A stretch of DNA of 48,139 bases, from positions 1 through 48,139 of the forward strand of contig PBDJ01000042.1 in the NCBI GenBank assembly GCA_002717365.1, in the 5' to 3' direction. Positions 1 through 48,139 of this stretch are shown piece by piece (position 1 is the stretch's first letter; each line of letters opens with the position of its first letter). Below the pieces are notes generated by a model. The model was not told the origin of the DNA. It made no database searches and worked only from the letters and a program-made list of their open reading frames with translations. Both the position numbers and the translations under genes were made by a program. This stretch comes from Acidimicrobiaceae bacterium (GTDB lineage Bacteria; Actinomycetota; Acidimicrobiia; Acidimicrobiales; MedAcidi-G1).

Positions 1-8
1 GGTTCGGT

Positions 9-653
9 TTAGGACCCGGTGGTTAACGGGATCGAGTCACCGTCGGACGTCCGGGCATGGACGTCTGTGCACCCCAAGCTTCGCATTAGGACCAGGTCCA
101 CGGCATCGGCCACCATCCGGATAGGCCGGGTCGTGACTGTCTCCTCCTCGGCCCACACATCAAACCTGTAGATGGCGCCTGTAGATGGGCGCAGCAGCCA
201 GGCCTGAGACTGCCCGTCGCAAGTCCGGATTATGGCGATATCACCGGGGAGGCCTAGTTGGTAGCGGGCTCCCGCATGGATCAACACCGGTCCGTCGTCG
301 GCAACTATTACGGGCGGTGAAGCGACAGGCTGCTCCTCGTCAGCGACCTGGAGCACCACAAACAGTCCCGCGGCCGCGGCGATACAGGCCACGGTGATTG
401 CAACGACGGTGAGCCATCGACCAATTCCGCTGGAAGCCAAAAGGATTTGGTCCCGGAGCTCTCGCTCTGCGACGCCTTCGTCCACCAAACTAGGTGGTCC
501 CGTGCTCTCGGATCGGTCCGACTTTCCCCGAAGTTCCGGGTTTCTGGAGGCCTGGCCCAGGAGGACGTAGCGGCGACGGGACACGGTGGCGACCATACTG
601 CCGCCCGCTCTCGACCCTCCAGCGTCGCCCACGTCACCATCACGCCGGAACAC
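9..653 (-). CDS. Hypothetical single-pass membrane protein
   Basis: I do not recognise the family. The protein is up to 214 residues. A basic, polar N-terminal part precedes one strong hydrophobic segment (about residues 79-102, a run rich in V, I and A), and then an extracytoplasmic-looking domain of about 110 residues that ends in IPLTTGS. This layout suggests a membrane-anchored protein with its C-terminal domain outside, but it has no lipobox. A start at internal Met20 (base 596) is equally plausible, because the first 19 residues are Gly/Asp/Arg-rich and low in information. It is divergent from the small HTH gene at 684. The stop lies only 8 bases from the window edge, so downstream neighbours are not visible. 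Confidence 0.55.
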   Translation of the reverse strand: MFRRDGDVGDAGGSRAGGSMVATVSRRRYVLLGQASRNPELRGKSDRSESTGPPSLVDEGVAERELRDQILLASSGIGRWLTVVAITVACIAAAAGLFVVLQVADEEQPVASPPVIVADDGPVLIHAGARYQLGLPGDIAIIRTCDGQSQAWLLRPSTGAIYRFDVWAEEETVTTRPIRMVADAVDLVLMRSLGCTDVHARTSDGDSIPLTTGS

Positions 654-683
654 GGGTACTGAAAGGAATGTAGATTCACCAGC

Positions 684-914
684 GTGGGAGAAGAGGACGC
701 CGGTATAGCCGGAGGTCCAGTGTGGATGAGCACCGAGGATGCCGCGCTGCGCCTCGGGGTGGCCACTAAGACCGTCTACCGGTTCATCGACCGAGGCGAA
801 CTATCCGCCTACCGTATTGGCCGGGTCATCCGACTCAAGGAGGCTGACGTCGAGGCTTACGAGGCGTCCTGCCAGATCAAACCGGGGAGCTTGGCCCACC
901 TCCACCGCGACTGA
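684..914 (+). CDS. Small helix-turn-helix DNA-binding protein, excisionase/MerR-like
   Basis: This 76-residue protein starts at GTG. Residues 14-60 match the excisionase-family (BldC/MerR-type winged) helix-turn-helix: MSTEDAALRLGV, then the recognition-helix segment KTVYRFIDRGEL, then YRIGRVIRLKEADVEAY. Proteins of this kind bind DNA as small stand-alone regulators in actinobacteria or as phage/plasmid excisionases. No integrase or phage gene is nearby, so a chromosomal regulator is more likely. It lies 126 bases upstream of sufD on the same strand, but it is not SufR: that protein is larger and carries an Fe-S Cys cluster, whereas this one has a single Cys. Whether it controls the suf genes is open. 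Confidence 0.8.
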   Translation: MGEEDAGIAGGPVWMSTEDAALRLGVATKTVYRFIDRGELSAYRIGRVIRLKEADVEAYEASCQIKPGSLAHLHRD

Positions 915-1040
915 CCGACTCCGCAGGGAATTACTCCTACGACGATAGGATAAATACCGGTCGAAACCCGAATTCGACCGACATCTGCTCACTCGCCTTA
1001 GTTGTCCGACGCCCGGCAGGGGTGTCGGTGAGGTACCGCC

Positions 1041-2324
1041 CTGAACGCCTTCTCCGCTGAGGTCTCGGCCGGACTTCCCGGACCGGAATGGTTGGCCCAG
1101 GTTCGTAGGACCGCGCTGAACCGCCTGCCTGACGTCGAGACCCCAAACACCGACGAAGAGGTCTGGCGTTACTCGCGTATCAGCGAGTTGAACCTCGATC
1201 GGTACACGCCGCTGAAGCGACAGCGGGCCGTAGACACCGTCGTGGAGCGGGACCTAGCTGCATTCGGACCGATGTCGGCTGTGGTCGTGATCCGGAACGG
1301 CTGGCTGGTCGAGGTCACTCTGAACGCAGAGGCGGCCGACGCCGGCATGACGGTCGGCCCGATTGCCGACTTGGACGACGGGGCCGACCACCTAGGGGCG
1401 GCATTGGACGTGCCGGCAGATCTGTTCGGCTACTTGAACCGGGCCTTCGGGCCCGAGCCGGTGGCCGTGATCGTTCCCGACGGCATTCGGCTCGAGGACC
1501 CAGTGGTTGTGGTGGTGCTGACCGACGCCGACGACGCTGCAGTGTTCCCCCGGGTAATCATCCGGGTCGGTGACGATGCTGCTGTAACTGTGGTCGAACT
1601 CCACACGTCGACTGAGGTCGGGTCTCTGGTGGTCCCAGTCCTGGAGGCCACCGTGGGAAGCCACGGCTACCTCCGTCACGCAGTGGTCCAGGAAATGGGT
1701 CCCCGGGCTTGGCAACTGGCCCACCAGGCCTTCCGGGTGGACCGATTAGGCACTGTGGAAACGTTCGCTGTGGCACTTGGTGGCGACTATGTCCGGACTC
1801 GGGTGGATTGCTGTCTGGCCGGTCGCGGCGCCGAAGGTCGCCTGACTGCCGCTTACTACGGAGAGGACGACCAGACGCTGGACTTTCGAACCTTCCAGGA
1901 CCACGCGGCGTCCGACACAACCAGCGAATTGATCTTCAAAGGAGCGGTAGACGGATCGTCTCGGTCCGTGTACTCGGGCCTGATCCGGGTGAGACCCGAG
2001 GCTGTACGGACCCGCGCCCACCAGACCAATCGCAACGTAAAGCTCTCATCGAACGCCTGGGCGAAAAGCGTGCCCAACCTAGAGATCGAGACTGACGACG
2101 TAGTGTGCAGCCACGCCTCCACCGTGTCGCCGGTCGATGAAGACCAGCGGTTCTTTCTGGAGAGTCGGGGCATTCCGACCGGGGTAGCGGAACGCCTCTT
2201 ACTGGAGGGTTTTTTCGAGGACGTGGCCGCTGCAGCGCCGCATCCCGCAGTGGTCGAGACGCTGCGTGAGGCGCTGGCAGAACGTCTAGACCGCCGAAAG
2301 GCCGGCGAGGAGGACACACCATGA
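1041..2324 (+). CDS. sufD: Fe-S cluster assembly protein SufD
   Basis: SufD partners SufB and SufC in the cytoplasmic SufBCD scaffold that builds Fe-S clusters. The C-terminal half carries the family hallmark: a TNRNVKLSS segment, NLEIETDD, VVCSHAST with the conserved His, and the FFLESRGI region. An ATG or GTG start is missing. The frame opens after the TGA at 1029, and the first usable start is either CTG at 1041, with GAGG seven bases before it, or TTG at 1092. I chose CTG because the residues it adds (LPGPEWL) match the conserved SufD N-terminus. The product is then 427 residues. The gene overlaps the Rieske gene by ATGA. No sufB precedes it, which is unusual. Confidence 0.9.
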   Translation: MNAFSAEVSAGLPGPEWLAQVRRTALNRLPDVETPNTDEEVWRYSRISELNLDRYTPLKRQRAVDTVVERDLAAFGPMSAVVVIRNGWLVEVTLNAEAADAGMTVGPIADLDDGADHLGAALDVPADLFGYLNRAFGPEPVAVIVPDGIRLEDPVVVVVLTDADDAAVFPRVIIRVGDDAAVTVVELHTSTEVGSLVVPVLEATVGSHGYLRHAVVQEMGPRAWQLAHQAFRVDRLGTVETFAVALGGDYVRTRVDCCLAGRGAEGRLTAAYYGEDDQTLDFRTFQDHAASDTTSELIFKGAVDGSSRSVYSGLIRVRPEAVRTRAHQTNRNVKLSSNAWAKSVPNLEIETDDVVCSHASTVSPVDEDQRFFLESRGIPTGVAERLLLEGFFEDVAAAAPHPAVVETLREALAERLDRRKAGEEDTP

Positions 2325-2650
2325 CCGGCGTGCGGGCATGTGGCTGGGGAGAACTGGACGACAGGGCCGCACGTCGCGTCATCGTGGGCGGTCGGCCGGT
2401 AGCTCTTGTGCGTCTCGGCAACCGGGTACACGCCATTGATGACACGTGCAGCCACGCCGAAGTGTCTCTAGCAGAGGGTGAGGTGGACGCCGAGGAGTGC
2501 ACCCTTGAGTGCTGGAAGCACGGAAGCCTGTTCGACCTGGAGACAGGGGAGGCCCTGACGCTGCCTGCCCTCAAACCGGTAGCTGTCCATTCGGTTGTGG
2601 TCAACGGCGACGACGTCCTAGTCGAGTTGGTCCCGGAGCTTGGACAGTGA
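2321..2650 (+). CDS. Rieske [2Fe-2S] ferredoxin of the suf operon
   Basis: This 109-residue small Rieske protein is of the NirD/dioxygenase-ferredoxin type. Both halves of the Rieske cluster site are present: C43-S-H45 in DTCSHAE and C64-W-K-H67 in ECWKHGS. These bind a [2Fe-2S] cluster through two Cys and two His. There is no transmembrane helix, so it should be a soluble electron carrier. It overlaps sufD by four bases (ATGA) and sufC by four bases (GTGA), so translation of the three genes is probably coupled. A Rieske ferredoxin between sufD and sufC recurs in actinobacterial suf operons. It could supply electrons for cluster assembly, but this role is inferred. Confidence 0.88.
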   Translation: MTGVRACGWGELDDRAARRVIVGGRPVALVRLGNRVHAIDDTCSHAEVSLAEGEVDAEECTLECWKHGSLFDLETGEALTLPALKPVAVHSVVVNGDDVLVELVPELGQ

Positions 2651-3465
2651 ACGAGCGGGTATTACGGATCGAGGGGTTGTCGGCCCGGGTGGACGAGATC
2701 GAGATCCTCCACAGGATTGACCTAGAGATCCGTCCGGGTGAGGTCCACGCCGTGATGGGGCCCAACGGCTCGGGTAAGTCAACTCTTTCCCACGTCCTGA
2801 TGGGTCGGCCGGGATACGAGGTAACCGAAGGGTCAGTGACCCTGGACGGGATCGACCTGTTGAACCTACCCACTTGGGAACGGGCCCGGGCCGGGCTGTT
2901 CTTGGCCCTCCAGCACCCAACCGAGGTGCCCGGGGTGAGCTTGGAGTCGGTGGTAACCGAGTCGGCGAGGGCCGCTGGTCGCAGCACCGAGGGAGTCAAT
3001 GAAGTTCTGGTCGCCGAAGCGACTCGTATCGGCTTTGACGATCGATTTCTGTCCCGACCGGTCAACGTGGATCTCTCTGGTGGTGAAAAAAAGCGAAACG
3101 AGGCTCTGATGATGGGGGCACTCAGGCCAAAGTACGCCGTGCTGGACGAGATTGACTCGGGCCTCGACGTGGACGCTCTTGCCGCCGCGTCCCGGCGGAT
3201 CCAAGAGGCCACCGACGAAGACGACCTGGGAGTGTTGGCCATTACCCACTTCAGCCGGTTGCTGGAGGTTCTAGAGCCCGACCAAGTTCATGTCCTGGCC
3301 CGGGGGCGGATCCACACCAGCGGTGGACCTGAACTGGCCGAACGACTGGAAGCCGAAGGCTACGTCGGCGTGCTGGGCGAGACCGGGACGCCGGTTGACC
3401 TGCCGACCGGCATCATCCACCAGGCAGGGTTCGGCGACGACCCTTTTGTCGATCCGCTGGCCTGA
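2647..3465 (+). CDS. sufC: SufC-type ATPase, first copy
   Basis: This ABC-type ATPase should form the SufBCD complex and power cluster assembly in the cytosol. Seen in the protein: Walker A GPNGSGKST, the SufC-specific signature SGGEKKRNE, Walker B YAVLDEIDSGLDVDAL, and the H-loop AITHFSR. I start it at GTG 2647, which overlaps the Rieske stop and precedes VLRIEGL (272 residues). A longer frame reaching back to 2509 only reads through the Rieske gene. It is more diverged than the second copy at 5626-6387: LMMGALRPK replaces the usual LQMA-LEPE, and a C-terminal tail of about 30 residues follows the core. The two are paralogues in one locus. Confidence 0.9.
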   Translation: MNERVLRIEGLSARVDEIEILHRIDLEIRPGEVHAVMGPNGSGKSTLSHVLMGRPGYEVTEGSVTLDGIDLLNLPTWERARAGLFLALQHPTEVPGVSLESVVTESARAAGRSTEGVNEVLVAEATRIGFDDRFLSRPVNVDLSGGEKKRNEALMMGALRPKYAVLDEIDSGLDVDALAAASRRIQEATDEDDLGVLAITHFSRLLEVLEPDQVHVLARGRIHTSGGPELAERLEAEGYVGVLGETGTPVDLPTGIIHQAGFGDDPFVDPLA

Positions 3466-3488
3466 TCGAACCGACCGGCGCTCTAACC

Positions 3489-3776
3489 GTGGCTGACCGA
3501 ACTCCCCTCACCAACGACGAGCGGGCCGCCCTGGCGATCCGGCTTCCCGGTTGGCAGGTGGAGGGAGACCATCTCCGACGCTCCTGGTCGTTTACTGATT
3601 TCGCCGAGGCCTTTGCCTTCATGACCCAGGTGGCTGACATCGCCGAGGTGCTCCAGCATCATCCCGACTGGTCCAACTCGTGGAACCGGGTAGAGATCGC
3701 CTTGACTACACATGATTCCGGTGGTCTGACACATCTTGACCTGGCCTTCGCCGAGGCGGTCGACGCGCTTCTCTGA
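3489..3776 (+). CDS. Pterin-4a-carbinolamine dehydratase
   Basis: This 95-residue protein is of the PCD/DCoH/PhhB family. The enzyme dehydrates 4a-hydroxytetrahydropterin after aromatic amino acid hydroxylation; in bacteria without such hydroxylases the role may be in folate or molybdopterin metabolism. The active-site segments are present: LQHHPDW (H57, H58), the NRVEIALTTHDSGGLT block (H75), and the usual fold length. One detail differs: the common YN of the family is WN here (W65, N66). It starts at GTG 23 bases after sufC with no clear Shine-Dalgarno, so it may be read with the suf operon. It converges on sufU. Confidence 0.9.
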   Translation: MADRTPLTNDERAALAIRLPGWQVEGDHLRRSWSFTDFAEAFAFMTQVADIAEVLQHHPDWSNSWNRVEIALTTHDSGGLTHLDLAFAEAVDALL

Positions 3777-3889
3777 GATCGAACTCCCAGGGTGGGCAGG
3801 GCTTTCGCGGAGACCGCTCGGCCGGCCTACCAGGACGGCCAGCGGTTAGTCCGCCTGGCGACGAGCAGAGAAGGACCAAGAAGAGAAGT

Positions 3890-4360
3890 TCAGCCGTCGA
3901 CCTGACCTAGTACCTGGTCTAAGGTGTTCCACCCCAACGTGGCGCACTTGATGCGCACCGGGAACTTCACCACACCCCGAAGAGCCTCCAGGTCGCCTAG
4001 GCCGGACGGGTCCGGACGCTGGTCGGATGGACTCGCCTCGCCATCCAGACCGTGCTCGTGGATTGACATCATCTCCTTGAAGGAGCGCAATACTTCACGG
4101 GCCTCGCCCGGGGTCTGACCGACCACCGCTGTAGACATCATCGAGGCCGAGGACTGGCTGATGGAACAGCCCTGCCCGCCGATCCGGATGTCGGAGATCA
4201 TGCCATCGGTGACCATTAGGTAGACTTGGATCTCGTCGCCGCATAGCGGGTTGAATCCCTCGGCCACTTTGGCCGGCGGAACTTCCAACTCTCCCCGGTT
4301 CCGGGGATTTCGGTAGTGGTCGAGGATGATCTCGCGGTAGAGGTCTTCAAGTCCGGCCAC
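3890..4360 (-). CDS. sufU: SufU-type Fe-S scaffold/sulfurtransferase
   Basis: SufU is a zinc protein that takes persulfide sulfur from SufS and passes it to the SufBCD scaffold, and it is the usual partner of SufS in Gram-positives. The protein is 156 residues. NPRNRG lies near the N-terminus, and the three zinc-binding Cys sit in NPLCGDE (C40, with D42), GQGCSIS and RIKCATLGW. The insertion between the second and third Cys is typical of SufU rather than IscU. It lies 12 bases downstream of sufS on the same strand, and is the last gene of the reverse suf unit. Confidence 0.93.
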   Translation of the reverse strand: MAGLEDLYREIILDHYRNPRNRGELEVPPAKVAEGFNPLCGDEIQVYLMVTDGMISDIRIGGQGCSISQSSASMMSTAVVGQTPGEAREVLRSFKEMMSIHEHGLDGEASPSDQRPDPSGLGDLEALRGVVKFPVRIKCATLGWNTLDQVLGQVDG

Positions 4361-4372
4361 GATCCAGCCCTC

Positions 4373-5611
4373 CTAGAGAGCGAAAAATTCGCCGGCGTCG
4401 ACCAGGGCGTCGACCAGAGCGTCCACGTCGGCTTTGTCGTTGTAAAGGTAGAGAGAAGCCCGGGCTGTGGCGTTCACACCCAGGATGGTCATGAGGGGCT
4501 TGGCACAGTGGTGGCCAGCCCTCACGCAAACACCGTGCTGGTCGAGAACTTGGCTGAGATCGTGAGGGTGGATGTCCCGGTAGGCCAGCGAAAGGGTGCC
4601 TCCCCGGTCCTCGACAGTGTTGGGGCCGTGGATGGTCAGGTCATCGCCCAGACGTTCGGAAAGAGTCTGCAAGGCGTAAGCCGTGAGGTCTCGTTCGTGA
4701 TCACGGATGGCTTCCATCCCGATGGCCTCTAGGTACTTCACTGCGGCGTGTAGGCCGATAATTTCGGCGATGGGCTGAGTCCCAGCCTCGAAGCGGGCTG
4801 GAACCTCGGCTGGCTTGAATCCGTCGAAGGTGACATTACGGATCATGGAGCCGCCTCCCAGGAACGGTGGCATCGCGTTCAGCAGGTCGCTACGCCCCCA
4901 CAACACGCCGACCCCCGTGGGTCCACACATCTTGTGACCGGTGAAGACCACAAAGTCGCAGTTCCAGGCGGTGACGTCAGTGGGCTGGTGGGGAACCCAC
5001 TGGCTGGCGTCAACCAGGCAAAGGGCACCGACGGCGTGGGCGGCTTCGACGATCCAGCGGATCGGAGGCAGGGTGCCCAGTACGTTGGAGGCGGCCGAAA
5101 CGGCGACCAGGCGGACGCCGTCCAGCAGGCGGTCCAGGTCCGAGAAGTCAAGGTGTCCGTCATCGCCCACCGGGATCCAACGCACCTCGACGCCCCGCTC
5201 AGCAGCCAACTGCTGCCACGGAACAATGTTGGCGTGGTGCTCCATCGCGGAAAGCAACACGATGTCACCCGAGTCCAGATTGGTCCGTCCCCATGAATGG
5301 GCGACCAGGTTGATGGCCTCAGTGGCGTTCTTGGCAAAGACGATCTCGGTGGTCTCCGGGGCACCCACGAAACGTGCCAGGGCGGCCCGGGAATCTTCGA
5401 CAGCAGTCGTGGCCTGCTCGGCAATGTGGTAGGCGCCGCGGTGGATATTGGCGTTGATCTCCTCGTAGTACCGGTTTAGGGCATCCAGCACCTGGTGGGG
5501 CTTCTGGGAGGTGGCAGCGGAGTCCAGATAGACGATGGGGCGCCCGTGTACCTCACGCTTCAACAGTGGAAAGTCGGCCTTAACGGCGGCAACGTCGAGG
5601 ATGGTAGTCAT
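4373..5611 (-). CDS. sufS: Cysteine desulfurase SufS
   Basis: SufS is a PLP enzyme (class V aminotransferase fold) that converts cysteine to alanine and a protein-bound persulfide for Fe-S synthesis. The 412-residue protein carries the PLP lysine K227 in FTGHKMCGPTG and the active Cys C369 in RAGHHCAKP. The extended RAGHHCA motif marks group II (SufS/CsdA) enzymes rather than IscS. ATG start at 5611. It sits 14 bases after the second sufC and 12 bases before sufU, so the three are almost certainly one transcript. Confidence 0.95.
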   Translation of the reverse strand: MTTILDVAAVKADFPLLKREVHGRPIVYLDSAATSQKPHQVLDALNRYYEEINANIHRGAYHIAEQATTAVEDSRAALARFVGAPETTEIVFAKNATEAINLVAHSWGRTNLDSGDIVLLSAMEHHANIVPWQQLAAERGVEVRWIPVGDDGHLDFSDLDRLLDGVRLVAVSAASNVLGTLPPIRWIVEAAHAVGALCLVDASQWVPHQPTDVTAWNCDFVVFTGHKMCGPTGVGVLWGRSDLLNAMPPFLGGGSMIRNVTFDGFKPAEVPARFEAGTQPIAEIIGLHAAVKYLEAIGMEAIRDHERDLTAYALQTLSERLGDDLTIHGPNTVEDRGGTLSLAYRDIHPHDLSQVLDQHGVCVRAGHHCAKPLMTILGVNATARASLYLYNDKADVDALVDALVDAGEFFAL

Positions 5612-5625
5612 CGATTTGCCCCGGC

Positions 5626-6387
5626 CTATCGGAAGGCCTCGTAACCTTCACGCTCGAGCCGCTCGGCTATCTCCGAGCCCCCCCGCTTCACGATTCGACC
5701 GTCGATCAAAATATGGACCACGTCGGGGTGTAGGTGGTCGAGCAGGCGTTGGTAGTGAGTGATGGCTAGCACACCCATCTCGATCCGGTCGCTTCGGACC
5801 TCAGCAACGCCGTCGGCCACCACGCGCAGAGCGTCGATGTCCAGGCCCGAGTCGGTCTCGTCAAGGATGGCCATCTCGGGCTCCAGGATGGCCATTTGGA
5901 GGATCTCGTTGCGCTTTTTCTCACCGCCGGAGAAGCCCTCGTTGACGTACCGGTCGGCGAACGACGGGTCCATGCCGAGACGATCCATCCAGTCCATGAT
6001 CGACAACCGCAGTTCCAAAACCGAGAGGTCCAGGCCCTTCCGAGCTGACAGGGCCTGGCGTAGGAAGTTGATCACCGAGACCCCGGCAACTTCCAACGGA
6101 TATTGGAAGGCCAGGAATATTCCGGCCTTGCCCCGCACGTCGGGTGACCAGTCTGTGATCTCGTCGCCTCGAAAACGGACCGACCCGGAGGTGACCTCGT
6201 ATTCAGGACTGCCCAGCAACACGGAGGCCAGGGTGGACTTACCGGAGCCGTTGGGACCCATGAGGGCATGGACCTCGCCGGGGTAGACCACCAGTTCGAT
6301 GCCCCGAAGGATCTCGATGCCGTCGGTAGTCGAGGCGTGGAGATCGGTGACCTCAAAAATTGGGTCAAAGTCGCGGGTATCGGGCAC
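5626..6387 (-). CDS. sufC: SufC-type ATPase, second copy (canonical form)
   Basis: The protein is 253 residues and close to the textbook SufC: Walker A GPNGSGKST, FLAFQYP with the Q-loop, the signature SGGEKKRNE, then LQMAILEPE and MAILDETDSGLDIDAL. It is the first of three tightly spaced reverse genes (sufC, sufS, sufU) that converge on the forward sufD-Rieske-sufC unit. Having two sufC genes within 4 kb is unusual, since most genomes have one. By sequence this copy is the likelier partner of SufB and SufD, and the copy at 2647 may be specialised. Confidence 0.93.
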   Translation of the reverse strand: MPDTRDFDPIFEVTDLHASTTDGIEILRGIELVVYPGEVHALMGPNGSGKSTLASVLLGSPEYEVTSGSVRFRGDEITDWSPDVRGKAGIFLAFQYPLEVAGVSVINFLRQALSARKGLDLSVLELRLSIMDWMDRLGMDPSFADRYVNEGFSGGEKKRNEILQMAILEPEMAILDETDSGLDIDALRVVADGVAEVRSDRIEMGVLAITHYQRLLDHLHPDVVHILIDGRIVKRGGSEIAERLEREGYEAFR

Positions 6388-6449
6388 GTTCCGAGTCTAC
6401 GGACCGGGTGAGATTACCACTATGACCATAGGGGAAATCTGGGCCCGGC

Positions 6450-7148
6450 TTACCACCCTCGGGCCACCCACTCATCCAGGTTAGGACGCTCGTTGCCGAT
6501 CGTGGTGTCCAGGCCGTGGCCAGGTAAAACGATGGTATTCGGCGGGAGTAGGGCGAAGAGACGACGGTCGATGGACTCGATGATGGTGTCGAAACTCCCG
6601 CCCTCAAACGAGGTTGCGCCCGGACCCCCAGGGAACAGTGTGTCACCGGAAAACAGGATGGGTGACCCGTCCAACCGGAAGCAGATGGACCCCGGCGTAT
6701 GGCCCGGCGTGCAGATGGTGTGGAGCCGGAGGCGACCCACCTGCAGGACCGTCTCGTCCTCGAGGACGTCGTCGTAACTGGGGAGCATGGCAGCATCGTC
6801 GGCAGTGACTGCGACCCGGTAGCCGGCTTCCCGGACGGCCGGTACAGCCTGGATATGGTCAAAGTGGCCGTGGGTCTCCAATACGGACCGGACGTCGAGG
6901 GCTCGGCACAACTCGAGCAACTTGTCGTGCTCGTTGGCCGCATCGATTAGTACCGATTCACCCGTCTGGCGGCACCGGAGGACGAAGACGTTGTTATCGA
7001 AGTCGCCCACCACGATTCGGTGGATTTCGGCCTGCTCGTCGCACCAATGGAGTGCCACCCCGGCGACGGCCGGTCGCGGGTGGTCGACATGCCGGCAAGG
7101 ACCAGCATGGGGGGAGGTCGGCTCGGTTCGGCCGGCAGCGTCGCTCAT
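6450..7148 (-). CDS. MBL-fold metallo-hydrolase, glyoxalase II-like
   Basis: This 232-residue metallo-beta-lactamase-fold hydrolase carries the binuclear metal site: ETHGHFDH (H93, H95, D97, H98), PGHTPGS (H150), SGDTLF (D169) and PGHGLDT (H211). The arrangement matches the glyoxalase II / persulfide dioxygenase-like group, which act on thioesters or on glutathione/mycothiol conjugates. The exact substrate cannot be read from sequence. It lies 62 bases upstream of the second sufC on the same strand, so co-expression with the suf genes is possible. A link through sulfur metabolism would make sense but is inferred. The first ~30 residues are Pro/His-rich and the true start may be internal. Confidence 0.85.
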   Translation of the reverse strand: MSDAAGRTEPTSPHAGPCRHVDHPRPAVAGVALHWCDEQAEIHRIVVGDFDNNVFVLRCRQTGESVLIDAANEHDKLLELCRALDVRSVLETHGHFDHIQAVPAVREAGYRVAVTADDAAMLPSYDDVLEDETVLQVGRLRLHTICTPGHTPGSICFRLDGSPILFSGDTLFPGGPGATSFEGGSFDTIIESIDRRLFALLPPNTIVLPGHGLDTTIGNERPNLDEWVARGW

Positions 7149-7317
7149 GGTGACATCATGGCGTCCGAGTACGTCTACGGGCCACCTCTGGGGCTGCTCA
7201 AGGAGAGGGGAGGTCGCCGCCCGATGTCATCGCCGTGGATGACGGCTGGTAGAACCGTGCCGTCGACGGCGCCGTTTCGCCGTTATTCCAACCGGGTCCA
7301 AAGCGGGGAGAACGCAG

Positions 7318-8433
7318 ATGAACTTCGCCTTCAGCGAGGAGCAGGACCAGTTACGCGAGTTTGTACGCCAGTTCATGGACAACTACTCGGCGGAGGCCAC
7401 CGTCCGCGAACTCATGGAGACCGAGGACGGCTACGACGCCGAGACCTGGTCGATGATGGCCGAGCAGTTGGGCCTACAGAGCCTGATCATCCCCGAGGAG
7501 TACGGAGGACAGGGCTACGGCTACGTGGAACTCATCGTGGTCATGGAGGAGATGGGCCGTGCACTGCTGTGCGCTCCGTTCTTCTCCACCGTGGTGCTAG
7601 CAGCCAACACCCTCATCCACTCAGGCGATGACGATGCCCGGGCCGACCTACTGCCCGGTATCGCCTCGGGATCCACTATCGCCACGTTGGCCTTCACCGA
7701 GGAGAGTGGGAAGTGGGACGAGGCCGGTATTGCCATGGAGGCTACGGCCGACGGTGACGGCTGGACCCTGACCGGCACCAAGATGTACGTGCTGGACGGC
7801 CACATTGCTGATCTGGTGCTGGTGGCCGCACGTACCCCGGGTGGTGTGTCGCTATTCCGAGTGGACGGGAACGCCGACGGCCTCACTCGAACCGCCCTGG
7901 CTACCATGGACATGACGCGCAAGCAGGCCCGCCTTGAGTTCGACAGTGTGTCAGCCGCCCTAGTTGGCACCGAGGGTGACGGATGGGCCGTTCTGGAGCG
8001 GGTGCTGGATCTCGCCGCGGTGGCTTTAGCCGCCGAGCAGGTCGGCGGCGCCCAGGTCTGCCTGGACACAGCGGTGCAGTACGCCAAGGACCGAGTGCAG
8101 TTCGGCCGCCCTATCGGCAGCTTCCAGGCCATCAAGCACAAGTGCGCCGACATGCTGCTCGAAGTGGAGTCGGCCAAGTCGGCTGCCTACTACGCCGGGT
8201 GGTGTGCCGCCGAGTTGAACGACGAGTTGCCGTCGGTGGCCTCTCTGGCTAAGGCGTACTGCTCCGAGGCCTACTTCCACACCACGGCTGAGAACATTCA
8301 GATCCACGGAGGAATCGGCTTTACGTGGGAGCACCCGGCCCACCTCTACTTCAAGCGGGCCAAGAGTTCCGAGTTGCTGTTCGGCGACCCGACCTATCAC
8401 CGCGAGTTGCTGGCCCAGCGCATCGGCATCTGA
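7318..8433 (+). CDS. Acyl-CoA dehydrogenase family protein
   Basis: The protein is 371 residues with the full ACAD architecture: N-terminal helical domain (FAFSEEQDQLREFVRQF), the flavin/substrate loop LAFTEESGKW, and the C-terminal helical domain with RVQFGRPIGSFQAIKHK and GGIGFTWEHPAHLY. These enzymes oxidise acyl-CoA thioesters to enoyl-CoA with FAD and pass electrons to ETF. The FTWEHPAHLYFKRA ending recalls the actinobacterial FadE group that includes sterol side-chain enzymes. The substrate cannot be assigned. ATG at 7318 with GGGGAG seven bases before it is a good start. It is divergent from the MBL gene and has no obvious operon partner. Confidence 0.92.
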   Translation: MNFAFSEEQDQLREFVRQFMDNYSAEATVRELMETEDGYDAETWSMMAEQLGLQSLIIPEEYGGQGYGYVELIVVMEEMGRALLCAPFFSTVVLAANTLIHSGDDDARADLLPGIASGSTIATLAFTEESGKWDEAGIAMEATADGDGWTLTGTKMYVLDGHIADLVLVAARTPGGVSLFRVDGNADGLTRTALATMDMTRKQARLEFDSVSAALVGTEGDGWAVLERVLDLAAVALAAEQVGGAQVCLDTAVQYAKDRVQFGRPIGSFQAIKHKCADMLLEVESAKSAAYYAGWCAAELNDELPSVASLAKAYCSEAYFHTTAENIQIHGGIGFTWEHPAHLYFKRAKSSELLFGDPTYHRELLAQRIGI

Positions 8434-8532
8434 GCCGGAACATCACACGGGTCCTTTCCCAGTCTCCGGCCGTTCCTACCGTCGTTTGGGCACTACCCGC
8501 GGAAGACCACTACCCGCTGGCATGATCAGGTC

Positions 8533-8997
8533 GTGATCTGGTTTTTCCTTGCGTTGGGCACCGTCCTGGTAGCCGCTATCGCTCTGGTTGCCGTGGGCTC
8601 GACTGTCCGGCGCCTCGAAGAGTCGGCAATGCCGGTGGTGTTAGAGGTCGACGATGCTGTGAACTGGATTGCCGAGCGTTTGCCAGCCGAGGCGGCAAGT
8701 CAGCTCAGTCGCGACGACGTCGTCAACATCGTCGGCTGGTACCTCGAGGTCTTTGACGCTGCAGGCTTGGTGGCCGACCACGGTCAGGAACTGGGTGACG
8801 GGGCCCTGGACGACGACCCGTCAGACGTGGTGGCCCCGCTGGACAACGCCCTAGAACACGTGGTGGCCCGGGCCGGAGGAGGAGAGGATCCCCTGGACGC
8901 CGTCTCGGCAGCCATGACAGCCGAGCTGTTGGGCACCTACCTGACGGCCATGGGAGCCATCGGTGGCCCGGCTGATCCGTCGGCCACGCAGGGCTAG
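8533..8997 (+). CDS. Hypothetical membrane-anchored protein
   Basis: This 154-residue protein with a GTG start is not recognised. An N-terminal hydrophobic helix (residues 3-22) is followed by an acidic cytoplasmic-type domain. That domain contains a VVNIVGWYLEVFDAAGL helix, a second amphipathic helix (DPLDAVSAAMTAELLGTYL), and an acidic linker rich in Asp. It resembles short conserved actinobacterial proteins of unknown role. It is 99 bases after the acyl-CoA dehydrogenase and 9 bases before GDP-fucose synthase on the same strand, so it may share a transcript with the latter. Confidence 0.6.
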   Translation: MIWFFLALGTVLVAAIALVAVGSTVRRLEESAMPVVLEVDDAVNWIAERLPAEAASQLSRDDVVNIVGWYLEVFDAAGLVADHGQELGDGALDDDPSDVVAPLDNALEHVVARAGGGEDPLDAVSAAMTAELLGTYLTAMGAIGGPADPSATQG

Positions 8998-9006
8998 CGT
9001 CGCCTC

Positions 9007-9957
9007 ATGATTGACCGACAGGCCCCGGTCTTTGTGGCCGGACACCGCGGCCTAGTCGGCTCGGCAGTGGTCCGTCGCTTGCAAGTCGAAGGGTTTACCG
9101 ACGTGCAAACAGTCGGCCGCGAAGCACTGGACTTACGCGACCAGTCAGCGGTGGATGCTTGGTTTGATGCGCAGCGACCCCACTACGTGTTCTTAGTGGC
9201 CGGGACCGTGGGAGGCATTCACGCCAACAGCACCCGTCCGGCCGAGTTCCTCTACGACAATTTGATGATCCACGGCACGGTGGTGCAGGCCGCTCACCGG
9301 ATCGGAGTGGAGAAGCTCCTCTACCTCGGAAGTTCCTGCATCTACCCCCGCTTGGCTGACCAGCCAATTACCGAAGAGGCGCTGCTAGGGGGGCCACTGG
9401 AGCCCACCAACGAGGGCTACGCCCTAGCCAAGATTGCCGGCATCAAACTGTGCGAGACCTACCGCCGCCAATACGGTGATGACTTCATCTCGGCTATGCC
9501 CACCAACCTTTACGGGCCAGGCGACAACTTTGACCTGGAGGGTGGACATGTTCTGCCCGCCCTGATCCGGCGGTTCCACGAGGCCCGGAAGGCCGGCCTA
9601 ACCGAGGTCGAGGTGTGGGGCACGGGTGAAGCCCGACGAGAGTTCCTCCATGTGGACGACCTTGCTGACGCCTGCCTGTTCCTCATGGACCACTACTCGG
9701 AGGCTGGCCACGTGAACGTGGGGACCGGAGTGGATCTCACGATCCGGGAGTTGGCTGAGGCGGTCCGAGACCTGGTGTATCCGGGAGTCGACCTGGCCTT
9801 CGACATATCGAGGCCGGACGGCGTGCCCCGCAAGGTGCTGGATATCTCCCGTTTGACCGGTTTGGGATGGACGGCGTCTACTGGGCTGATCGAGGGCCTG
9901 GCCTCTACCTACGAGTGGTTCACGGCCGCTCTGGCCGACGGCACTGTTCGAACCTGA
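9007..9957 (+). CDS. fcl: GDP-L-fucose synthase
   Basis: This 316-residue member of the extended short-chain dehydrogenase family carries out epimerisation and NADPH-dependent reduction of GDP-4-keto-6-deoxymannose to GDP-L-fucose, a sugar donor for polysaccharides. Family features: nucleotide-binding GHRGLVGSA near the N-terminus, the family-specific VGGIHANSTRPAEF, and the catalytic triad S110 (GSSCIYP), Y138 and K142 (GYALAKIAG). TNLYGPGDNFD and GTGEARREFLHVDD are also diagnostic. Its usual partner, GDP-mannose 4,6-dehydratase, is not in this window. ATG start. Confidence 0.93.
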   Translation: MIDRQAPVFVAGHRGLVGSAVVRRLQVEGFTDVQTVGREALDLRDQSAVDAWFDAQRPHYVFLVAGTVGGIHANSTRPAEFLYDNLMIHGTVVQAAHRIGVEKLLYLGSSCIYPRLADQPITEEALLGGPLEPTNEGYALAKIAGIKLCETYRRQYGDDFISAMPTNLYGPGDNFDLEGGHVLPALIRRFHEARKAGLTEVEVWGTGEARREFLHVDDLADACLFLMDHYSEAGHVNVGTGVDLTIRELAEAVRDLVYPGVDLAFDISRPDGVPRKVLDISRLTGLGWTASTGLIEGLASTYEWFTAALADGTVRT

Positions 9958-9969
9958 ACTCTGCCCGAG

Positions 9970-10554
9970 CTAGTCCTGCTTGGACTTCCCGGCCGCCTTC
10001 TGAGCCTTCTTCCAGGCCCGCACGGCGGCTAGGGACTCGGGGCTGTCGATGTCTGCGACCGACCGGGGTACGTCGTCAGCGAACGGGCCGGCAGCCGCCT
10101 CCCACCCCTCGGGAGCCACGCTCATGCGCTTGGCCAGGATGGCTACGAAGATCATTGTTTTTTCGGCGCCGTAGCCGGGCAGGGCCCGTAGTCGGCGAGA
10201 CAGGTCGGTTCCGTCGGACGCTCCCCGCCAAACGTCAGCTGCGTCACCACCGTGGTGATCGACCAGGTGGCGGCACAGGTCCTGGATGCGGCCAGCCATG
10301 GACTTGGGGAAGCGGTGGATGGCGGGCTTAGCCCGGCAGGCCTCCAGAAAGACCTCGGGGTCCATGTCGGCCACGGCATCAGCGTTCAGACCACCGAGTC
10401 GGCTGACCAGGGTGGCTGGGCCCCGGAAGGCCCACTCCATAGGTACCTGCTGGTCGAGCAGCATGCCGATTAGCAGGGCTAGTGGGTCGGTGTTCAGCAG
10501 GCGATCGGCGTCAGGGTCGCCGGTGATGGCTAGGGAACCGGTCTGGGAGGGCAT
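9970..10554 (-). CDS. HhH-GPD base-excision DNA repair family protein
   Basis: This 194-residue protein belongs to the small actinobacterial HhH-GPD group. An N-terminal helical part (LIGMLLDQQVPMEWAF) is followed by the helix-hairpin-helix segment LRALPGYGAEKTMIF and a lysine-rich tail (AWKKAQKAAGKSK). Relatives are annotated as DNA glycosylases that remove damaged bases. The lesion specificity is unknown. The Asp/Glu catalytic position cannot be fixed without an alignment. It converges on the GDP-fucose synthase gene and is divergent from the RNase HI gene, with about 240 bases between. Confidence 0.8.
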   Translation of the reverse strand: MPSQTGSLAITGDPDADRLLNTDPLALLIGMLLDQQVPMEWAFRGPATLVSRLGGLNADAVADMDPEVFLEACRAKPAIHRFPKSMAGRIQDLCRHLVDHHGGDAADVWRGASDGTDLSRRLRALPGYGAEKTMIFVAILAKRMSVAPEGWEAAAGPFADDVPRSVADIDSPESLAAVRAWKKAQKAAGKSKQD

Positions 10555-10792
10555 GGTCTGAACTTAGCGGTGGGGGATCAACAACCCGTGGTTGACCGGC
10601 CGATGGTGTGTCGGGGTGGGTATGTTGTCGTGGTGTCCCGGGTTATCGACTTAGGTACCCAGGAGGGTGAGGGGTTGCCCACGTTGAGCTTCCTGACCTG
10701 CCGCGTCGACTTTGCCAGGACACGTCAAGCCTGCCTTTGGCCCGATCCGAGTTCCGCCGGTCGGGCCGATGACGGCCCTAGGGTCGTTGATC

Positions 10793-11290
10793 ATGTCCCC
10801 CGATGGCACAGGTCGCCTCTTCGAGTCTCCTGACGACGTGGTGATCCCGAGCAGAGATCCGATAGTCGTCTACACGGACGGTGCCTGCTCAGGGAACCCG
10901 GGCCCCGGCGGGTGGGCCTGGGTGGTACCTGACGGTCCATTTGCTGCTGGCTGCGACGCCCAGACCACCAACCAGAGGATGGAGTTGACGGCCACCATGG
11001 AAGCGGTCCGGGCCTTTGACAGTCCGCTGTTGGTGGTTAGTGACTCCACTTATGTCGTGCACTGCTTTCGGGACGGTTGGTGGGAGAAATGGCTCCGAGC
11101 CGGATGGCTCAACGCCAAAAGGGAACCGGTGGCCAACCGCGACCTCTGGGAGCCGCTCATCGAGGCGGTTCGGTCGCGTAGTGATGTGGACTTCCGTTGG
11201 GTGAAGGGTCATTCGGGCGACCAGTGGAACGACGAGGCCGACCGGTTGGCCGTGCAGGCTGCTGAACGACAGGAGTCCCGTTCCGGTTGA
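10793..11290 (+). CDS. rnhA: Ribonuclease HI
   Basis: RNase HI cuts the RNA strand of RNA-DNA hybrids. With the start used here (165 residues) the four metal-binding acids are D29 (VYTDGACSG), E64 (QRMELTA), D84 (VSDSTYV) and D150 (NDEADRLA). H140 (VKGHSG) is the loop His that helps catalysis, and the GWWEKWLRAGW segment is the handle region. All catalytic residues are intact. The start is uncertain: ATG at 10793 was chosen, but an upstream ATG (10769) or downstream GTG codons near 10841 are possible, none with a clear Shine-Dalgarno. Confidence 0.9.
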   Translation: MSPDGTGRLFESPDDVVIPSRDPIVVYTDGACSGNPGPGGWAWVVPDGPFAAGCDAQTTNQRMELTATMEAVRAFDSPLLVVSDSTYVVHCFRDGWWEKWLRAGWLNAKREPVANRDLWEPLIEAVRSRSDVDFRWVKGHSGDQWNDEADRLAVQAAERQESRSG

Positions 11291-11344
11291 CGGTCGGTCG
11301 AGTCCGGTCAACTCGGCAGGCCTACTCGCTTCACTAGAGCGACT

Positions 11345-11362
11345 TAGTACGGAATCGTACTA
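11345..11362. promoter_or_regulatory. 18-bp perfect palindrome at a possible promoter
   Basis: TAGTACG-GAAT-CGTACTA is a 7+7 inverted repeat with a 4-base spacer, in the gene-free stretch after RNase HI. Its right arm overlaps TACTAT (11358-11363), a good match to an actinobacterial -10 hexamer. It therefore looks like an operator set on the promoter of the structured transcript that follows. The binding protein is unknown. Confidence 0.4.
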
Positions 11363-11365
11363 TTC

Positions 11366-11628
11366 GACGTTGGGGGTTTCGACGAGGCCCTACCGCGGAG
11401 CGTAGGGTCGGCCTTACCGAGGAGAGGAGGTGGTCCAGATCAGCAGCAGTAGACGTGGGACTTCGGAGGTGGGCGGCCGCTGAGCGGCGCTGGACCACCC
11501 GGCGAAACCACGCCGATCCACCCCCGGGAACCGACCGCCGGCACTGGTCCCTGCCGGCATGAACGGTCGCCCCGGGAATTCCAGACGATTAAAATGACGG
11601 GGGCGTGCCTTGGTGGCGCGCCCCCGTC
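11366..11628 (+). ncRNA. Candidate structured RNA ending in an intrinsic terminator
   Basis: The 395 bases between RNase HI and the next gene hold no convincing protein. Instead they carry nested inverted repeats: CCCTAC/GTAGGG (11388-11407); a 10-bp perfect long-range stem GGTGGTCCAG (11429-11438) with CTGGACCACC (11490-11499); inside it GCCGC-TGA-GCGGC (11476-11488); and GCCGGCA/TGCCGGC (11537-11558), extended by CGACC/GGTCG (11532-11536 with 11565-11569). A 14-bp terminator stem closes it. A -10-like TACTAT precedes it. The density of stems suggests a non-coding RNA or a leader of the small gene at 11687. It matches no RNase P, tmRNA or SRP consensus that I know. A short frame from about 11431 (17 codons, then TGA) is also present. 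Confidence 0.4.
11596..11628. terminator. Strong, possibly bidirectional intrinsic terminator
   Basis: Perfect 10-bp arms GACGGGGGCG and CGCCCCCGTC extend inward by four more pairs (one G-U) to leave a 5-base loop, TTGGT. On the forward side TCGTTTCCTCTTT follows. On the reverse side the stem is followed by ATTTTAA. It can end transcription coming from the left, and may act in both directions. Confidence 0.7.
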
Positions 11629-11686
11629 TCGTTTCCTCTTTGGCAGTGGGCAACACTTGAAGGGGGACGGGATAGCGTCGACGGCC

Positions 11687-11890
11687 ATGGATCGACCGTC
11701 GGCGTTCGCCCACCATCGCTTCGTTGGGGATAAGCGCACCCAGCAGGTCTACGACCTGGACCAGGTGGCTGACGAGGAAGCCTTGGCCATCGTGCTCGAC
11801 GAGTTGATGGCCAGCGAGCGGTTCTTGTGCTTCGGACCCGACACCCTGGCCGAGGCCCGTAACCGCGGATACCGACTCCGGTCGTTCTGA
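11687..11890 (+). CDS. Small hypothetical protein (67 residues)
   Basis: I do not recognise this protein. I start it at ATG 11687, downstream of the terminator hairpin. The longer in-frame extension to 11594 would read through the hairpin and is unlikely. The 67-residue product is soluble and acidic in the middle (QVYDLDQVADEEALAIVLDEL), with a C-terminal block FLCFGPDTLAEARNRGYR. Regular helix-forming spacing and core-like codon use support a real gene. It lies 40 bases upstream of the DMSP-lyase-like gene on the same strand and may be co-transcribed with it. Confidence 0.55.
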   Translation: MDRPSAFAHHRFVGDKRTQQVYDLDQVADEEALAIVLDELMASERFLCFGPDTLAEARNRGYRLRSF

Positions 11891-11930
11891 CGACGGCGAA
11901 CTGTCAGATCGGTAGCGGAACCAAGAGGCC

Positions 11931-12548
11931 GTGAGTTCTGACCTACGAGAGGACCTCGTCGCCGCCCTGGCCGGGTTCTACGCGGGACATCCCGACGCTG
12001 AGCGGTATCCCATGCTGTCCGAGGTGGGAGATCTGTTAACCACCGCCGAAGTGGTTATAAACGAACCGATGGTTTTGCCGGTAGCCCGGCTTCTTACCGA
12101 CGTCGATTCGGAGAGTGACGTTCCGGGCGTCGGACCGGTGCTACGGACGTTCGCAGCGGCGGCACCGATCCTTCACTGGGTTCAGACCGCCGAATACGCG
12201 GCGACGTTGCCGCAACAATTCCTTGACAACTACGGCTACGTGCGGGTGATCGGTCCCGGTGGGCTGGTCGAGTCCAGTGTGGTCAGTGCGGGACTGGGAG
12301 TGTGGGGGGCCGGCCTGCACTACCCGCGACACGAACACCCGGCTGAGGAGACGTACCACCTGTTGCACGGATCCGCCTCGTTCCAACGCGACGACGGCCC
12401 GTGGGAGCCGAAGGTGGTCGGGGAGTCGGTGCACCACGATCCATGGGAGCACCATGCCCAGAGGTTCGGCAACGCCACGTGTGTTCTCTCGTGGGCTTGG
12501 ACTGGTGACGTCGTTGTAAACGCTCGCCTGGTACCTGAGAAGTCCTGA
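11931..12548 (+). CDS. Cupin protein of the DMSP lyase (DddQ/DddL-like) family
   Basis: The 205-residue protein has a helical N-terminal part and a C-terminal cupin barrel. The metal-binding cupin motif 1 reads YPRHEHPAEETYHLLHG (H134, H136, E140, Y142). Motif 2 includes HHDPWEHHA (H174/H175), and the ending SWAWTGDV resembles the W-x-GD block of DddQ. Enzymes of this family split dimethylsulfoniopropionate into dimethyl sulfide and acrylate. That would fit a marine lifestyle. The assignment rests on motif recall, not a search; a general cupin of other function is the alternative. GTG start with AAGAGG close before it. No acrylate-handling gene is adjacent. Confidence 0.62.
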   Translation: MSSDLREDLVAALAGFYAGHPDAERYPMLSEVGDLLTTAEVVINEPMVLPVARLLTDVDSESDVPGVGPVLRTFAAAAPILHWVQTAEYAATLPQQFLDNYGYVRVIGPGGLVESSVVSAGLGVWGAGLHYPRHEHPAEETYHLLHGSASFQRDDGPWEPKVVGESVHHDPWEHHAQRFGNATCVLSWAWTGDVVVNARLVPEKS

Positions 12549-12554
12549 TCCGGG

Positions 12555-14831
12555 TCAGGAACTGGAGCGTTGGCGGATTAAGTTCAGGGCACTACCCGCC
12601 TTGAACCATTCGATCTGGTCGGCGGAGTAGGTGTGATTGGTGGTGATACTGGTTGTGGTGCCGTCCGGCGAGGTAATAACGACCTCAACTGGCGTATCGG
12701 GGGCAAGGCTGTCCAGGCCGACTACCGAGATGCGGTCCTCGGGACCGATCCGATCGTAGTCGTCCCGGTCGGCGAAGGTTAACGGTAGGACCCCCTGCTT
12801 CTTCAGGTTGGTCTCGTGGATCCGGGCAAACGACCGGGCGATGACTGCTTTCGCTCCGCGGAACCGGGGTTCCATGGCAGCATGTTCCCGCGACGAGCCC
12901 TCGCCCATGTTCTCGTCGCCGATAGCTACCCAGTCGATGCCAACCTCGTGGTAACGGCGGGCGATCTCCGGATATGGGCGGGTCTCACCGTCGGTGGTAT
13001 CCCATCCGGCGCCCACCTCGCCGGTGAAGGCGTTCACGGCCCCCATGTAGACGTTTCCCGAGATGTTCTCCAGATGGCCTCGGTACCGCAGCCATGGCCC
13101 GGCCATCGAAATGTGGTCGGTAGTGCACTTTCCCCGAGCCTTAACCAGCACCGTCAGGTCGGCCAGGTCGGCGCCGTCCCAGGCAGGGAACGGAGAGAGC
13201 AACTGCAACCGATCGCTGGTGGGAGATATGACAACCTCGACCGACGAGCCATCTTCCGGCGGAGCCTGGAAGGTTTCTTCGCCGGCGTCGAACCCATCAG
13301 CAGGGAGCTCCTCTCCAGCGCCGACGACCAGATGAACTTCCTCGCCGGCATCGTTGGTGAGGGTGTCGGTAGCCGGGTCGAAGTCGAGTCGACCGGCGAT
13401 GGTCAGAGCGATGACCGTCTCCGGTGACGTTACGAAGGCATGCGTGGTGGCATAGCCGTCGTTGCGCTTCGGGAAGTTCCGGTTGTAACTAGTGACAATG
13501 GAATTCGGGACGCCATCCTCCATGTCCTGACGATCCCACTGCCCGATGCACGGACCGCAGGCGTTGGCCAACACCTTGGCACCGAGGGCCTCGAAGTCGG
13601 CCAGCAATCCGTCGCGTTCGATGGTGGCCCGGACCTGTTCGGAACCGGGGGTAACTAACAGGGGCGCCCTGGCGGTCAGTCCCTTAGCTACAGCGTCCCG
13701 GGCGATGCTGGCTGCCCGCGTGATGTCCTCGTAGGACGAATTGGTACACGAGCCGATCAGGCCGGCGCTAACGGTCATTGGCCAGCCCTCCCGCTCGGCC
13801 TCGGCGCCCAGTTCAGCTACCGGGCGAGCTAGGTCAGGAGTATGGGGCCCGTTGATGTGGGGTGACAGGGTCGACAGGTCAATTTCGATGACCCGATCGA
13901 AGAAGGCCCCCGGGTCGGCTTCGACCTCTTCATCGGCCCGCAGGTGGTGGGCCACAGCGTGGGCCGCGTCGGCGACAGCCTCGCGGCCGGTGCTTTCCAG
14001 GTAGCGGAACACAGCGTCGTCGTAGGCGAACAATGAGGTGGTGGCACCGATCTCGGCCCCCATGTTGCAAATGGTGCCCTTGCCGGTAGCCGACAGGCTG
14101 CGGGCACCAGGACCGAAGTACTCCACAATGGCGCCCGTACCGCCCGCAACGGTGAGGATGTCGGCCACCTTCAAGATGACGTCCTTGGGGGCCGCCCAGC
14201 CGTCCAACTGACCGGTCAGGTGGACGCCGATGAGTTTCGGCCAACGTACGTTCCACGGGAATCCGGTCATCACGTCGACGGCGTCGGCACCACCCACCCC
14301 GACGGCCACCATGCCTAGCCCGCCGGCGTTCGGGGTATGGCTGTCGGTGCCGATCATCATCCCACCAGGGAAGGCGTACTGCTCGAGTACCACCTGGTGG
14401 ATAATTCCGGAGCCGGGCTTCCAGAACCCAGCGCCATAGCGGGCAGATACCGAGGCCAAGAAGTCGTAGACCTCGCGGTTACCGTCCAAGGCAGTCGCCA
14501 GGTCCTTCTTGCCATCATCGCGGGCCTGAATGAGGTGGTCACAATGGGTGGTTGTTGGAACCTGAACCTCATCGAGGTCGGCAGTCATGAACTGGAGCCA
14601 TGCCATCTGGGCCGTGGCGTCCTGCATGGCCACCCGGTCGGGCCGTAGGTCCACGTATGACACGCCCCGCTCCAGAGCGGTGTCCTCCGGGTCGTCGAGG
14701 TGATTGATCAAGATCTTTTCGGCCAGAGTCAGCGGGCGGCCCATGCGACGGCGACCGACCTCTAGACGCTTGTCAAGGCTGGCGTACACGCCCTGGATCA
14801 GCCCGATAGGAGTAGAGGCGGCGACGGTCAT
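12555..14831 (-). CDS. acn: Aconitate hydratase
   Basis: Aconitase interconverts citrate and isocitrate in the TCA cycle through a [4Fe-4S] cluster. The three cluster Cys are in LIGSCTNSS and NACGPCIGQ. Other family blocks are present: [26 protein letters not shown] and [11 protein letters not shown]. Length (758 residues with the start used) and sequence fit the mitochondrial-type aconitase rather than bacterial AcnA or AcnB. I start at the ATG giving [13 protein letters not shown]; the frame runs 24 codons further upstream through sequence unlike the family. The region upstream (14832-15012) is comparatively A/T-rich and presumably holds the promoter. Confidence 0.93.
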
Positions 14832-15012
14832 CGTTGAATTTGTTTCTCTTATTTGGTGGACGAGATTACGGGACCCGGGGATCGCGAGGCCCATGATGGC
14901 CACGATCCCATCAATATTTCAAAAACTACCGGCCTCGTTTGGCCCGGACTCTGAACTCGTGATGAAAGAAACCTAGAAATTTGAACCGATACAGAAATAT
15001 GGACCTTTTGAC

Positions 15013-15942
15013 TCAGAGTTCTGGCCACCGGGGGCGTTTCCGGCGGATTCCTCGATTCCGATCACCGAGCACCCAGGCGCGACGCCAGGCCCCGAAGTCC
15101 GGTCCGGTCAGTCCGGGGGAGGTACCGGCATGGGCCCGGCGGCGGGCCTGCCACCAGTCTGAAGTGGCCTCATCGCCAAGGGCGGCCACCGCGGCCTGAA
15201 GGCGACCGGCGAAGGCCCGGGCGTTTTCGTCGTTGTCGGCTCGCAGCGGATCACCGAAGGTGACTGTGGTACGCGACGGTCGGGGCAGGGTCCGGCCCTT
15301 TCGCAGAATTCGGCCCGTCCCTTGGAGGTGGATGGGTACTACCGGGACCCCGCACCGGATGGCAAGGAAGGCGGCACCACCACGAAACTCCTGTCCCCAC
15401 CCGTCTGGACTGCGTCCGCCCTCCGGGTAGAGCAGCACACTCCACCCATCGTCAATCAGGTCGCGGGCCATGTCGGCGGAACGCCGACCCACCCTGGTCC
15501 GCTCGATCGGTACGGCACCGATGGCCAACGCTGAGACGGCGCCGCTAAACCGGTTTCCAAAAAAGTAGTCAGCTGCTGCGCCGACCACTACACGGTAGCG
15601 CCATGGTTCAGGAATCGAGGTAAGCAGCAAAGGGGTGTCGGCGTGGCTGTGGTGGTTAGCCACGAAGACCACGGGCCCGTTTAGGTCATCGAGGCGGTCC
15701 AGGCCCCGGCGGTCAGGCGAGGCAATGGCTGACATGGTGGGTCGCATTACCCCCTCGAGGAGAGCGGCTCGAGCCAGGCGGGCCGGGTACCGGCGGGCCC
15801 AGGCGGTGTCATAGTCGGCGCCCAGTTGCCGGGTGGAGGGAGCGGGGGCGACACCAGTAGGAACTGGGGCGGCCTGCCACGGGAAACCGAAGCGTCCAAC
15901 CATCGCTCGGGCCTTAGCCACCCGAAGGCTCACCTGTCCCAT
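15013..15942 (-). CDS. PlsC-like 1-acylglycerol-3-phosphate acyltransferase
   Basis: This 309-residue acyltransferase transfers an acyl chain to a lysophospholipid or related alcohol. The catalytic HX4D motif is in NHHSHADTP and the phosphate-binding motif is YPEGGRSPDG; VPIERTR and VPVVPIHLQG are blocks II and IV. An N-terminal extension of about 65 residues precedes the domain. It lies four bases after the LarA-like gene and is the last gene of a four-gene operon with an acyl-CoA reductase at its head. It therefore probably acylates the product of that pathway rather than serving general phospholipid synthesis. That role is inferred. Confidence 0.85.
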   Translation of the reverse strand: MGQVSLRVAKARAMVGRFGFPWQAAPVPTGVAPAPSTRQLGADYDTAWARRYPARLARAALLEGVMRPTMSAIASPDRRGLDRLDDLNGPVVFVANHHSHADTPLLLTSIPEPWRYRVVVGAAADYFFGNRFSGAVSALAIGAVPIERTRVGRRSADMARDLIDDGWSVLLYPEGGRSPDGWGQEFRGGAAFLAIRCGVPVVPIHLQGTGRILRKGRTLPRPSRTTVTFGDPLRADNDENARAFAGRLQAAVAALGDEATSDWWQARRRAHAGTSPGLTGPDFGAWRRAWVLGDRNRGIRRKRPRWPEL

Positions 15943-15946
15943 TGGC

Positions 15947-17563
15947 TTAACTGACGTCGGCCATCAGGATTGGCGGGTTCTTGATGTGGGTGACCGTGGG
16001 CTGTGGGCCGACCACGTCGGAGGCCATTTCCAGGGCGTCCTGCAGGGTAGAGGCTGGCTGGAAGCCCATCCTGCGTACTGCGGCCGGATCACCGCCCACT
16101 ACGACTACTCGGCCGAGGTGCTGAAGGGCGTGGCTGCCCCAGTACCACATGTAGAAGGGGTGGACACCGTGGTAGGCGTAGGAGTTCCGATACAAGTGGA
16201 TATACCACTCGTCCTCAGCGAACTGCTTTTCGTACTTACGCTCGATCTCGACCGGGTCGGTGGTGTCGGCTAGCACCTGCTCGAAGAAGTCGATATAGCT
16301 GGGGTGGTGGACGGGATGGAACTCCCACGCGGTGGGGTGGCTCATGATGAGCACGCCGCCTTCCCGGACCAGCGGTCGGCCTCGGTACAGGTTGAAGAAG
16401 TACCCAAGGCCTAGGCACATGACCAGGATCGGGTTCATGATCGAGTTGACGTTGTAGGGGCAGATATAGGGAAGCCCCATAGTCAAGACATCGGTCTGGC
16501 CCTCCACGGGAACGAGGTGCTGGCGGTAGACGTTGGCTGTAGTGACCTCGTGTACCGCCTCCACCTCACCGGCCTGTACCGACGTGAGGGCGTACGGGGC
16601 CTGCCAGGACGAGAAGACCTTCCGCTTGGCCGACGACGGCATCACGTCCAGGCCTGCCTTCATGGCCAGGAACTGCATGCGATCCCGGGTCGACCATTCC
16701 CACTCTCGCTTCTGGAGTAGGGCCAGAGGACCCTCGCGGCCAAAGGTGTCGTTGTTGACCGTGGTCTCGATCTGGAAGATCTTCACTCCGGCGTCCCGGA
16801 TGACCTTGCCCATCCGCCAGTTGGAGGCGTGCAAAGCCGAACTTTCTTGGTCCATAAACGACCGGGAGCTCTGCATGGTGTGGACGTTGTGGTGGTGACG
16901 CAGGCCCGTGTAGCCGGACAAGCCGGTGGCCGTGCTCTTGTGGCCACCATCCATGGCCACAAGGTTGATGTTGACGTAAACCACCAGGTCGCTTTCAGCG
17001 GCCCGCCGGCTGAACTGCACGTCTTCACCATGAGGGGTCTCGCCCAGTACCACCATGCCGTCCGGATCCTCGGCGTCGTGGTTGTAGAGGCGGCCGTCGG
17101 GAGCGAAGGCGTCGTACACCCGGTCGCCTACCGCATGGCGTAGTTCGTCCTCGGTCATTCGCCGGTGAATAGCCAGGGCAGCGATCAGGTGGACGTCGTC
17201 CACGCCGGCCTCGGCGGCTAGGTCCAGCACGGCCTCGATGACCCGCTGGCGAATGTCTGGACGGCGCATGGGTGGTAGAGGGAGCGAGATGTCGTCAAAG
17301 GCGACAGTCAATTTCATGCCAGCGTGCAACAGGGCCCGGAGGGGTTCCGAATCGCCGATCGGGTTATCCAGAGCATGCCGGATAGCGCCGTCAGGATCGG
17401 CCAGACCCTCGAGGGGTTCGGCAGGGTAGATGACCCGGGATCGGCCAGCCGGGAGCTTCTCCATGCGGAAGCCCTCCCCGTGGTGAAACACGATGGGCGG
17501 GCTGTTGCGGTCCACGTCGAGGACGAAGCCGGGTCGGGGTGCGAGGTGGCGTCCGTTGCTCAC
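15947..17563 (-). CDS. LarA-like (DUF2088) protein
   Basis: The 538-residue protein has the lactate-racemase N-terminal domain. Landmarks align with LarA: AIHRRMTEDEL (H133, like LarA H108), YNHDAED (H162) and MDGGHKS (K209, at the place of the lysine that holds the nickel-pincer nucleotide). The C-terminal half (about 300-538) is not the usual LarA domain and has a Trp/Tyr-rich end (FYMWYWGSHALQHLG). The family includes racemases and epimerases of 2-hydroxyacids, though most members are uncharacterised. The cofactor genes larB/C/E are not in this window. It overlaps the dehydrogenase gene by four bases, so it is translationally coupled in the lipid-type operon. Its reaction is unknown. Confidence 0.72.
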   Translation of the reverse strand: MSNGRHLAPRPGFVLDVDRNSPPIVFHHGEGFRMEKLPAGRSRVIYPAEPLEGLADPDGAIRHALDNPIGDSEPLRALLHAGMKLTVAFDDISLPLPPMRRPDIRQRVIEAVLDLAAEAGVDDVHLIAALAIHRRMTEDELRHAVGDRVYDAFAPDGRLYNHDAEDPDGMVVLGETPHGEDVQFSRRAAESDLVVYVNINLVAMDGGHKSTATGLSGYTGLRHHHNVHTMQSSRSFMDQESSALHASNWRMGKVIRDAGVKIFQIETTVNNDTFGREGPLALLQKREWEWSTRDRMQFLAMKAGLDVMPSSAKRKVFSSWQAPYALTSVQAGEVEAVHEVTTANVYRQHLVPVEGQTDVLTMGLPYICPYNVNSIMNPILVMCLGLGYFFNLYRGRPLVREGGVLIMSHPTAWEFHPVHHPSYIDFFEQVLADTTDPVEIERKYEKQFAEDEWYIHLYRNSYAYHGVHPFYMWYWGSHALQHLGRVVVVGGDPAAVRRMGFQPASTLQDALEMASDVVGPQPTVTHIKNPPILMADVS

Positions 17564-18768
17564 AGGTCGTTGCGCTCCTTCTCATCTCGGAGGTCGAAGG
17601 CGATCTTGGTGGCTCCTCGCCGGCCGGCCGCAGCGGCGTGCTCCAGGGCTTCGCGGTAGCGGGAAAGCGGGTAGGTGGCGGTCACTAGACGGCCCAAATC
17701 AGCGTCGCGGACCAGATCGGTGGCTAGGTCAAAAGTGCGACGCGTGGTTCCGTCGGCCAGGGATTCGGTGCCGTAGGTGTAGGCACCGACCAACTCGACC
17801 TCTCGGTGCCACAAGGGGGTCAGTTCCAAGGTGACCTCGGAGGGCATGCCGACCAAGACGATGCGTCCCCGGGGACGGACGACGGCCAGGGCATCAGCCA
17901 AACTGGACGAGGACCCGACGCAGTCCACGACCACGTCAGCACCCCCGGTGAGGCGGTCCACAACCCCCTCGGAGGCTTCACCGATGGCCCGGCTGCCGGT
18001 AGCCCGTCGGACGGCCCGTCGAACTTCGTCGGGAGCGATCACCAGATCAGCTCCCAGCACAGCGGCCATCCGGCGCTGTTCGGGATAGCGGGCGGTGGCC
18101 AGAATGGTCCGGGGTGTGGTGAAAGTCCGAAGAGCGGCCAGCGAGACCTGGCCAAGAGTTCCCGCTCCCAGGACAACCACTACGGCGTTGTCGGGCACCC
18201 GGGCGGCCAAGGCGGCGTGGATGCCACACGCCGTGGGCTCCACCATGACGGCCGCCGAGTCATCGAGATCGTCGGGAACTTGGTGGAGTTGGGTGGGATG
18301 GGCGGTGAACGCGGTGGCCCAGCCACCGCCCGTGTCGTGACACGAGCCAGTCTGGATACCCGGCTCTAGGGTCCCAAACGAGGTGTGCTGGCAGTTGCCG
18401 AGGTGACCGTCGGCGCATGGCGGACAGGTCGGCTGCAGGTTACGGCTCACACAACCTAGAACTGGCTCGAGGACGACCCGGGAGCCGTCATCCAGGTCCC
18501 CGACCACCTCGTGGCCAGGGACGAACGGAAAGGACACCAGCGGTTCGAAGTAGCGCGCGGAGCGACCGTCCACGGTGGCTAGATCAGAGCCACAGATCCC
18601 AGAAAGGCGGGGTCGAACTTTCACCCAATCAGGTCCCGGCGGGGTGGGAGGATCCATGTCGACGAGGTTTAGCGGACCAGCCGACGCTCCGCGACCAGGC
18701 ACAAACCCGCCGGCGATTCGGGCCGCCGCGTAGCGGGGCAGATTACGGCGGAACTGCAGGGCCTTCAC
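17560..18768 (-). CDS. Zinc-dependent medium-chain alcohol dehydrogenase
   Basis: The 402-residue MDR-family dehydrogenase has the catalytic-zinc residues C59 (GICGSD) and H86-E87 (PGHEVVG). A structural-zinc Cys cluster covers C106-C126, including CPPCADGHLGNC. The Rossmann motif is VLGAGTLGQVS. It could oxidise or reduce the alcohol/aldehyde pair generated by the neighbouring acyl-CoA reductase, using NAD(P). It overlaps both neighbours by four bases (reductase upstream, LarA-like protein downstream), so the three are translationally coupled. The substrate is inferred from context only. Confidence 0.85.
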   Translation of the reverse strand: MKALQFRRNLPRYAAARIAGGFVPGRGASAGPLNLVDMDPPTPPGPDWVKVRPRLSGICGSDLATVDGRSARYFEPLVSFPFVPGHEVVGDLDDGSRVVLEPVLGCVSRNLQPTCPPCADGHLGNCQHTSFGTLEPGIQTGSCHDTGGGWATAFTAHPTQLHQVPDDLDDSAAVMVEPTACGIHAALAARVPDNAVVVVLGAGTLGQVSLAALRTFTTPRTILATARYPEQRRMAAVLGADLVIAPDEVRRAVRRATGSRAIGEASEGVVDRLTGGADVVVDCVGSSSSLADALAVVRPRGRIVLVGMPSEVTLELTPLWHREVELVGAYTYGTESLADGTTRRTFDLATDLVRDADLGRLVTATYPLSRYREALEHAAAAGRRGATKIAFDLRDEKERNDL

Positions 18769-21092
18769 CGGCCGGCCCTCCCCGCGGGGGCTAGGGGTAG
18801 CAGATTGCGTCGCATACCGGGCGACTTGCGGAAGTCTTCAACTAGCCAGCCGCGCTTACGGGCAATGCCGGCAAGCCGCGTCTCCGGGTTGACGGCTACT
18901 GGGAAGCCAACGGCCTCCAGCATGGGTAGGTCGCTTGCCGAATCGGCGTAGGCCACTGATTCACGAAGGTCCAAGTCGCGGGCCGCGGCGTGGTCGAGGA
19001 GAGCTTGGTAGCGGGCCTCCCCAGTGGGAGGAACGGTGGTTAGACGGCCGTTGTAGGTGCCGTCGACCACCCCCAGTTCAGCCGACACGATGTCGTCAAA
19101 CAGAGGGCGGAACGGTTCGACCACGAAATTCAAGGCTCCGGTGATTAGGACGGTGTGGTGGCCGAGGTTCCGATGTTCGCGGACCCGTCGGATACCAGTC
19201 GGGAATGACTTGGCCAGTATTAGTTCGCTGAACTTTTCCAGACTGTCGACGGCGATCTGATCGACCGGCGCGCCCTCGTAGCGCCGATAGAAGTGGCGTA
19301 GGAAGTCGCTGCGATCCTTTCTGTCGAGTGACAACAGAGTGGGGATTTCGGCCACCAGCCCGGCCACGAAGCGGGCCCGGTCTCGACCTCGCAGGCGATG
19401 GCTGCCCAGCCAGGCGTAAGACGCCACGACGTTGGAGGCAATCAGGGTGTTCTCGAGGTCGAAGGCCACCAGTTGTCGTTCCGGTGCCAGGATCTGTCGC
19501 CTAAGGCGGGCTGACCGGCTCTCGCCGCCCCGAGCCGGTGGCTTCATGGGCACCCGGCCGGCTCGGACCACTGACGGCAGATGCACCTCAGGGGCGTAGT
19601 GGTCCCAGTCGATAACTCGGGGGTCGAAGCAGAAGGACTGCCGGTCGGCGTCGTCTAACGAGTCCCACAGGCCGAGGAGGTTGTCGAGGCCGTAGACGGC
19701 CTCGCATTCTGCGTAGGCGCCATACAGGTCGACGTAGCCTTCGGCTCGACGGACCAGCTCGCGCCGCTCCTCGAGGCGTGCTCCTGCCTCGGCTTGGCGG
19801 CCTCGGACAGGTAATACGTCGAACACTTTCTGAGCCCGGTCCAGGGCGGTGCCGGCCCGTTCCAGTTGCTTCTTGACGCGGCCTCGGCCCGGAAATGACC
19901 ACTCGGGAACCGGAATGGGCTGTCCTATATCGTCGTAGATGGGGTGCTCGGTGAACCATTCGCGAACCATGTCTACGAGGTGGCCGTAGCGGAGAGGGTT
20001 CACGCTGCCCGACGCCACCTGGACGATGTCGTCGCCATCGTCCGGTCCGAGCGGGCCACGGGCAGCCACGGCGCAGATGGCGGCCACCACGAAGTCGACT
20101 GGAATGACGTCAATGGTGCCTTCGGGGACCCCGGGGAATTCCTTCAGGAGGCCCCGGGCGTAGGAGATGATGACCGGCTCGGCCATCCGGAAGCCTCGGA
20201 TCCAGCCCGGAGAGGGGTCGGCTAGTGCTGATTCGATGATGGCCGGGCGCACCACGCTGATTGGCACGTTGCCTGCCACCTCAGCCGACGCGATCTCACC
20301 GAGAGCCTTGGTATAAGCGTATGCATCAGGAAAGCCCAGCGAGGAGGCCCGAGCCACGCCAGCCTCGGCCATCCGGTCATCCACCCACCGGGAGCGCAAT
20401 TGCTCGGTCTTGGCGGCCAGGCTGGGAGTGCCGGCGGCCCCCAGTTCGCCGTGGGCCTGTTCGCGGAAGTCTTGGAGACGTTCCGGGGTCCGGCTGTCGG
20501 TCTCCGTTTCATTCCGGATTCTACGAGCCGAGTCCACTTCGGTCCGCCAGTCCACGTCGACGAAGAAGGGGCTGGCATCCACAGATTCCTCGGGGGCGGC
20601 GCCTCGCCGGCTTCCGGCCACGTAACAGGTGGAGACGGCGACGAGGTGGGGTGCTACGCCCAGCTCGGCCAGAGTCTGGACAATCCGGACCGGGCCTAGA
20701 AGGTTGACCTCGACGGCTTGATCGAGGGGGGAGTCGAAACTCACGGCGGCTGCCGAGTGGATGACGAGGTCACAGGAAGCGAGGGCGGCTCTGCCCTCTT
20801 CGTCCAGGCCGAGACCGTCGACAGTTACGTCGCCGGCTACCGCAGTGATCCGACGGTTGGCCATTTGGGCGAATGCTTCAGATCCCAAGTCGGCTCGAAG
20901 GCGCTCGAAGGCGTCGTTGCGCAGGATGTCTCGTTCTACCCGCCGGTCTGCGCCCCGTCGGCCTGGACGTACGACCAAGACCAGTTCACAGTCCGGGGCG
21001 CAGCGCAGGAGACGTTCCACGAGGGCGGTGCCGAGAAAGCCGGTGCTTCCTGTGATGGCGATGCGGCGTCCGGTCAGTTTCTCGGGGATCAC
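18765..21092 (-). CDS. Fatty acyl-CoA reductase fused to a HAD-IB domain
   Basis: This is a 775-residue two-domain protein. The N-terminal part (about 1-500) is a NAD_binding_4 / male-sterility-type acyl-CoA reductase: GSTGFLG (residues 15-21), the active YxxxK in DAYAYTKALGE, and VVRPAIIES. Such domains reduce long-chain acyl-CoA to aldehyde or alcohol. The C-terminal part (about 540-775) is a HAD-IB hydrolase-like domain with motif I FDLENTL, motif II LITGAL and motif IV AYADSASDLPML. Motif I normally reads DxDxT. Here D545 is kept but the second Asp is Glu (E547), so phosphatase activity may be altered or lost. It heads the operon and faces the TetR gene. Confidence 0.85.
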   Translation of the reverse strand: MIPEKLTGRRIAITGSTGFLGTALVERLLRCAPDCELVLVVRPGRRGADRRVERDILRNDAFERLRADLGSEAFAQMANRRITAVAGDVTVDGLGLDEEGRAALASCDLVIHSAAAVSFDSPLDQAVEVNLLGPVRIVQTLAELGVAPHLVAVSTCYVAGSRRGAAPEESVDASPFFVDVDWRTEVDSARRIRNETETDSRTPERLQDFREQAHGELGAAGTPSLAAKTEQLRSRWVDDRMAEAGVARASSLGFPDAYAYTKALGEIASAEVAGNVPISVVRPAIIESALADPSPGWIRGFRMAEPVIISYARGLLKEFPGVPEGTIDVIPVDFVVAAICAVAARGPLGPDDGDDIVQVASGSVNPLRYGHLVDMVREWFTEHPIYDDIGQPIPVPEWSFPGRGRVKKQLERAGTALDRAQKVFDVLPVRGRQAEAGARLEERRELVRRAEGYVDLYGAYAECEAVYGLDNLLGLWDSLDDADRQSFCFDPRVIDWDHYAPEVHLPSVVRAGRVPMKPPARGGESRSARLRRQILAPERQLVAFDLENTLIASNVVASYAWLGSHRLRGRDRARFVAGLVAEIPTLLSLDRKDRSDFLRHFYRRYEGAPVDQIAVDSLEKFSELILAKSFPTGIRRVREHRNLGHHTVLITGALNFVVEPFRPLFDDIVSAELGVVDGTYNGRLTTVPPTGEARYQALLDHAAARDLDLRESVAYADSASDLPMLEAVGFPVAVNPETRLAGIARKRGWLVEDFRKSPGMRRNLLPLAPAGRAGR

Positions 21093-21102
21093 CTCAGTTG
21101 TC

Positions 21103-21134
21103 TACCAGATGGTCAGGTAATTTACCAATTGGTA
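21103..21134. promoter_or_regulatory. Tandem palindromes, probable TetR operator
   Basis: Two related palindromes lie in the 65 bases between the divergent reductase and TetR starts: TACCAGATGGTCA (imperfect, 21103-21115) and TACCAATTGGTA (perfect 12-mer, 21123-21134). Their centres are 20 bases apart, about two helical turns. TetR-family dimers commonly bind such sites in pairs next to their own gene. Confidence 0.7.
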
Positions 21135-21157
21135 GAGAAGCGGACTACGGTGGTCCC

Positions 21158-21766
21158 GTGGCGAAGACCGAAACTCCTGGTGGTACCAAGGACCGGGTAC
21201 TGGACGCAGCCTTGGCCTCATTTGGCACTGCTGGGTATGACGGCACCTCCCTAGATGACCTGGCTATCGGCCTGGGAATCCGCAAGCAGACGATTCTCTA
21301 TCACTTCGTCTCCAAGCGGGGCTTACTAAACGCCGTAGTTGACCGGTGCGCTGGCGAGATGTCGTCCGCCCTGGAGGAGGCGCTAGTCGACGATCAGCCG
21401 GACGGTGATCGAGTAGAAGCCATGGTGCGGGCCGTGTTCCGGGTGGCTCTCGACCAGCCGGTCCTGCTTGGTCTGCTCCGGGAGGTCAGTCGACCCAACT
21501 CGCCGGGGGCCCAACGCCTCCGAGGACACCTGGAGCCGCTGTTGGCCCGGGCCCGGGTGTGGATGGAGGCCGAGATGGCCGCTGGACGGATGCGGCGGAC
21601 CGACGCTCAACTCCTGTTGCTCAGCGCTTATTCCACCGTGGTTGGCGTGGCTACCGAGATTGAAGTCCTTCGGGCTGCTGGAGTGGGGCCTACCCTCCGG
21701 CCGGTCGTACAGCGCCGACGTGAGCTACTCCGGTTTCTGCGGGCCTCAGTCGACCCGGCAACCTGA
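21158..21766 (+). CDS. TetR-family transcriptional regulator
   Basis: This is a 202-residue TetR protein. The HTH lies near residues 29-48 (TSLDDLAIGLGIRKQTILYHF), in the usual place after ASFGTAGYDG. The C-terminal ligand domain is helical and of normal length. I start it at GTG 21158, because the longer frame back to 21098 reads through the palindromic operator. It is divergent from the acyl-CoA reductase operon and most likely represses both itself and that operon. The ligand is plausibly an acyl-CoA or lipid intermediate, which is inferred. Confidence 0.9.
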   Translation: MAKTETPGGTKDRVLDAALASFGTAGYDGTSLDDLAIGLGIRKQTILYHFVSKRGLLNAVVDRCAGEMSSALEEALVDDQPDGDRVEAMVRAVFRVALDQPVLLGLLREVSRPNSPGAQRLRGHLEPLLARARVWMEAEMAAGRMRRTDAQLLLLSAYSTVVGVATEIEVLRAAGVGPTLRPVVQRRRELLRFLRASVDPAT

Positions 21767-21776
21767 CCTCGACCGG

Positions 21777-22859
21777 TCAGCGCTCCGTGTTGCGGCGCCG
21801 GCGTGCGTGGCGTTCCAAAGCCAGATCGACTAACCGGTCAATGAGGGCCGGATAGGACAGGCCCGCCTTCTGCCACAACCGCGGGTACATCGAAATGGGC
21901 GTAAACCCGGGGATGGTGTTCACCTCGTTGAGGAGCATCCGACCGTCATCGGCCAGAAAGAAATCCACCCGAGCCATACCCGAACACCGCAGGGCGATGA
22001 ATGCCCGAGCGGCCATCTCTTGGAACCCGACGGTGATATCCGGAGCGAGGTCGGGTTCGTCGATTAGCTCGGCGGCATCGGTTTCGTACTTGTCGGCGTA
22101 ACTGTAGAAGGCCTCGCCGGGACGGATCTCTCCGGGGCCCGACACCTGGGGAATACGGTCACCCAGTACCGCCAGTTCGATTTCTCGTCCGGTGACGGCT
22201 TCCTCCACCACCACCCACTCGTCGTAGGAGGCGGCATCGGCCAGGGCGGCGTCCAACGAGGTCACGTCGCCGGCGGGCGCCACGCCCACCGACGAGCCCA
22301 GATTCGCCGGCTTAACGAACACGCGCGGTCCCAGCTCAGACAGGAGGGACTCCAGGGTCGCCCGGTGGCCCTCTGAACCCTTCTCGGTCAACTGGTCGGC
22401 GTGGAGCCCCCGGTAGCGAGCCTGGGGAAGACCGTGGTGGGTCACTATCTCCTTGGCGGCCAGTTTGTCCATGGCCAGAGCGGAGCCCAATACTCCGCTT
22501 CCCACGTAGGGAATGTCGGCCATCTCGAGAAGGCCCTGCAGGGTGCCGTCCTCGCCGAAGGGACCATGGACGAGGGGGAATACGACCACCGGGCCTTCAG
22601 CCGACATTTCGGCAAGGCGGGGGAACGGGTCCCAGGCGGGTCCGTTCGGATCCAGCCGGTCACCGAGTGAGCCGACGGCCAGCGCAGCAGCAGAGGAATC
22701 AGCCGACATCCACTGACCGTCGCGGGCAATACCCACAGGGACGATCTCGTAGGTATCGGGGTCCGCAGCGGCTAGGACGTGACGGGCCGATATGCAGGAC
22801 ACGTCGTGCTCGGCGCTGCGGCCCCCGAACAGCACAACGAGACGACGGCGTGTGACCAC
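21777..22859 (-). CDS. ddl: D-alanine--D-alanine ligase
   Basis: This 360-residue ATP-grasp enzyme joins two D-Ala for peptidoglycan. Seen: FGGRSAEHDVS at the N-terminus, the LGSSVGV loop, and LNEVNTIPGFTPISMYPRLW with the metal and substrate residues. The omega-loop reads FYSYADKY. The Tyr in this loop is typical of D-Ala-D-Ala enzymes, as opposed to the D-lactate ligases of vancomycin-resistant bacteria. Start at ATG 22859, divergent from murF with only 24 bases between, so the two cell-wall genes share a promoter region. Confidence 0.95.
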   Translation of the reverse strand: MVTRRRLVVLFGGRSAEHDVSCISARHVLAAADPDTYEIVPVGIARDGQWMSADSSAAALAVGSLGDRLDPNGPAWDPFPRLAEMSAEGPVVVFPLVHGPFGEDGTLQGLLEMADIPYVGSGVLGSALAMDKLAAKEIVTHHGLPQARYRGLHADQLTEKGSEGHRATLESLLSELGPRVFVKPANLGSSVGVAPAGDVTSLDAALADAASYDEWVVVEEAVTGREIELAVLGDRIPQVSGPGEIRPGEAFYSYADKYETDAAELIDEPDLAPDITVGFQEMAARAFIALRCSGMARVDFFLADDGRMLLNEVNTIPGFTPISMYPRLWQKAGLSYPALIDRLVDLALERHARRRRNTER

Positions 22860-22883
22860 TCGAGCATCGTAGGGTCACGTCTC

Positions 22884-24191
22884 GTGAGGTTTCGGGCATC
22901 ACAGGCAGCTGTGGCCGTTTGCGGCGATTTGGTCGGCGAAGACGTGCTTCTGGACGGTGCCACTCAGGACTCGCGGGCGGTGACTCCCGGCTGCCTGTTT
23001 GTCCCGCTGGTCGCTGGACGGGACGGCCACGATTTCATCGGGGCGGCAATGGAGGCGGGCGCTGGCGCCCACCTGACCTCGGGCCCGACCGGCCCGGGGA
23101 CGGCCATTCGGGTACCTGACACGACGGTGGCGCTGAGGACTCTGGGCGCGACAGCCCGAGACTCCACCGGGGCTCAGGTGGTCGGGGTCACCGGCAGCGT
23201 GGGCAAGACGTCGACTAAGGACCTGACGGCCGCCGTGCTGGCTCGGACCGGCGAGACCCATGCCGGGGTCCGGTCGTTCAACAACGAGATCGGGGTCCCT
23301 CTGACCCTGCTTGGGGCGGCTGATAACACCCGGTTCCTAGTCGTAGAGATGGGAGCCCGAACCGAGGGCGACATTGCCGGTCTGTGCGCTGTCGCCCGAC
23401 CGGACATAGGGGTGGTGACCACGGTGGCTGCCGCCCACACCGGAGTTTTCGGCTCTCTGCAAGCCGTGGCTCACACTAAGGGCGAGATTCTGGATGGCTT
23501 GCCGCTCGACGGCTGCGCGGTACTCAATGCTGACGCGCCCGACGTGATGGGCCAGGCCGGTCGGGCCCGGTGTCCGGTCCTGACGTTCGGCCACCAGGGC
23601 GAGGTACGAGCCCAGAAGGTGGTGGTAGACGATTTCGCCAGGTCGTCGTTCCGCTTGGAGTCGCCGTGGGGCCGTATCGATGTCCGCCTAGCCGTCCACG
23701 GGGCCCATATGGTCGCCAATGCCTTGGCCGCCGCAGCCACCGGCCTCTTCTTGGATGTCCCGCTGGCCGAAGTGGCAGCCGGTCTGGCCGAGGCACGGCT
23801 CTCTCCGTGGCGAATGGACGTACAGCGTGCCCCCAACGGCCTAACCGTTATCAACGACGCCTACAACGCCAACCCGACTTCCATGCTGGCCAGTCTGGAC
23901 GCCCTGGTTGCCGTGGCCGTGACGGGACGCCGGATCGCCGTGGTGGGTCTTATGGCCGAGTTGGGCGACGAGGAGGCCCCAGCCCACGCTGCTGTGGCCG
24001 AACAGGCCGCGGAACGGGGGATCACTCTGGTAGCAGTGGGGACCGATCTCTACGGGCTCGAACCACTAGCAGAAGATGCCGTTGCCGACCACTTGGACGA
24101 CTTGGCCCTGGGTTCTGCCGACGCGGTACTCGTCAAGGGCAGCCGGGTAGTCGGGTTGGAGGTTCTGGCCGGACACCTACTGGAGGGATGA
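22884..24191 (+). CDS. murF: UDP-MurNAc-tripeptide--D-Ala-D-Ala ligase MurF
   Basis: MurF adds the D-Ala-D-Ala made by Ddl to the UDP-muramyl peptide in the cytosol. The 435-residue protein has the N-terminal Mur domain (DSRAVTPGCLFVPL), the ATP-binding loop VTGSVGKTSTKD near residue 100, the SFNNEIGVPLTLL block specific to MurF, and NDAYNANPTSM in the C-terminal domain. I start at GTG 22884 with AGGG ten bases before it; the frame further upstream overlaps ddl. Divergent with ddl, and functionally the next step. Confidence 0.95.
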   Translation: MRFRASQAAVAVCGDLVGEDVLLDGATQDSRAVTPGCLFVPLVAGRDGHDFIGAAMEAGAGAHLTSGPTGPGTAIRVPDTTVALRTLGATARDSTGAQVVGVTGSVGKTSTKDLTAAVLARTGETHAGVRSFNNEIGVPLTLLGAADNTRFLVVEMGARTEGDIAGLCAVARPDIGVVTTVAAAHTGVFGSLQAVAHTKGEILDGLPLDGCAVLNADAPDVMGQAGRARCPVLTFGHQGEVRAQKVVVDDFARSSFRLESPWGRIDVRLAVHGAHMVANALAAAATGLFLDVPLAEVAAGLAEARLSPWRMDVQRAPNGLTVINDAYNANPTSMLASLDALVAVAVTGRRIAVVGLMAELGDEEAPAHAAVAEQAAERGITLVAVGTDLYGLEPLAEDAVADHLDDLALGSADAVLVKGSRVVGLEVLAGHLLEG

Positions 24192-24202
24192 CCGGACCGA
24201 CT

Positions 24203-24535
24203 TCAGTCGCCGTCGTGCGGTAGCTCGTCGGGGCGCAGCGGAGTGTTGGAGCGGTTCCAGACTGCCAGACGTTCCCCATCGCAGTCGGGGCAGAGGTAGA
24301 CAACGCGCATGGACTGGATTGAGAGCTGGGTGCCTCGGGACTTATCGACGATCGACTGCAGGGCAGTGCGAACGTCGGTCGTCCCACAGGTGGGGCAAGT
24401 CGGAGTCAGGTCACGGACCCACGAAATCTCACATGCCTGACAGGTCACTGTTATGGTCTCCGAGCCGGGGGCACCATCTTGGTGACCGCGGAGGTCCTCA
24501 TCTTCACCGCAGGCCGGACAGGTGATCTCGGTCAT
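24203..24535 (-). CDS. Zinc-ribbon protein of unknown function
   Basis: The 110-residue protein has four CxxC knuckles: C6/C9, C32/C35, C47/C50 and C82/C85, enough for two zinc sites. The segments between are short and charged, with a conserved-looking SIQSMRVVYLCPDC. Such proteins may bind nucleic acid or protein, but no function can be named. It converges on murF (11 bases between stops) and is divergent from the J-domain gene (45 bases between starts). Confidence 0.7.
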   Translation of the reverse strand: MTEITCPACGEDEDLRGHQDGAPGSETITVTCQACEISWVRDLTPTCPTCGTTDVRTALQSIVDKSRGTQLSIQSMRVVYLCPDCDGERLAVWNRSNTPLRPDELPHDGD

Positions 24536-24580
24536 CTACCAGAACGGTAGCGACGGGTAGGTCACCCGTAGGGTGGTCGG

Positions 24581-25195
24581 GTGCCCGGTCCAGCCGACGA
24601 TCACTACCGAACTCTTGGAGTGCCGGTAACGGCATCTAACCAGGAAGTGCGTGCCGCCTACCGGGCCTTGGCCGCTCGGACCCACCCGGACCGGGCAACC
24701 AACCAGACTGAACGTCGACGGGCCGAAACCCGAATGGCAGCCGTCAACGAGGCATGGCGGGTCCTCAGCGACAGCGAACGTCGAGCCGCTTACGACCTGG
24801 CCCGACGACCGGCGGAGCCTCCGATTCGGATCCCACCGGACGACGGTCCGATCCCGGGACGTCGAGGCGACTCGTTCCAGGCAGTCACCGTTTCGCCATC
24901 TGTCGGGTGCGCCCTTCGCTTCGGTCCAATGGTCCTCGCGGTGGGCCTACTAGTCGGAATCCTGATAGCCACCGCCGTCCTGGGCGGGGGAGGCGAGGCA
25001 CCGAAGCGTCTAGAACCTGGTTCGTGCCTCGAACTGTCGACGACAGTCCGGGTAGTGCCGTGTACGGCCGAGACGCCGGTCATCGCCACCCGGGGTGTGG
25101 CTGGCACTTCGTGCCCGATCGGGACGGTAACGGTGGTTCTCCCGTCGCGAACCGAGCAGGTCTGCGTTGCCCCCCCAGGCACGCCCGCGGGCTGA
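24581..25195 (+). CDS. Membrane-anchored J-domain protein
   Basis: The 204-residue protein starts at GTG. Residues 8-75 form a J domain with the catalytic HPD at 35-37 (ARTHPDRAT), and so should stimulate a DnaK-type ATPase. A proline-rich linker (80-95) leads to one transmembrane helix (about 116-134). A C-terminal domain of 70 residues with several Cys follows (GSCLEL, VVPCTA, TSCPIG, QVCVAP), probably outside the cell. It is not DnaJ itself, since the G/F region and zinc fingers are missing. It probably recruits DnaK to the membrane, which is inferred. Confidence 0.82.
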   Translation: MPGPADDHYRTLGVPVTASNQEVRAAYRALAARTHPDRATNQTERRRAETRMAAVNEAWRVLSDSERRAAYDLARRPAEPPIRIPPDDGPIPGRRGDSFQAVTVSPSVGCALRFGPMVLAVGLLVGILIATAVLGGGGEAPKRLEPGSCLELSTTVRVVPCTAETPVIATRGVAGTSCPIGTVTVVLPSRTEQVCVAPPGTPAG

Positions 25196-25233
25196 CCGAT
25201 AGAGCGTCGTCGACGGTACCCTCGTCCGCCTGC

Positions 25234-25307
25234 GGACCGTTAGCTCAGTTGGCTAGAGCGCTCGCCTCACACGCGAGAGGTCACTGGTTCAAGTCCAGTA
25301 CGGTCCA
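25234..25307 (+). tRNA. tRNA-Val (anticodon CAC)
   Basis: A 74-base cloverleaf fits fully. The acceptor stem is GGACCGT/ACGGTCC, the D arm GCTC/GAGC, the anticodon stem CTCGC/GCGAG with loop CTCACAC (anticodon CAC, reading GTG), and the T arm ACTGG/CCAGT with loop TTCAAGT. The discriminator is A and CCA is not encoded. The accessory region begins right after its 3' end, which makes it a candidate integration site. Confidence 0.96.
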
Positions 25308-25404
25308 CGCTTTGACCTGCGGTTATGCGGGTCTTGTTGGTTTGCGTATTGGGCTGTGCTCGCCAGTTGGCCCTTGGTTTCCCCTTTTCATCGGTTCCGT
25401 ACTC

Positions 25405-26625
25405 TCACACCGTCTCACATGTCTCAAGGATTGCCAGCAGATAGATACGGACCGCGTCCAGATAGTCGGGAATGTCGACACGCTCGTCCGGCATCGTGTT
25501 GTATCGGCCGCCGGGGCCGCAGACCACCCCTTCCATGCTGAGGCGCTGGGAGAAGTGGGCTGCATCGGTACCGAAGAATGCGGCTGGTGGGATGGCTCCA
25601 GTCGGCTGACTCTGACCGCGTACCTGTGCGTATGCGGCGTTGACAGCCCGCACGATCGGCGAATCTTGGTCGACCTCGAACGGTGACATACGTGGCCTGT
25701 CATCGCCTTGCAGTGGATAGACCGTGCTCTCGAGCCCTGGAAACTCCGCCTCAAGCCGGTCAAGTTCGGCCCTCAGATCAGCGAACACGCTGTCCTCGCT
25801 CTGTGATGGCGCATAGCGGGCGGAGCCGGCCAACCTGACGAAGTCGGCGACCTGCGGCGCACGCCAGTCATGGAAGTCCCGCGACAGGGCACCGCGCAAG
25901 ACCCCGATGTTGGCCCGGTTCACCGAACGGTGTTCGGCTGATCCGGCACCGCTGAACGTGATGCCATTCAGTCGTGGTACCAGGGCGCAGGCGGCGGCGA
26001 TCGCGTCCACCGCCTCCTCCCGTTTTGACATATGTCGGGTGGTCCCTTCCAACTCGATGACAAAGTGCAGAGAGCCGGCGTGCAGAGTCACTGCCCCTAG
26101 GTCGGTGGGCTCGCAGTTGATGAAATAGTCCGCCCGCACACCCTGTTCGATGGCTCTCACCGTGCCTATACCACCCTGCAGCTCGCCGACTACGTAGGTC
26201 AGGATCAGGTCGCCTTTGAGCCGGACTCCCGCCTCGATCAGGGTGCGGGCGGCACAGAAGTAGGCGGCGCAGCCCGCTTTCATGTTGGACACACCGATGC
26301 CGTAGATGAACCGGTCGTCGACGACACCACCCAACGGATCGACGGTCCAGCCTTCGGTCACCGGGTTGGTGTCAAGATGACCATTGAAAAGAAGGCTCTT
26401 GCCACCACCTAACCCCGGTAATCGACCGATTGCGTTGACGCGGTCTCCGGATACCGGTTGCAATTCACTGCTCAAGCCCAGTTCAGTCATGGCGTCGTGC
26501 ATGAAAATCGCCAGTTCGCGCTCGCCAACCGTCTCGGGATAGCTCTTGTGCCGAACCATGGATGCCAGAAAGTTCAGGCATGCCCGATCGTCCACTAGGT
26601 CCAACAACTCCGATGGGTTCATCAT
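25405..26625 (-). CDS. M20-family hydrolase homologue with altered metal site (first copy)
   Basis: The 406-residue protein has the ArgE/DapE/CPG2 (M20) fold. FNGHLDTNP keeps H83 and D85, and GELQGGIGT keeps the catalytic Glu E148. Three metal ligands are changed. The bridging Asp of the usual DMKGG is Asn (N114 in SNMKAG), the second Glu of the EE pair is Leu (L149), and the late His before PDE is missing (NTMPDE). It may therefore bind one metal, or none in the usual way, and its reaction cannot be assumed to be amide hydrolysis. It is divergent from a paralogue with the same changes at 26840. It is the first gene after the tRNA. Confidence 0.8.
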   Translation of the reverse strand: MMNPSELLDLVDDRACLNFLASMVRHKSYPETVGERELAIFMHDAMTELGLSSELQPVSGDRVNAIGRLPGLGGGKSLLFNGHLDTNPVTEGWTVDPLGGVVDDRFIYGIGVSNMKAGCAAYFCAARTLIEAGVRLKGDLILTYVVGELQGGIGTVRAIEQGVRADYFINCEPTDLGAVTLHAGSLHFVIELEGTTRHMSKREEAVDAIAAACALVPRLNGITFSGAGSAEHRSVNRANIGVLRGALSRDFHDWRAPQVADFVRLAGSARYAPSQSEDSVFADLRAELDRLEAEFPGLESTVYPLQGDDRPRMSPFEVDQDSPIVRAVNAAYAQVRGQSQPTGAIPPAAFFGTDAAHFSQRLSMEGVVCGPGGRYNTMPDERVDIPDYLDAVRIYLLAILETCETV

Positions 26626-26812
26626 TCGCTTCCAGTCATAATTCGAGTGCCAAGGGCTCCAATTGCGCTCAAACTCGTCCCATCGTGATCATGCCATCCT
26701 GAGTAGTCAGCCGCGGTCACTTCGAATTTGTGTTCGGCTGGCCTTCGACTGGAGATAACCATCTATCGACAAAGGGTCGAACGATCTGGCTCGAGATCAG
26801 TTCTGAGGCGTC

Positions 26813-26832
26813 GAGACTCTGACTACAGTCTC
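26813..26832. promoter_or_regulatory. Inverted repeat just upstream of the second M20 gene
   Basis: GAGACT-N8-AGTCTC is a perfect 6+6 inverted repeat that ends seven bases before the ATG at 26840. No Shine-Dalgarno is visible between it and the start. It may be an operator over a leaderless promoter. Confidence 0.35.
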
Positions 26833-26839
26833 CCTCCGT

Positions 26840-28069
26840 ATGACTGAACTGCTACCGGAAATCGATCGGACACGGTTACTCGATCTGGCGAGCGAGTTAA
26901 TCAGAATCCCGAGTTTCGTTCCGAACGAATCGGACGTCGCCTTCTATCTGCGCGATTTCTTCACCGACCGGGGATATGACGTCCTAATGCAAGAAGTGGA
27001 GCCCGGAAGGTTCCAGACCATCGCCACCCTCCCCGGAGCCGGCTCGGGGCGCAGTCTCATGTTCAACGGACATCTCGATATCAACTCGCTGATGATCGGC
27101 GGAACTCGGGACCCTTGGACGCCGACCGTCGAGGGCGATCGACTGTACGGCCACGGCATCCAGAACATGAAGGGCGGAGTAGCCACGATGATCGAGGCGG
27201 CCGAGTCGATTCGTCTAGCAGGGATCGAACTCCAAGGAGACCTCGTCTTGGCCTGTGTCGTCGGGGAGACTCAGGGAGGCGTGGGGAGCAACCATCTAAT
27301 GGAAAGCGGATTCCGTACCGATGCTGCGATTCTCACCGAGCCGTTCGGACTGGGCAAGATCGTCACCGTCCACGGCGGCATCATGCACTTTGCGATCCAC
27401 ACACACGGTTTGTCTGCCCACATAAGCAGGGCCCAAGACACCGTAAACGCTGTGGTGCAGATGACCAAGGTCGTCGAGGCACTCCAACACGTGGAGTTTA
27501 CTTACGTGCCGAGGGAGGACTTGCCGGCACTTCCACTCATCAACGTTGGCAGCATCATCGGAGGTCGGGGACAGGGTTATGTCTTGACCGAGCCGCCGTA
27601 CATACCGGATCTGTGCACAATCATCGTCGACGTTCATCATGCGCCCGGTCAGACCGCCGAGACTGTGGAGGCTGACATCAGGAAGGTGCTGGACGCGCTC
27701 GCCGCCGAGGACACCGATTTCAAGTATGAGTTCGAGATGCCACCTCCAGAGTTCTTCCAGGGGCGCCGGGAGTTGGTGATGGAGCCCGTCGATATCCCTG
27801 TGGACGAGCCGATCGTGTTGTCGGTTGCGTACAATCACGAACACGTGACTGGTAAATCCCCAGATGTCATTGGCGCAGCCCTGCCGATGTCGTATTCGGC
27901 TGGGGACACCTGCTGGTTGTGGGGAGCTGGAATTCCGTCGCTGCATTACGGCCCAGCGGGAGGCTTTGAGGAGACGGGTCCGGAAGGGGCATATATCAGT
28001 GTCTCCGAAATGGTGACCATCGCCGAGGTGTTGGCACTGACCGCGATGGATTTCTGCGGTACGGCCTAG
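26840..28069 (+). CDS. M20-family hydrolase homologue with altered metal site (second copy)
   Basis: A 409-residue paralogue of the protein at 25405-26625. FNGHLDIN keeps H78 and D80, and GETQGGVGS keeps E143. The bridging Asp is again Asn (N109 in QNMKGG), the second Glu is Thr (T144), and the C-terminal segment (HYGPAGGFEETGPEG) has no His before a PDE-like motif. The dimerisation-domain His is kept in GLSAHIS. That both copies share the same losses suggests a subfamily with its own chemistry rather than decay. It is followed after ten bases by the DUF6282 amidohydrolase, likely co-transcribed. Confidence 0.8.
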   Translation: MTELLPEIDRTRLLDLASELIRIPSFVPNESDVAFYLRDFFTDRGYDVLMQEVEPGRFQTIATLPGAGSGRSLMFNGHLDINSLMIGGTRDPWTPTVEGDRLYGHGIQNMKGGVATMIEAAESIRLAGIELQGDLVLACVVGETQGGVGSNHLMESGFRTDAAILTEPFGLGKIVTVHGGIMHFAIHTHGLSAHISRAQDTVNAVVQMTKVVEALQHVEFTYVPREDLPALPLINVGSIIGGRGQGYVLTEPPYIPDLCTIIVDVHHAPGQTAETVEADIRKVLDALAAEDTDFKYEFEMPPPEFFQGRRELVMEPVDIPVDEPIVLSVAYNHEHVTGKSPDVIGAALPMSYSAGDTCWLWGAGIPSLHYGPAGGFEETGPEGAYISVSEMVTIAEVLALTAMDFCGTA

Positions 28070-28079
28070 GGTCTCCTCG

Positions 28080-28985
28080 ATGACCGACCTAGTTTCCGGG
28101 GCGATTGACCTCCACGTCCATTGCGGACCTGAGGGGATACCCCGACGCTACGACCCTGTCTCTCTAGCAGCGCATCTAGGAGAGTCTCCACTCGACAGCG
28201 CGGTCATGAAGTCCCATGTGATCAACACGAGCAACTGGGCCGAGATCGCGCATCGGGCCACCGGCGTCCACTTGTATGGGTCGATCGTCCTCAACCACTA
28301 TGTCGGCGGCATCAATCCGATGGCGGTGCGCGGTGCCCTCGGGCCGAGCCATGATGGCGACCCATATCTCAAGGTCGTGTGGCTCCCAACGGTCCACGCC
28401 AACTCCCACGTCTCGGCGTACAAGGAGAAGGGTGAAACGTACGACATTCCCCCCGAGTGGAGCGGAGGGATCGTTTCCCCGCTTGCAATACCGATCGACG
28501 ATGTCGAACCGATCGATCTTCAGGCACCGGCCGTGCGCGGGCCGCTCGACGAGGTCCTGCAGCTCATTGCGCAGTATGGCCTGACCCTGGCGACTGGCCA
28601 TGTCGGGCGAGACGAGGTCTTCTCGGTAGTCGAGCAAGCTACTGATCGCGGCATCGAGCGAATCGTCATCACACACCCCACCATCCACCCCCCGGGATTG
28701 GCAGTTGCGGACCTTGAACTTCTCGCAGGTATGGGTGCGTTCATCGAGCTGTGTTACATAGGGCTGACCCATGGAGACAATGCGGCGGCGATGACAGACC
28801 TCATCAACCGGATCGGCGCCTCGCGTATCGTTCTCTCGACTGATCTGGGTCAGTTGCACACGGTTCCGCCAGCGGAAGGTTTGGCACTGTTTGCTACGGA
28901 GTTAGTGGACTCGGGAGTTTCTCCGAACGACGTCAGGATGGCGCTCTACGACAATCCACGCTGGCTGCTTTCGCTCTCGAAGTGA
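28080..28985 (+). CDS. DUF6282-type amidohydrolase-fold protein
   Basis: The 301-residue TIM-barrel metal-dependent hydrolase homologue has metal-site candidates in DLHVHCGPE (HxH on strand 1), the lysine in MKSHV, the His in TGHVGRDE, THPTIHP, and the Asp in LSTDLGQ. The layout fits the amidohydrolase superfamily, and this family (DUF6282) has no assigned substrate to my knowledge. It lies ten bases after an M20 paralogue and upstream of the ABC importer genes. A role in hydrolysing a cyclic or linear amide taken up by that importer is an inference. Confidence 0.7.
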   Translation: MTDLVSGAIDLHVHCGPEGIPRRYDPVSLAAHLGESPLDSAVMKSHVINTSNWAEIAHRATGVHLYGSIVLNHYVGGINPMAVRGALGPSHDGDPYLKVVWLPTVHANSHVSAYKEKGETYDIPPEWSGGIVSPLAIPIDDVEPIDLQAPAVRGPLDEVLQLIAQYGLTLATGHVGRDEVFSVVEQATDRGIERIVITHPTIHPPGLAVADLELLAGMGAFIELCYIGLTHGDNAAAMTDLINRIGASRIVLSTDLGQLHTVPPAEGLALFATELVDSGVSPNDVRMALYDNPRWLLSLSK

Positions 28986-29087
28986 GCGGTTCGATTTGGT
29001 CCTGCCGTCATAGTAGATATTTTGCAAAGTTCTTATAGAAAGCTCTAGCCTCGTCGGCTTGCAGATTTGATCCCCGGAGTTGAAACC

Positions 29088-29975
29088 TTGTCAGAGCAAC
29101 GAGATACCTCCTCATACCCGGAATCGGCTTTCTCTAGTGAATCCGGTTCGACAGAAGGGTCTCACGGATCAAACGCGCTCGAGGTGGTTGGTCTTAGTAA
29201 GACCTTCCGTTGGAAAAAGAAGGGCGTAGATCAAGAGCTGTTGGCAATCGACTCGCTCGATTTGAGTATTTCAAAGGGAGATTTTGTCACCGTCATCGGT
29301 CCGAGTGGCTGTGGAAAGACCACGCTACTTCGGATCGTCGCAGGCCTTATCGGCTACGACAGCGGTGAGGTGCGCATTAACGGAGAGGTCGTCACCGGAC
29401 CCGGGCAGGATCGTGCCGTCGTCTTTCAGAGTTTTGGGCTGTTTCCTTGGAAGACAGTACTAGCGAACACCATGCTGCCGTTGACCGTGCGCAGCGACGT
29501 CTCCAGCGAAGAAGCTGAGGATTCGGCTCGACTCAATCTGAAGAAAGTCGGGCTCTCGGGTTTCGAGGACGCCCATCCCCACCAACTGTCCGGTGGGATG
29601 CAGCAGCGAGTCGGCCTTGCTCGAGCGTTGACTGCGGATCCTGACATCTTGCTCATGGACGAACCGTTCGGCTCGATTGATGCCCAAACTCGACTGGTCA
29701 TGCAGGAAGAACTGCTCAGGATTTGGTCCGAAACTCGCAAAACCGTGATGTTCGTGACTCATGATCTCGACGAGGCCGTGATGCTGGCCGATCGTGTCGC
29801 TGTTCTATCGCCGGGTCCTGGAAAGGTGCAGGACGAACTCATAGTGGATCTGCCTCGGCCGAGATGGGAATACGACCTACGGGCTCATCCGCGCTTTGCG
29901 GAAATCCGTGCCACGGTGTGGGACCTCATCAGGCAAGACACCGTCAGCCTGCCCCCATCGGCAGAAGACACATGA
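29088..29975 (+). CDS. ABC importer ATPase, SsuB/TauB/NrtD-like
   Basis: The 295-residue ATPase has Walker A GPSGCGKTT, the Q-loop FQSFGLFPWKT, the signature LSGGMQQRVG, Walker B ILLMDEPFGSID and the H-loop MFVTHDLDEA. FGLFPWKTV is typical of the nitrate/sulfonate/taurine group. An N-terminal extension of about 30 Ser-rich residues precedes the domain. I start at TTG 29088 with GGAG eight bases before it; another TTG at 29067 is possible. It overlaps the first permease by ATGA. It energises import of a small anion or nitrogenous solute. Confidence 0.9.
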   Translation: MSEQRDTSSYPESAFSSESGSTEGSHGSNALEVVGLSKTFRWKKKGVDQELLAIDSLDLSISKGDFVTVIGPSGCGKTTLLRIVAGLIGYDSGEVRINGEVVTGPGQDRAVVFQSFGLFPWKTVLANTMLPLTVRSDVSSEEAEDSARLNLKKVGLSGFEDAHPHQLSGGMQQRVGLARALTADPDILLMDEPFGSIDAQTRLVMQEELLRIWSETRKTVMFVTHDLDEAVMLADRVAVLSPGPGKVQDELIVDLPRPRWEYDLRAHPRFAEIRATVWDLIRQDTVSLPPSAEDT

Positions 29976-30754
29976 AACGCGGGTCATTGCTCTCGGGCAA
30001 GATATGGCCCCTGCACGTCCTGTTTGCGGCGGGTGTGGTCGTAATTTGGCAACTACTGGTGTTACACGCTGGGAACGAGGTGCTCTTCCCGAACCTCGAC
30101 AGCGTTGGTGCGGCGTTGTGGGATCTCACCTCGAGCGGCAAGTTGCATTCTGCAATGCTGGAGAGCCTGCGACTCCTGTTTACTGGATTCACATTCGCGT
30201 TCGTCGGGGCCTTTTTCCTGGGCGTCATCATGGGATCCAGCAAAGCGATCGGCATGGCGCTATTGCCGCTCATGAGTTTTATTTACTGCGTTCCACTGAT
30301 CGCACTTCTACCACTCCTGCTGATGTGGTTCGGGTTCGGCTTCACCGGCAGGATGGTCGTTGTTGCCTATTCCTCGTTCTTTCCCGTTCTGCTCAATGTC
30401 TATGCAGGGGTGCGCGAGACACCGTCTGATCTCGTGGAGGTGGCTCAGTCGATCGGCCTCACGGGGAGGCTGGCGCAGTTCCGCCATGTAGTGCTGCCGA
30501 GTTCGGTCCCGTTCGTCATGGCTGGTTTTCGGCTCGGGATTGGGCGAGCCGTCGTCGGGATGGCGATTGCCGAAGTCTTCTTGCGGCTCGGTGGAATCGG
30601 AGCACTCATTGTGGAAAACGGAGCGAGATTCAGGACGGCGTATGTGATTGCCGCGATTGTTCCGCTCCCGCTATTGGGGATCGCTCTGACCAAGGCGGCG
30701 GCGCGTTTCGAGCAGCGAGTTCAATATTGGCGATACACGGCGGTCTCTGAATGA
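29972..30754 (+). CDS. ABC importer permease, SsuC-like (first)
   Basis: The 260-residue permease has about six transmembrane segments and the EAA loop for docking the ATPase (LVEVAQSIGLTGRLAQFRHV, ending in a VVLP block). I start at ATG 29972, overlapping the ATPase stop; the frame further upstream only shadows the ATPase gene. A second permease of the same family lies beyond the binding protein. The two may form a heterodimer with the single ATPase, whereas SsuC-type systems usually need one permease gene. Confidence 0.9.
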   Translation: MKRGSLLSGKIWPLHVLFAAGVVVIWQLLVLHAGNEVLFPNLDSVGAALWDLTSSGKLHSAMLESLRLLFTGFTFAFVGAFFLGVIMGSSKAIGMALLPLMSFIYCVPLIALLPLLLMWFGFGFTGRMVVVAYSSFFPVLLNVYAGVRETPSDLVEVAQSIGLTGRLAQFRHVVLPSSVPFVMAGFRLGIGRAVVGMAIAEVFLRLGGIGALIVENGARFRTAYVIAAIVPLPLLGIALTKAAARFEQRVQYWRYTAVSE

Positions 30755-30953
30755 ACGCGACAGTTAGCCGTTCGAGCCTATGGATGTTTTATTTGGAACC
30801 ATATGACCCATGGGGCCGCTGGCATTTGGATCAAAGCCCAGAACTACTCGAAGAGTTGGCGGTTTAGTTACCGACCGCTGATCTTGACAAGATAGGTCTC
30901 TTGAACCGACAGTTAGAGAGAAATCCGACAACAACAAAAGGGGTTCACACGCC

Positions 30954-32063
30954 ATGAGACGTGTAACGAAGGTGTTGGCATTAGCACTGACACTCTCAAT
31001 GGTCGCCGCCGCTTGCGGTAGCGACGACGAAGAAGCTGCTCCGGCGACGACGGTAGCTCCGGCGACGACGGCTGCTCCGGCGACGACGGCTGCTCCTGCA
31101 CCTGCAGAAACGGGTGCAGAAAAGAGTGCGACGAATCCGCTTGGCCTGGATCTGAGTGGGAAGTCTGTGACTGTGACGACCGGGCTTCCTGACTCGTTGT
31201 CAGGTGTGGAGTTCTTCATGTTGGATCGGTTGGCCGAATGGGGCCTTTCGATCGATCAGGTCGTCCTAACCCAGACAACTGGCTTGGAGACACTTCTGGC
31301 AGGTGCTGCTGATATCAGCACCGGTGCGGCCGACGAGTCTCTGATGGGTCTGGCCCAGGGCGCTGATCCGGTGATCATCGGATCGATGGAGTCCAAGATC
31401 AATTACGTGCTCGTTGCCAAGAAGGAGCACAAGACGATCGAGGACCTTCGTGACGGGGTTGTTGGCATATCTGGACCGGGTGGCTTCAACACGCTGCTCA
31501 GCAACATGGCGGTGCGCAGCGCGGGACTCGAGCCGGGAGTCGACGTCGAGTTGCAGCAGATCGGCGGAAGCCCCGAACGGGCGGCAGCCCTGCTGGCAGG
31601 GCAAGTCGACGCAGCGTCGGTCTTCCTCTCTGATGCCCTAGAACTTGAGGCAGCCAGCGACGATCTGCATGTGCTGGCACGGTATGCCGACATCATCCCC
31701 GAGCCGGGCAGTTCGACCTGGTTCTCGGTCGGTGGTTTCTGGGCGGCGAACCCGGACATCGCACTGGCGTGGGCGTGCGCGAACCTTCAGGGGAACCTCT
31801 GGGCGAATGAGAACCGGAGTGATTACATCGAGATGATCTTGGACAGGGTCGAGGGAACAACCCGAGGACCGACCGAGAACATGTATGACGAAGCGGTCAA
31901 GGTTGACATGTGGCCACGCCATCCGAGTGACATCGTCAGGACGGAGTACCTGGAGAACCTCAACGGCATGCTCGTGAGCACAGGCGACCTCGAAGCAGAG
32001 GTTGATGTGACCGGTGTGGTCGATTCGAGCTATCTGGAAGCTGCCCACGCCCATGGTTGCTGA
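30954..32063 (+). CDS. ABC importer substrate-binding lipoprotein, NMT1/SsuA-like
   Basis: The 369-residue protein has a lipoprotein signal peptide with lipobox VAAAC (C21), a flexible Ala/Pro/Thr linker made from an 18-base tandem repeat, and then a periplasmic-binding domain of the NMT1/SsuA/TauA type (VTTGLPDS, DISTGAADESL, GGFNTLLSNM, VDAASVFLSDA). It captures the solute for the two permeases. The ligand cannot be read. The family includes binders of sulfonates, nitrate, thiamine pyrimidine precursors, purines and other aromatic amides. About 200 bases of A/T-rich DNA precede it, so it likely has its own promoter. A hairpin follows. Confidence 0.88.
   Translation: MRRVTKVLALALTLSMVAAACGSDDEEAAPATTVAPATTAAPATTAAPAPAETGAEKSATNPLGLDLSGKSVTVTTGLPDSLSGVEFFMLDRLAEWGLSIDQVVLTQTTGLETLLAGAADISTGAADESLMGLAQGADPVIIGSMESKINYVLVAKKEHKTIEDLRDGVVGISGPGGFNTLLSNMAVRSAGLEPGVDVELQQIGGSPERAAALLAGQVDAASVFLSDALELEAASDDLHVLARYADIIPEPGSSTWFSVGGFWAANPDIALAWACANLQGNLWANENRSDYIEMILDRVEGTTRGPTENMYDEAVKVDMWPRHPSDIVRTEYLENLNGMLVSTGDLEAEVDVTGVVDSSYLEAAHAHGC
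31038..31091 (+). repeat. Three tandem 18-base repeats in the lipoprotein linker
   Basis: GCTCCGGCGACGACGGTA is followed by two GCTCCGGCGACGACGGCT units, encoding APATTV/APATTA repeats. Such linkers tether the binding domain to its lipid anchor, and their length can vary between strains by slippage. Confidence 0.85.
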
Positions 32064-32087
32064 CGCAGCTGGATAAAAAGATGGATT

Positions 32088-32133
32088 AGAGGAAGCCGCC
32101 GACCGGTCTAATACCCGGTCGGCGGCATCCTCT
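32088..32133 (+). terminator. Strong hairpin between binding protein and second permease
   Basis: A 12-bp perfect stem GCCGCCGACCGG/CCGGTCGGCGGC with an 8-base loop is extended, after one mismatch, by AGAGGA/TCCTCT. It is followed by TCTAACG rather than a long T-run. It can act as a partial terminator or mRNA stabiliser, giving more binding protein than downstream permease. Confidence 0.7.
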
Positions 32134-32153
32134 TCTAACGAGAAGCACCCCCT

Positions 32154-33041
32154 ATGACGTCCTCACGCCTCGCACCGAGCGGAAAATCTAAAGGTCCAAA
32201 GTCCTCGGGTTCCAAGCCGATCGGCAGGCGCTTTTCTTTCCGAAGGCTGCTACAGCCGGAGTTCTATCTGCCGGTCGTTGTGACTGGAGTGTTTCTCGGG
32301 GCTTGGGAGTGGCTCGGTACGATCACGGACCCGATTCTCTTCGCCCCTCCGTCGAGGATCGCGGAAGCGGCTGTGGTGTTGATTCGTGATGGTGTTCCCG
32401 CATTTGGATCTAAACGCCTCGTCACTCTTCAATCGTTGACCTGGACCACCCTCAACGGGCTCTTGGTTGGCTTTGCGATCTCGATCATCACTGGATTACT
32501 CATCGGAGTGCTGCTTGGGCGCCATAAGACTCTGGCGCGGGTTGCAGAGCCCTACGTTGACGCCATCTACGCCACACCACGAGTCGTCCTGACCCCCCTG
32601 ATCGTGCTGTGGTTCGGGCTTGGGTACAACGCCCGGCTATTCCTCGTGTGGCTCGGCGCGACTATTCCGATCATCATCAACACCGCCATCGGAATTCGTA
32701 ATGCTCGACCTGATCTCGAAGAAGTTGGACACTCCGTCGGGATGAGTGAGCGTCAGTTGCTTCGCCATGTGATCATGCCGGGCGCCGTACCGTATGTGCT
32801 GGCAGGGCTTCGCGTCGCAGCTGGACGGGCGATGATCGGCATAGTCATCGGAGAGATGTTTTTAAATCTGGTTGGACTCGGCGGATTCATCAGATTCGAG
32901 GGGGCGCGACTCCGCACCGCCAACGCGTTTGTGGCAGTGATGGTGCTCGGCATCATGGGGTCGGTATTGATCTCGTCCCTCGGGTTGCTCGAATCCAAGT
33001 TCGCCTCGTGGAAGAAAGAAGAACGTTCTCGGGAAACGTAG
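32154..33041 (+). CDS. ABC importer permease, SsuC-like (second)
   Basis: The 295-residue permease has a basic, Ser/Lys-rich N-terminal tail of about 35 residues, six or so transmembrane segments, and the EAA loop LEEVGHSVGMSERQLLRHVIMPG. It belongs to the same family as the permease at 29972-30754 but is clearly diverged from it. It lies behind the hairpin after the binding-protein gene, so its expression should be lower unless it has its own promoter. With the ATPase, first permease and binding protein it completes a five-domain importer. Confidence 0.88.
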   Translation: MTSSRLAPSGKSKGPKSSGSKPIGRRFSFRRLLQPEFYLPVVVTGVFLGAWEWLGTITDPILFAPPSRIAEAAVVLIRDGVPAFGSKRLVTLQSLTWTTLNGLLVGFAISIITGLLIGVLLGRHKTLARVAEPYVDAIYATPRVVLTPLIVLWFGLGYNARLFLVWLGATIPIIINTAIGIRNARPDLEEVGHSVGMSERQLLRHVIMPGAVPYVLAGLRVAAGRAMIGIVIGEMFLNLVGLGGFIRFEGARLRTANAFVAVMVLGIMGSVLISSLGLLESKFASWKKEERSRET

Positions 33042-33176
33042 ATTCAGCACGGGTGGCATGAAGCACGGTTTTCCACGCTCATCACGTCGACTCGCTCCCG
33101 GCCAGTGGTGAGTCAACTCGCCGACGCTCCCAACGTGACGGTTACGGCATTCCTTCCCATGGAAGTCTTCGTGTGA

Positions 33177-34157
33177 TTAGCCAGCAAACGCTGGAAGCAC
33201 ATGTCTCGAGATGAGCTCTAACTGGTGGTGATACTGCCCGAAATCCAGACGAAGATCGAACACGACGAAGTCGAGGTTTCGTTCGGCGAGTTTGGTGACC
33301 TCGGCAATACAGTCGTCGGGATCACCGGCCATGAGCATGCCCGAAAGGTCCTCGATCGAACGAAAAGATCCATCAGCTGGAGGAATCCAATTGCGGTTTT
33401 GCCATCCCAGGCTCAAGTTGCCGACATCGATAGTGGAACGAGCCTCGTCCCTATCCTCGGCAATCCGGACCAGCGGAACGATCCCGGTCATCATCTCTTT
33501 CTCGGCTTCGTCTGCCAGCGATCTCAGGAGGCCCAAACGATCGTCTAGGGTTGCCATAGGAATTCTCCCCGGCAGCCATCCGTCTGCATACTCAACCGCC
33601 CGGCGCACTGCTAATCGACCAATGCCTCCCATCAGGATCGGAATGTGTGCTTCGGGTCTGGGCTGCAGGCCGACGTCGGTGAAACGTGTGAACCGACCTT
33701 CGAACTTGGCTCGGTCTGATCCCCAGACGCTACCCAAGACCTCGATTGTCTCCAGCAGAAACGCTTGGCGGTCGGCCGGATCGAGGCCAATGGCGGTGAT
33801 CTCCGTCGGGTTGCTCCCCTGACCTATACCCGCAATGACTCTGCCGTCGGACAGAAAGCTCAGCGTTGCGAGACTCTGCGCCAACTTGAGCGGCCACCGA
33901 ACAGGGATCAGAACAGCAGTGCCCAAGATCAATCGCTCTGTTACAGCACTCACAGCCGCCAGAGTGAGTAGCGGATCGAGAAAGGTGGTGTCCTGACTCT
34001 CGAGTTCGTGAGGCTTCCACAAGAGGTGGTCCCGTACCCACACGGAGTCGAATCCGAGTTGCTCGATGTAGGGAGCCGTCGCGACGATCCGATCGACCGA
34101 GGCGTGCTCGCCGAAATGCGGAAGCAGGACGCCGAACTTCAACGGAGTACGGCAGAC
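33177..34157 (-). CDS. Luciferase-like (LLM) flavin/F420 oxidoreductase, first
   Basis: This is a TIM-barrel protein of the bacterial-luciferase-like family. FGVLLPHFGEHAS opens the barrel, DSVWVRDHLLW follows, and GRVIAGIGQGSNPTE is the cofactor loop. Members use F420 or reduced FMN; in actinobacteria most are F420-dependent. I start at GTG 34157, just after the M20D stop and nine bases from GGAGGAGA; this gives 326 residues, the same as its paralogue at 38862. The frame could also begin at ATG 34178, inside the M20D gene. It forms a two-gene operon with that amidohydrolase. The substrate is unknown. Confidence 0.85.
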   Translation of the reverse strand, partial: VCRTPLKFGVLLPHFGEHASVDRIVATAPYIEQLGFDSVWVRDHLLWKPHELESQDTTFLDPLLTLAAVSAVTERLILGTAVLIPVRWPLKLAQSLATLSFLSDGRVIAGIGQGSNPTEITAIGLDPADRQAFLLETIEVLGSVWGSDRAKFEGRFTRFTDVGLQPRPEAHIPILMGGIGRLAVRRAVEYADGWLPGRIPMATLDDRLGLLRSLADEAEKEMMTGIVPLVRIAEDRDEARSTIDVGNLSLGWQNRNWIPPADGSFRSIEDLSGMLMAGDPDDCIAEVTKLAERNLDFVVFDLRLDFGQYHHQLELISRHVLPAFAG

Positions 34158-34161
34158 ACGA

Positions 34162-35517
34162 TCACATGTCTCCTCCATCGAACGAGATCACCCGAGCTCG
34201 TTCCCGCTGATACTCCAGGTACTCGCTGCGAGTCATGGGAGCGTCATTGTTTTCGACCACCTTCGTGGCGACGCGCGCTTCATCCGAGAGAAGGTCGATG
34301 ATTGTCATCGCCATCACAATGGCCGGATTGACGACTGCTTGGTGATAGTCCTGCACGATGTAGTCATTGGCGTGAGGCGTACCGGTGACACCACCGCAAT
34401 AGGGATGCAGCGCCGGGATTACATGTGAGACATCTCCCATGTCCGTCGATCCACCGCGGTTGTATCCGTCCGACCAAATGAGGACCTTGTCTTCCCCAAC
34501 CACCGTGTGGGCATTGTCGACGAACAACTCCTGCAACATCGGGTCGTTGCGCATCGGGAGGTATCCAGGAATGTTCGTGATGTCGACTTTCGCGCCGACT
34601 GCCATGGCGCCTGCCTTGAATGCCCGATCGACCTTGTCGGCGTAGCGAACAACCGCTTCCGGACTACCGGCTCGGACGCGCCACTCAAGGACGACCTTCG
34701 GGGGAATCGCGCTGACAGCCTCACCGCCACGGGTAAGGATGCCGTGCACGCGAACCATGTCCTTCTCCTGGAAGGTTTCGCGGTTCGCGTGGATCGCCGA
34801 GAGCCCAACCATGGCTGCATTGAGCGCGTTGACGCCCATGTGAGGCGCGGCTCCTGCATGGGCCCCGAAGCCGGTGTACTCAACGAGTTTGGCCACGTGA
34901 CCGTTGCTTGTGCCGCCAACGGCCAGCGCTGCCTGGTTTGGCATGACACCTTCAGGGGCCGTGTGGACGAGCATCGCCATATCAACGTCGTCGAGGAGTC
35001 CGAGCTTCATGAACTCTTGCTTTCCCCCCAGGAACTCGATCGCCCCACTGTCCCGCAACTGAAGTCGTTCTTGGACGTCGATGAATTCTTCCGCCGGTAC
35101 CACCAAGGCCACTACTCGTCCCCAGAGGTGCTCAAGGACCCCGCTGCGTATCAAGCCGGTCAATGCTCCGTACATGCTGCCGATCTGGCAGTGATGGCCG
35201 CAGGCGTGTGCAGCTCCGGTTTCCGGATCGGCTAAGGGGTGATCGAAGACTCGGAGTGAGTCGAGTTCCCCGATGAGTGCCACGCTTGGTCCGGGGCCGC
35301 CTCCGCCTGTGACGTGCCCTTTCATGCCTGTGATCGCCAGGCCCGTCTCGAGATCGATTCCGAGATCTTCGAGCTTGTCCTTAACGAAGTTGGCGGTCTT
35401 GACCTCGGTGTAACCCACTTCGGGGTTGGAGCAGATGTGCTGAGCCACCCCGATAATGTCGTCCTGGTTGCCCTCGATCGCTCTGACCACAGCGTCCTTC
35501 ATTTCGGAAGTGTTCAA
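34162..35517 (-). CDS. M20D-family amidohydrolase (AbgB/ILL-like)
   Basis: The 451-residue zinc- or manganese-type amidohydrolase has all metal ligands of the M20D group: C106 and H108 (HACGHHC), the E143-E144 pair (VPAEEF), the His in LVHTAPEG, and the late His in GTPHANDY. Relatives release amino acids from N-acyl or aminobenzoyl conjugates. Unlike the two M20 homologues at the left of the island, the active site looks intact. It is followed by the first LLM gene, whose Shine-Dalgarno lies in its last codons, so the two are coupled. The exact amide substrate is unknown. Confidence 0.88.
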   Translation of the reverse strand: MNTSEMKDAVVRAIEGNQDDIIGVAQHICSNPEVGYTEVKTANFVKDKLEDLGIDLETGLAITGMKGHVTGGGGPGPSVALIGELDSLRVFDHPLADPETGAAHACGHHCQIGSMYGALTGLIRSGVLEHLWGRVVALVVPAEEFIDVQERLQLRDSGAIEFLGGKQEFMKLGLLDDVDMAMLVHTAPEGVMPNQAALAVGGTSNGHVAKLVEYTGFGAHAGAAPHMGVNALNAAMVGLSAIHANRETFQEKDMVRVHGILTRGGEAVSAIPPKVVLEWRVRAGSPEAVVRYADKVDRAFKAGAMAVGAKVDITNIPGYLPMRNDPMLQELFVDNAHTVVGEDKVLIWSDGYNRGGSTDMGDVSHVIPALHPYCGGVTGTPHANDYIVQDYHQAVVNPAIVMAMTIIDLLSDEARVATKVVENNDAPMTRSEYLEYQRERARVISFDGGDM

Positions 35518-35623
35518 GGGGTGTCCTCCTGATTGATCATTAGGCAGTACCGAATATCACGGATTATAGGTAAGAGGCCTGGCGGCATCGAGGCCTGCGG
35601 TCGTCTCCTTTTTCGCCGCCGAT

Positions 35624-36589
35624 CTACTCCCTGGGACTCATCAGGGCCAGAATCTCGTAGACAAGATTAGCGGCGGCTATTCCCGTGATTTCCGCGTGGT
35701 CGTAAGCCGGCGCAACTTCGACGACGTCAGCCCCGACAAAGTGCAGGCCCCGCAATCCACGGAGGATTCCAACAAGTTCGCGGGTCGTGAAACCACCTAT
35801 TTCGGGCGTACCGGTAGCTGGAGCAAATGCCGGATCTAGCACGTCTATGTCGATCGACAAGTAGACCGGCATATCGCCCAGCTGCTCGCGAATACGGGTG
35901 ACATACCCATCGATGCCAATCTCCTCTACTTCCCATGTGCCAAGAACAACAAACCCGAATCCGGCATCCTCTGCGAGATCCTCGGGTCCGTATTTTGATC
36001 CCCGAATACCGACATGCATCGAATGCTCCCGCGAGAACAACCCTTCTTCTGCTGCGCGCCTAAAGGGTGTTCCGTGGGTGTATGCGGCGTTCATGTACGT
36101 GTCATAGCTGTCCACATGTGCATCGAAATGCAGCAGCGCCACTTGGCCGTGGCGTCGGTGGGCAACGCGCAGTAGCGGGAAGGCAATTGTGTGGTCCCCT
36201 CCGAGCGTCACGATTGGCTTGGAATCCTGCGTCAACTCGGTGGCAGCCTCCTCGATCGAGCGGATGGCATCGTCGATGACGTACACACTGCACGCGATGT
36301 CGCCTGCGTCAACTACCTGCTGGTTGCCGAACGGATGGAGTTCCAGGTCGGGGTGCCAGTTGCGCAGCGTTCGGGAACCATTTCGTATGCTGATCGGTCC
36401 AAATCGGGCACCGGGCCGGTAACTGGTCCCGATGTCGAAGGGGGCACCGACAATCGCCACATCCCAGTCGGAGACCTCATCGATCCTGGGGAGACGGGCA
36501 AAGGTCGCAGGCCCCATGAATCTCGGAAAGAGACGACTGTCTGGCGGGCCGCGACGGCCGTCCTGATCAGTGAAGGGAGGATTCAACAT
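35624..36589 (-). CDS. Ureohydrolase (agmatinase/arginase family)
   Basis: The 321-residue binuclear manganese enzyme hydrolyses a guanidino group to urea. All six metal ligands are present: H133 (GGDHTI), D156, H158 and D160 (HFDAHVDSYD), and D247 and D249 (SIDIDVLDP), followed by FAPATGTPEIGG. The sequence fits the agmatinase-like branch, which also includes guanidinobutyrase, guanidinopropionase and proclavaminate amidinohydrolase, so the substrate is not certain. No putrescine or ornithine pathway gene is adjacent. It is monocistronic here, 106 bases upstream of the M20D gene's start and on the same strand. Confidence 0.88.
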   Translation of the reverse strand: MLNPPFTDQDGRRGPPDSRLFPRFMGPATFARLPRIDEVSDWDVAIVGAPFDIGTSYRPGARFGPISIRNGSRTLRNWHPDLELHPFGNQQVVDAGDIACSVYVIDDAIRSIEEAATELTQDSKPIVTLGGDHTIAFPLLRVAHRRHGQVALLHFDAHVDSYDTYMNAAYTHGTPFRRAAEEGLFSREHSMHVGIRGSKYGPEDLAEDAGFGFVVLGTWEVEEIGIDGYVTRIREQLGDMPVYLSIDIDVLDPAFAPATGTPEIGGFTTRELVGILRGLRGLHFVGADVVEVAPAYDHAEITGIAAANLVYEILALMSPRE

Positions 36590-36683
36590 CAGACAATTCT
36601 CCCGACTGGTATACCAGGACAGTCCGCATTGCCAAAGCGGCCATCAACTCGCGCCGCGGCCACAACATGGCTGTGGGGCTAAT

Positions 36684-36710
36684 CAGACCATGACTGTAAT
36701 CCTAGGTCTG
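36684..36710. promoter_or_regulatory. Inverted repeat in the 357-bp spacer after the ureohydrolase start
   Basis: CAGACC-N15-GGTCTG lies between the divergent ureohydrolase and CMD genes. The rest of the spacer (36590-36946) has no credible gene. It holds this repeat and a 21-base tandem duplication near the CMD start. An operator or a hairpin leader is possible. Confidence 0.3.
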
Positions 36711-36882
36711 GCCGGTGATCAAGATGGACGGCCGTGTGCGCACTGAGCAACTCGTTCGATCCCGTTGCCTGATGACAAGATCCCTGGTAGGAACGTCCGG
36801 AGCTTCGATCGGGTCCCTTGACTCGGTTTACTACTGACGTTCTGGTGGTCCTTGGGCCTTGATGGCCATAATGGCTCTGTAG

Positions 36883-36924
36883 ACACACCTGTAAGAAACG
36901 CTGACACACCTGTAAGAAACGCTG
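36883..36924 (+). repeat. Perfect 21-base tandem duplication upstream of the CMD gene
   Basis: The unit GACACACCTGTAAGAAACGCT occurs twice, head to tail and without mismatch, ending 22 bases before the ATG at 36947. Its position suggests a duplicated regulator site or a slippage product in the leader. Confidence 0.8.
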
Positions 36925-36946
36925 ACTATCCGATCGAGGAGGCACC

Positions 36947-37483
36947 ATGCCCCGTATCCCTGAGATCACAGACCGCAATGAGGTTGCCGAGGAGGTGAGA
37001 CATCACGCCGACTCGATCATTGCCAGCCGGGGAAGAATTCAGCCTCCCTACAACGTTCTTCTTCATTCTCCGGACATTGCCGCTCGGACCGCTCACTTGG
37101 CGGGGTACTCGATCTACGACTCGTTGATGCCAATGGACGTTAAGGAGATCGCCATCAGCACGGCTGCTCGTGGGCTGAATTGCGAGTACGCGTTTGCCTC
37201 TCACATCTCGATCGCCCGCGACGTTGGAGTGAGCGCTGAGACGCTTGACGTGATCACGTCCGGCGCACCAACGGAATCCCTCGCGACAGAGGACCGGCAG
37301 ATCGTCGATTTTGTGAGACACATCCTCGAGGCTCCAAACAGGGTTCCGGACACACTGTTTTCAGAGATGGAGAGTCGGTTTGGCCTGGAAACACTTGTGG
37401 AACTGACGGGTATCGTCGGAGCGTACGCTGCGTTGGCATGCACGTTGAATGTCTTCGAAGTGGAAGCACCCGAGGAGCGATAG
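36947..37483 (+). CDS. Carboxymuconolactone decarboxylase/AhpD-family protein
   Basis: The 178-residue all-helical protein is of the AhpD/CMD fold. The active-site helix reads EIAISTAARGLNCEYAFASHISIARDVGV, with C79 and H86 in the usual C-x6-H relation. The CxxC pair of true AhpD is missing, so a peroxidase-reductase role is unlikely. Relatives act as decarboxylases or in removing reactive carbonyls. GAGGAGG sits seven bases before the ATG, a strong Shine-Dalgarno. It is separated by 156 bases from the MFS gene on the same strand. Confidence 0.85.
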   Translation: MPRIPEITDRNEVAEEVRHHADSIIASRGRIQPPYNVLLHSPDIAARTAHLAGYSIYDSLMPMDVKEIAISTAARGLNCEYAFASHISIARDVGVSAETLDVITSGAPTESLATEDRQIVDFVRHILEAPNRVPDTLFSEMESRFGLETLVELTGIVGAYAALACTLNVFEVEAPEER

Positions 37484-37639
37484 CCCATCGGTTGTAGGTA
37501 AGTGCACCTGGTGATGTCCACTGGCGGGTCCGCATCCATCGAGTGGTCCAGCACACGATCACAGTTGGTGACGCTCCAACTGAGACCAGACTTCCCGGGC
37601 CAGCCATGAACCGAACCAAGCGCCCGGCGACCCGACCCC

Positions 37640-38818
37640 ATGAGTGAGTTGTCCCCACTGCGCTCTAGAGCGCTCCGGGAAGTCGCGATCGTCACAGCCT
37701 CGGTCTACTTAGGCCAAGGGGCGGTAGGCCCGCTCCTTCCTCAGATCGCGTTTGACTTCCGCCTTTCGGTGGTGAGTGCCGGGCTTGTGTTCTCGTCGTT
37801 CGCATTGGCCCGCCTGTTCCTCAATGTTCCCTTCGGGTTGCTCTCCGATCGGCATGGTCGACGGCGCATGATGATTGCCGGCCCGTTGCTCGCCGGTCTC
37901 GGAATGGTCGGATCGGGGCTCTCGAGTTCGATCTTGCCCCTTCTCGCGATGCGCGTCGTTGGAGGAGCAGGGTCCGCCATGTACATGACAGCTGCCGAGG
38001 CATACCTGGCAGACATCACGACCGAGGAGAACCGGGCTCGCTTCATCAGCGTGAACCAAGGTGCACTGTTGATCGGAGTGTCCATTAGTCCGGCGCTAAG
38101 CGGCTTACTGGCCGAGCGGATCGGCTGGCACCAGGCACTTGTGACCATGGGCGTCGTCTCCCTCGGTGGCGCTATTTTTGCTGCCATTCGCTTGGTCGAA
38201 CCCGCCAGGACTTCCTCGGTCACCCAGGTCATGTCGGAAGGGTCCCTTTCGTTGTTGAGCGCCATGGCCAAACGACCCGAATTCATGGCGGTCTGGCTGA
38301 TCACCTTCGCTACTTTCTTCACCCGATCGGGTTCCAGACAAACCATCCTGCCGTTCGTGGCGGAAAGCCGCCTGGAGATGTCAAGTGGCAGCTTGGGACT
38401 ACTTCTGACCGCAATGACGATTGTCCAGGGTTCGTTGATTATCCCTGCTTCGCGCTGTGCCGACACCTACGGCAGGAGACCGGTCATCCTCGTGGGAGCC
38501 ATGGTGGCGTCCATCGGACCAATAATGTTCGCGGTGGCCGACGGTCTCCCACTCTTTCTGGTCGCGGCCTTCGTTGTCTCTTCCGGGGAGGCGATTGGCC
38601 AGCCGGCGGCTGCCGCCTATGTCGCCGACATTGCACCCGAAACATCGCGCGGACTAGCGATGGGTGTGAACCGAACGATGGGTGACCTGGGGTTTATTCT
38701 CGGACCTCTCGTACTGGGCTTCATTGCTGACAGCTCTGGTTTCTCGCCAGCATTCCTGGCAAATGCTTTGCTCTTCGCCGCCGGCGGAGCTGTCTTCTTC
38801 AGGTTTGCACGCCAGTAG
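37640..38818 (+). CDS. MFS transporter
   Basis: The 392-residue protein has twelve hydrophobic segments and the MFS loop-2/3 motif FGLLSDRHGRRRMM, repeated in weaker form in the second half (ASRCADTYGRRPVI). This is the layout of drug or metabolite exporters of the DHA1 type. Its place among catabolic genes suggests export of a product or uptake of a substrate, and the direction cannot be told from sequence. ATG start. It converges on the second LLM gene with 43 bases between. Confidence 0.88.
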   Translation: MSELSPLRSRALREVAIVTASVYLGQGAVGPLLPQIAFDFRLSVVSAGLVFSSFALARLFLNVPFGLLSDRHGRRRMMIAGPLLAGLGMVGSGLSSSILPLLAMRVVGGAGSAMYMTAAEAYLADITTEENRARFISVNQGALLIGVSISPALSGLLAERIGWHQALVTMGVVSLGGAIFAAIRLVEPARTSSVTQVMSEGSLSLLSAMAKRPEFMAVWLITFATFFTRSGSRQTILPFVAESRLEMSSGSLGLLLTAMTIVQGSLIIPASRCADTYGRRPVILVGAMVASIGPIMFAVADGLPLFLVAAFVVSSGEAIGQPAAAAYVADIAPETSRGLAMGVNRTMGDLGFILGPLVLGFIADSSGFSPAFLANALLFAAGGAVFFRFARQ

Positions 38819-38861
38819 CCGACCTGAAGAAGACGGGCGCAACCTTCTGACAACTACAGGT

Positions 38862-39842
38862 TCACTCCGCCAAGTCGTCTCGCACCTGAGGCAAAACCTC
38901 GGTGGCGATCATCCGCATCGACCGTTCCCAAACGTTGAACTGAGCCCGAAGATCAATGACGAAGTGCGACACGCCGAGCCGCGCAAACAACACGAGGTTG
39001 CGGACAATGTCGGGTGGTTGGCCCGCAGCGACCAATCCCTCGAGGTCGTCCGATGCTTCGAACGAAGACTCTGGATGCCGGGACCGGACTGCCGGGATCA
39101 AGCGATCCAGGTCGGCATATGACAACCCATCCCCCGTATCATCTGCCGGGCTGACGTACTGCACGAGCGCCACCTCGGGAACTGGCTTGTTCTGGGCTGC
39201 GCTCAGTTCCTTCATGTAATCGACACGCATCCGCAGAGAATCACGAGGAATCCGACTTGCTAGGAGGCCATCGAAAGAGCGAACCGTCCTTTTGATAGCC
39301 GGCTTCGAACCACCGCCATACCAGTGAGGAATCTCATGGTCGAGACCCGGGGCTGCCACGTGTACGTCGGAGAAGGGCTGATAGAACTCACCGGAATAGT
39401 CGACAGGGTTGCCTCGCCAGAGATCGCGAATGATTCCCACATGCTCCTCGAGCCTGGCTCCTCTCCGTCGATCCTCGCCGTACCCACCCGCGGCGAATTC
39501 GCGGTCGTCATTACCCCGACCCCAACCAGCGATGACCCGCCCGGGCCCGGCCAGAGAAGCTAGAGAGGCGAGCAACTGGGCATCATGGATCGGGTGGCGG
39601 TGCGGGATCAGTGTTGCACCACCGAGCGCTAGCCGAGTTGTACGTGCCGCCGCCGCCGAGAGCACGACGTACGGGTCAAACCAGGTGCGATCGGCGTCCT
39701 CATAATCATGGGGCCAGTACACCAGGTGGTCTCGCACCCAGACTGAGTCGTAGCCGAGTTCCTCAGCCTCGACAACCCCTTCCATCAGTCTTGAGAAGGA
39801 TCCCTGAGACCCAAAGTGCGGCAGAAGGAGACCAAATTTCAT
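38862..39842 (-). CDS. Luciferase-like (LLM) flavin/F420 oxidoreductase, second
   Basis: The 326-residue luciferase-like protein is clearly a paralogue of the one at 33177-34157: same length, similar opening (MKFGLLLPHFGSQGSF), DSVWVRDHLVYWPHD, and a similar C-terminal FVIDLRAQF region. AGWGRGNDDREFA forms the cofactor loop. It starts two bases after the stop of the first argininosuccinate-lyase homologue, so it is translationally coupled to a C-N lyase. A monooxygenase or dehydrogenase step before or after C-N cleavage is inferred. Confidence 0.88.
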   Translation of the reverse strand: MKFGLLLPHFGSQGSFSRLMEGVVEAEELGYDSVWVRDHLVYWPHDYEDADRTWFDPYVVLSAAAARTTRLALGGATLIPHRHPIHDAQLLASLASLAGPGRVIAGWGRGNDDREFAAGGYGEDRRRGARLEEHVGIIRDLWRGNPVDYSGEFYQPFSDVHVAAPGLDHEIPHWYGGGSKPAIKRTVRSFDGLLASRIPRDSLRMRVDYMKELSAAQNKPVPEVALVQYVSPADDTGDGLSYADLDRLIPAVRSRHPESSFEASDDLEGLVAAGQPPDIVRNLVLFARLGVSHFVIDLRAQFNVWERSMRMIATEVLPQVRDDLAE

Positions 39843-39844
39843 GA

Positions 39845-41359
39845 CTACTCGACCTCCACAAAGTAACTGTCAACAGCCGCATCGAGTTCGACCCGCGCAG
39901 CTTGGAGCCGTTGTGATGTTTCTTGATACCAGGTCCTGTGCTGGGCCTGAAGCCGCCGACCGTCGACCACCATGTCCCTCACACTCGCGGGATTCGCGCT
40001 TCCCTCAGTTACCAGCGCTTCGATGAACGCCCTGGCATCGAGAGACTCCCTCACCAGTTCTTCGGACAGACCCACGGATCTACCGATCGCCTCTTCAGCC
40101 GCTGCATCGACCATGGTTGCGGTCACCTCGGAAGGACCGACTCCTTGAGCGACGGCATTCCTGACCAACCGGCCGACGACGTGGTGAGCAGATCGGAACG
40201 GGATTCCTGCATAGCGGACGAGATTGTCGGCCAGGTTTGTGGCAGTCGTCCAGTTGACCTCGGCGCGCTGGGACATAATGTCGGTGCGATAGGCGCTCGT
40301 TATCAATGACTCTCTCATGAGCTCTACGACCGCCAGGGTCGGATCGATCATCTCCAACGCCGGATCAGGGGCAAACACCAGTTCAAGATCCGAGGAAGAA
40401 GCCGAGCGTTGCGCCCCGAGTACCTGCGACAGCCATCCGACGGCAACACCCGACAACCCTCGTATCCGCTCTATCGCGTCCGGGTTCTTTTTCTGCGGCA
40501 TGATGCTGCTCGTGTCTGCCATCTCATCGGCAACCTCGACAAGGCCGAACTCCCATGTCGACCAAACATAGAAATCGCCAGCCAGTCGCCCGACATCGTT
40601 CACAAGAATCGACAGCACCGCCGCGCTCTCCTGAGGATGGTCACGAGTGAAGACACCGGCGTCTGCTGAGTTCATCACAATGTCGCCGTGGCCCAGCAGG
40701 TGGGCGGCGCGCCGGCGATCGAGCGGCCAGGTCGTGCCTGAGCACGCAGCTCCGCCAAGCGAACTCAAGTTTGTCCGGTCGAAGGCGCCTTCCAGACGCT
40801 GCTGACTGCGCTCGAACGGATAGAAATGCCGCATGAAGTAGTGGCCCAGCGTTGTCGGCTGAGCATGCTGGAGGTGGGTGTACCCAGGCATCAGGGAGTC
40901 ATGATGTTCATCAGCCAGGTCGAGCATTTCGTCCTGCAGTCGCAGCGTGGCCTCCACCACATTCAGCAAGCCATCGCGCATGTGGATCCGGTTGGCAGCC
41001 TCATGTTGGTCATTACGGCTGCGACCGGTGTGCATCCGGCCGGCTATGTCGTCGCCAATTCGTTCTTCCATGAACGCCTCGACTTGCAGGAGCAGTGAAC
41101 CCTTACGTGGGTCAAGGGGAAGCTCACCAGGCCCCAGACCCTCGACGTCCCTCAACGCCCCCAGAATCGGACCTGCCTGCGTCCTATCGAGCACACCCTG
41201 TTCTGCCAACATGACCGTATGCGCCATGTCCACCTGAATATAGGAGTGGAGTTGTAGCGCCTCTTTCGCCAGCCTGGTGGAAAGCGAGTATTCAACGTTC
41301 AGGTCATTAACCGTGTCGCCAAGGCGACCTGCCGAATATGAACCCTTCTCGGCGGCCAT
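39845..41359 (-). CDS. Argininosuccinate lyase-family C-N lyase, first copy
   Basis: This is a 504-residue member of the ASL/fumarase superfamily, whose enzymes split C-N bonds by beta-elimination, usually releasing fumarate. Conserved blocks: GRSRND (112-117), the catalytic His H162 in PGYTHLQH, and the signature loop DTSSIMPQKKNPD (S284/S285). Canonical ArgH has GSS where this has TSS, and is usually shorter (about 460-470 residues). It is therefore probably not ArgH but a lyase for another N-succinyl or dicarboxyethyl compound. It is head-to-head with a paralogue of identical length and coupled to an LLM gene downstream. Confidence 0.88.
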   Translation of the reverse strand: MAAEKGSYSAGRLGDTVNDLNVEYSLSTRLAKEALQLHSYIQVDMAHTVMLAEQGVLDRTQAGPILGALRDVEGLGPGELPLDPRKGSLLLQVEAFMEERIGDDIAGRMHTGRSRNDQHEAANRIHMRDGLLNVVEATLRLQDEMLDLADEHHDSLMPGYTHLQHAQPTTLGHYFMRHFYPFERSQQRLEGAFDRTNLSSLGGAACSGTTWPLDRRRAAHLLGHGDIVMNSADAGVFTRDHPQESAAVLSILVNDVGRLAGDFYVWSTWEFGLVEVADEMADTSSIMPQKKNPDAIERIRGLSGVAVGWLSQVLGAQRSASSSDLELVFAPDPALEMIDPTLAVVELMRESLITSAYRTDIMSQRAEVNWTTATNLADNLVRYAGIPFRSAHHVVGRLVRNAVAQGVGPSEVTATMVDAAAEEAIGRSVGLSEELVRESLDARAFIEALVTEGSANPASVRDMVVDGRRLQAQHRTWYQETSQRLQAARVELDAAVDSYFVEVE

Positions 41360-41472
41360 CAGAGCATCGTAATCTGTAGGAGGACGTCACTATCAAACGG
41401 GCCCCTGACTCGTGGATGCCTGCATACGACCTATGGGTAGTCTGACAAGAGGTCCCTCTCATTGGAGAACTG

Positions 41473-42987
41473 ATGACAGAAGGCTCCGCATTTACAACCG
41501 GAAGGCTTGGTAATTCTCGCAACGCCGTGAACGTCAAGTATGCGGTCGAGCCAAAGTTGCGGACGGAGATGGCGCTTCTGGACGCCTACACGCAGGTCGA
41601 CATGGCGCACACGGTCATGCTGTCCGAGCAGGGAGTGCTCGCGGACGATCAGACCCGTGGGATCCTTCGAGGGCTGAGAGAGATCGCCGGTCTGGATGAC
41701 GGAGAGTTGCCCGTGGATCCCGAGCGAGGCTCTGTGCTCCTCCAGGTAGAGCACTTCCTCGCCGAGAGAATTGGCCATGACATGGCCGGTCGGATGCACA
41801 CCGGCAGGAGTCGGAATGACCATCAAGAAGCCGCCAACCGGCTGCTCGTCAGGGACCGCCTGCTTGACGTAGCCGATGCGACACTGCGTCTGCAGGACAC
41901 GGTTCTCGACCTAGCGCTCGAACACGCCGATGCCTTGATGCCCGGCTATACCCATCTTCAGCACGCTCAACCAACAACCCTTGGTCACTACATTATGCGG
42001 CACTATTACCCGTTCGAGCGTGACCAACAGCGCCTTCAAGGAGCTTTCAAGCGTACGAATCTCAACGCTCTGGGCGGCGCGGCGTGCGTGGGAACGACCT
42101 GGCCTGTCGATCGCCGTCGTACCGCCGAGCTCTTGGGCCACGGAGGCCTCGTGGTCCACGCCACGGACGCCGGGGTCTTCGCCCGTGACTATCCGGCGGA
42201 GAACGCCGCGATGTTGTCGATTCTGGTCAACGATGTCGGGCGGCTCGCCGGAGATCTCTACGTATGGTCAACGTGGGAATTCGGCATGGTCGAGGTCGAG
42301 GACGGTATGGCGAACACCAGCAGTATCATGCCGCAGAAGAAGAATCCAGAGGCCCTCGAGCGCGTCAGAGGCTTGTCTGGCATTGCTGTCGGATGGCTAC
42401 CAGCTGTTCTTGGAGCTCTGCGCTCTGCCACCTCCTCGGACCTCGAACTCGCCTTCGGCCCCGACCCGACTCAGGACATGATCGATTCGACCATCGCAGT
42501 CGTGGAACTGACCCGCGAGAGCCTTGAGACGACAACGTTCAATACCGACGTGATGCGCGACCGCGCAGAAGTGAACTGGACCACCGCAACGAACTTGGCG
42601 GACGAACTGGTCAGAAGCTCGGGACTCTCGTTCCGAGCAGCGCACCAGGTCGTAGGCCGGCTTGTCAGAAACGCTGTTTCTGAAGGTATAGCTCCGGACG
42701 ACGTGACCAGCAAGATGGTTGTGAGTGCAGCCGACGAAGTGGGTATTGTCGCTGACATTTCCCAGGAGAACGTCGACAACTCGCTCGATCCCACGGCCTT
42801 TCTGCAGTCGCTTACGACGGTAGGGAGTGCCAACCCGACCGAGGTGCGGAGGATGGTTGCTGAAGGGCATGACCTGCAGGCCACTCACCGCGGTTGGCTC
42901 GACGAGACGGTCGCCCGCCTGGCAACAGCTCGACAGGAACTCACGGCGGCAGTAGATAGACACCTGTCCGGGATCGGTGAGAAATGA
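41473..42987 (+). CDS. Argininosuccinate lyase-family C-N lyase, second copy
   Basis: A 504-residue paralogue of the protein at 39845-41359. It keeps GRSRND, the catalytic His in PGYTHLQHAQP, and NTSSIMPQKKNPE in the signature loop, again with Thr in place of Gly. The two proteins align without evident gaps by eye and are probably more than half identical. They face away from each other across 113 bases. It is followed after ten bases by the cyclic amidohydrolase, so ring opening and C-N lysis may be consecutive steps. The substrate is unknown. Confidence 0.88.
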   Translation: MTEGSAFTTGRLGNSRNAVNVKYAVEPKLRTEMALLDAYTQVDMAHTVMLSEQGVLADDQTRGILRGLREIAGLDDGELPVDPERGSVLLQVEHFLAERIGHDMAGRMHTGRSRNDHQEAANRLLVRDRLLDVADATLRLQDTVLDLALEHADALMPGYTHLQHAQPTTLGHYIMRHYYPFERDQQRLQGAFKRTNLNALGGAACVGTTWPVDRRRTAELLGHGGLVVHATDAGVFARDYPAENAAMLSILVNDVGRLAGDLYVWSTWEFGMVEVEDGMANTSSIMPQKKNPEALERVRGLSGIAVGWLPAVLGALRSATSSDLELAFGPDPTQDMIDSTIAVVELTRESLETTTFNTDVMRDRAEVNWTTATNLADELVRSSGLSFRAAHQVVGRLVRNAVSEGIAPDDVTSKMVVSAADEVGIVADISQENVDNSLDPTAFLQSLTTVGSANPTEVRRMVAEGHDLQATHRGWLDETVARLATARQELTAAVDRHLSGIGEK

Positions 42988-42997
42988 GGAGAGGGAC

Positions 42998-44377
42998 ATG
43001 AACAGGCGATTCGACACCATCGTACGGGGCGGACACCTCGTCCTTCCCGATCGTGTCTTTCCGGGAACCATCGGGATACGCGATGGCGTGATTGCGGCAA
43101 TCGGAGACGATGACAGCGACTTTCCAGCCGACGAATTCATCGATGGCACCGATTGCCTCATCCTGCCAGGAGTTGTGGACATGCATGTTCACTTTCGAGA
43201 CCCCGGCCTCACCGACAAGGAGGACTTCTCGACAGGGAGCACGGCGGCTGCGGTCGGCGGAGTGACAACCGTCGGGGACATGCCTAACAACAAGCCTCCG
43301 ATCACCACAAGTGAGCGATTCGTTGCAAAGCGTGACGACGTTGCGGAGAAGGCCCATGTCGATTACGTGCTTTGGGCCGGCGGGGTTCATCCTGATGAGA
43401 TGCCGGGAATGGCCGCTGCCGGAGCGATCGGGTTCAAGGTCTACATGAACAAGTTCGAACGTCCGGACGGAGCGGAGTGGACGGGCAAGGAATCGCCATT
43501 AGCTCCCGAGCTCTACATGGACGACGATGCCCGCCTGCTGGACGTCTTCAAGACTGCAGCCGATCTCGCACTCCCAGTAGCCGTGCATTTGGGCAATCAG
43601 GCCTTCGTCCGCAGGGTCATGTTTCCCTGGGCGAACAAGCCCTTTGCGGACGTCGCACCCGCCCTGCAAGCGTTGTCGCCGATGGAATTCATGGAAGCGG
43701 CACAAAAGTGTGTTCTGTTTGCCGAGCGAACTGGCGCCCATCTCCACTTCGTTCATGCACCCGCCGAAGTCCTATCGATCGTCCGAACAGCCAAGACTTC
43801 AGGGCTCAATGTGACGGTCGAATCCCTTTGCCCTTTCATGACATTCGACCTCATGGACGAGTTGGGGCCACTCGGCTTCAATCGATACCGGTCACCAGAA
43901 GCTGTTGCCCTTCTTTGGCAGGGAATGCGCGACGGGCTCATCGATGCGGTAGCGACCGACCACGCACCTCATGAGTGGGAAGAGAAGCAGCAAGGATTTG
44001 TCGACGTGCTTAGTTGCCCATCGGGATATCCCGAAGTGCAGACTTCGTTCGCCATGATGTTCGACGAGGTGAGCAAAGGGACGATCACTATCCAACAACT
44101 AGTGCGCCTGATGGCGGCGGGCCCAGCCCAGGTGCTAGGGATCCAGGACAGAAAGGGTTCGATCGAGCTAGGGAAAGACGCCGATTTCGTTGTAGTCAAC
44201 CCAGAGTCCGAGTGGACGATTACCAATGAGCAGCAGAAGTCAAAATGTGGCTGGACGCCATTCGACGGTCGAAAGGTTCGTGGGCGCCCAGTTCTCACCT
44301 TGCTCCGCGGCGAGGTAATTGCCCGAGACGGCGAACTAGAGAGCGAGAACCGCGGCCATCTAATCGGTGTGACGTAG
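42998..44377 (+). CDS. Allantoinase/dihydroorotase-like cyclic amidohydrolase
   Basis: The 459-residue amidohydrolase-superfamily enzyme opens cyclic amides or ureides. The binuclear metal site is complete: HVHFRDPG (H63, H65), the lysine to be carboxylated K147 (GFKVYMN), H197 (AVHLGN), the His in LHFVHAP, and the Asp in ATDHAPHEW. GLTDKEDFSTGS and GVTTVGDMPN are close to allantoinase. Allantoinase, dihydroorotase and hydantoinase cannot be separated with confidence. No purine-degradation set (urate oxidase, allantoate hydrolase in order) is nearby. I start at ATG 42998 behind GGAGAGGG. It follows the second C-N lyase by ten bases. Confidence 0.85.
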   Translation: MNRRFDTIVRGGHLVLPDRVFPGTIGIRDGVIAAIGDDDSDFPADEFIDGTDCLILPGVVDMHVHFRDPGLTDKEDFSTGSTAAAVGGVTTVGDMPNNKPPITTSERFVAKRDDVAEKAHVDYVLWAGGVHPDEMPGMAAAGAIGFKVYMNKFERPDGAEWTGKESPLAPELYMDDDARLLDVFKTAADLALPVAVHLGNQAFVRRVMFPWANKPFADVAPALQALSPMEFMEAAQKCVLFAERTGAHLHFVHAPAEVLSIVRTAKTSGLNVTVESLCPFMTFDLMDELGPLGFNRYRSPEAVALLWQGMRDGLIDAVATDHAPHEWEEKQQGFVDVLSCPSGYPEVQTSFAMMFDEVSKGTITIQQLVRLMAAGPAQVLGIQDRKGSIELGKDADFVVVNPESEWTITNEQQKSKCGWTPFDGRKVRGRPVLTLLRGEVIARDGELESENRGHLIGVT

Positions 44378-44391
44378 TCCCCCCGTCGAAG

Positions 44392-45276
44392 TCAGGCTTC
44401 CGGGCCGTTGAACTCGTCGAAAACTCTTCTCGAGAGTGCGGCGAGCGCCGCGTTCACCTCGATCCGGTCTCCCCGGGCGCCGTTGGCCATCAGGGCAATG
44501 GCGTAGGGCCCATGCCTGGAGTAGACGATTCCAACGTCGCACGAAACCAATTCGAATTGGCCGGTCTTGTGCGCACAGACCGTGCCGGCCGGCAGGCGGT
44601 GTGGAATCACCGTGCGCAGTTGCTGTCCTTTGTGGATGTCCAGAAACGTTCTTTTTGACTCGCAGGAAAGCACTTCGTTGTTGTGTATTCGCCGAAACAG
44701 CCGACACATATCTGCAGGTGTGGAGATGTTTCCCTCCGACGAGTACGCACGAGATTCGAAGTCGTACTCACGGTTTAGGAGCCGCTCCATGGATAGGTCA
44801 AAGGCAACCGGTCCCATCGACGCATCGAGACCTACGATCCCGAGGAGCATCTCCTTGGGACTGAGAGGGATCCGTGTGCGAGTCAGTCCGAGACGGTCGA
44901 TAGTGTGCTGAATCCGGTCGTGTCCGACGACATCAAACAACATCTGCGAGGCGGTGTTGTCGCTGATCGTGATCATCAGCACCGCCAGATCGCCAATCGA
45001 GACCTCTGTATCGGATCTCATCAATTTGAGGACACCCGAACCGGCTACACGTTTCGTAGCTGTGAAAGTGATCCGGTCATCGAGCGAGAGCTTCTGGACG
45101 TCGACCATTTCGAGCAGGCTGACCAGAAGGATCGACTTGAACGTGCTCGCCGTCAGAAGCGGATGGTCTGAGTTATAGGCAACCTGCTCGCCGGTTTCTA
45201 GATGGACAGCGCTCACTCCCAGAACACCGGTAAACGTCTTGGCGAAGGACGTGAGGTCTTTCGCGGGACAAGCCAC
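44392..45276 (-). CDS. Class A beta-lactamase-fold serine hydrolase without signal peptide
   Basis: The 294-residue protein of the penicillin-recognising serine enzyme fold has S44-x-x-K47 (TASTFKS), S105-D-N107 (ISDNTAS) and a later KTG (AHKTGQF). The omega-loop Glu of class A beta-lactamases is not obvious. The start is taken at GTG 45276, eight bases after the LLM stop; upstream frame overlaps that gene. With this start no signal peptide precedes the domain, so the enzyme is probably cytoplasmic and not a drug-resistance beta-lactamase. Its place in a C-N cleavage island suggests an amidase or esterase. Coupled to the third LLM gene. Confidence 0.72.
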   Translation of the reverse strand: MACPAKDLTSFAKTFTGVLGVSAVHLETGEQVAYNSDHPLLTASTFKSILLVSLLEMVDVQKLSLDDRITFTATKRVAGSGVLKLMRSDTEVSIGDLAVLMITISDNTASQMLFDVVGHDRIQHTIDRLGLTRTRIPLSPKEMLLGIVGLDASMGPVAFDLSMERLLNREYDFESRAYSSEGNISTPADMCRLFRRIHNNEVLSCESKRTFLDIHKGQQLRTVIPHRLPAGTVCAHKTGQFELVSCDVGIVYSRHGPYAIALMANGARGDRIEVNAALAALSRRVFDEFNGPEA

Positions 45277-45283
45277 AGGCCCG

Positions 45284-46255
45284 TTAGGGGTTGGCACGTC
45301 GAATTTCGGGCATGACCTTTTCGGCGAGGAGGCGAACTGACTCGGTCTCTGGATAATCGCTGCACCATGGGTAGAAAGCCGTGCAACCAAGGTCGATATA
45401 GGTCTGCATCTTTTCTGCGACCTGCTCAGGCGTTCCAACAAAGTTCCGGGAGCGCCATTCCTCAAACTCCACGCCTTGGACCGAGCGGCTTCCTCCGTCG
45501 ACAATCTCCTGTTCATCTTCTCGGAGGACGACCTCACCGCAGATTGTTTTCTGAATCTCGTCGTAGTCACGTCCCACATCACGACAGTGGCCCTGAAGCA
45601 CAGAGCACCTATGAGCGAACTCCTCGGGGGTTCCCCCAAAGTTCGAGGCATCGCCGAGGCGCGCTACCGCCCTGAGGGTCAGTTGCTCTCCTTTGCCCCC
45701 TATGAGGACCTGTGGTCTCGGTTGCTGCACGGGCTTTGGATCGCACTGACCACCCTGCATCGAGTAGAAGCGCCCCTCGTAGTTCACGTCTTGCTGGGAC
45801 CACATCGCTGTCACAATCTCGATCGCTTCTTCCATCATCTTGATGCGGTCCGCAGGACTCGCGAATCGATAGCCATATCCGGCGAATTCGTGCTCGTACC
45901 AACCAGCGCCAACACCCCAAATCAGACGACCATTGGACATCACGTCTAGGTTCGAGGTGATCTTGGCGGTGAGGCTGGGTTCCCGATACGGGGTACAGGT
46001 CACCATCTGACCAAGTTTGATTCGACTGGTGACTTGACTAATCGCTGCGAGGACAGTCCAGGAATCAAAAACCGTTTCATTGGCGGGATTGGGCCAGTTG
46101 TGGAAGTGGTCATAGACCCAGAGAGAATCCAGATTGAGTTCTTCGGCGTACTTGGCGACTTCCACTGACTTTGCCCACTTGTCGACAGGATCGGAGATTG
46201 GGAGCAAATCCATCTTCCATCCTTGAGGTATGAACACGCCGAAGTTGATCTCCAT
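45284..46255 (-). CDS. Luciferase-like (LLM) F420-type oxidoreductase, third
   Basis: The 323-residue luciferase-like protein is more distant from the other two. INFGVFIPQGWKMD opens the barrel, DSLWVYDHFHNWP and GRLIWGVGAGWYEHEF follow, and VGTPEQVAEKM is the usual C-terminal block of the F420-dependent group. ATG start at 46255. It is followed after seven bases by the serine hydrolase. It is thus the third LLM gene of the island closely linked to a hydrolase or lyase. The substrate is unknown. Confidence 0.88.
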   Translation of the reverse strand: MEINFGVFIPQGWKMDLLPISDPVDKWAKSVEVAKYAEELNLDSLWVYDHFHNWPNPANETVFDSWTVLAAISQVTSRIKLGQMVTCTPYREPSLTAKITSNLDVMSNGRLIWGVGAGWYEHEFAGYGYRFASPADRIKMMEEAIEIVTAMWSQQDVNYEGRFYSMQGGQCDPKPVQQPRPQVLIGGKGEQLTLRAVARLGDASNFGGTPEEFAHRCSVLQGHCRDVGRDYDEIQKTICGEVVLREDEQEIVDGGSRSVQGVEFEEWRSRNFVGTPEQVAEKMQTYIDLGCTAFYPWCSDYPETESVRLLAEKVMPEIRRANP

Positions 46256-46321
46256 CCGGACAGTTTGCCTGAAACGCGAACTCAGTTCTGAACTGCGCTT
46301 CCAAAATGGCCAATTAGACGC

Positions 46322-46627
46322 CTACAAAAGCAGGTTGGCACCAGTGTCCTGATTGACGATTTGGGCAGGTGGGTTGGCAACGAACTCTTGGCCCAAGGCG
46401 AGCCACTCCGAGTCGGAGGGCAATGCATCGACGAATGTGCCGTATCCAGCACCGTTCTCGAACTGGAGCACATAGGTCATTAGGTGTCCAGGTCCTGTGT
46501 TGTGGGCGATGAGTGCGACATTGGTTGCACCGAGGCGTTTGTGGATTTCAGCTCCTCGTCTACAGAAGCCGATGAAATCACCTTCGCGGCCTTGATGAAC
46601 TTCCCAGACGGTCCTTCCTACAAACAT
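46322..46627 (-). CDS. Small hypothetical protein, possible alpha-beta-barrel (NIPSNAP-like)
   Basis: The 101-residue protein is not firmly recognised. Alternating beta-like and helical stretches (MFVGRTVWEV, GDFIGFCRRGAEIHKRLG, MTYVLQFENGAGYGTFVDAL) recall dimeric ferredoxin-like barrels such as NIPSNAP or antibiotic-biosynthesis monooxygenase domains. Some of those bind haem or aid flavin enzymes, but no diagnostic residue is seen. It lies 66 bases upstream of the third LLM gene on the same strand and is probably co-transcribed. It is the last gene with island-type codon use. Confidence 0.6.
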   Translation of the reverse strand: MFVGRTVWEVHQGREGDFIGFCRRGAEIHKRLGATNVALIAHNTGPGHLMTYVLQFENGAGYGTFVDALPSDSEWLALGQEFVANPPAQIVNQDTGANLLL

Positions 46628-46771
46628 CGTCTCTCGGTGCCTTTCTGTTAGCTGGAGATCATCTTGATGGTGCCTTCGACTGTTTCCGATTGCAAACGGA
46701 TGCGCGCTGGGTCTGCGAATACGCCGCCACTGACCTGGTCCTGCGCGTATCTACACGTGGGGGCGACGCAG

Positions 46772-47881
46772 TCAAGTCCCGATCTTGGCGAACGGGACCA
46801 CTTCGGTGCTCAGGGGATCGATATCGCCCTCTGCCAGGAAGAAACGGAAGAACAGGGTGCCAGAAGCCCGACCCTCGGTGTCGATCCAGTTGGGGATACC
46901 GGGGTCGGCGTGGGCGACGACCATACGGAACGAGCCGTCGGCTTCGAGGGCAGTGGTAGCCCTGTTTCTACTGACCGGCCGATTGACATAGTCAAGGGTC
47001 TGCAGGAATCGGTTCCAGGCGCAAACACTGGCGAAACGACACTTGGGCCATCGGCCGGTGATAACCAGTGCCTCATCTGGCCCAAGTAGCCAGCGACCAA
47101 GCGAGTAGTGAGCGTCTGCAGCCGATAAAGCAATATCGCCGGGCTCCTGTGGCACCGGAAATTCATTGGGGATCTGGCCCACCCAACCGGGTGGCGTGGC
47201 GTGACCGGCCCTCTGGGGACCGTCGATGGTCTTACTTCTTACATGGTTGATTACTCGTCTGATGGCAGCAGCCACCAGGTCGTCGTCCCACGGTGGTGGC
47301 GGCCCGTCAGGTGGGTCGAGGTTCTCGATAGTCAGCGGCAAGTGGACATCTGCGCCGGCAGCCGAGGACGCCCACTCGAAGTAGTGGCGGCTGGTGAGGC
47401 GACCGGCATCGGCCGACAGCCCCAACCAGTTCCGGTCTTGGGGCGCACCTCCGAGGATGATTTCGTAGGAGCCGTCGGCGGCAACGTCAAACTGTGTGTC
47501 GTTGAGCATCCCGTCGGTACGGTTCGGGTACGAGCCATCGTTGGCGCCGGCCTCCACTGTGAACGCCGTGTACACCGCTTGGGTCAAGTTGCCAGTGATC
47601 CGGTAGGTGCGGTCGCCCCGGATCGGGGCCTCAAAGTAGATGGCGTCGGCGTTGTCGCCGCTGAACTTGCGGGTCGGCGTCACGATACGGCGCCACACCG
47701 GGCGTTCCGGATCGAACTCGGCGTGGCTCACCAGTCCCGACTGGAGAATGTGGGCGATGGTGCGGTGAGCCTCGGCGACATCGCGGTCGTCGACCACCAT
47801 CCATTCCTCGCCGGCAAACCGCTCGCCGGCCTCGGCTAGTACCTCGAGCAACCCAGACCATGCAGCACGCGTCTCGGACAT
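46772..47881 (-). CDS. DUF1214-type protein
   Basis: The 369-residue protein resembles actinobacterial DUF1214 proteins. The N-terminal half contains FSGDNADAIYFEAPIRGDRTYRI and DGSYEIILGG. The C-terminal half carries LVITGRWPKCRFASVCAWNRFLQTLDY and the ending VVAHADPGIPNWIDTEGR, typical of the domain (related to DUF1254/1214 proteins). There is no signal peptide or transmembrane segment, and the function of the family is unknown. Codon use is again strongly G/C-ending, like the left core region, so it marks the right side of the island. Confidence 0.7.
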   Translation of the reverse strand: MSETRAAWSGLLEVLAEAGERFAGEEWMVVDDRDVAEAHRTIAHILQSGLVSHAEFDPERPVWRRIVTPTRKFSGDNADAIYFEAPIRGDRTYRITGNLTQAVYTAFTVEAGANDGSYPNRTDGMLNDTQFDVAADGSYEIILGGAPQDRNWLGLSADAGRLTSRHYFEWASSAAGADVHLPLTIENLDPPDGPPPPWDDDLVAAAIRRVINHVRSKTIDGPQRAGHATPPGWVGQIPNEFPVPQEPGDIALSAADAHYSLGRWLLGPDEALVITGRWPKCRFASVCAWNRFLQTLDYVNRPVSRNRATTALEADGSFRMVVAHADPGIPNWIDTEGRASGTLFFRFFLAEGDIDPLSTEVVPFAKIGT

Positions 47882-48008
47882 CTACTTTCCTCCTGGACCT
47901 CAGCCGATCATTGTGGCAAAAGGCCCAAGTGTCTGCTTGTACGTATCTACACCGAGGGCAGCAGAGACACTCACCGCCCCTCAGGGGAGGGGTGACAGAC
48001 TTTAGGAC

Positions 48009-48139
48009 GTGAGGGCGGATGCTGTTGCGGTGACGGTCTTGTTGATCGTCTCGGGGTGTGGCGGCAGTTCCGACACAACAGCACCAACCGCAACCTTGGC
48101 TGAATCTACGAGCGTGACTACGAGCGTGACTACGAGCGT
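48009..48139 (+). CDS. N-terminal fragment of a lipoprotein gene (cut by window edge)
   Basis: An open frame from GTG 48009 runs off the window. It encodes a short hydrophobic signal (AVTVLLIV) and a lipobox VSGC, followed by Gly/Ser and a Thr/Ser-rich linker (TLAESTSVTTS). A second GTG at 48030 could also start it. The linker is built from a 12-base repeat. The mature domain lies outside the window, so the role is unknown; binding proteins of transporters often look like this. Confidence 0.6.
   Translation, partial: MRADAVAVTVLLIVSGCGGSSDTTAPTATLAESTSVTTSVTTS
48108..48139 (+). repeat. 12-base tandem repeat in the lipoprotein linker
   Basis: The unit ACGAGCGTGACT occurs twice and a third copy begins at the window edge, encoding a TSVT-type repeat. 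The total number of copies cannot be seen. Confidence 0.75.

Follow-up and report, generated by a model that had tools for sequence, protein, structure and literature searches.

Several described systems resemble parts of the locus reported here. LLM enzymes and a binding-protein importer take part in aminopolycarboxylate breakdown, and both also occur near lyases at our locus, which differs in carrying a ureohydrolase and a cyclic amidase as well. Ergothioneine utilisation, with its hydantoin-5-propionate amidohydrolase ErtD and ErtE, follows a comparable logic of cyclic amidase and M20 hydrolase, but the cassette described below scores 248 on the ErtD model against a cut-off of 650 and 28 on ErtE against 520. 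The selenium-linked cluster for anaerobic urate breakdown, which contains YgeY, HyuA and YgeX, likewise combines a hydantoinase-type enzyme with a C-N lyase and an enzyme of the M20 fold; its lyase presumably belongs to a different superfamily from ours, and on the YgeY model, whose cut-off is 321, the two ArgE/DapE-type M20 proteins of our locus reach 92 and 95. Guanidinobutyrase and 3-guanidinopropionase of Pseudomonas (GbuA and GpuA) are the top two PDB matches of the ureohydrolase and share with it the metal motifs, although neither aminotransferases nor aldehyde dehydrogenases were found among the cassette proteins in Pfam scans. Finally, genomic islands at tRNA sites with catabolic cargo resemble our locus in being inserted at the 3' end of a tRNA gene, in leaving congeners with an empty site, and in their terminal repeat and odd composition; here, however, the scanned stretch has no integrase and the repeat is decayed. 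A literature search of limited scope found no pathway with this gene set.

The window, meaning the whole stretch of DNA analysed, comprises 48,139 nt from an Acidimicrobiaceae bacterium (GCA_002717365.1, contig PBDJ01000042.1, positions 1-48,139, forward strand). Our leading interpretation, put forward tentatively, is that an island at a tRNA-Val gene carries a horizontally spread 16-gene cassette that imports and degrades an N-substituted dicarboxylate bearing a guanidino, ureido or cyclic-ureide group. An initial annotation had described some 19 genes. These exist at 25405-46627, and the families it named are borne out; the set comprises one arginase-family ureohydrolase, one dihydroorotase/hydantoinase-type amidase, two Lyase_1/ASL_C2 lyases, three M20 proteins, one class A beta-lactamase-like protein, three LLM enzymes, a four-gene ABC importer, an MFS transporter, a carboxymuconolactone decarboxylase-like (CMD) protein, a DUF6282 protein and one small ORF. 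Its treatment of all 19 as one set is not supported: the cassette common to the window and a contig (C24) of a genome from another order (G372) comprises 16 genes (26840-45276); that contig lacks orthologs of the first M20 gene, the third LLM gene and the small ORF, which were ruled out as cassette parts. The features are as follows.

25234-25308, plus strand: tRNA-Val(CAC), the left island border, found by ARAGORN and Rfam
25309-48139, strand not applicable: the island on this contig, from the border, C2 block and repeat evidence given below
25405-26625, minus strand: M20 peptidase-like protein, ArgE/DapE group (Pfam, NCBIfam); on the island, outside the cassette; best match on the G372 contig 31%, to another M20 protein
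26840-28069, plus strand: M20 peptidase-like protein, ArgE/DapE group; first cassette gene; best PDB match 5-nitroanthranilate aminohydrolase; 81% in G372
28080-28985, plus strand: DUF6282 protein (PF19799, E 8e-51) with motifs HxH, K, H, H and D, a set we take to be amidohydrolase-like; 77% in G372
29067-29975, plus strand: ABC importer ATPase (family scans, G372 ortholog); among the NCBIfam matches listed, the models for SaoA and for taurine and nitrate importers rank highest, each of them below its cut-off
29972-30754, plus strand: ABC importer permease 1 (family scans, G372 ortholog); the longest ORF starts at 29864
30954-32063, plus strand: substrate-binding lipoprotein, NMT1/SsuA-like (family scans, G372 ortholog)
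32154-33041, plus strand: ABC importer permease 2 (family scans, G372 ortholog)
33177-34178, minus strand: LLM oxidoreductase 1 (TIGR03619 above cut-off, G372 ortholog)
34162-35517, minus strand: M20 amidohydrolase (TIGR01891 just above cut-off, G372 ortholog); PDB relatives HmrA and Xaa-Arg dipeptidase
35624-36589, minus strand: ureohydrolase (Pfam, NCBIfam and PDB matches); 91% in G372
36947-37483, plus strand: CMD protein (Pfam, G372 ortholog)
37640-38818, plus strand: MFS transporter (family scans, G372 ortholog)
38862-39842, minus strand: LLM oxidoreductase 2 (family scans, G372 ortholog)
39845-41359, minus strand: C-N lyase 1, argininosuccinate/EDDS-lyase superfamily (Lyase_1/ASL_C2); 89% in G372
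41473-42987, plus strand: C-N lyase 2 (Lyase_1/ASL_C2), 66% identical to lyase 1; 84% in G372
42977-44377, plus strand: cyclic amidase, dihydroorotase/hydantoinase/allantoinase family (family scans); 79% in G372
44392-45276, minus strand: class A beta-lactamase-like serine hydrolase; last cassette gene; 77% in G372 over ORF residues 133-414
45284-46255, minus strand: LLM oxidoreductase 3 (exceeds the TIGR03560 cut-off), not part of the cassette
46322-46627, minus strand: small protein with no Pfam or NCBIfam match, outside the cassette
46772-47881, minus strand: DUF1214 protein (Pfam), with congener relatives at 79-93%

We compared the tRNA-Val site with that of congeners. Fourteen congener loci were fetched, and in all 12 that contained the tRNA-Val, similarity to the window stops at 25308-25353, that is, 0-45 bases past the tRNA 3' end. 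Synteny with G001 and G008 (89-90% at the nucleotide level) breaks at 25308/25309, and in these two congeners the site is empty, with a backbone block directly after the tRNA. The same block lies about 2.0-10.8 kb farther from the tRNA in five other congeners. The tRNA-Val 3' end is a site at which congeners carry differing DNA. The displaced block in the window's own genome is found on contig C2 (22963-28667, 89%), and a decayed direct repeat of the tRNA end, matching at 26 of 33 bases, lies ahead of it at the junction. Apart from this match, the best 33-mers scored 18 on the C2 piece and 21 on the window, where both strands were scanned with the tRNA positions excluded, and 50 shuffles gave a best score of 20; a second copy of the tRNA end was looked for within the window and not found. 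The island probably runs on into C2, to C2:28668. Its size is estimated at about 24 kb, most of which is taken up by the 16-gene cassette described below. We regard the left border as established and the right border as likely, and the latter may mix strains because the overlap of contigs C16 and C2 is inexact (92.5%). Pfam and NCBIfam scans of the 20 proteins at 25.4-47.9 kb found no integrase or relaxase.

The island is also distinct in composition. GC content lies at 0.61-0.68 in the first 26 kb, drops to 0.55-0.61 between 26 and 47 kb and stands at 0.63 at 47-48 kb, and mean GC3 is 0.677 in the 16 cassette genes versus 0.750 in 13 hand-chosen genes to the left (Mann-Whitney p = 2.5e-4). 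The initial annotation had seen a change of codon style right after tRNA-Val. A shift is indeed present in GC and GC3, but it starts near 26.0 kb rather than at the tRNA, because the first M20 gene (GC3 0.72) is within the left-gene range of 0.67-0.83. The proposal of an accessory island at tRNA-Val is upheld by this shift, the two empty sites, the decayed repeat and the absence of the lyase from the congeners; the contrary outcome that had been named for it, a region syntenic in all relatives with no compositional shift, was checked and is not what the empty sites and GC data show.

All 16 cassette genes are present in G372 at 73-91%, with the inner block inverted relative to the window; the genes form six runs on both strands. 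By comparison, three flank proteins, presumably SufS, SufC and SufD, are 53, 64 and 34% identical between the two genomes (an aconitase control gave only pieces of 32-41% in G372 and was not used as a yardstick). Purifying selection acts on all 16 genes (dN/dS 0.04-0.18, window versus G372). Searches with the lyases as the sole queries, on which the absences that follow rest, gave matches in two of 395 genomes of the class, one of them the window's own, and in none of 60 relatives of the window's genome, 16 congeners (E <= 1e-60) or 58 relatives of G372 (E <= 1e-75). Within a phylum sample of 396, the own genome and G477 (37%) alone gave matches; in both the class and phylum searches, three candidates per genome were scored after a loose first pass. 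Vertical inheritance of the cassette is ruled out by the lyase absence in the relatives of both carriers together with an identity far above that of the flank proteins. The presence of the same 16 genes in a genome of another order suggests that the cassette travels between species in one piece and has spread horizontally within the class, with the co-conservation of the 16 genes resting on one comparison since there are two carrier genomes. IMG/VR yielded seven relatives at 26-37%. A plasmid search used six queries (lyase 1, DUF6282, cyclic amidase, two M20 proteins and ureohydrolase), and no second cassette copy was seen in the 12 plasmid neighbourhoods that were opened, two of which lacked annotation; for the first six the comparison extended to every cassette protein. 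On a Paenarthrobacter plasmid, genes for an M20 protein and for an ABC transporter lie close to a relative of the ureohydrolase. Among the cassette proteins no regulator family was observed.

With scores of 332 and 337 on the NCBIfam argH model, both lyases clear its cut-off of 279.5, so annotation pipelines would name them argH. They keep the succinyl-side motifs GRSRND, THLQ and SSIMPQKKNP but differ from argininosuccinate lyase in lacking YNxDLQEDK, which we take to be its arginine-side motif. An argH-like protein encoded elsewhere in the same genome (contig C44) has this motif as YNKDLQEDK, and we therefore ruled out the two cassette lyases as spare argininosuccinate lyases. If the proposed chemistry holds, the automatic name would be wrong for both. 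The best solved relative of each is the EDDS lyase of Chelativorans sp. BNC1 (PDB 6g3d), for which one report places R112, N113, Q159, N288, D290 and Y320 near the substrate (PMC12363623). Arg112, Asn113 and Asn288 are kept in both lyases and Asp290 is kept in lyase 1, with Glu in lyase 2; Gln159 is replaced by His, and Tyr320 aligns with Asp. For this reading lyase 2 was aligned to 6g3d, and lyase 1 was read through the lyase alignment.

The ureohydrolase has the metal motifs GGDH, DAHxD and DxDxxD, and its PDB matches rank as guanidinobutyrase, guanidinopropionase, proclavaminate amidinohydrolase and agmatinase. It passes the NCBIfam agmatinase model TIGR01230 (227 versus 174.3) and falls just below the subfamily model PRK02190 (300.2 versus 302). 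By its PDB matches it is closest to guanidino-acid hydrolases and a candidate member of that group. A Tyr occupies the place of GpuA Tyr157, but this is not diagnostic, because PMC10833137, which describes the role of this residue, gives a Tyr at the same place for a fungal enzyme that is 25 times better on guanidinobutyrate. Among three plasmid relatives this place holds one Tyr and one Leu and is unreadable in the third. A Rubrobacter relative (50%) is encoded next to genes for an aminotransferase and for a semialdehyde dehydrogenase, the arrangement expected for use of beta-alanine.

The cyclic amidase has metal-site motifs together with Arg and Asn as in dihydroorotase, presumably the carboxylate-binding residues of that type. 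It is below every NCBIfam cut-off among the 25 of 69 models listed, the nearest being pyrC_multi (273.7 versus 279.05), and its identity as the housekeeping dihydroorotase was ruled out, with relatives at 29-38% on contigs C7 and C22. The beta-lactamase-like protein has SxxK, SDN and KTG and scores 123 on NF033103 (cut-off 200); its 419-aa ORF (to 45651) is over-called, with the true start probably near 45276. The LLM proteins score 27-73 versus 280 on the NtaA/DmoA model TIGR03860. Predicted structures are of low confidence, with a mean pLDDT of 46 for DUF6282 and 35 for the binding protein.

From the kin of the ureohydrolase, the Arg and Asn of the amidase, and lyases with succinyl-side motifs but no arginine-side motif, we infer a guanidino- or ureido-type N-substituted dicarboxylic acid as the substrate. 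The ureido-, guanidino- and N-succinyl-type compounds suggested by the initial annotation fit the predicted enzyme families, and the broader assignment to nitrogen-compound catabolism is favoured by family content and by an importer, hydrolases and lyases being kept as a unit in another order. In the proposed scheme, the ABC importer would take up the compound, the dihydroorotase-type amidase would open the ring of a carboxylated cyclic ureide or amidine, M20 enzymes would cleave amide or carbamoyl bonds, and the ureohydrolase would remove urea from a guanidino acid. Elimination of fumarate from an N-substituted aspartate, with release of the amine, would fall to the twin lyases, and processing of what remains to the LLM and DUF6282 enzymes; the MFS protein may export some compound.

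The cassette could instead be several small nitrogen-scavenging modules, for guanidino acids, cyclic ureides, N-succinyl amino acids and peptides, that travel together without forming one pathway. The six runs on both strands and the inverted inner block would suit such a bundle, as would the plasmid neighbourhoods that were opened, in which single-gene relatives mostly have unrelated neighbours. We consider it somewhat unlikely, however, given that in both carriers all 16 genes are retained, have diverged to a similar degree and are subject to purifying selection. Returning to a single degradative pathway, its strongest form, in which a unit moved between orders encodes a pathway new to description, opening cyclic guanidino- or ureido-succinates and converting N-substituted aspartates to fumarate by a new lyase pair, is a shade more doubtful still.

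Distinctly unlikely, in our estimate, is a cassette working in the opposite direction, with the lyases adding an amine and the MFS protein exporting a small N-substituted aspartate such as a chelator or other metabolite. EDDS lyase joins many amines to fumarate (PMC12363623), the cassette encodes a class A beta-lactamase-like protein as well as an MFS transporter, and proclavaminate amidinohydrolase is the third PDB match of the ureohydrolase. Against synthesis, the first gene run encodes a complete ABC importer with binding protein, hydrolases of several kinds are present, and Pfam scans of the 19 proteins found no ligase, NRPS or PKS family. A sulfonate analogue as the substrate, for example taurocyamine or an N-substituted cysteate, is very improbable: the importer proteins hit the models for SaoA and for taurine, nitrate and sulfonate transport, the NCBIfam model that ranks second for each lyase is that of the coenzyme M enzyme XcbC, and a human guanidinobutyrase relative hydrolyses taurocyamine (PMC9772407), but the model scores are below cut-off (XcbC 274 and 291 versus 575; SsuA 45 versus 163.5).

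Were degradation of a guanidino or ureido acid the true function, the cassette would add a bacterial route for recovering nitrogen and fumarate from such compounds. Because it is compact, bounded and present in a second genome, its substrate and enzymes are directly testable. Farther along the island contig, the DUF1214 protein has relatives in 5 of 16 congeners, each time on a contig different from that of the D-Ala ligase gene, and a fragment is present in a sixth.

The insertion site was compared across 16 congener genomes, 15 of which have the D-Ala ligase gene; the tRNA side was fetched for 14, and 12 of these pieces include tRNA-Val(CAC) (25234-25308 in the window). In all 12, similarity to the window breaks off between 25308 and 25353. 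The initial annotation had proposed looking for an empty site in sister genomes, and two congeners that are 89-90% identical on the left (G001 and G008) provide one, with a backbone block directly after the tRNA. In five others the block lies about 2.0 (G004), 2.5 (G014), 3.3 (G002), 5.5 (G011) and 10.8 kb (G003) downstream, behind other DNA, and it was not seen in the remaining five pieces. In congener G010 the 3' end of tRNA-Val recurs as two partial copies, 93-95% identical to it and located 2.6 and 3.1 kb further downstream, a sign of repeated insertions; G014 has one such copy, of 34 bases. Given this varied DNA and these partial copies, tRNA-Val is a hot spot for insertions. Of ten ORFs that follow it in six congeners, some matched gamma-glutamyltranspeptidase, P450, lipase, ABC, Bmp or GmrSD_C/Excalibur, others nothing, and none an integrase.

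In the window's own draft genome (1,869,266 bases, 77.8% complete), the backbone block lies on contig C2 (22963-28667). This contig ends at 30363, and its final 480 bases match window 47652-48130 in reverse at 92.5% identity. Because C2 holds the block and overlaps the window, it is very likely the neighbour of the window's contig, C16, and the island would span about 24 kb over the two, although the inexact overlap may reflect strain mixing. Immediately before the block, a 33-base stretch of C2 agrees with the tRNA end at 26 positions, compared with 18, 21 and 20 for the best other 33-mers in the C2 piece, the window and 50 shuffles, respectively; this sequence is a decayed terminal repeat. 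The end of C2 also carries a second DUF1214 gene start, matching 47652-48130 at the same 92.5%, which may be a strain variant or a paralog. A sequence of about 140 bases at 47935-48123, possibly a genus-wide repeat, recurs in congeners downstream of tRNA-Val (fetched pieces L050, L055 and L056) and, in G001, at the DUF1214 locus; the string TGTACGTATCTACAC is common to the window, L051 and L056.

To the left of the tRNA are ordinary genes, including aconitase, D-Ala ligase, Mur ligase-type, DnaJ-domain and presumably suf genes. The 19 import, hydrolysis, redox and lyase genes of the initial annotation are present at 25405-46627, and include the following:

25405-26625, first M20 protein
26840-28069, second M20 protein
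33177-34178, LLM1
34162-35517, third M20 protein
35624-36589, ureohydrolase
39845-41359, lyase 1
41473-42987, lyase 2
42977-44377, cyclic amidase
45284-46255, LLM3

GC content falls from 0.61-0.68 in the first 26 kb to 0.55-0.61 at 26-47 kb and is 0.63 at 47-48 kb, and mean GC3 is 0.677 in the 16 cassette genes (26840-45276) versus 0.750 in 13 chosen left genes (p = 2.5e-4). The proposed compositional shift is thus real, but it begins later than the expected position right after the tRNA, as the first post-tRNA gene has a GC3 of 0.72. GCG makes up 0.30 of its codon set in the cassette, 0.35 in the second carrier described below and 0.10 in the left genes; the corresponding shares of ACG are 0.32, 0.36 and 0.16. 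A second tRNA-Val called by ARAGORN at 9883-9967 overlaps two long ORFs, is unreported by Rfam and is probably false.

Both lyases occur together on one contig of the genome collection, JAPPFW010000038.1 of MAG RHO1_bin_3 (G372), which belongs to the same class as our genome and a different order. By our guess, RHO1 stands for Rhopaloeides odorabile, a sponge studied according to the available portion of PMC8163846. All 16 cassette genes, from the second M20 to the beta-lactamase-like gene, are present there at 72.7-90.6% identity (median 80.5%), with the LLM1-to-lyase 1 block inverted and containing two additional genes, Amidohydro_2 and a short-chain dehydrogenase (4393-6188 of the fetched piece L006). 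The contig stops 265 bases past the second M20 gene and has no ortholog of the first M20, LLM3 or the small ORF. By comparison, identity between the two genomes is 53, 64 and 34% for three flank proteins, which we take to be SufS, SufC and SufD, respectively. For all 16 cassette genes dS is 0.8-1.5 and dN/dS 0.04-0.18. By these values, the cassette spread horizontally, not recently, and every gene is maintained. Lyase searches found our genome as sole carrier among 61 genomes, our genome and G372 among 395 of the class, G372 alone among 59 around it, and our genome and one relative at 37% in a phylum sample of 396. No second cassette copy was seen in 12 plasmid neighbourhoods of relatives. The aconitase-family gene at 12555-14903 has no close ortholog in G372, just pieces at 32-41%.

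The break at the tRNA, the empty site in two congeners, the decayed repeat and the compositional shift bear out the proposed island, and we hold with high confidence that the DNA after tRNA-Val is one. Islands at tRNA genes that carry catabolic cargo are an established type. A catabolic role for the cassette is likely; the genes may alternatively be biosynthetic, or a bundle of separate scavenging modules. Taken together, the central enzymes point tentatively to a carboxylated compound that combines a succinyl-type half with a guanidino or ureido group; after import it would be broken down to urea, fumarate and an amine. The substrate may instead be a sulfonate. As the initial annotation had supposed, no description of this gene set was found in the titles and abstract openings of the literature searched.

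The closest solved structure for both lyases is 6g3d, deposited as argininosuccinate lyase, which we take to be EDDS lyase. The accessible part of PMC12363623 gives the EDDS lyase entry as 6G3H, which has the same sequence as 6g3d, in agreement with that assignment. Both lyases keep the motifs GRSRND, THLQ and SSIMPQKKNP; the YNxDLQEDK stretch of the argH-like protein on contig C44 of the same genome is missing from them. Relative to EDDS lyase, they are changed at Gln159 and Tyr320. They are 66% identical to each other versus 84-89% to their G372 orthologs, so their duplication predates the split of the two cassette copies.

The ureohydrolase passes the NCBIfam agmatinase cut-off, and its PDB matches rank guanidinobutyrase (245 bits), guanidinopropionase (237), proclavaminate amidinohydrolase (225) and agmatinase (216). 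At the Met161/Tyr157 place, with a role in substrate recognition reported in the excerpt of PMC10833137, it and its G372 ortholog have Tyr, like the guanidinobutyrate-preferring fungal enzyme in that excerpt; two of three plasmid relatives were read, with Tyr in Arthrobacter and Leu in Paenarthrobacter. For a human relative, the section of PMC9772407 consulted reports that the substrate must carry an acid group and that agmatine is not accepted.

By whole-sequence score, the best PDB match of the cyclic amidase is L-hydantoinase, followed by allantoinases and then dihydroorotases, and it reaches no curated cut-off among the 25 NCBIfam models listed. Its motifs are HVHFRDPG and MPN. At the places of the Arg and Asn in these motifs, dihydroorotase likewise has Arg and Asn, whereas the aligned allantoinases have Asn or Ser at the first and Leu (two of three; the third has a gap) at the second, and hydantoinase has Ile at both.

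The second M20 protein is nearest to 5-nitroanthranilate aminohydrolase and the third to HmrA and Xaa-Arg dipeptidase. The first and second, of ArgE/DapE type, have GETQGG or GELQGG where a double Glu is usual in this family, and the G372 ortholog of the second also has ETQGG; the dinuclear metal site of both may be altered. The third has ACGHHCQ, conserved in G372, at a place where its relatives usually have CGHD or CGHN. The longest ORF of the beta-lactamase-like gene (44392-45651) shares 368 bases with LLM3; as the similarity to G372 starts at residue 133, the real start is probably near 45276.
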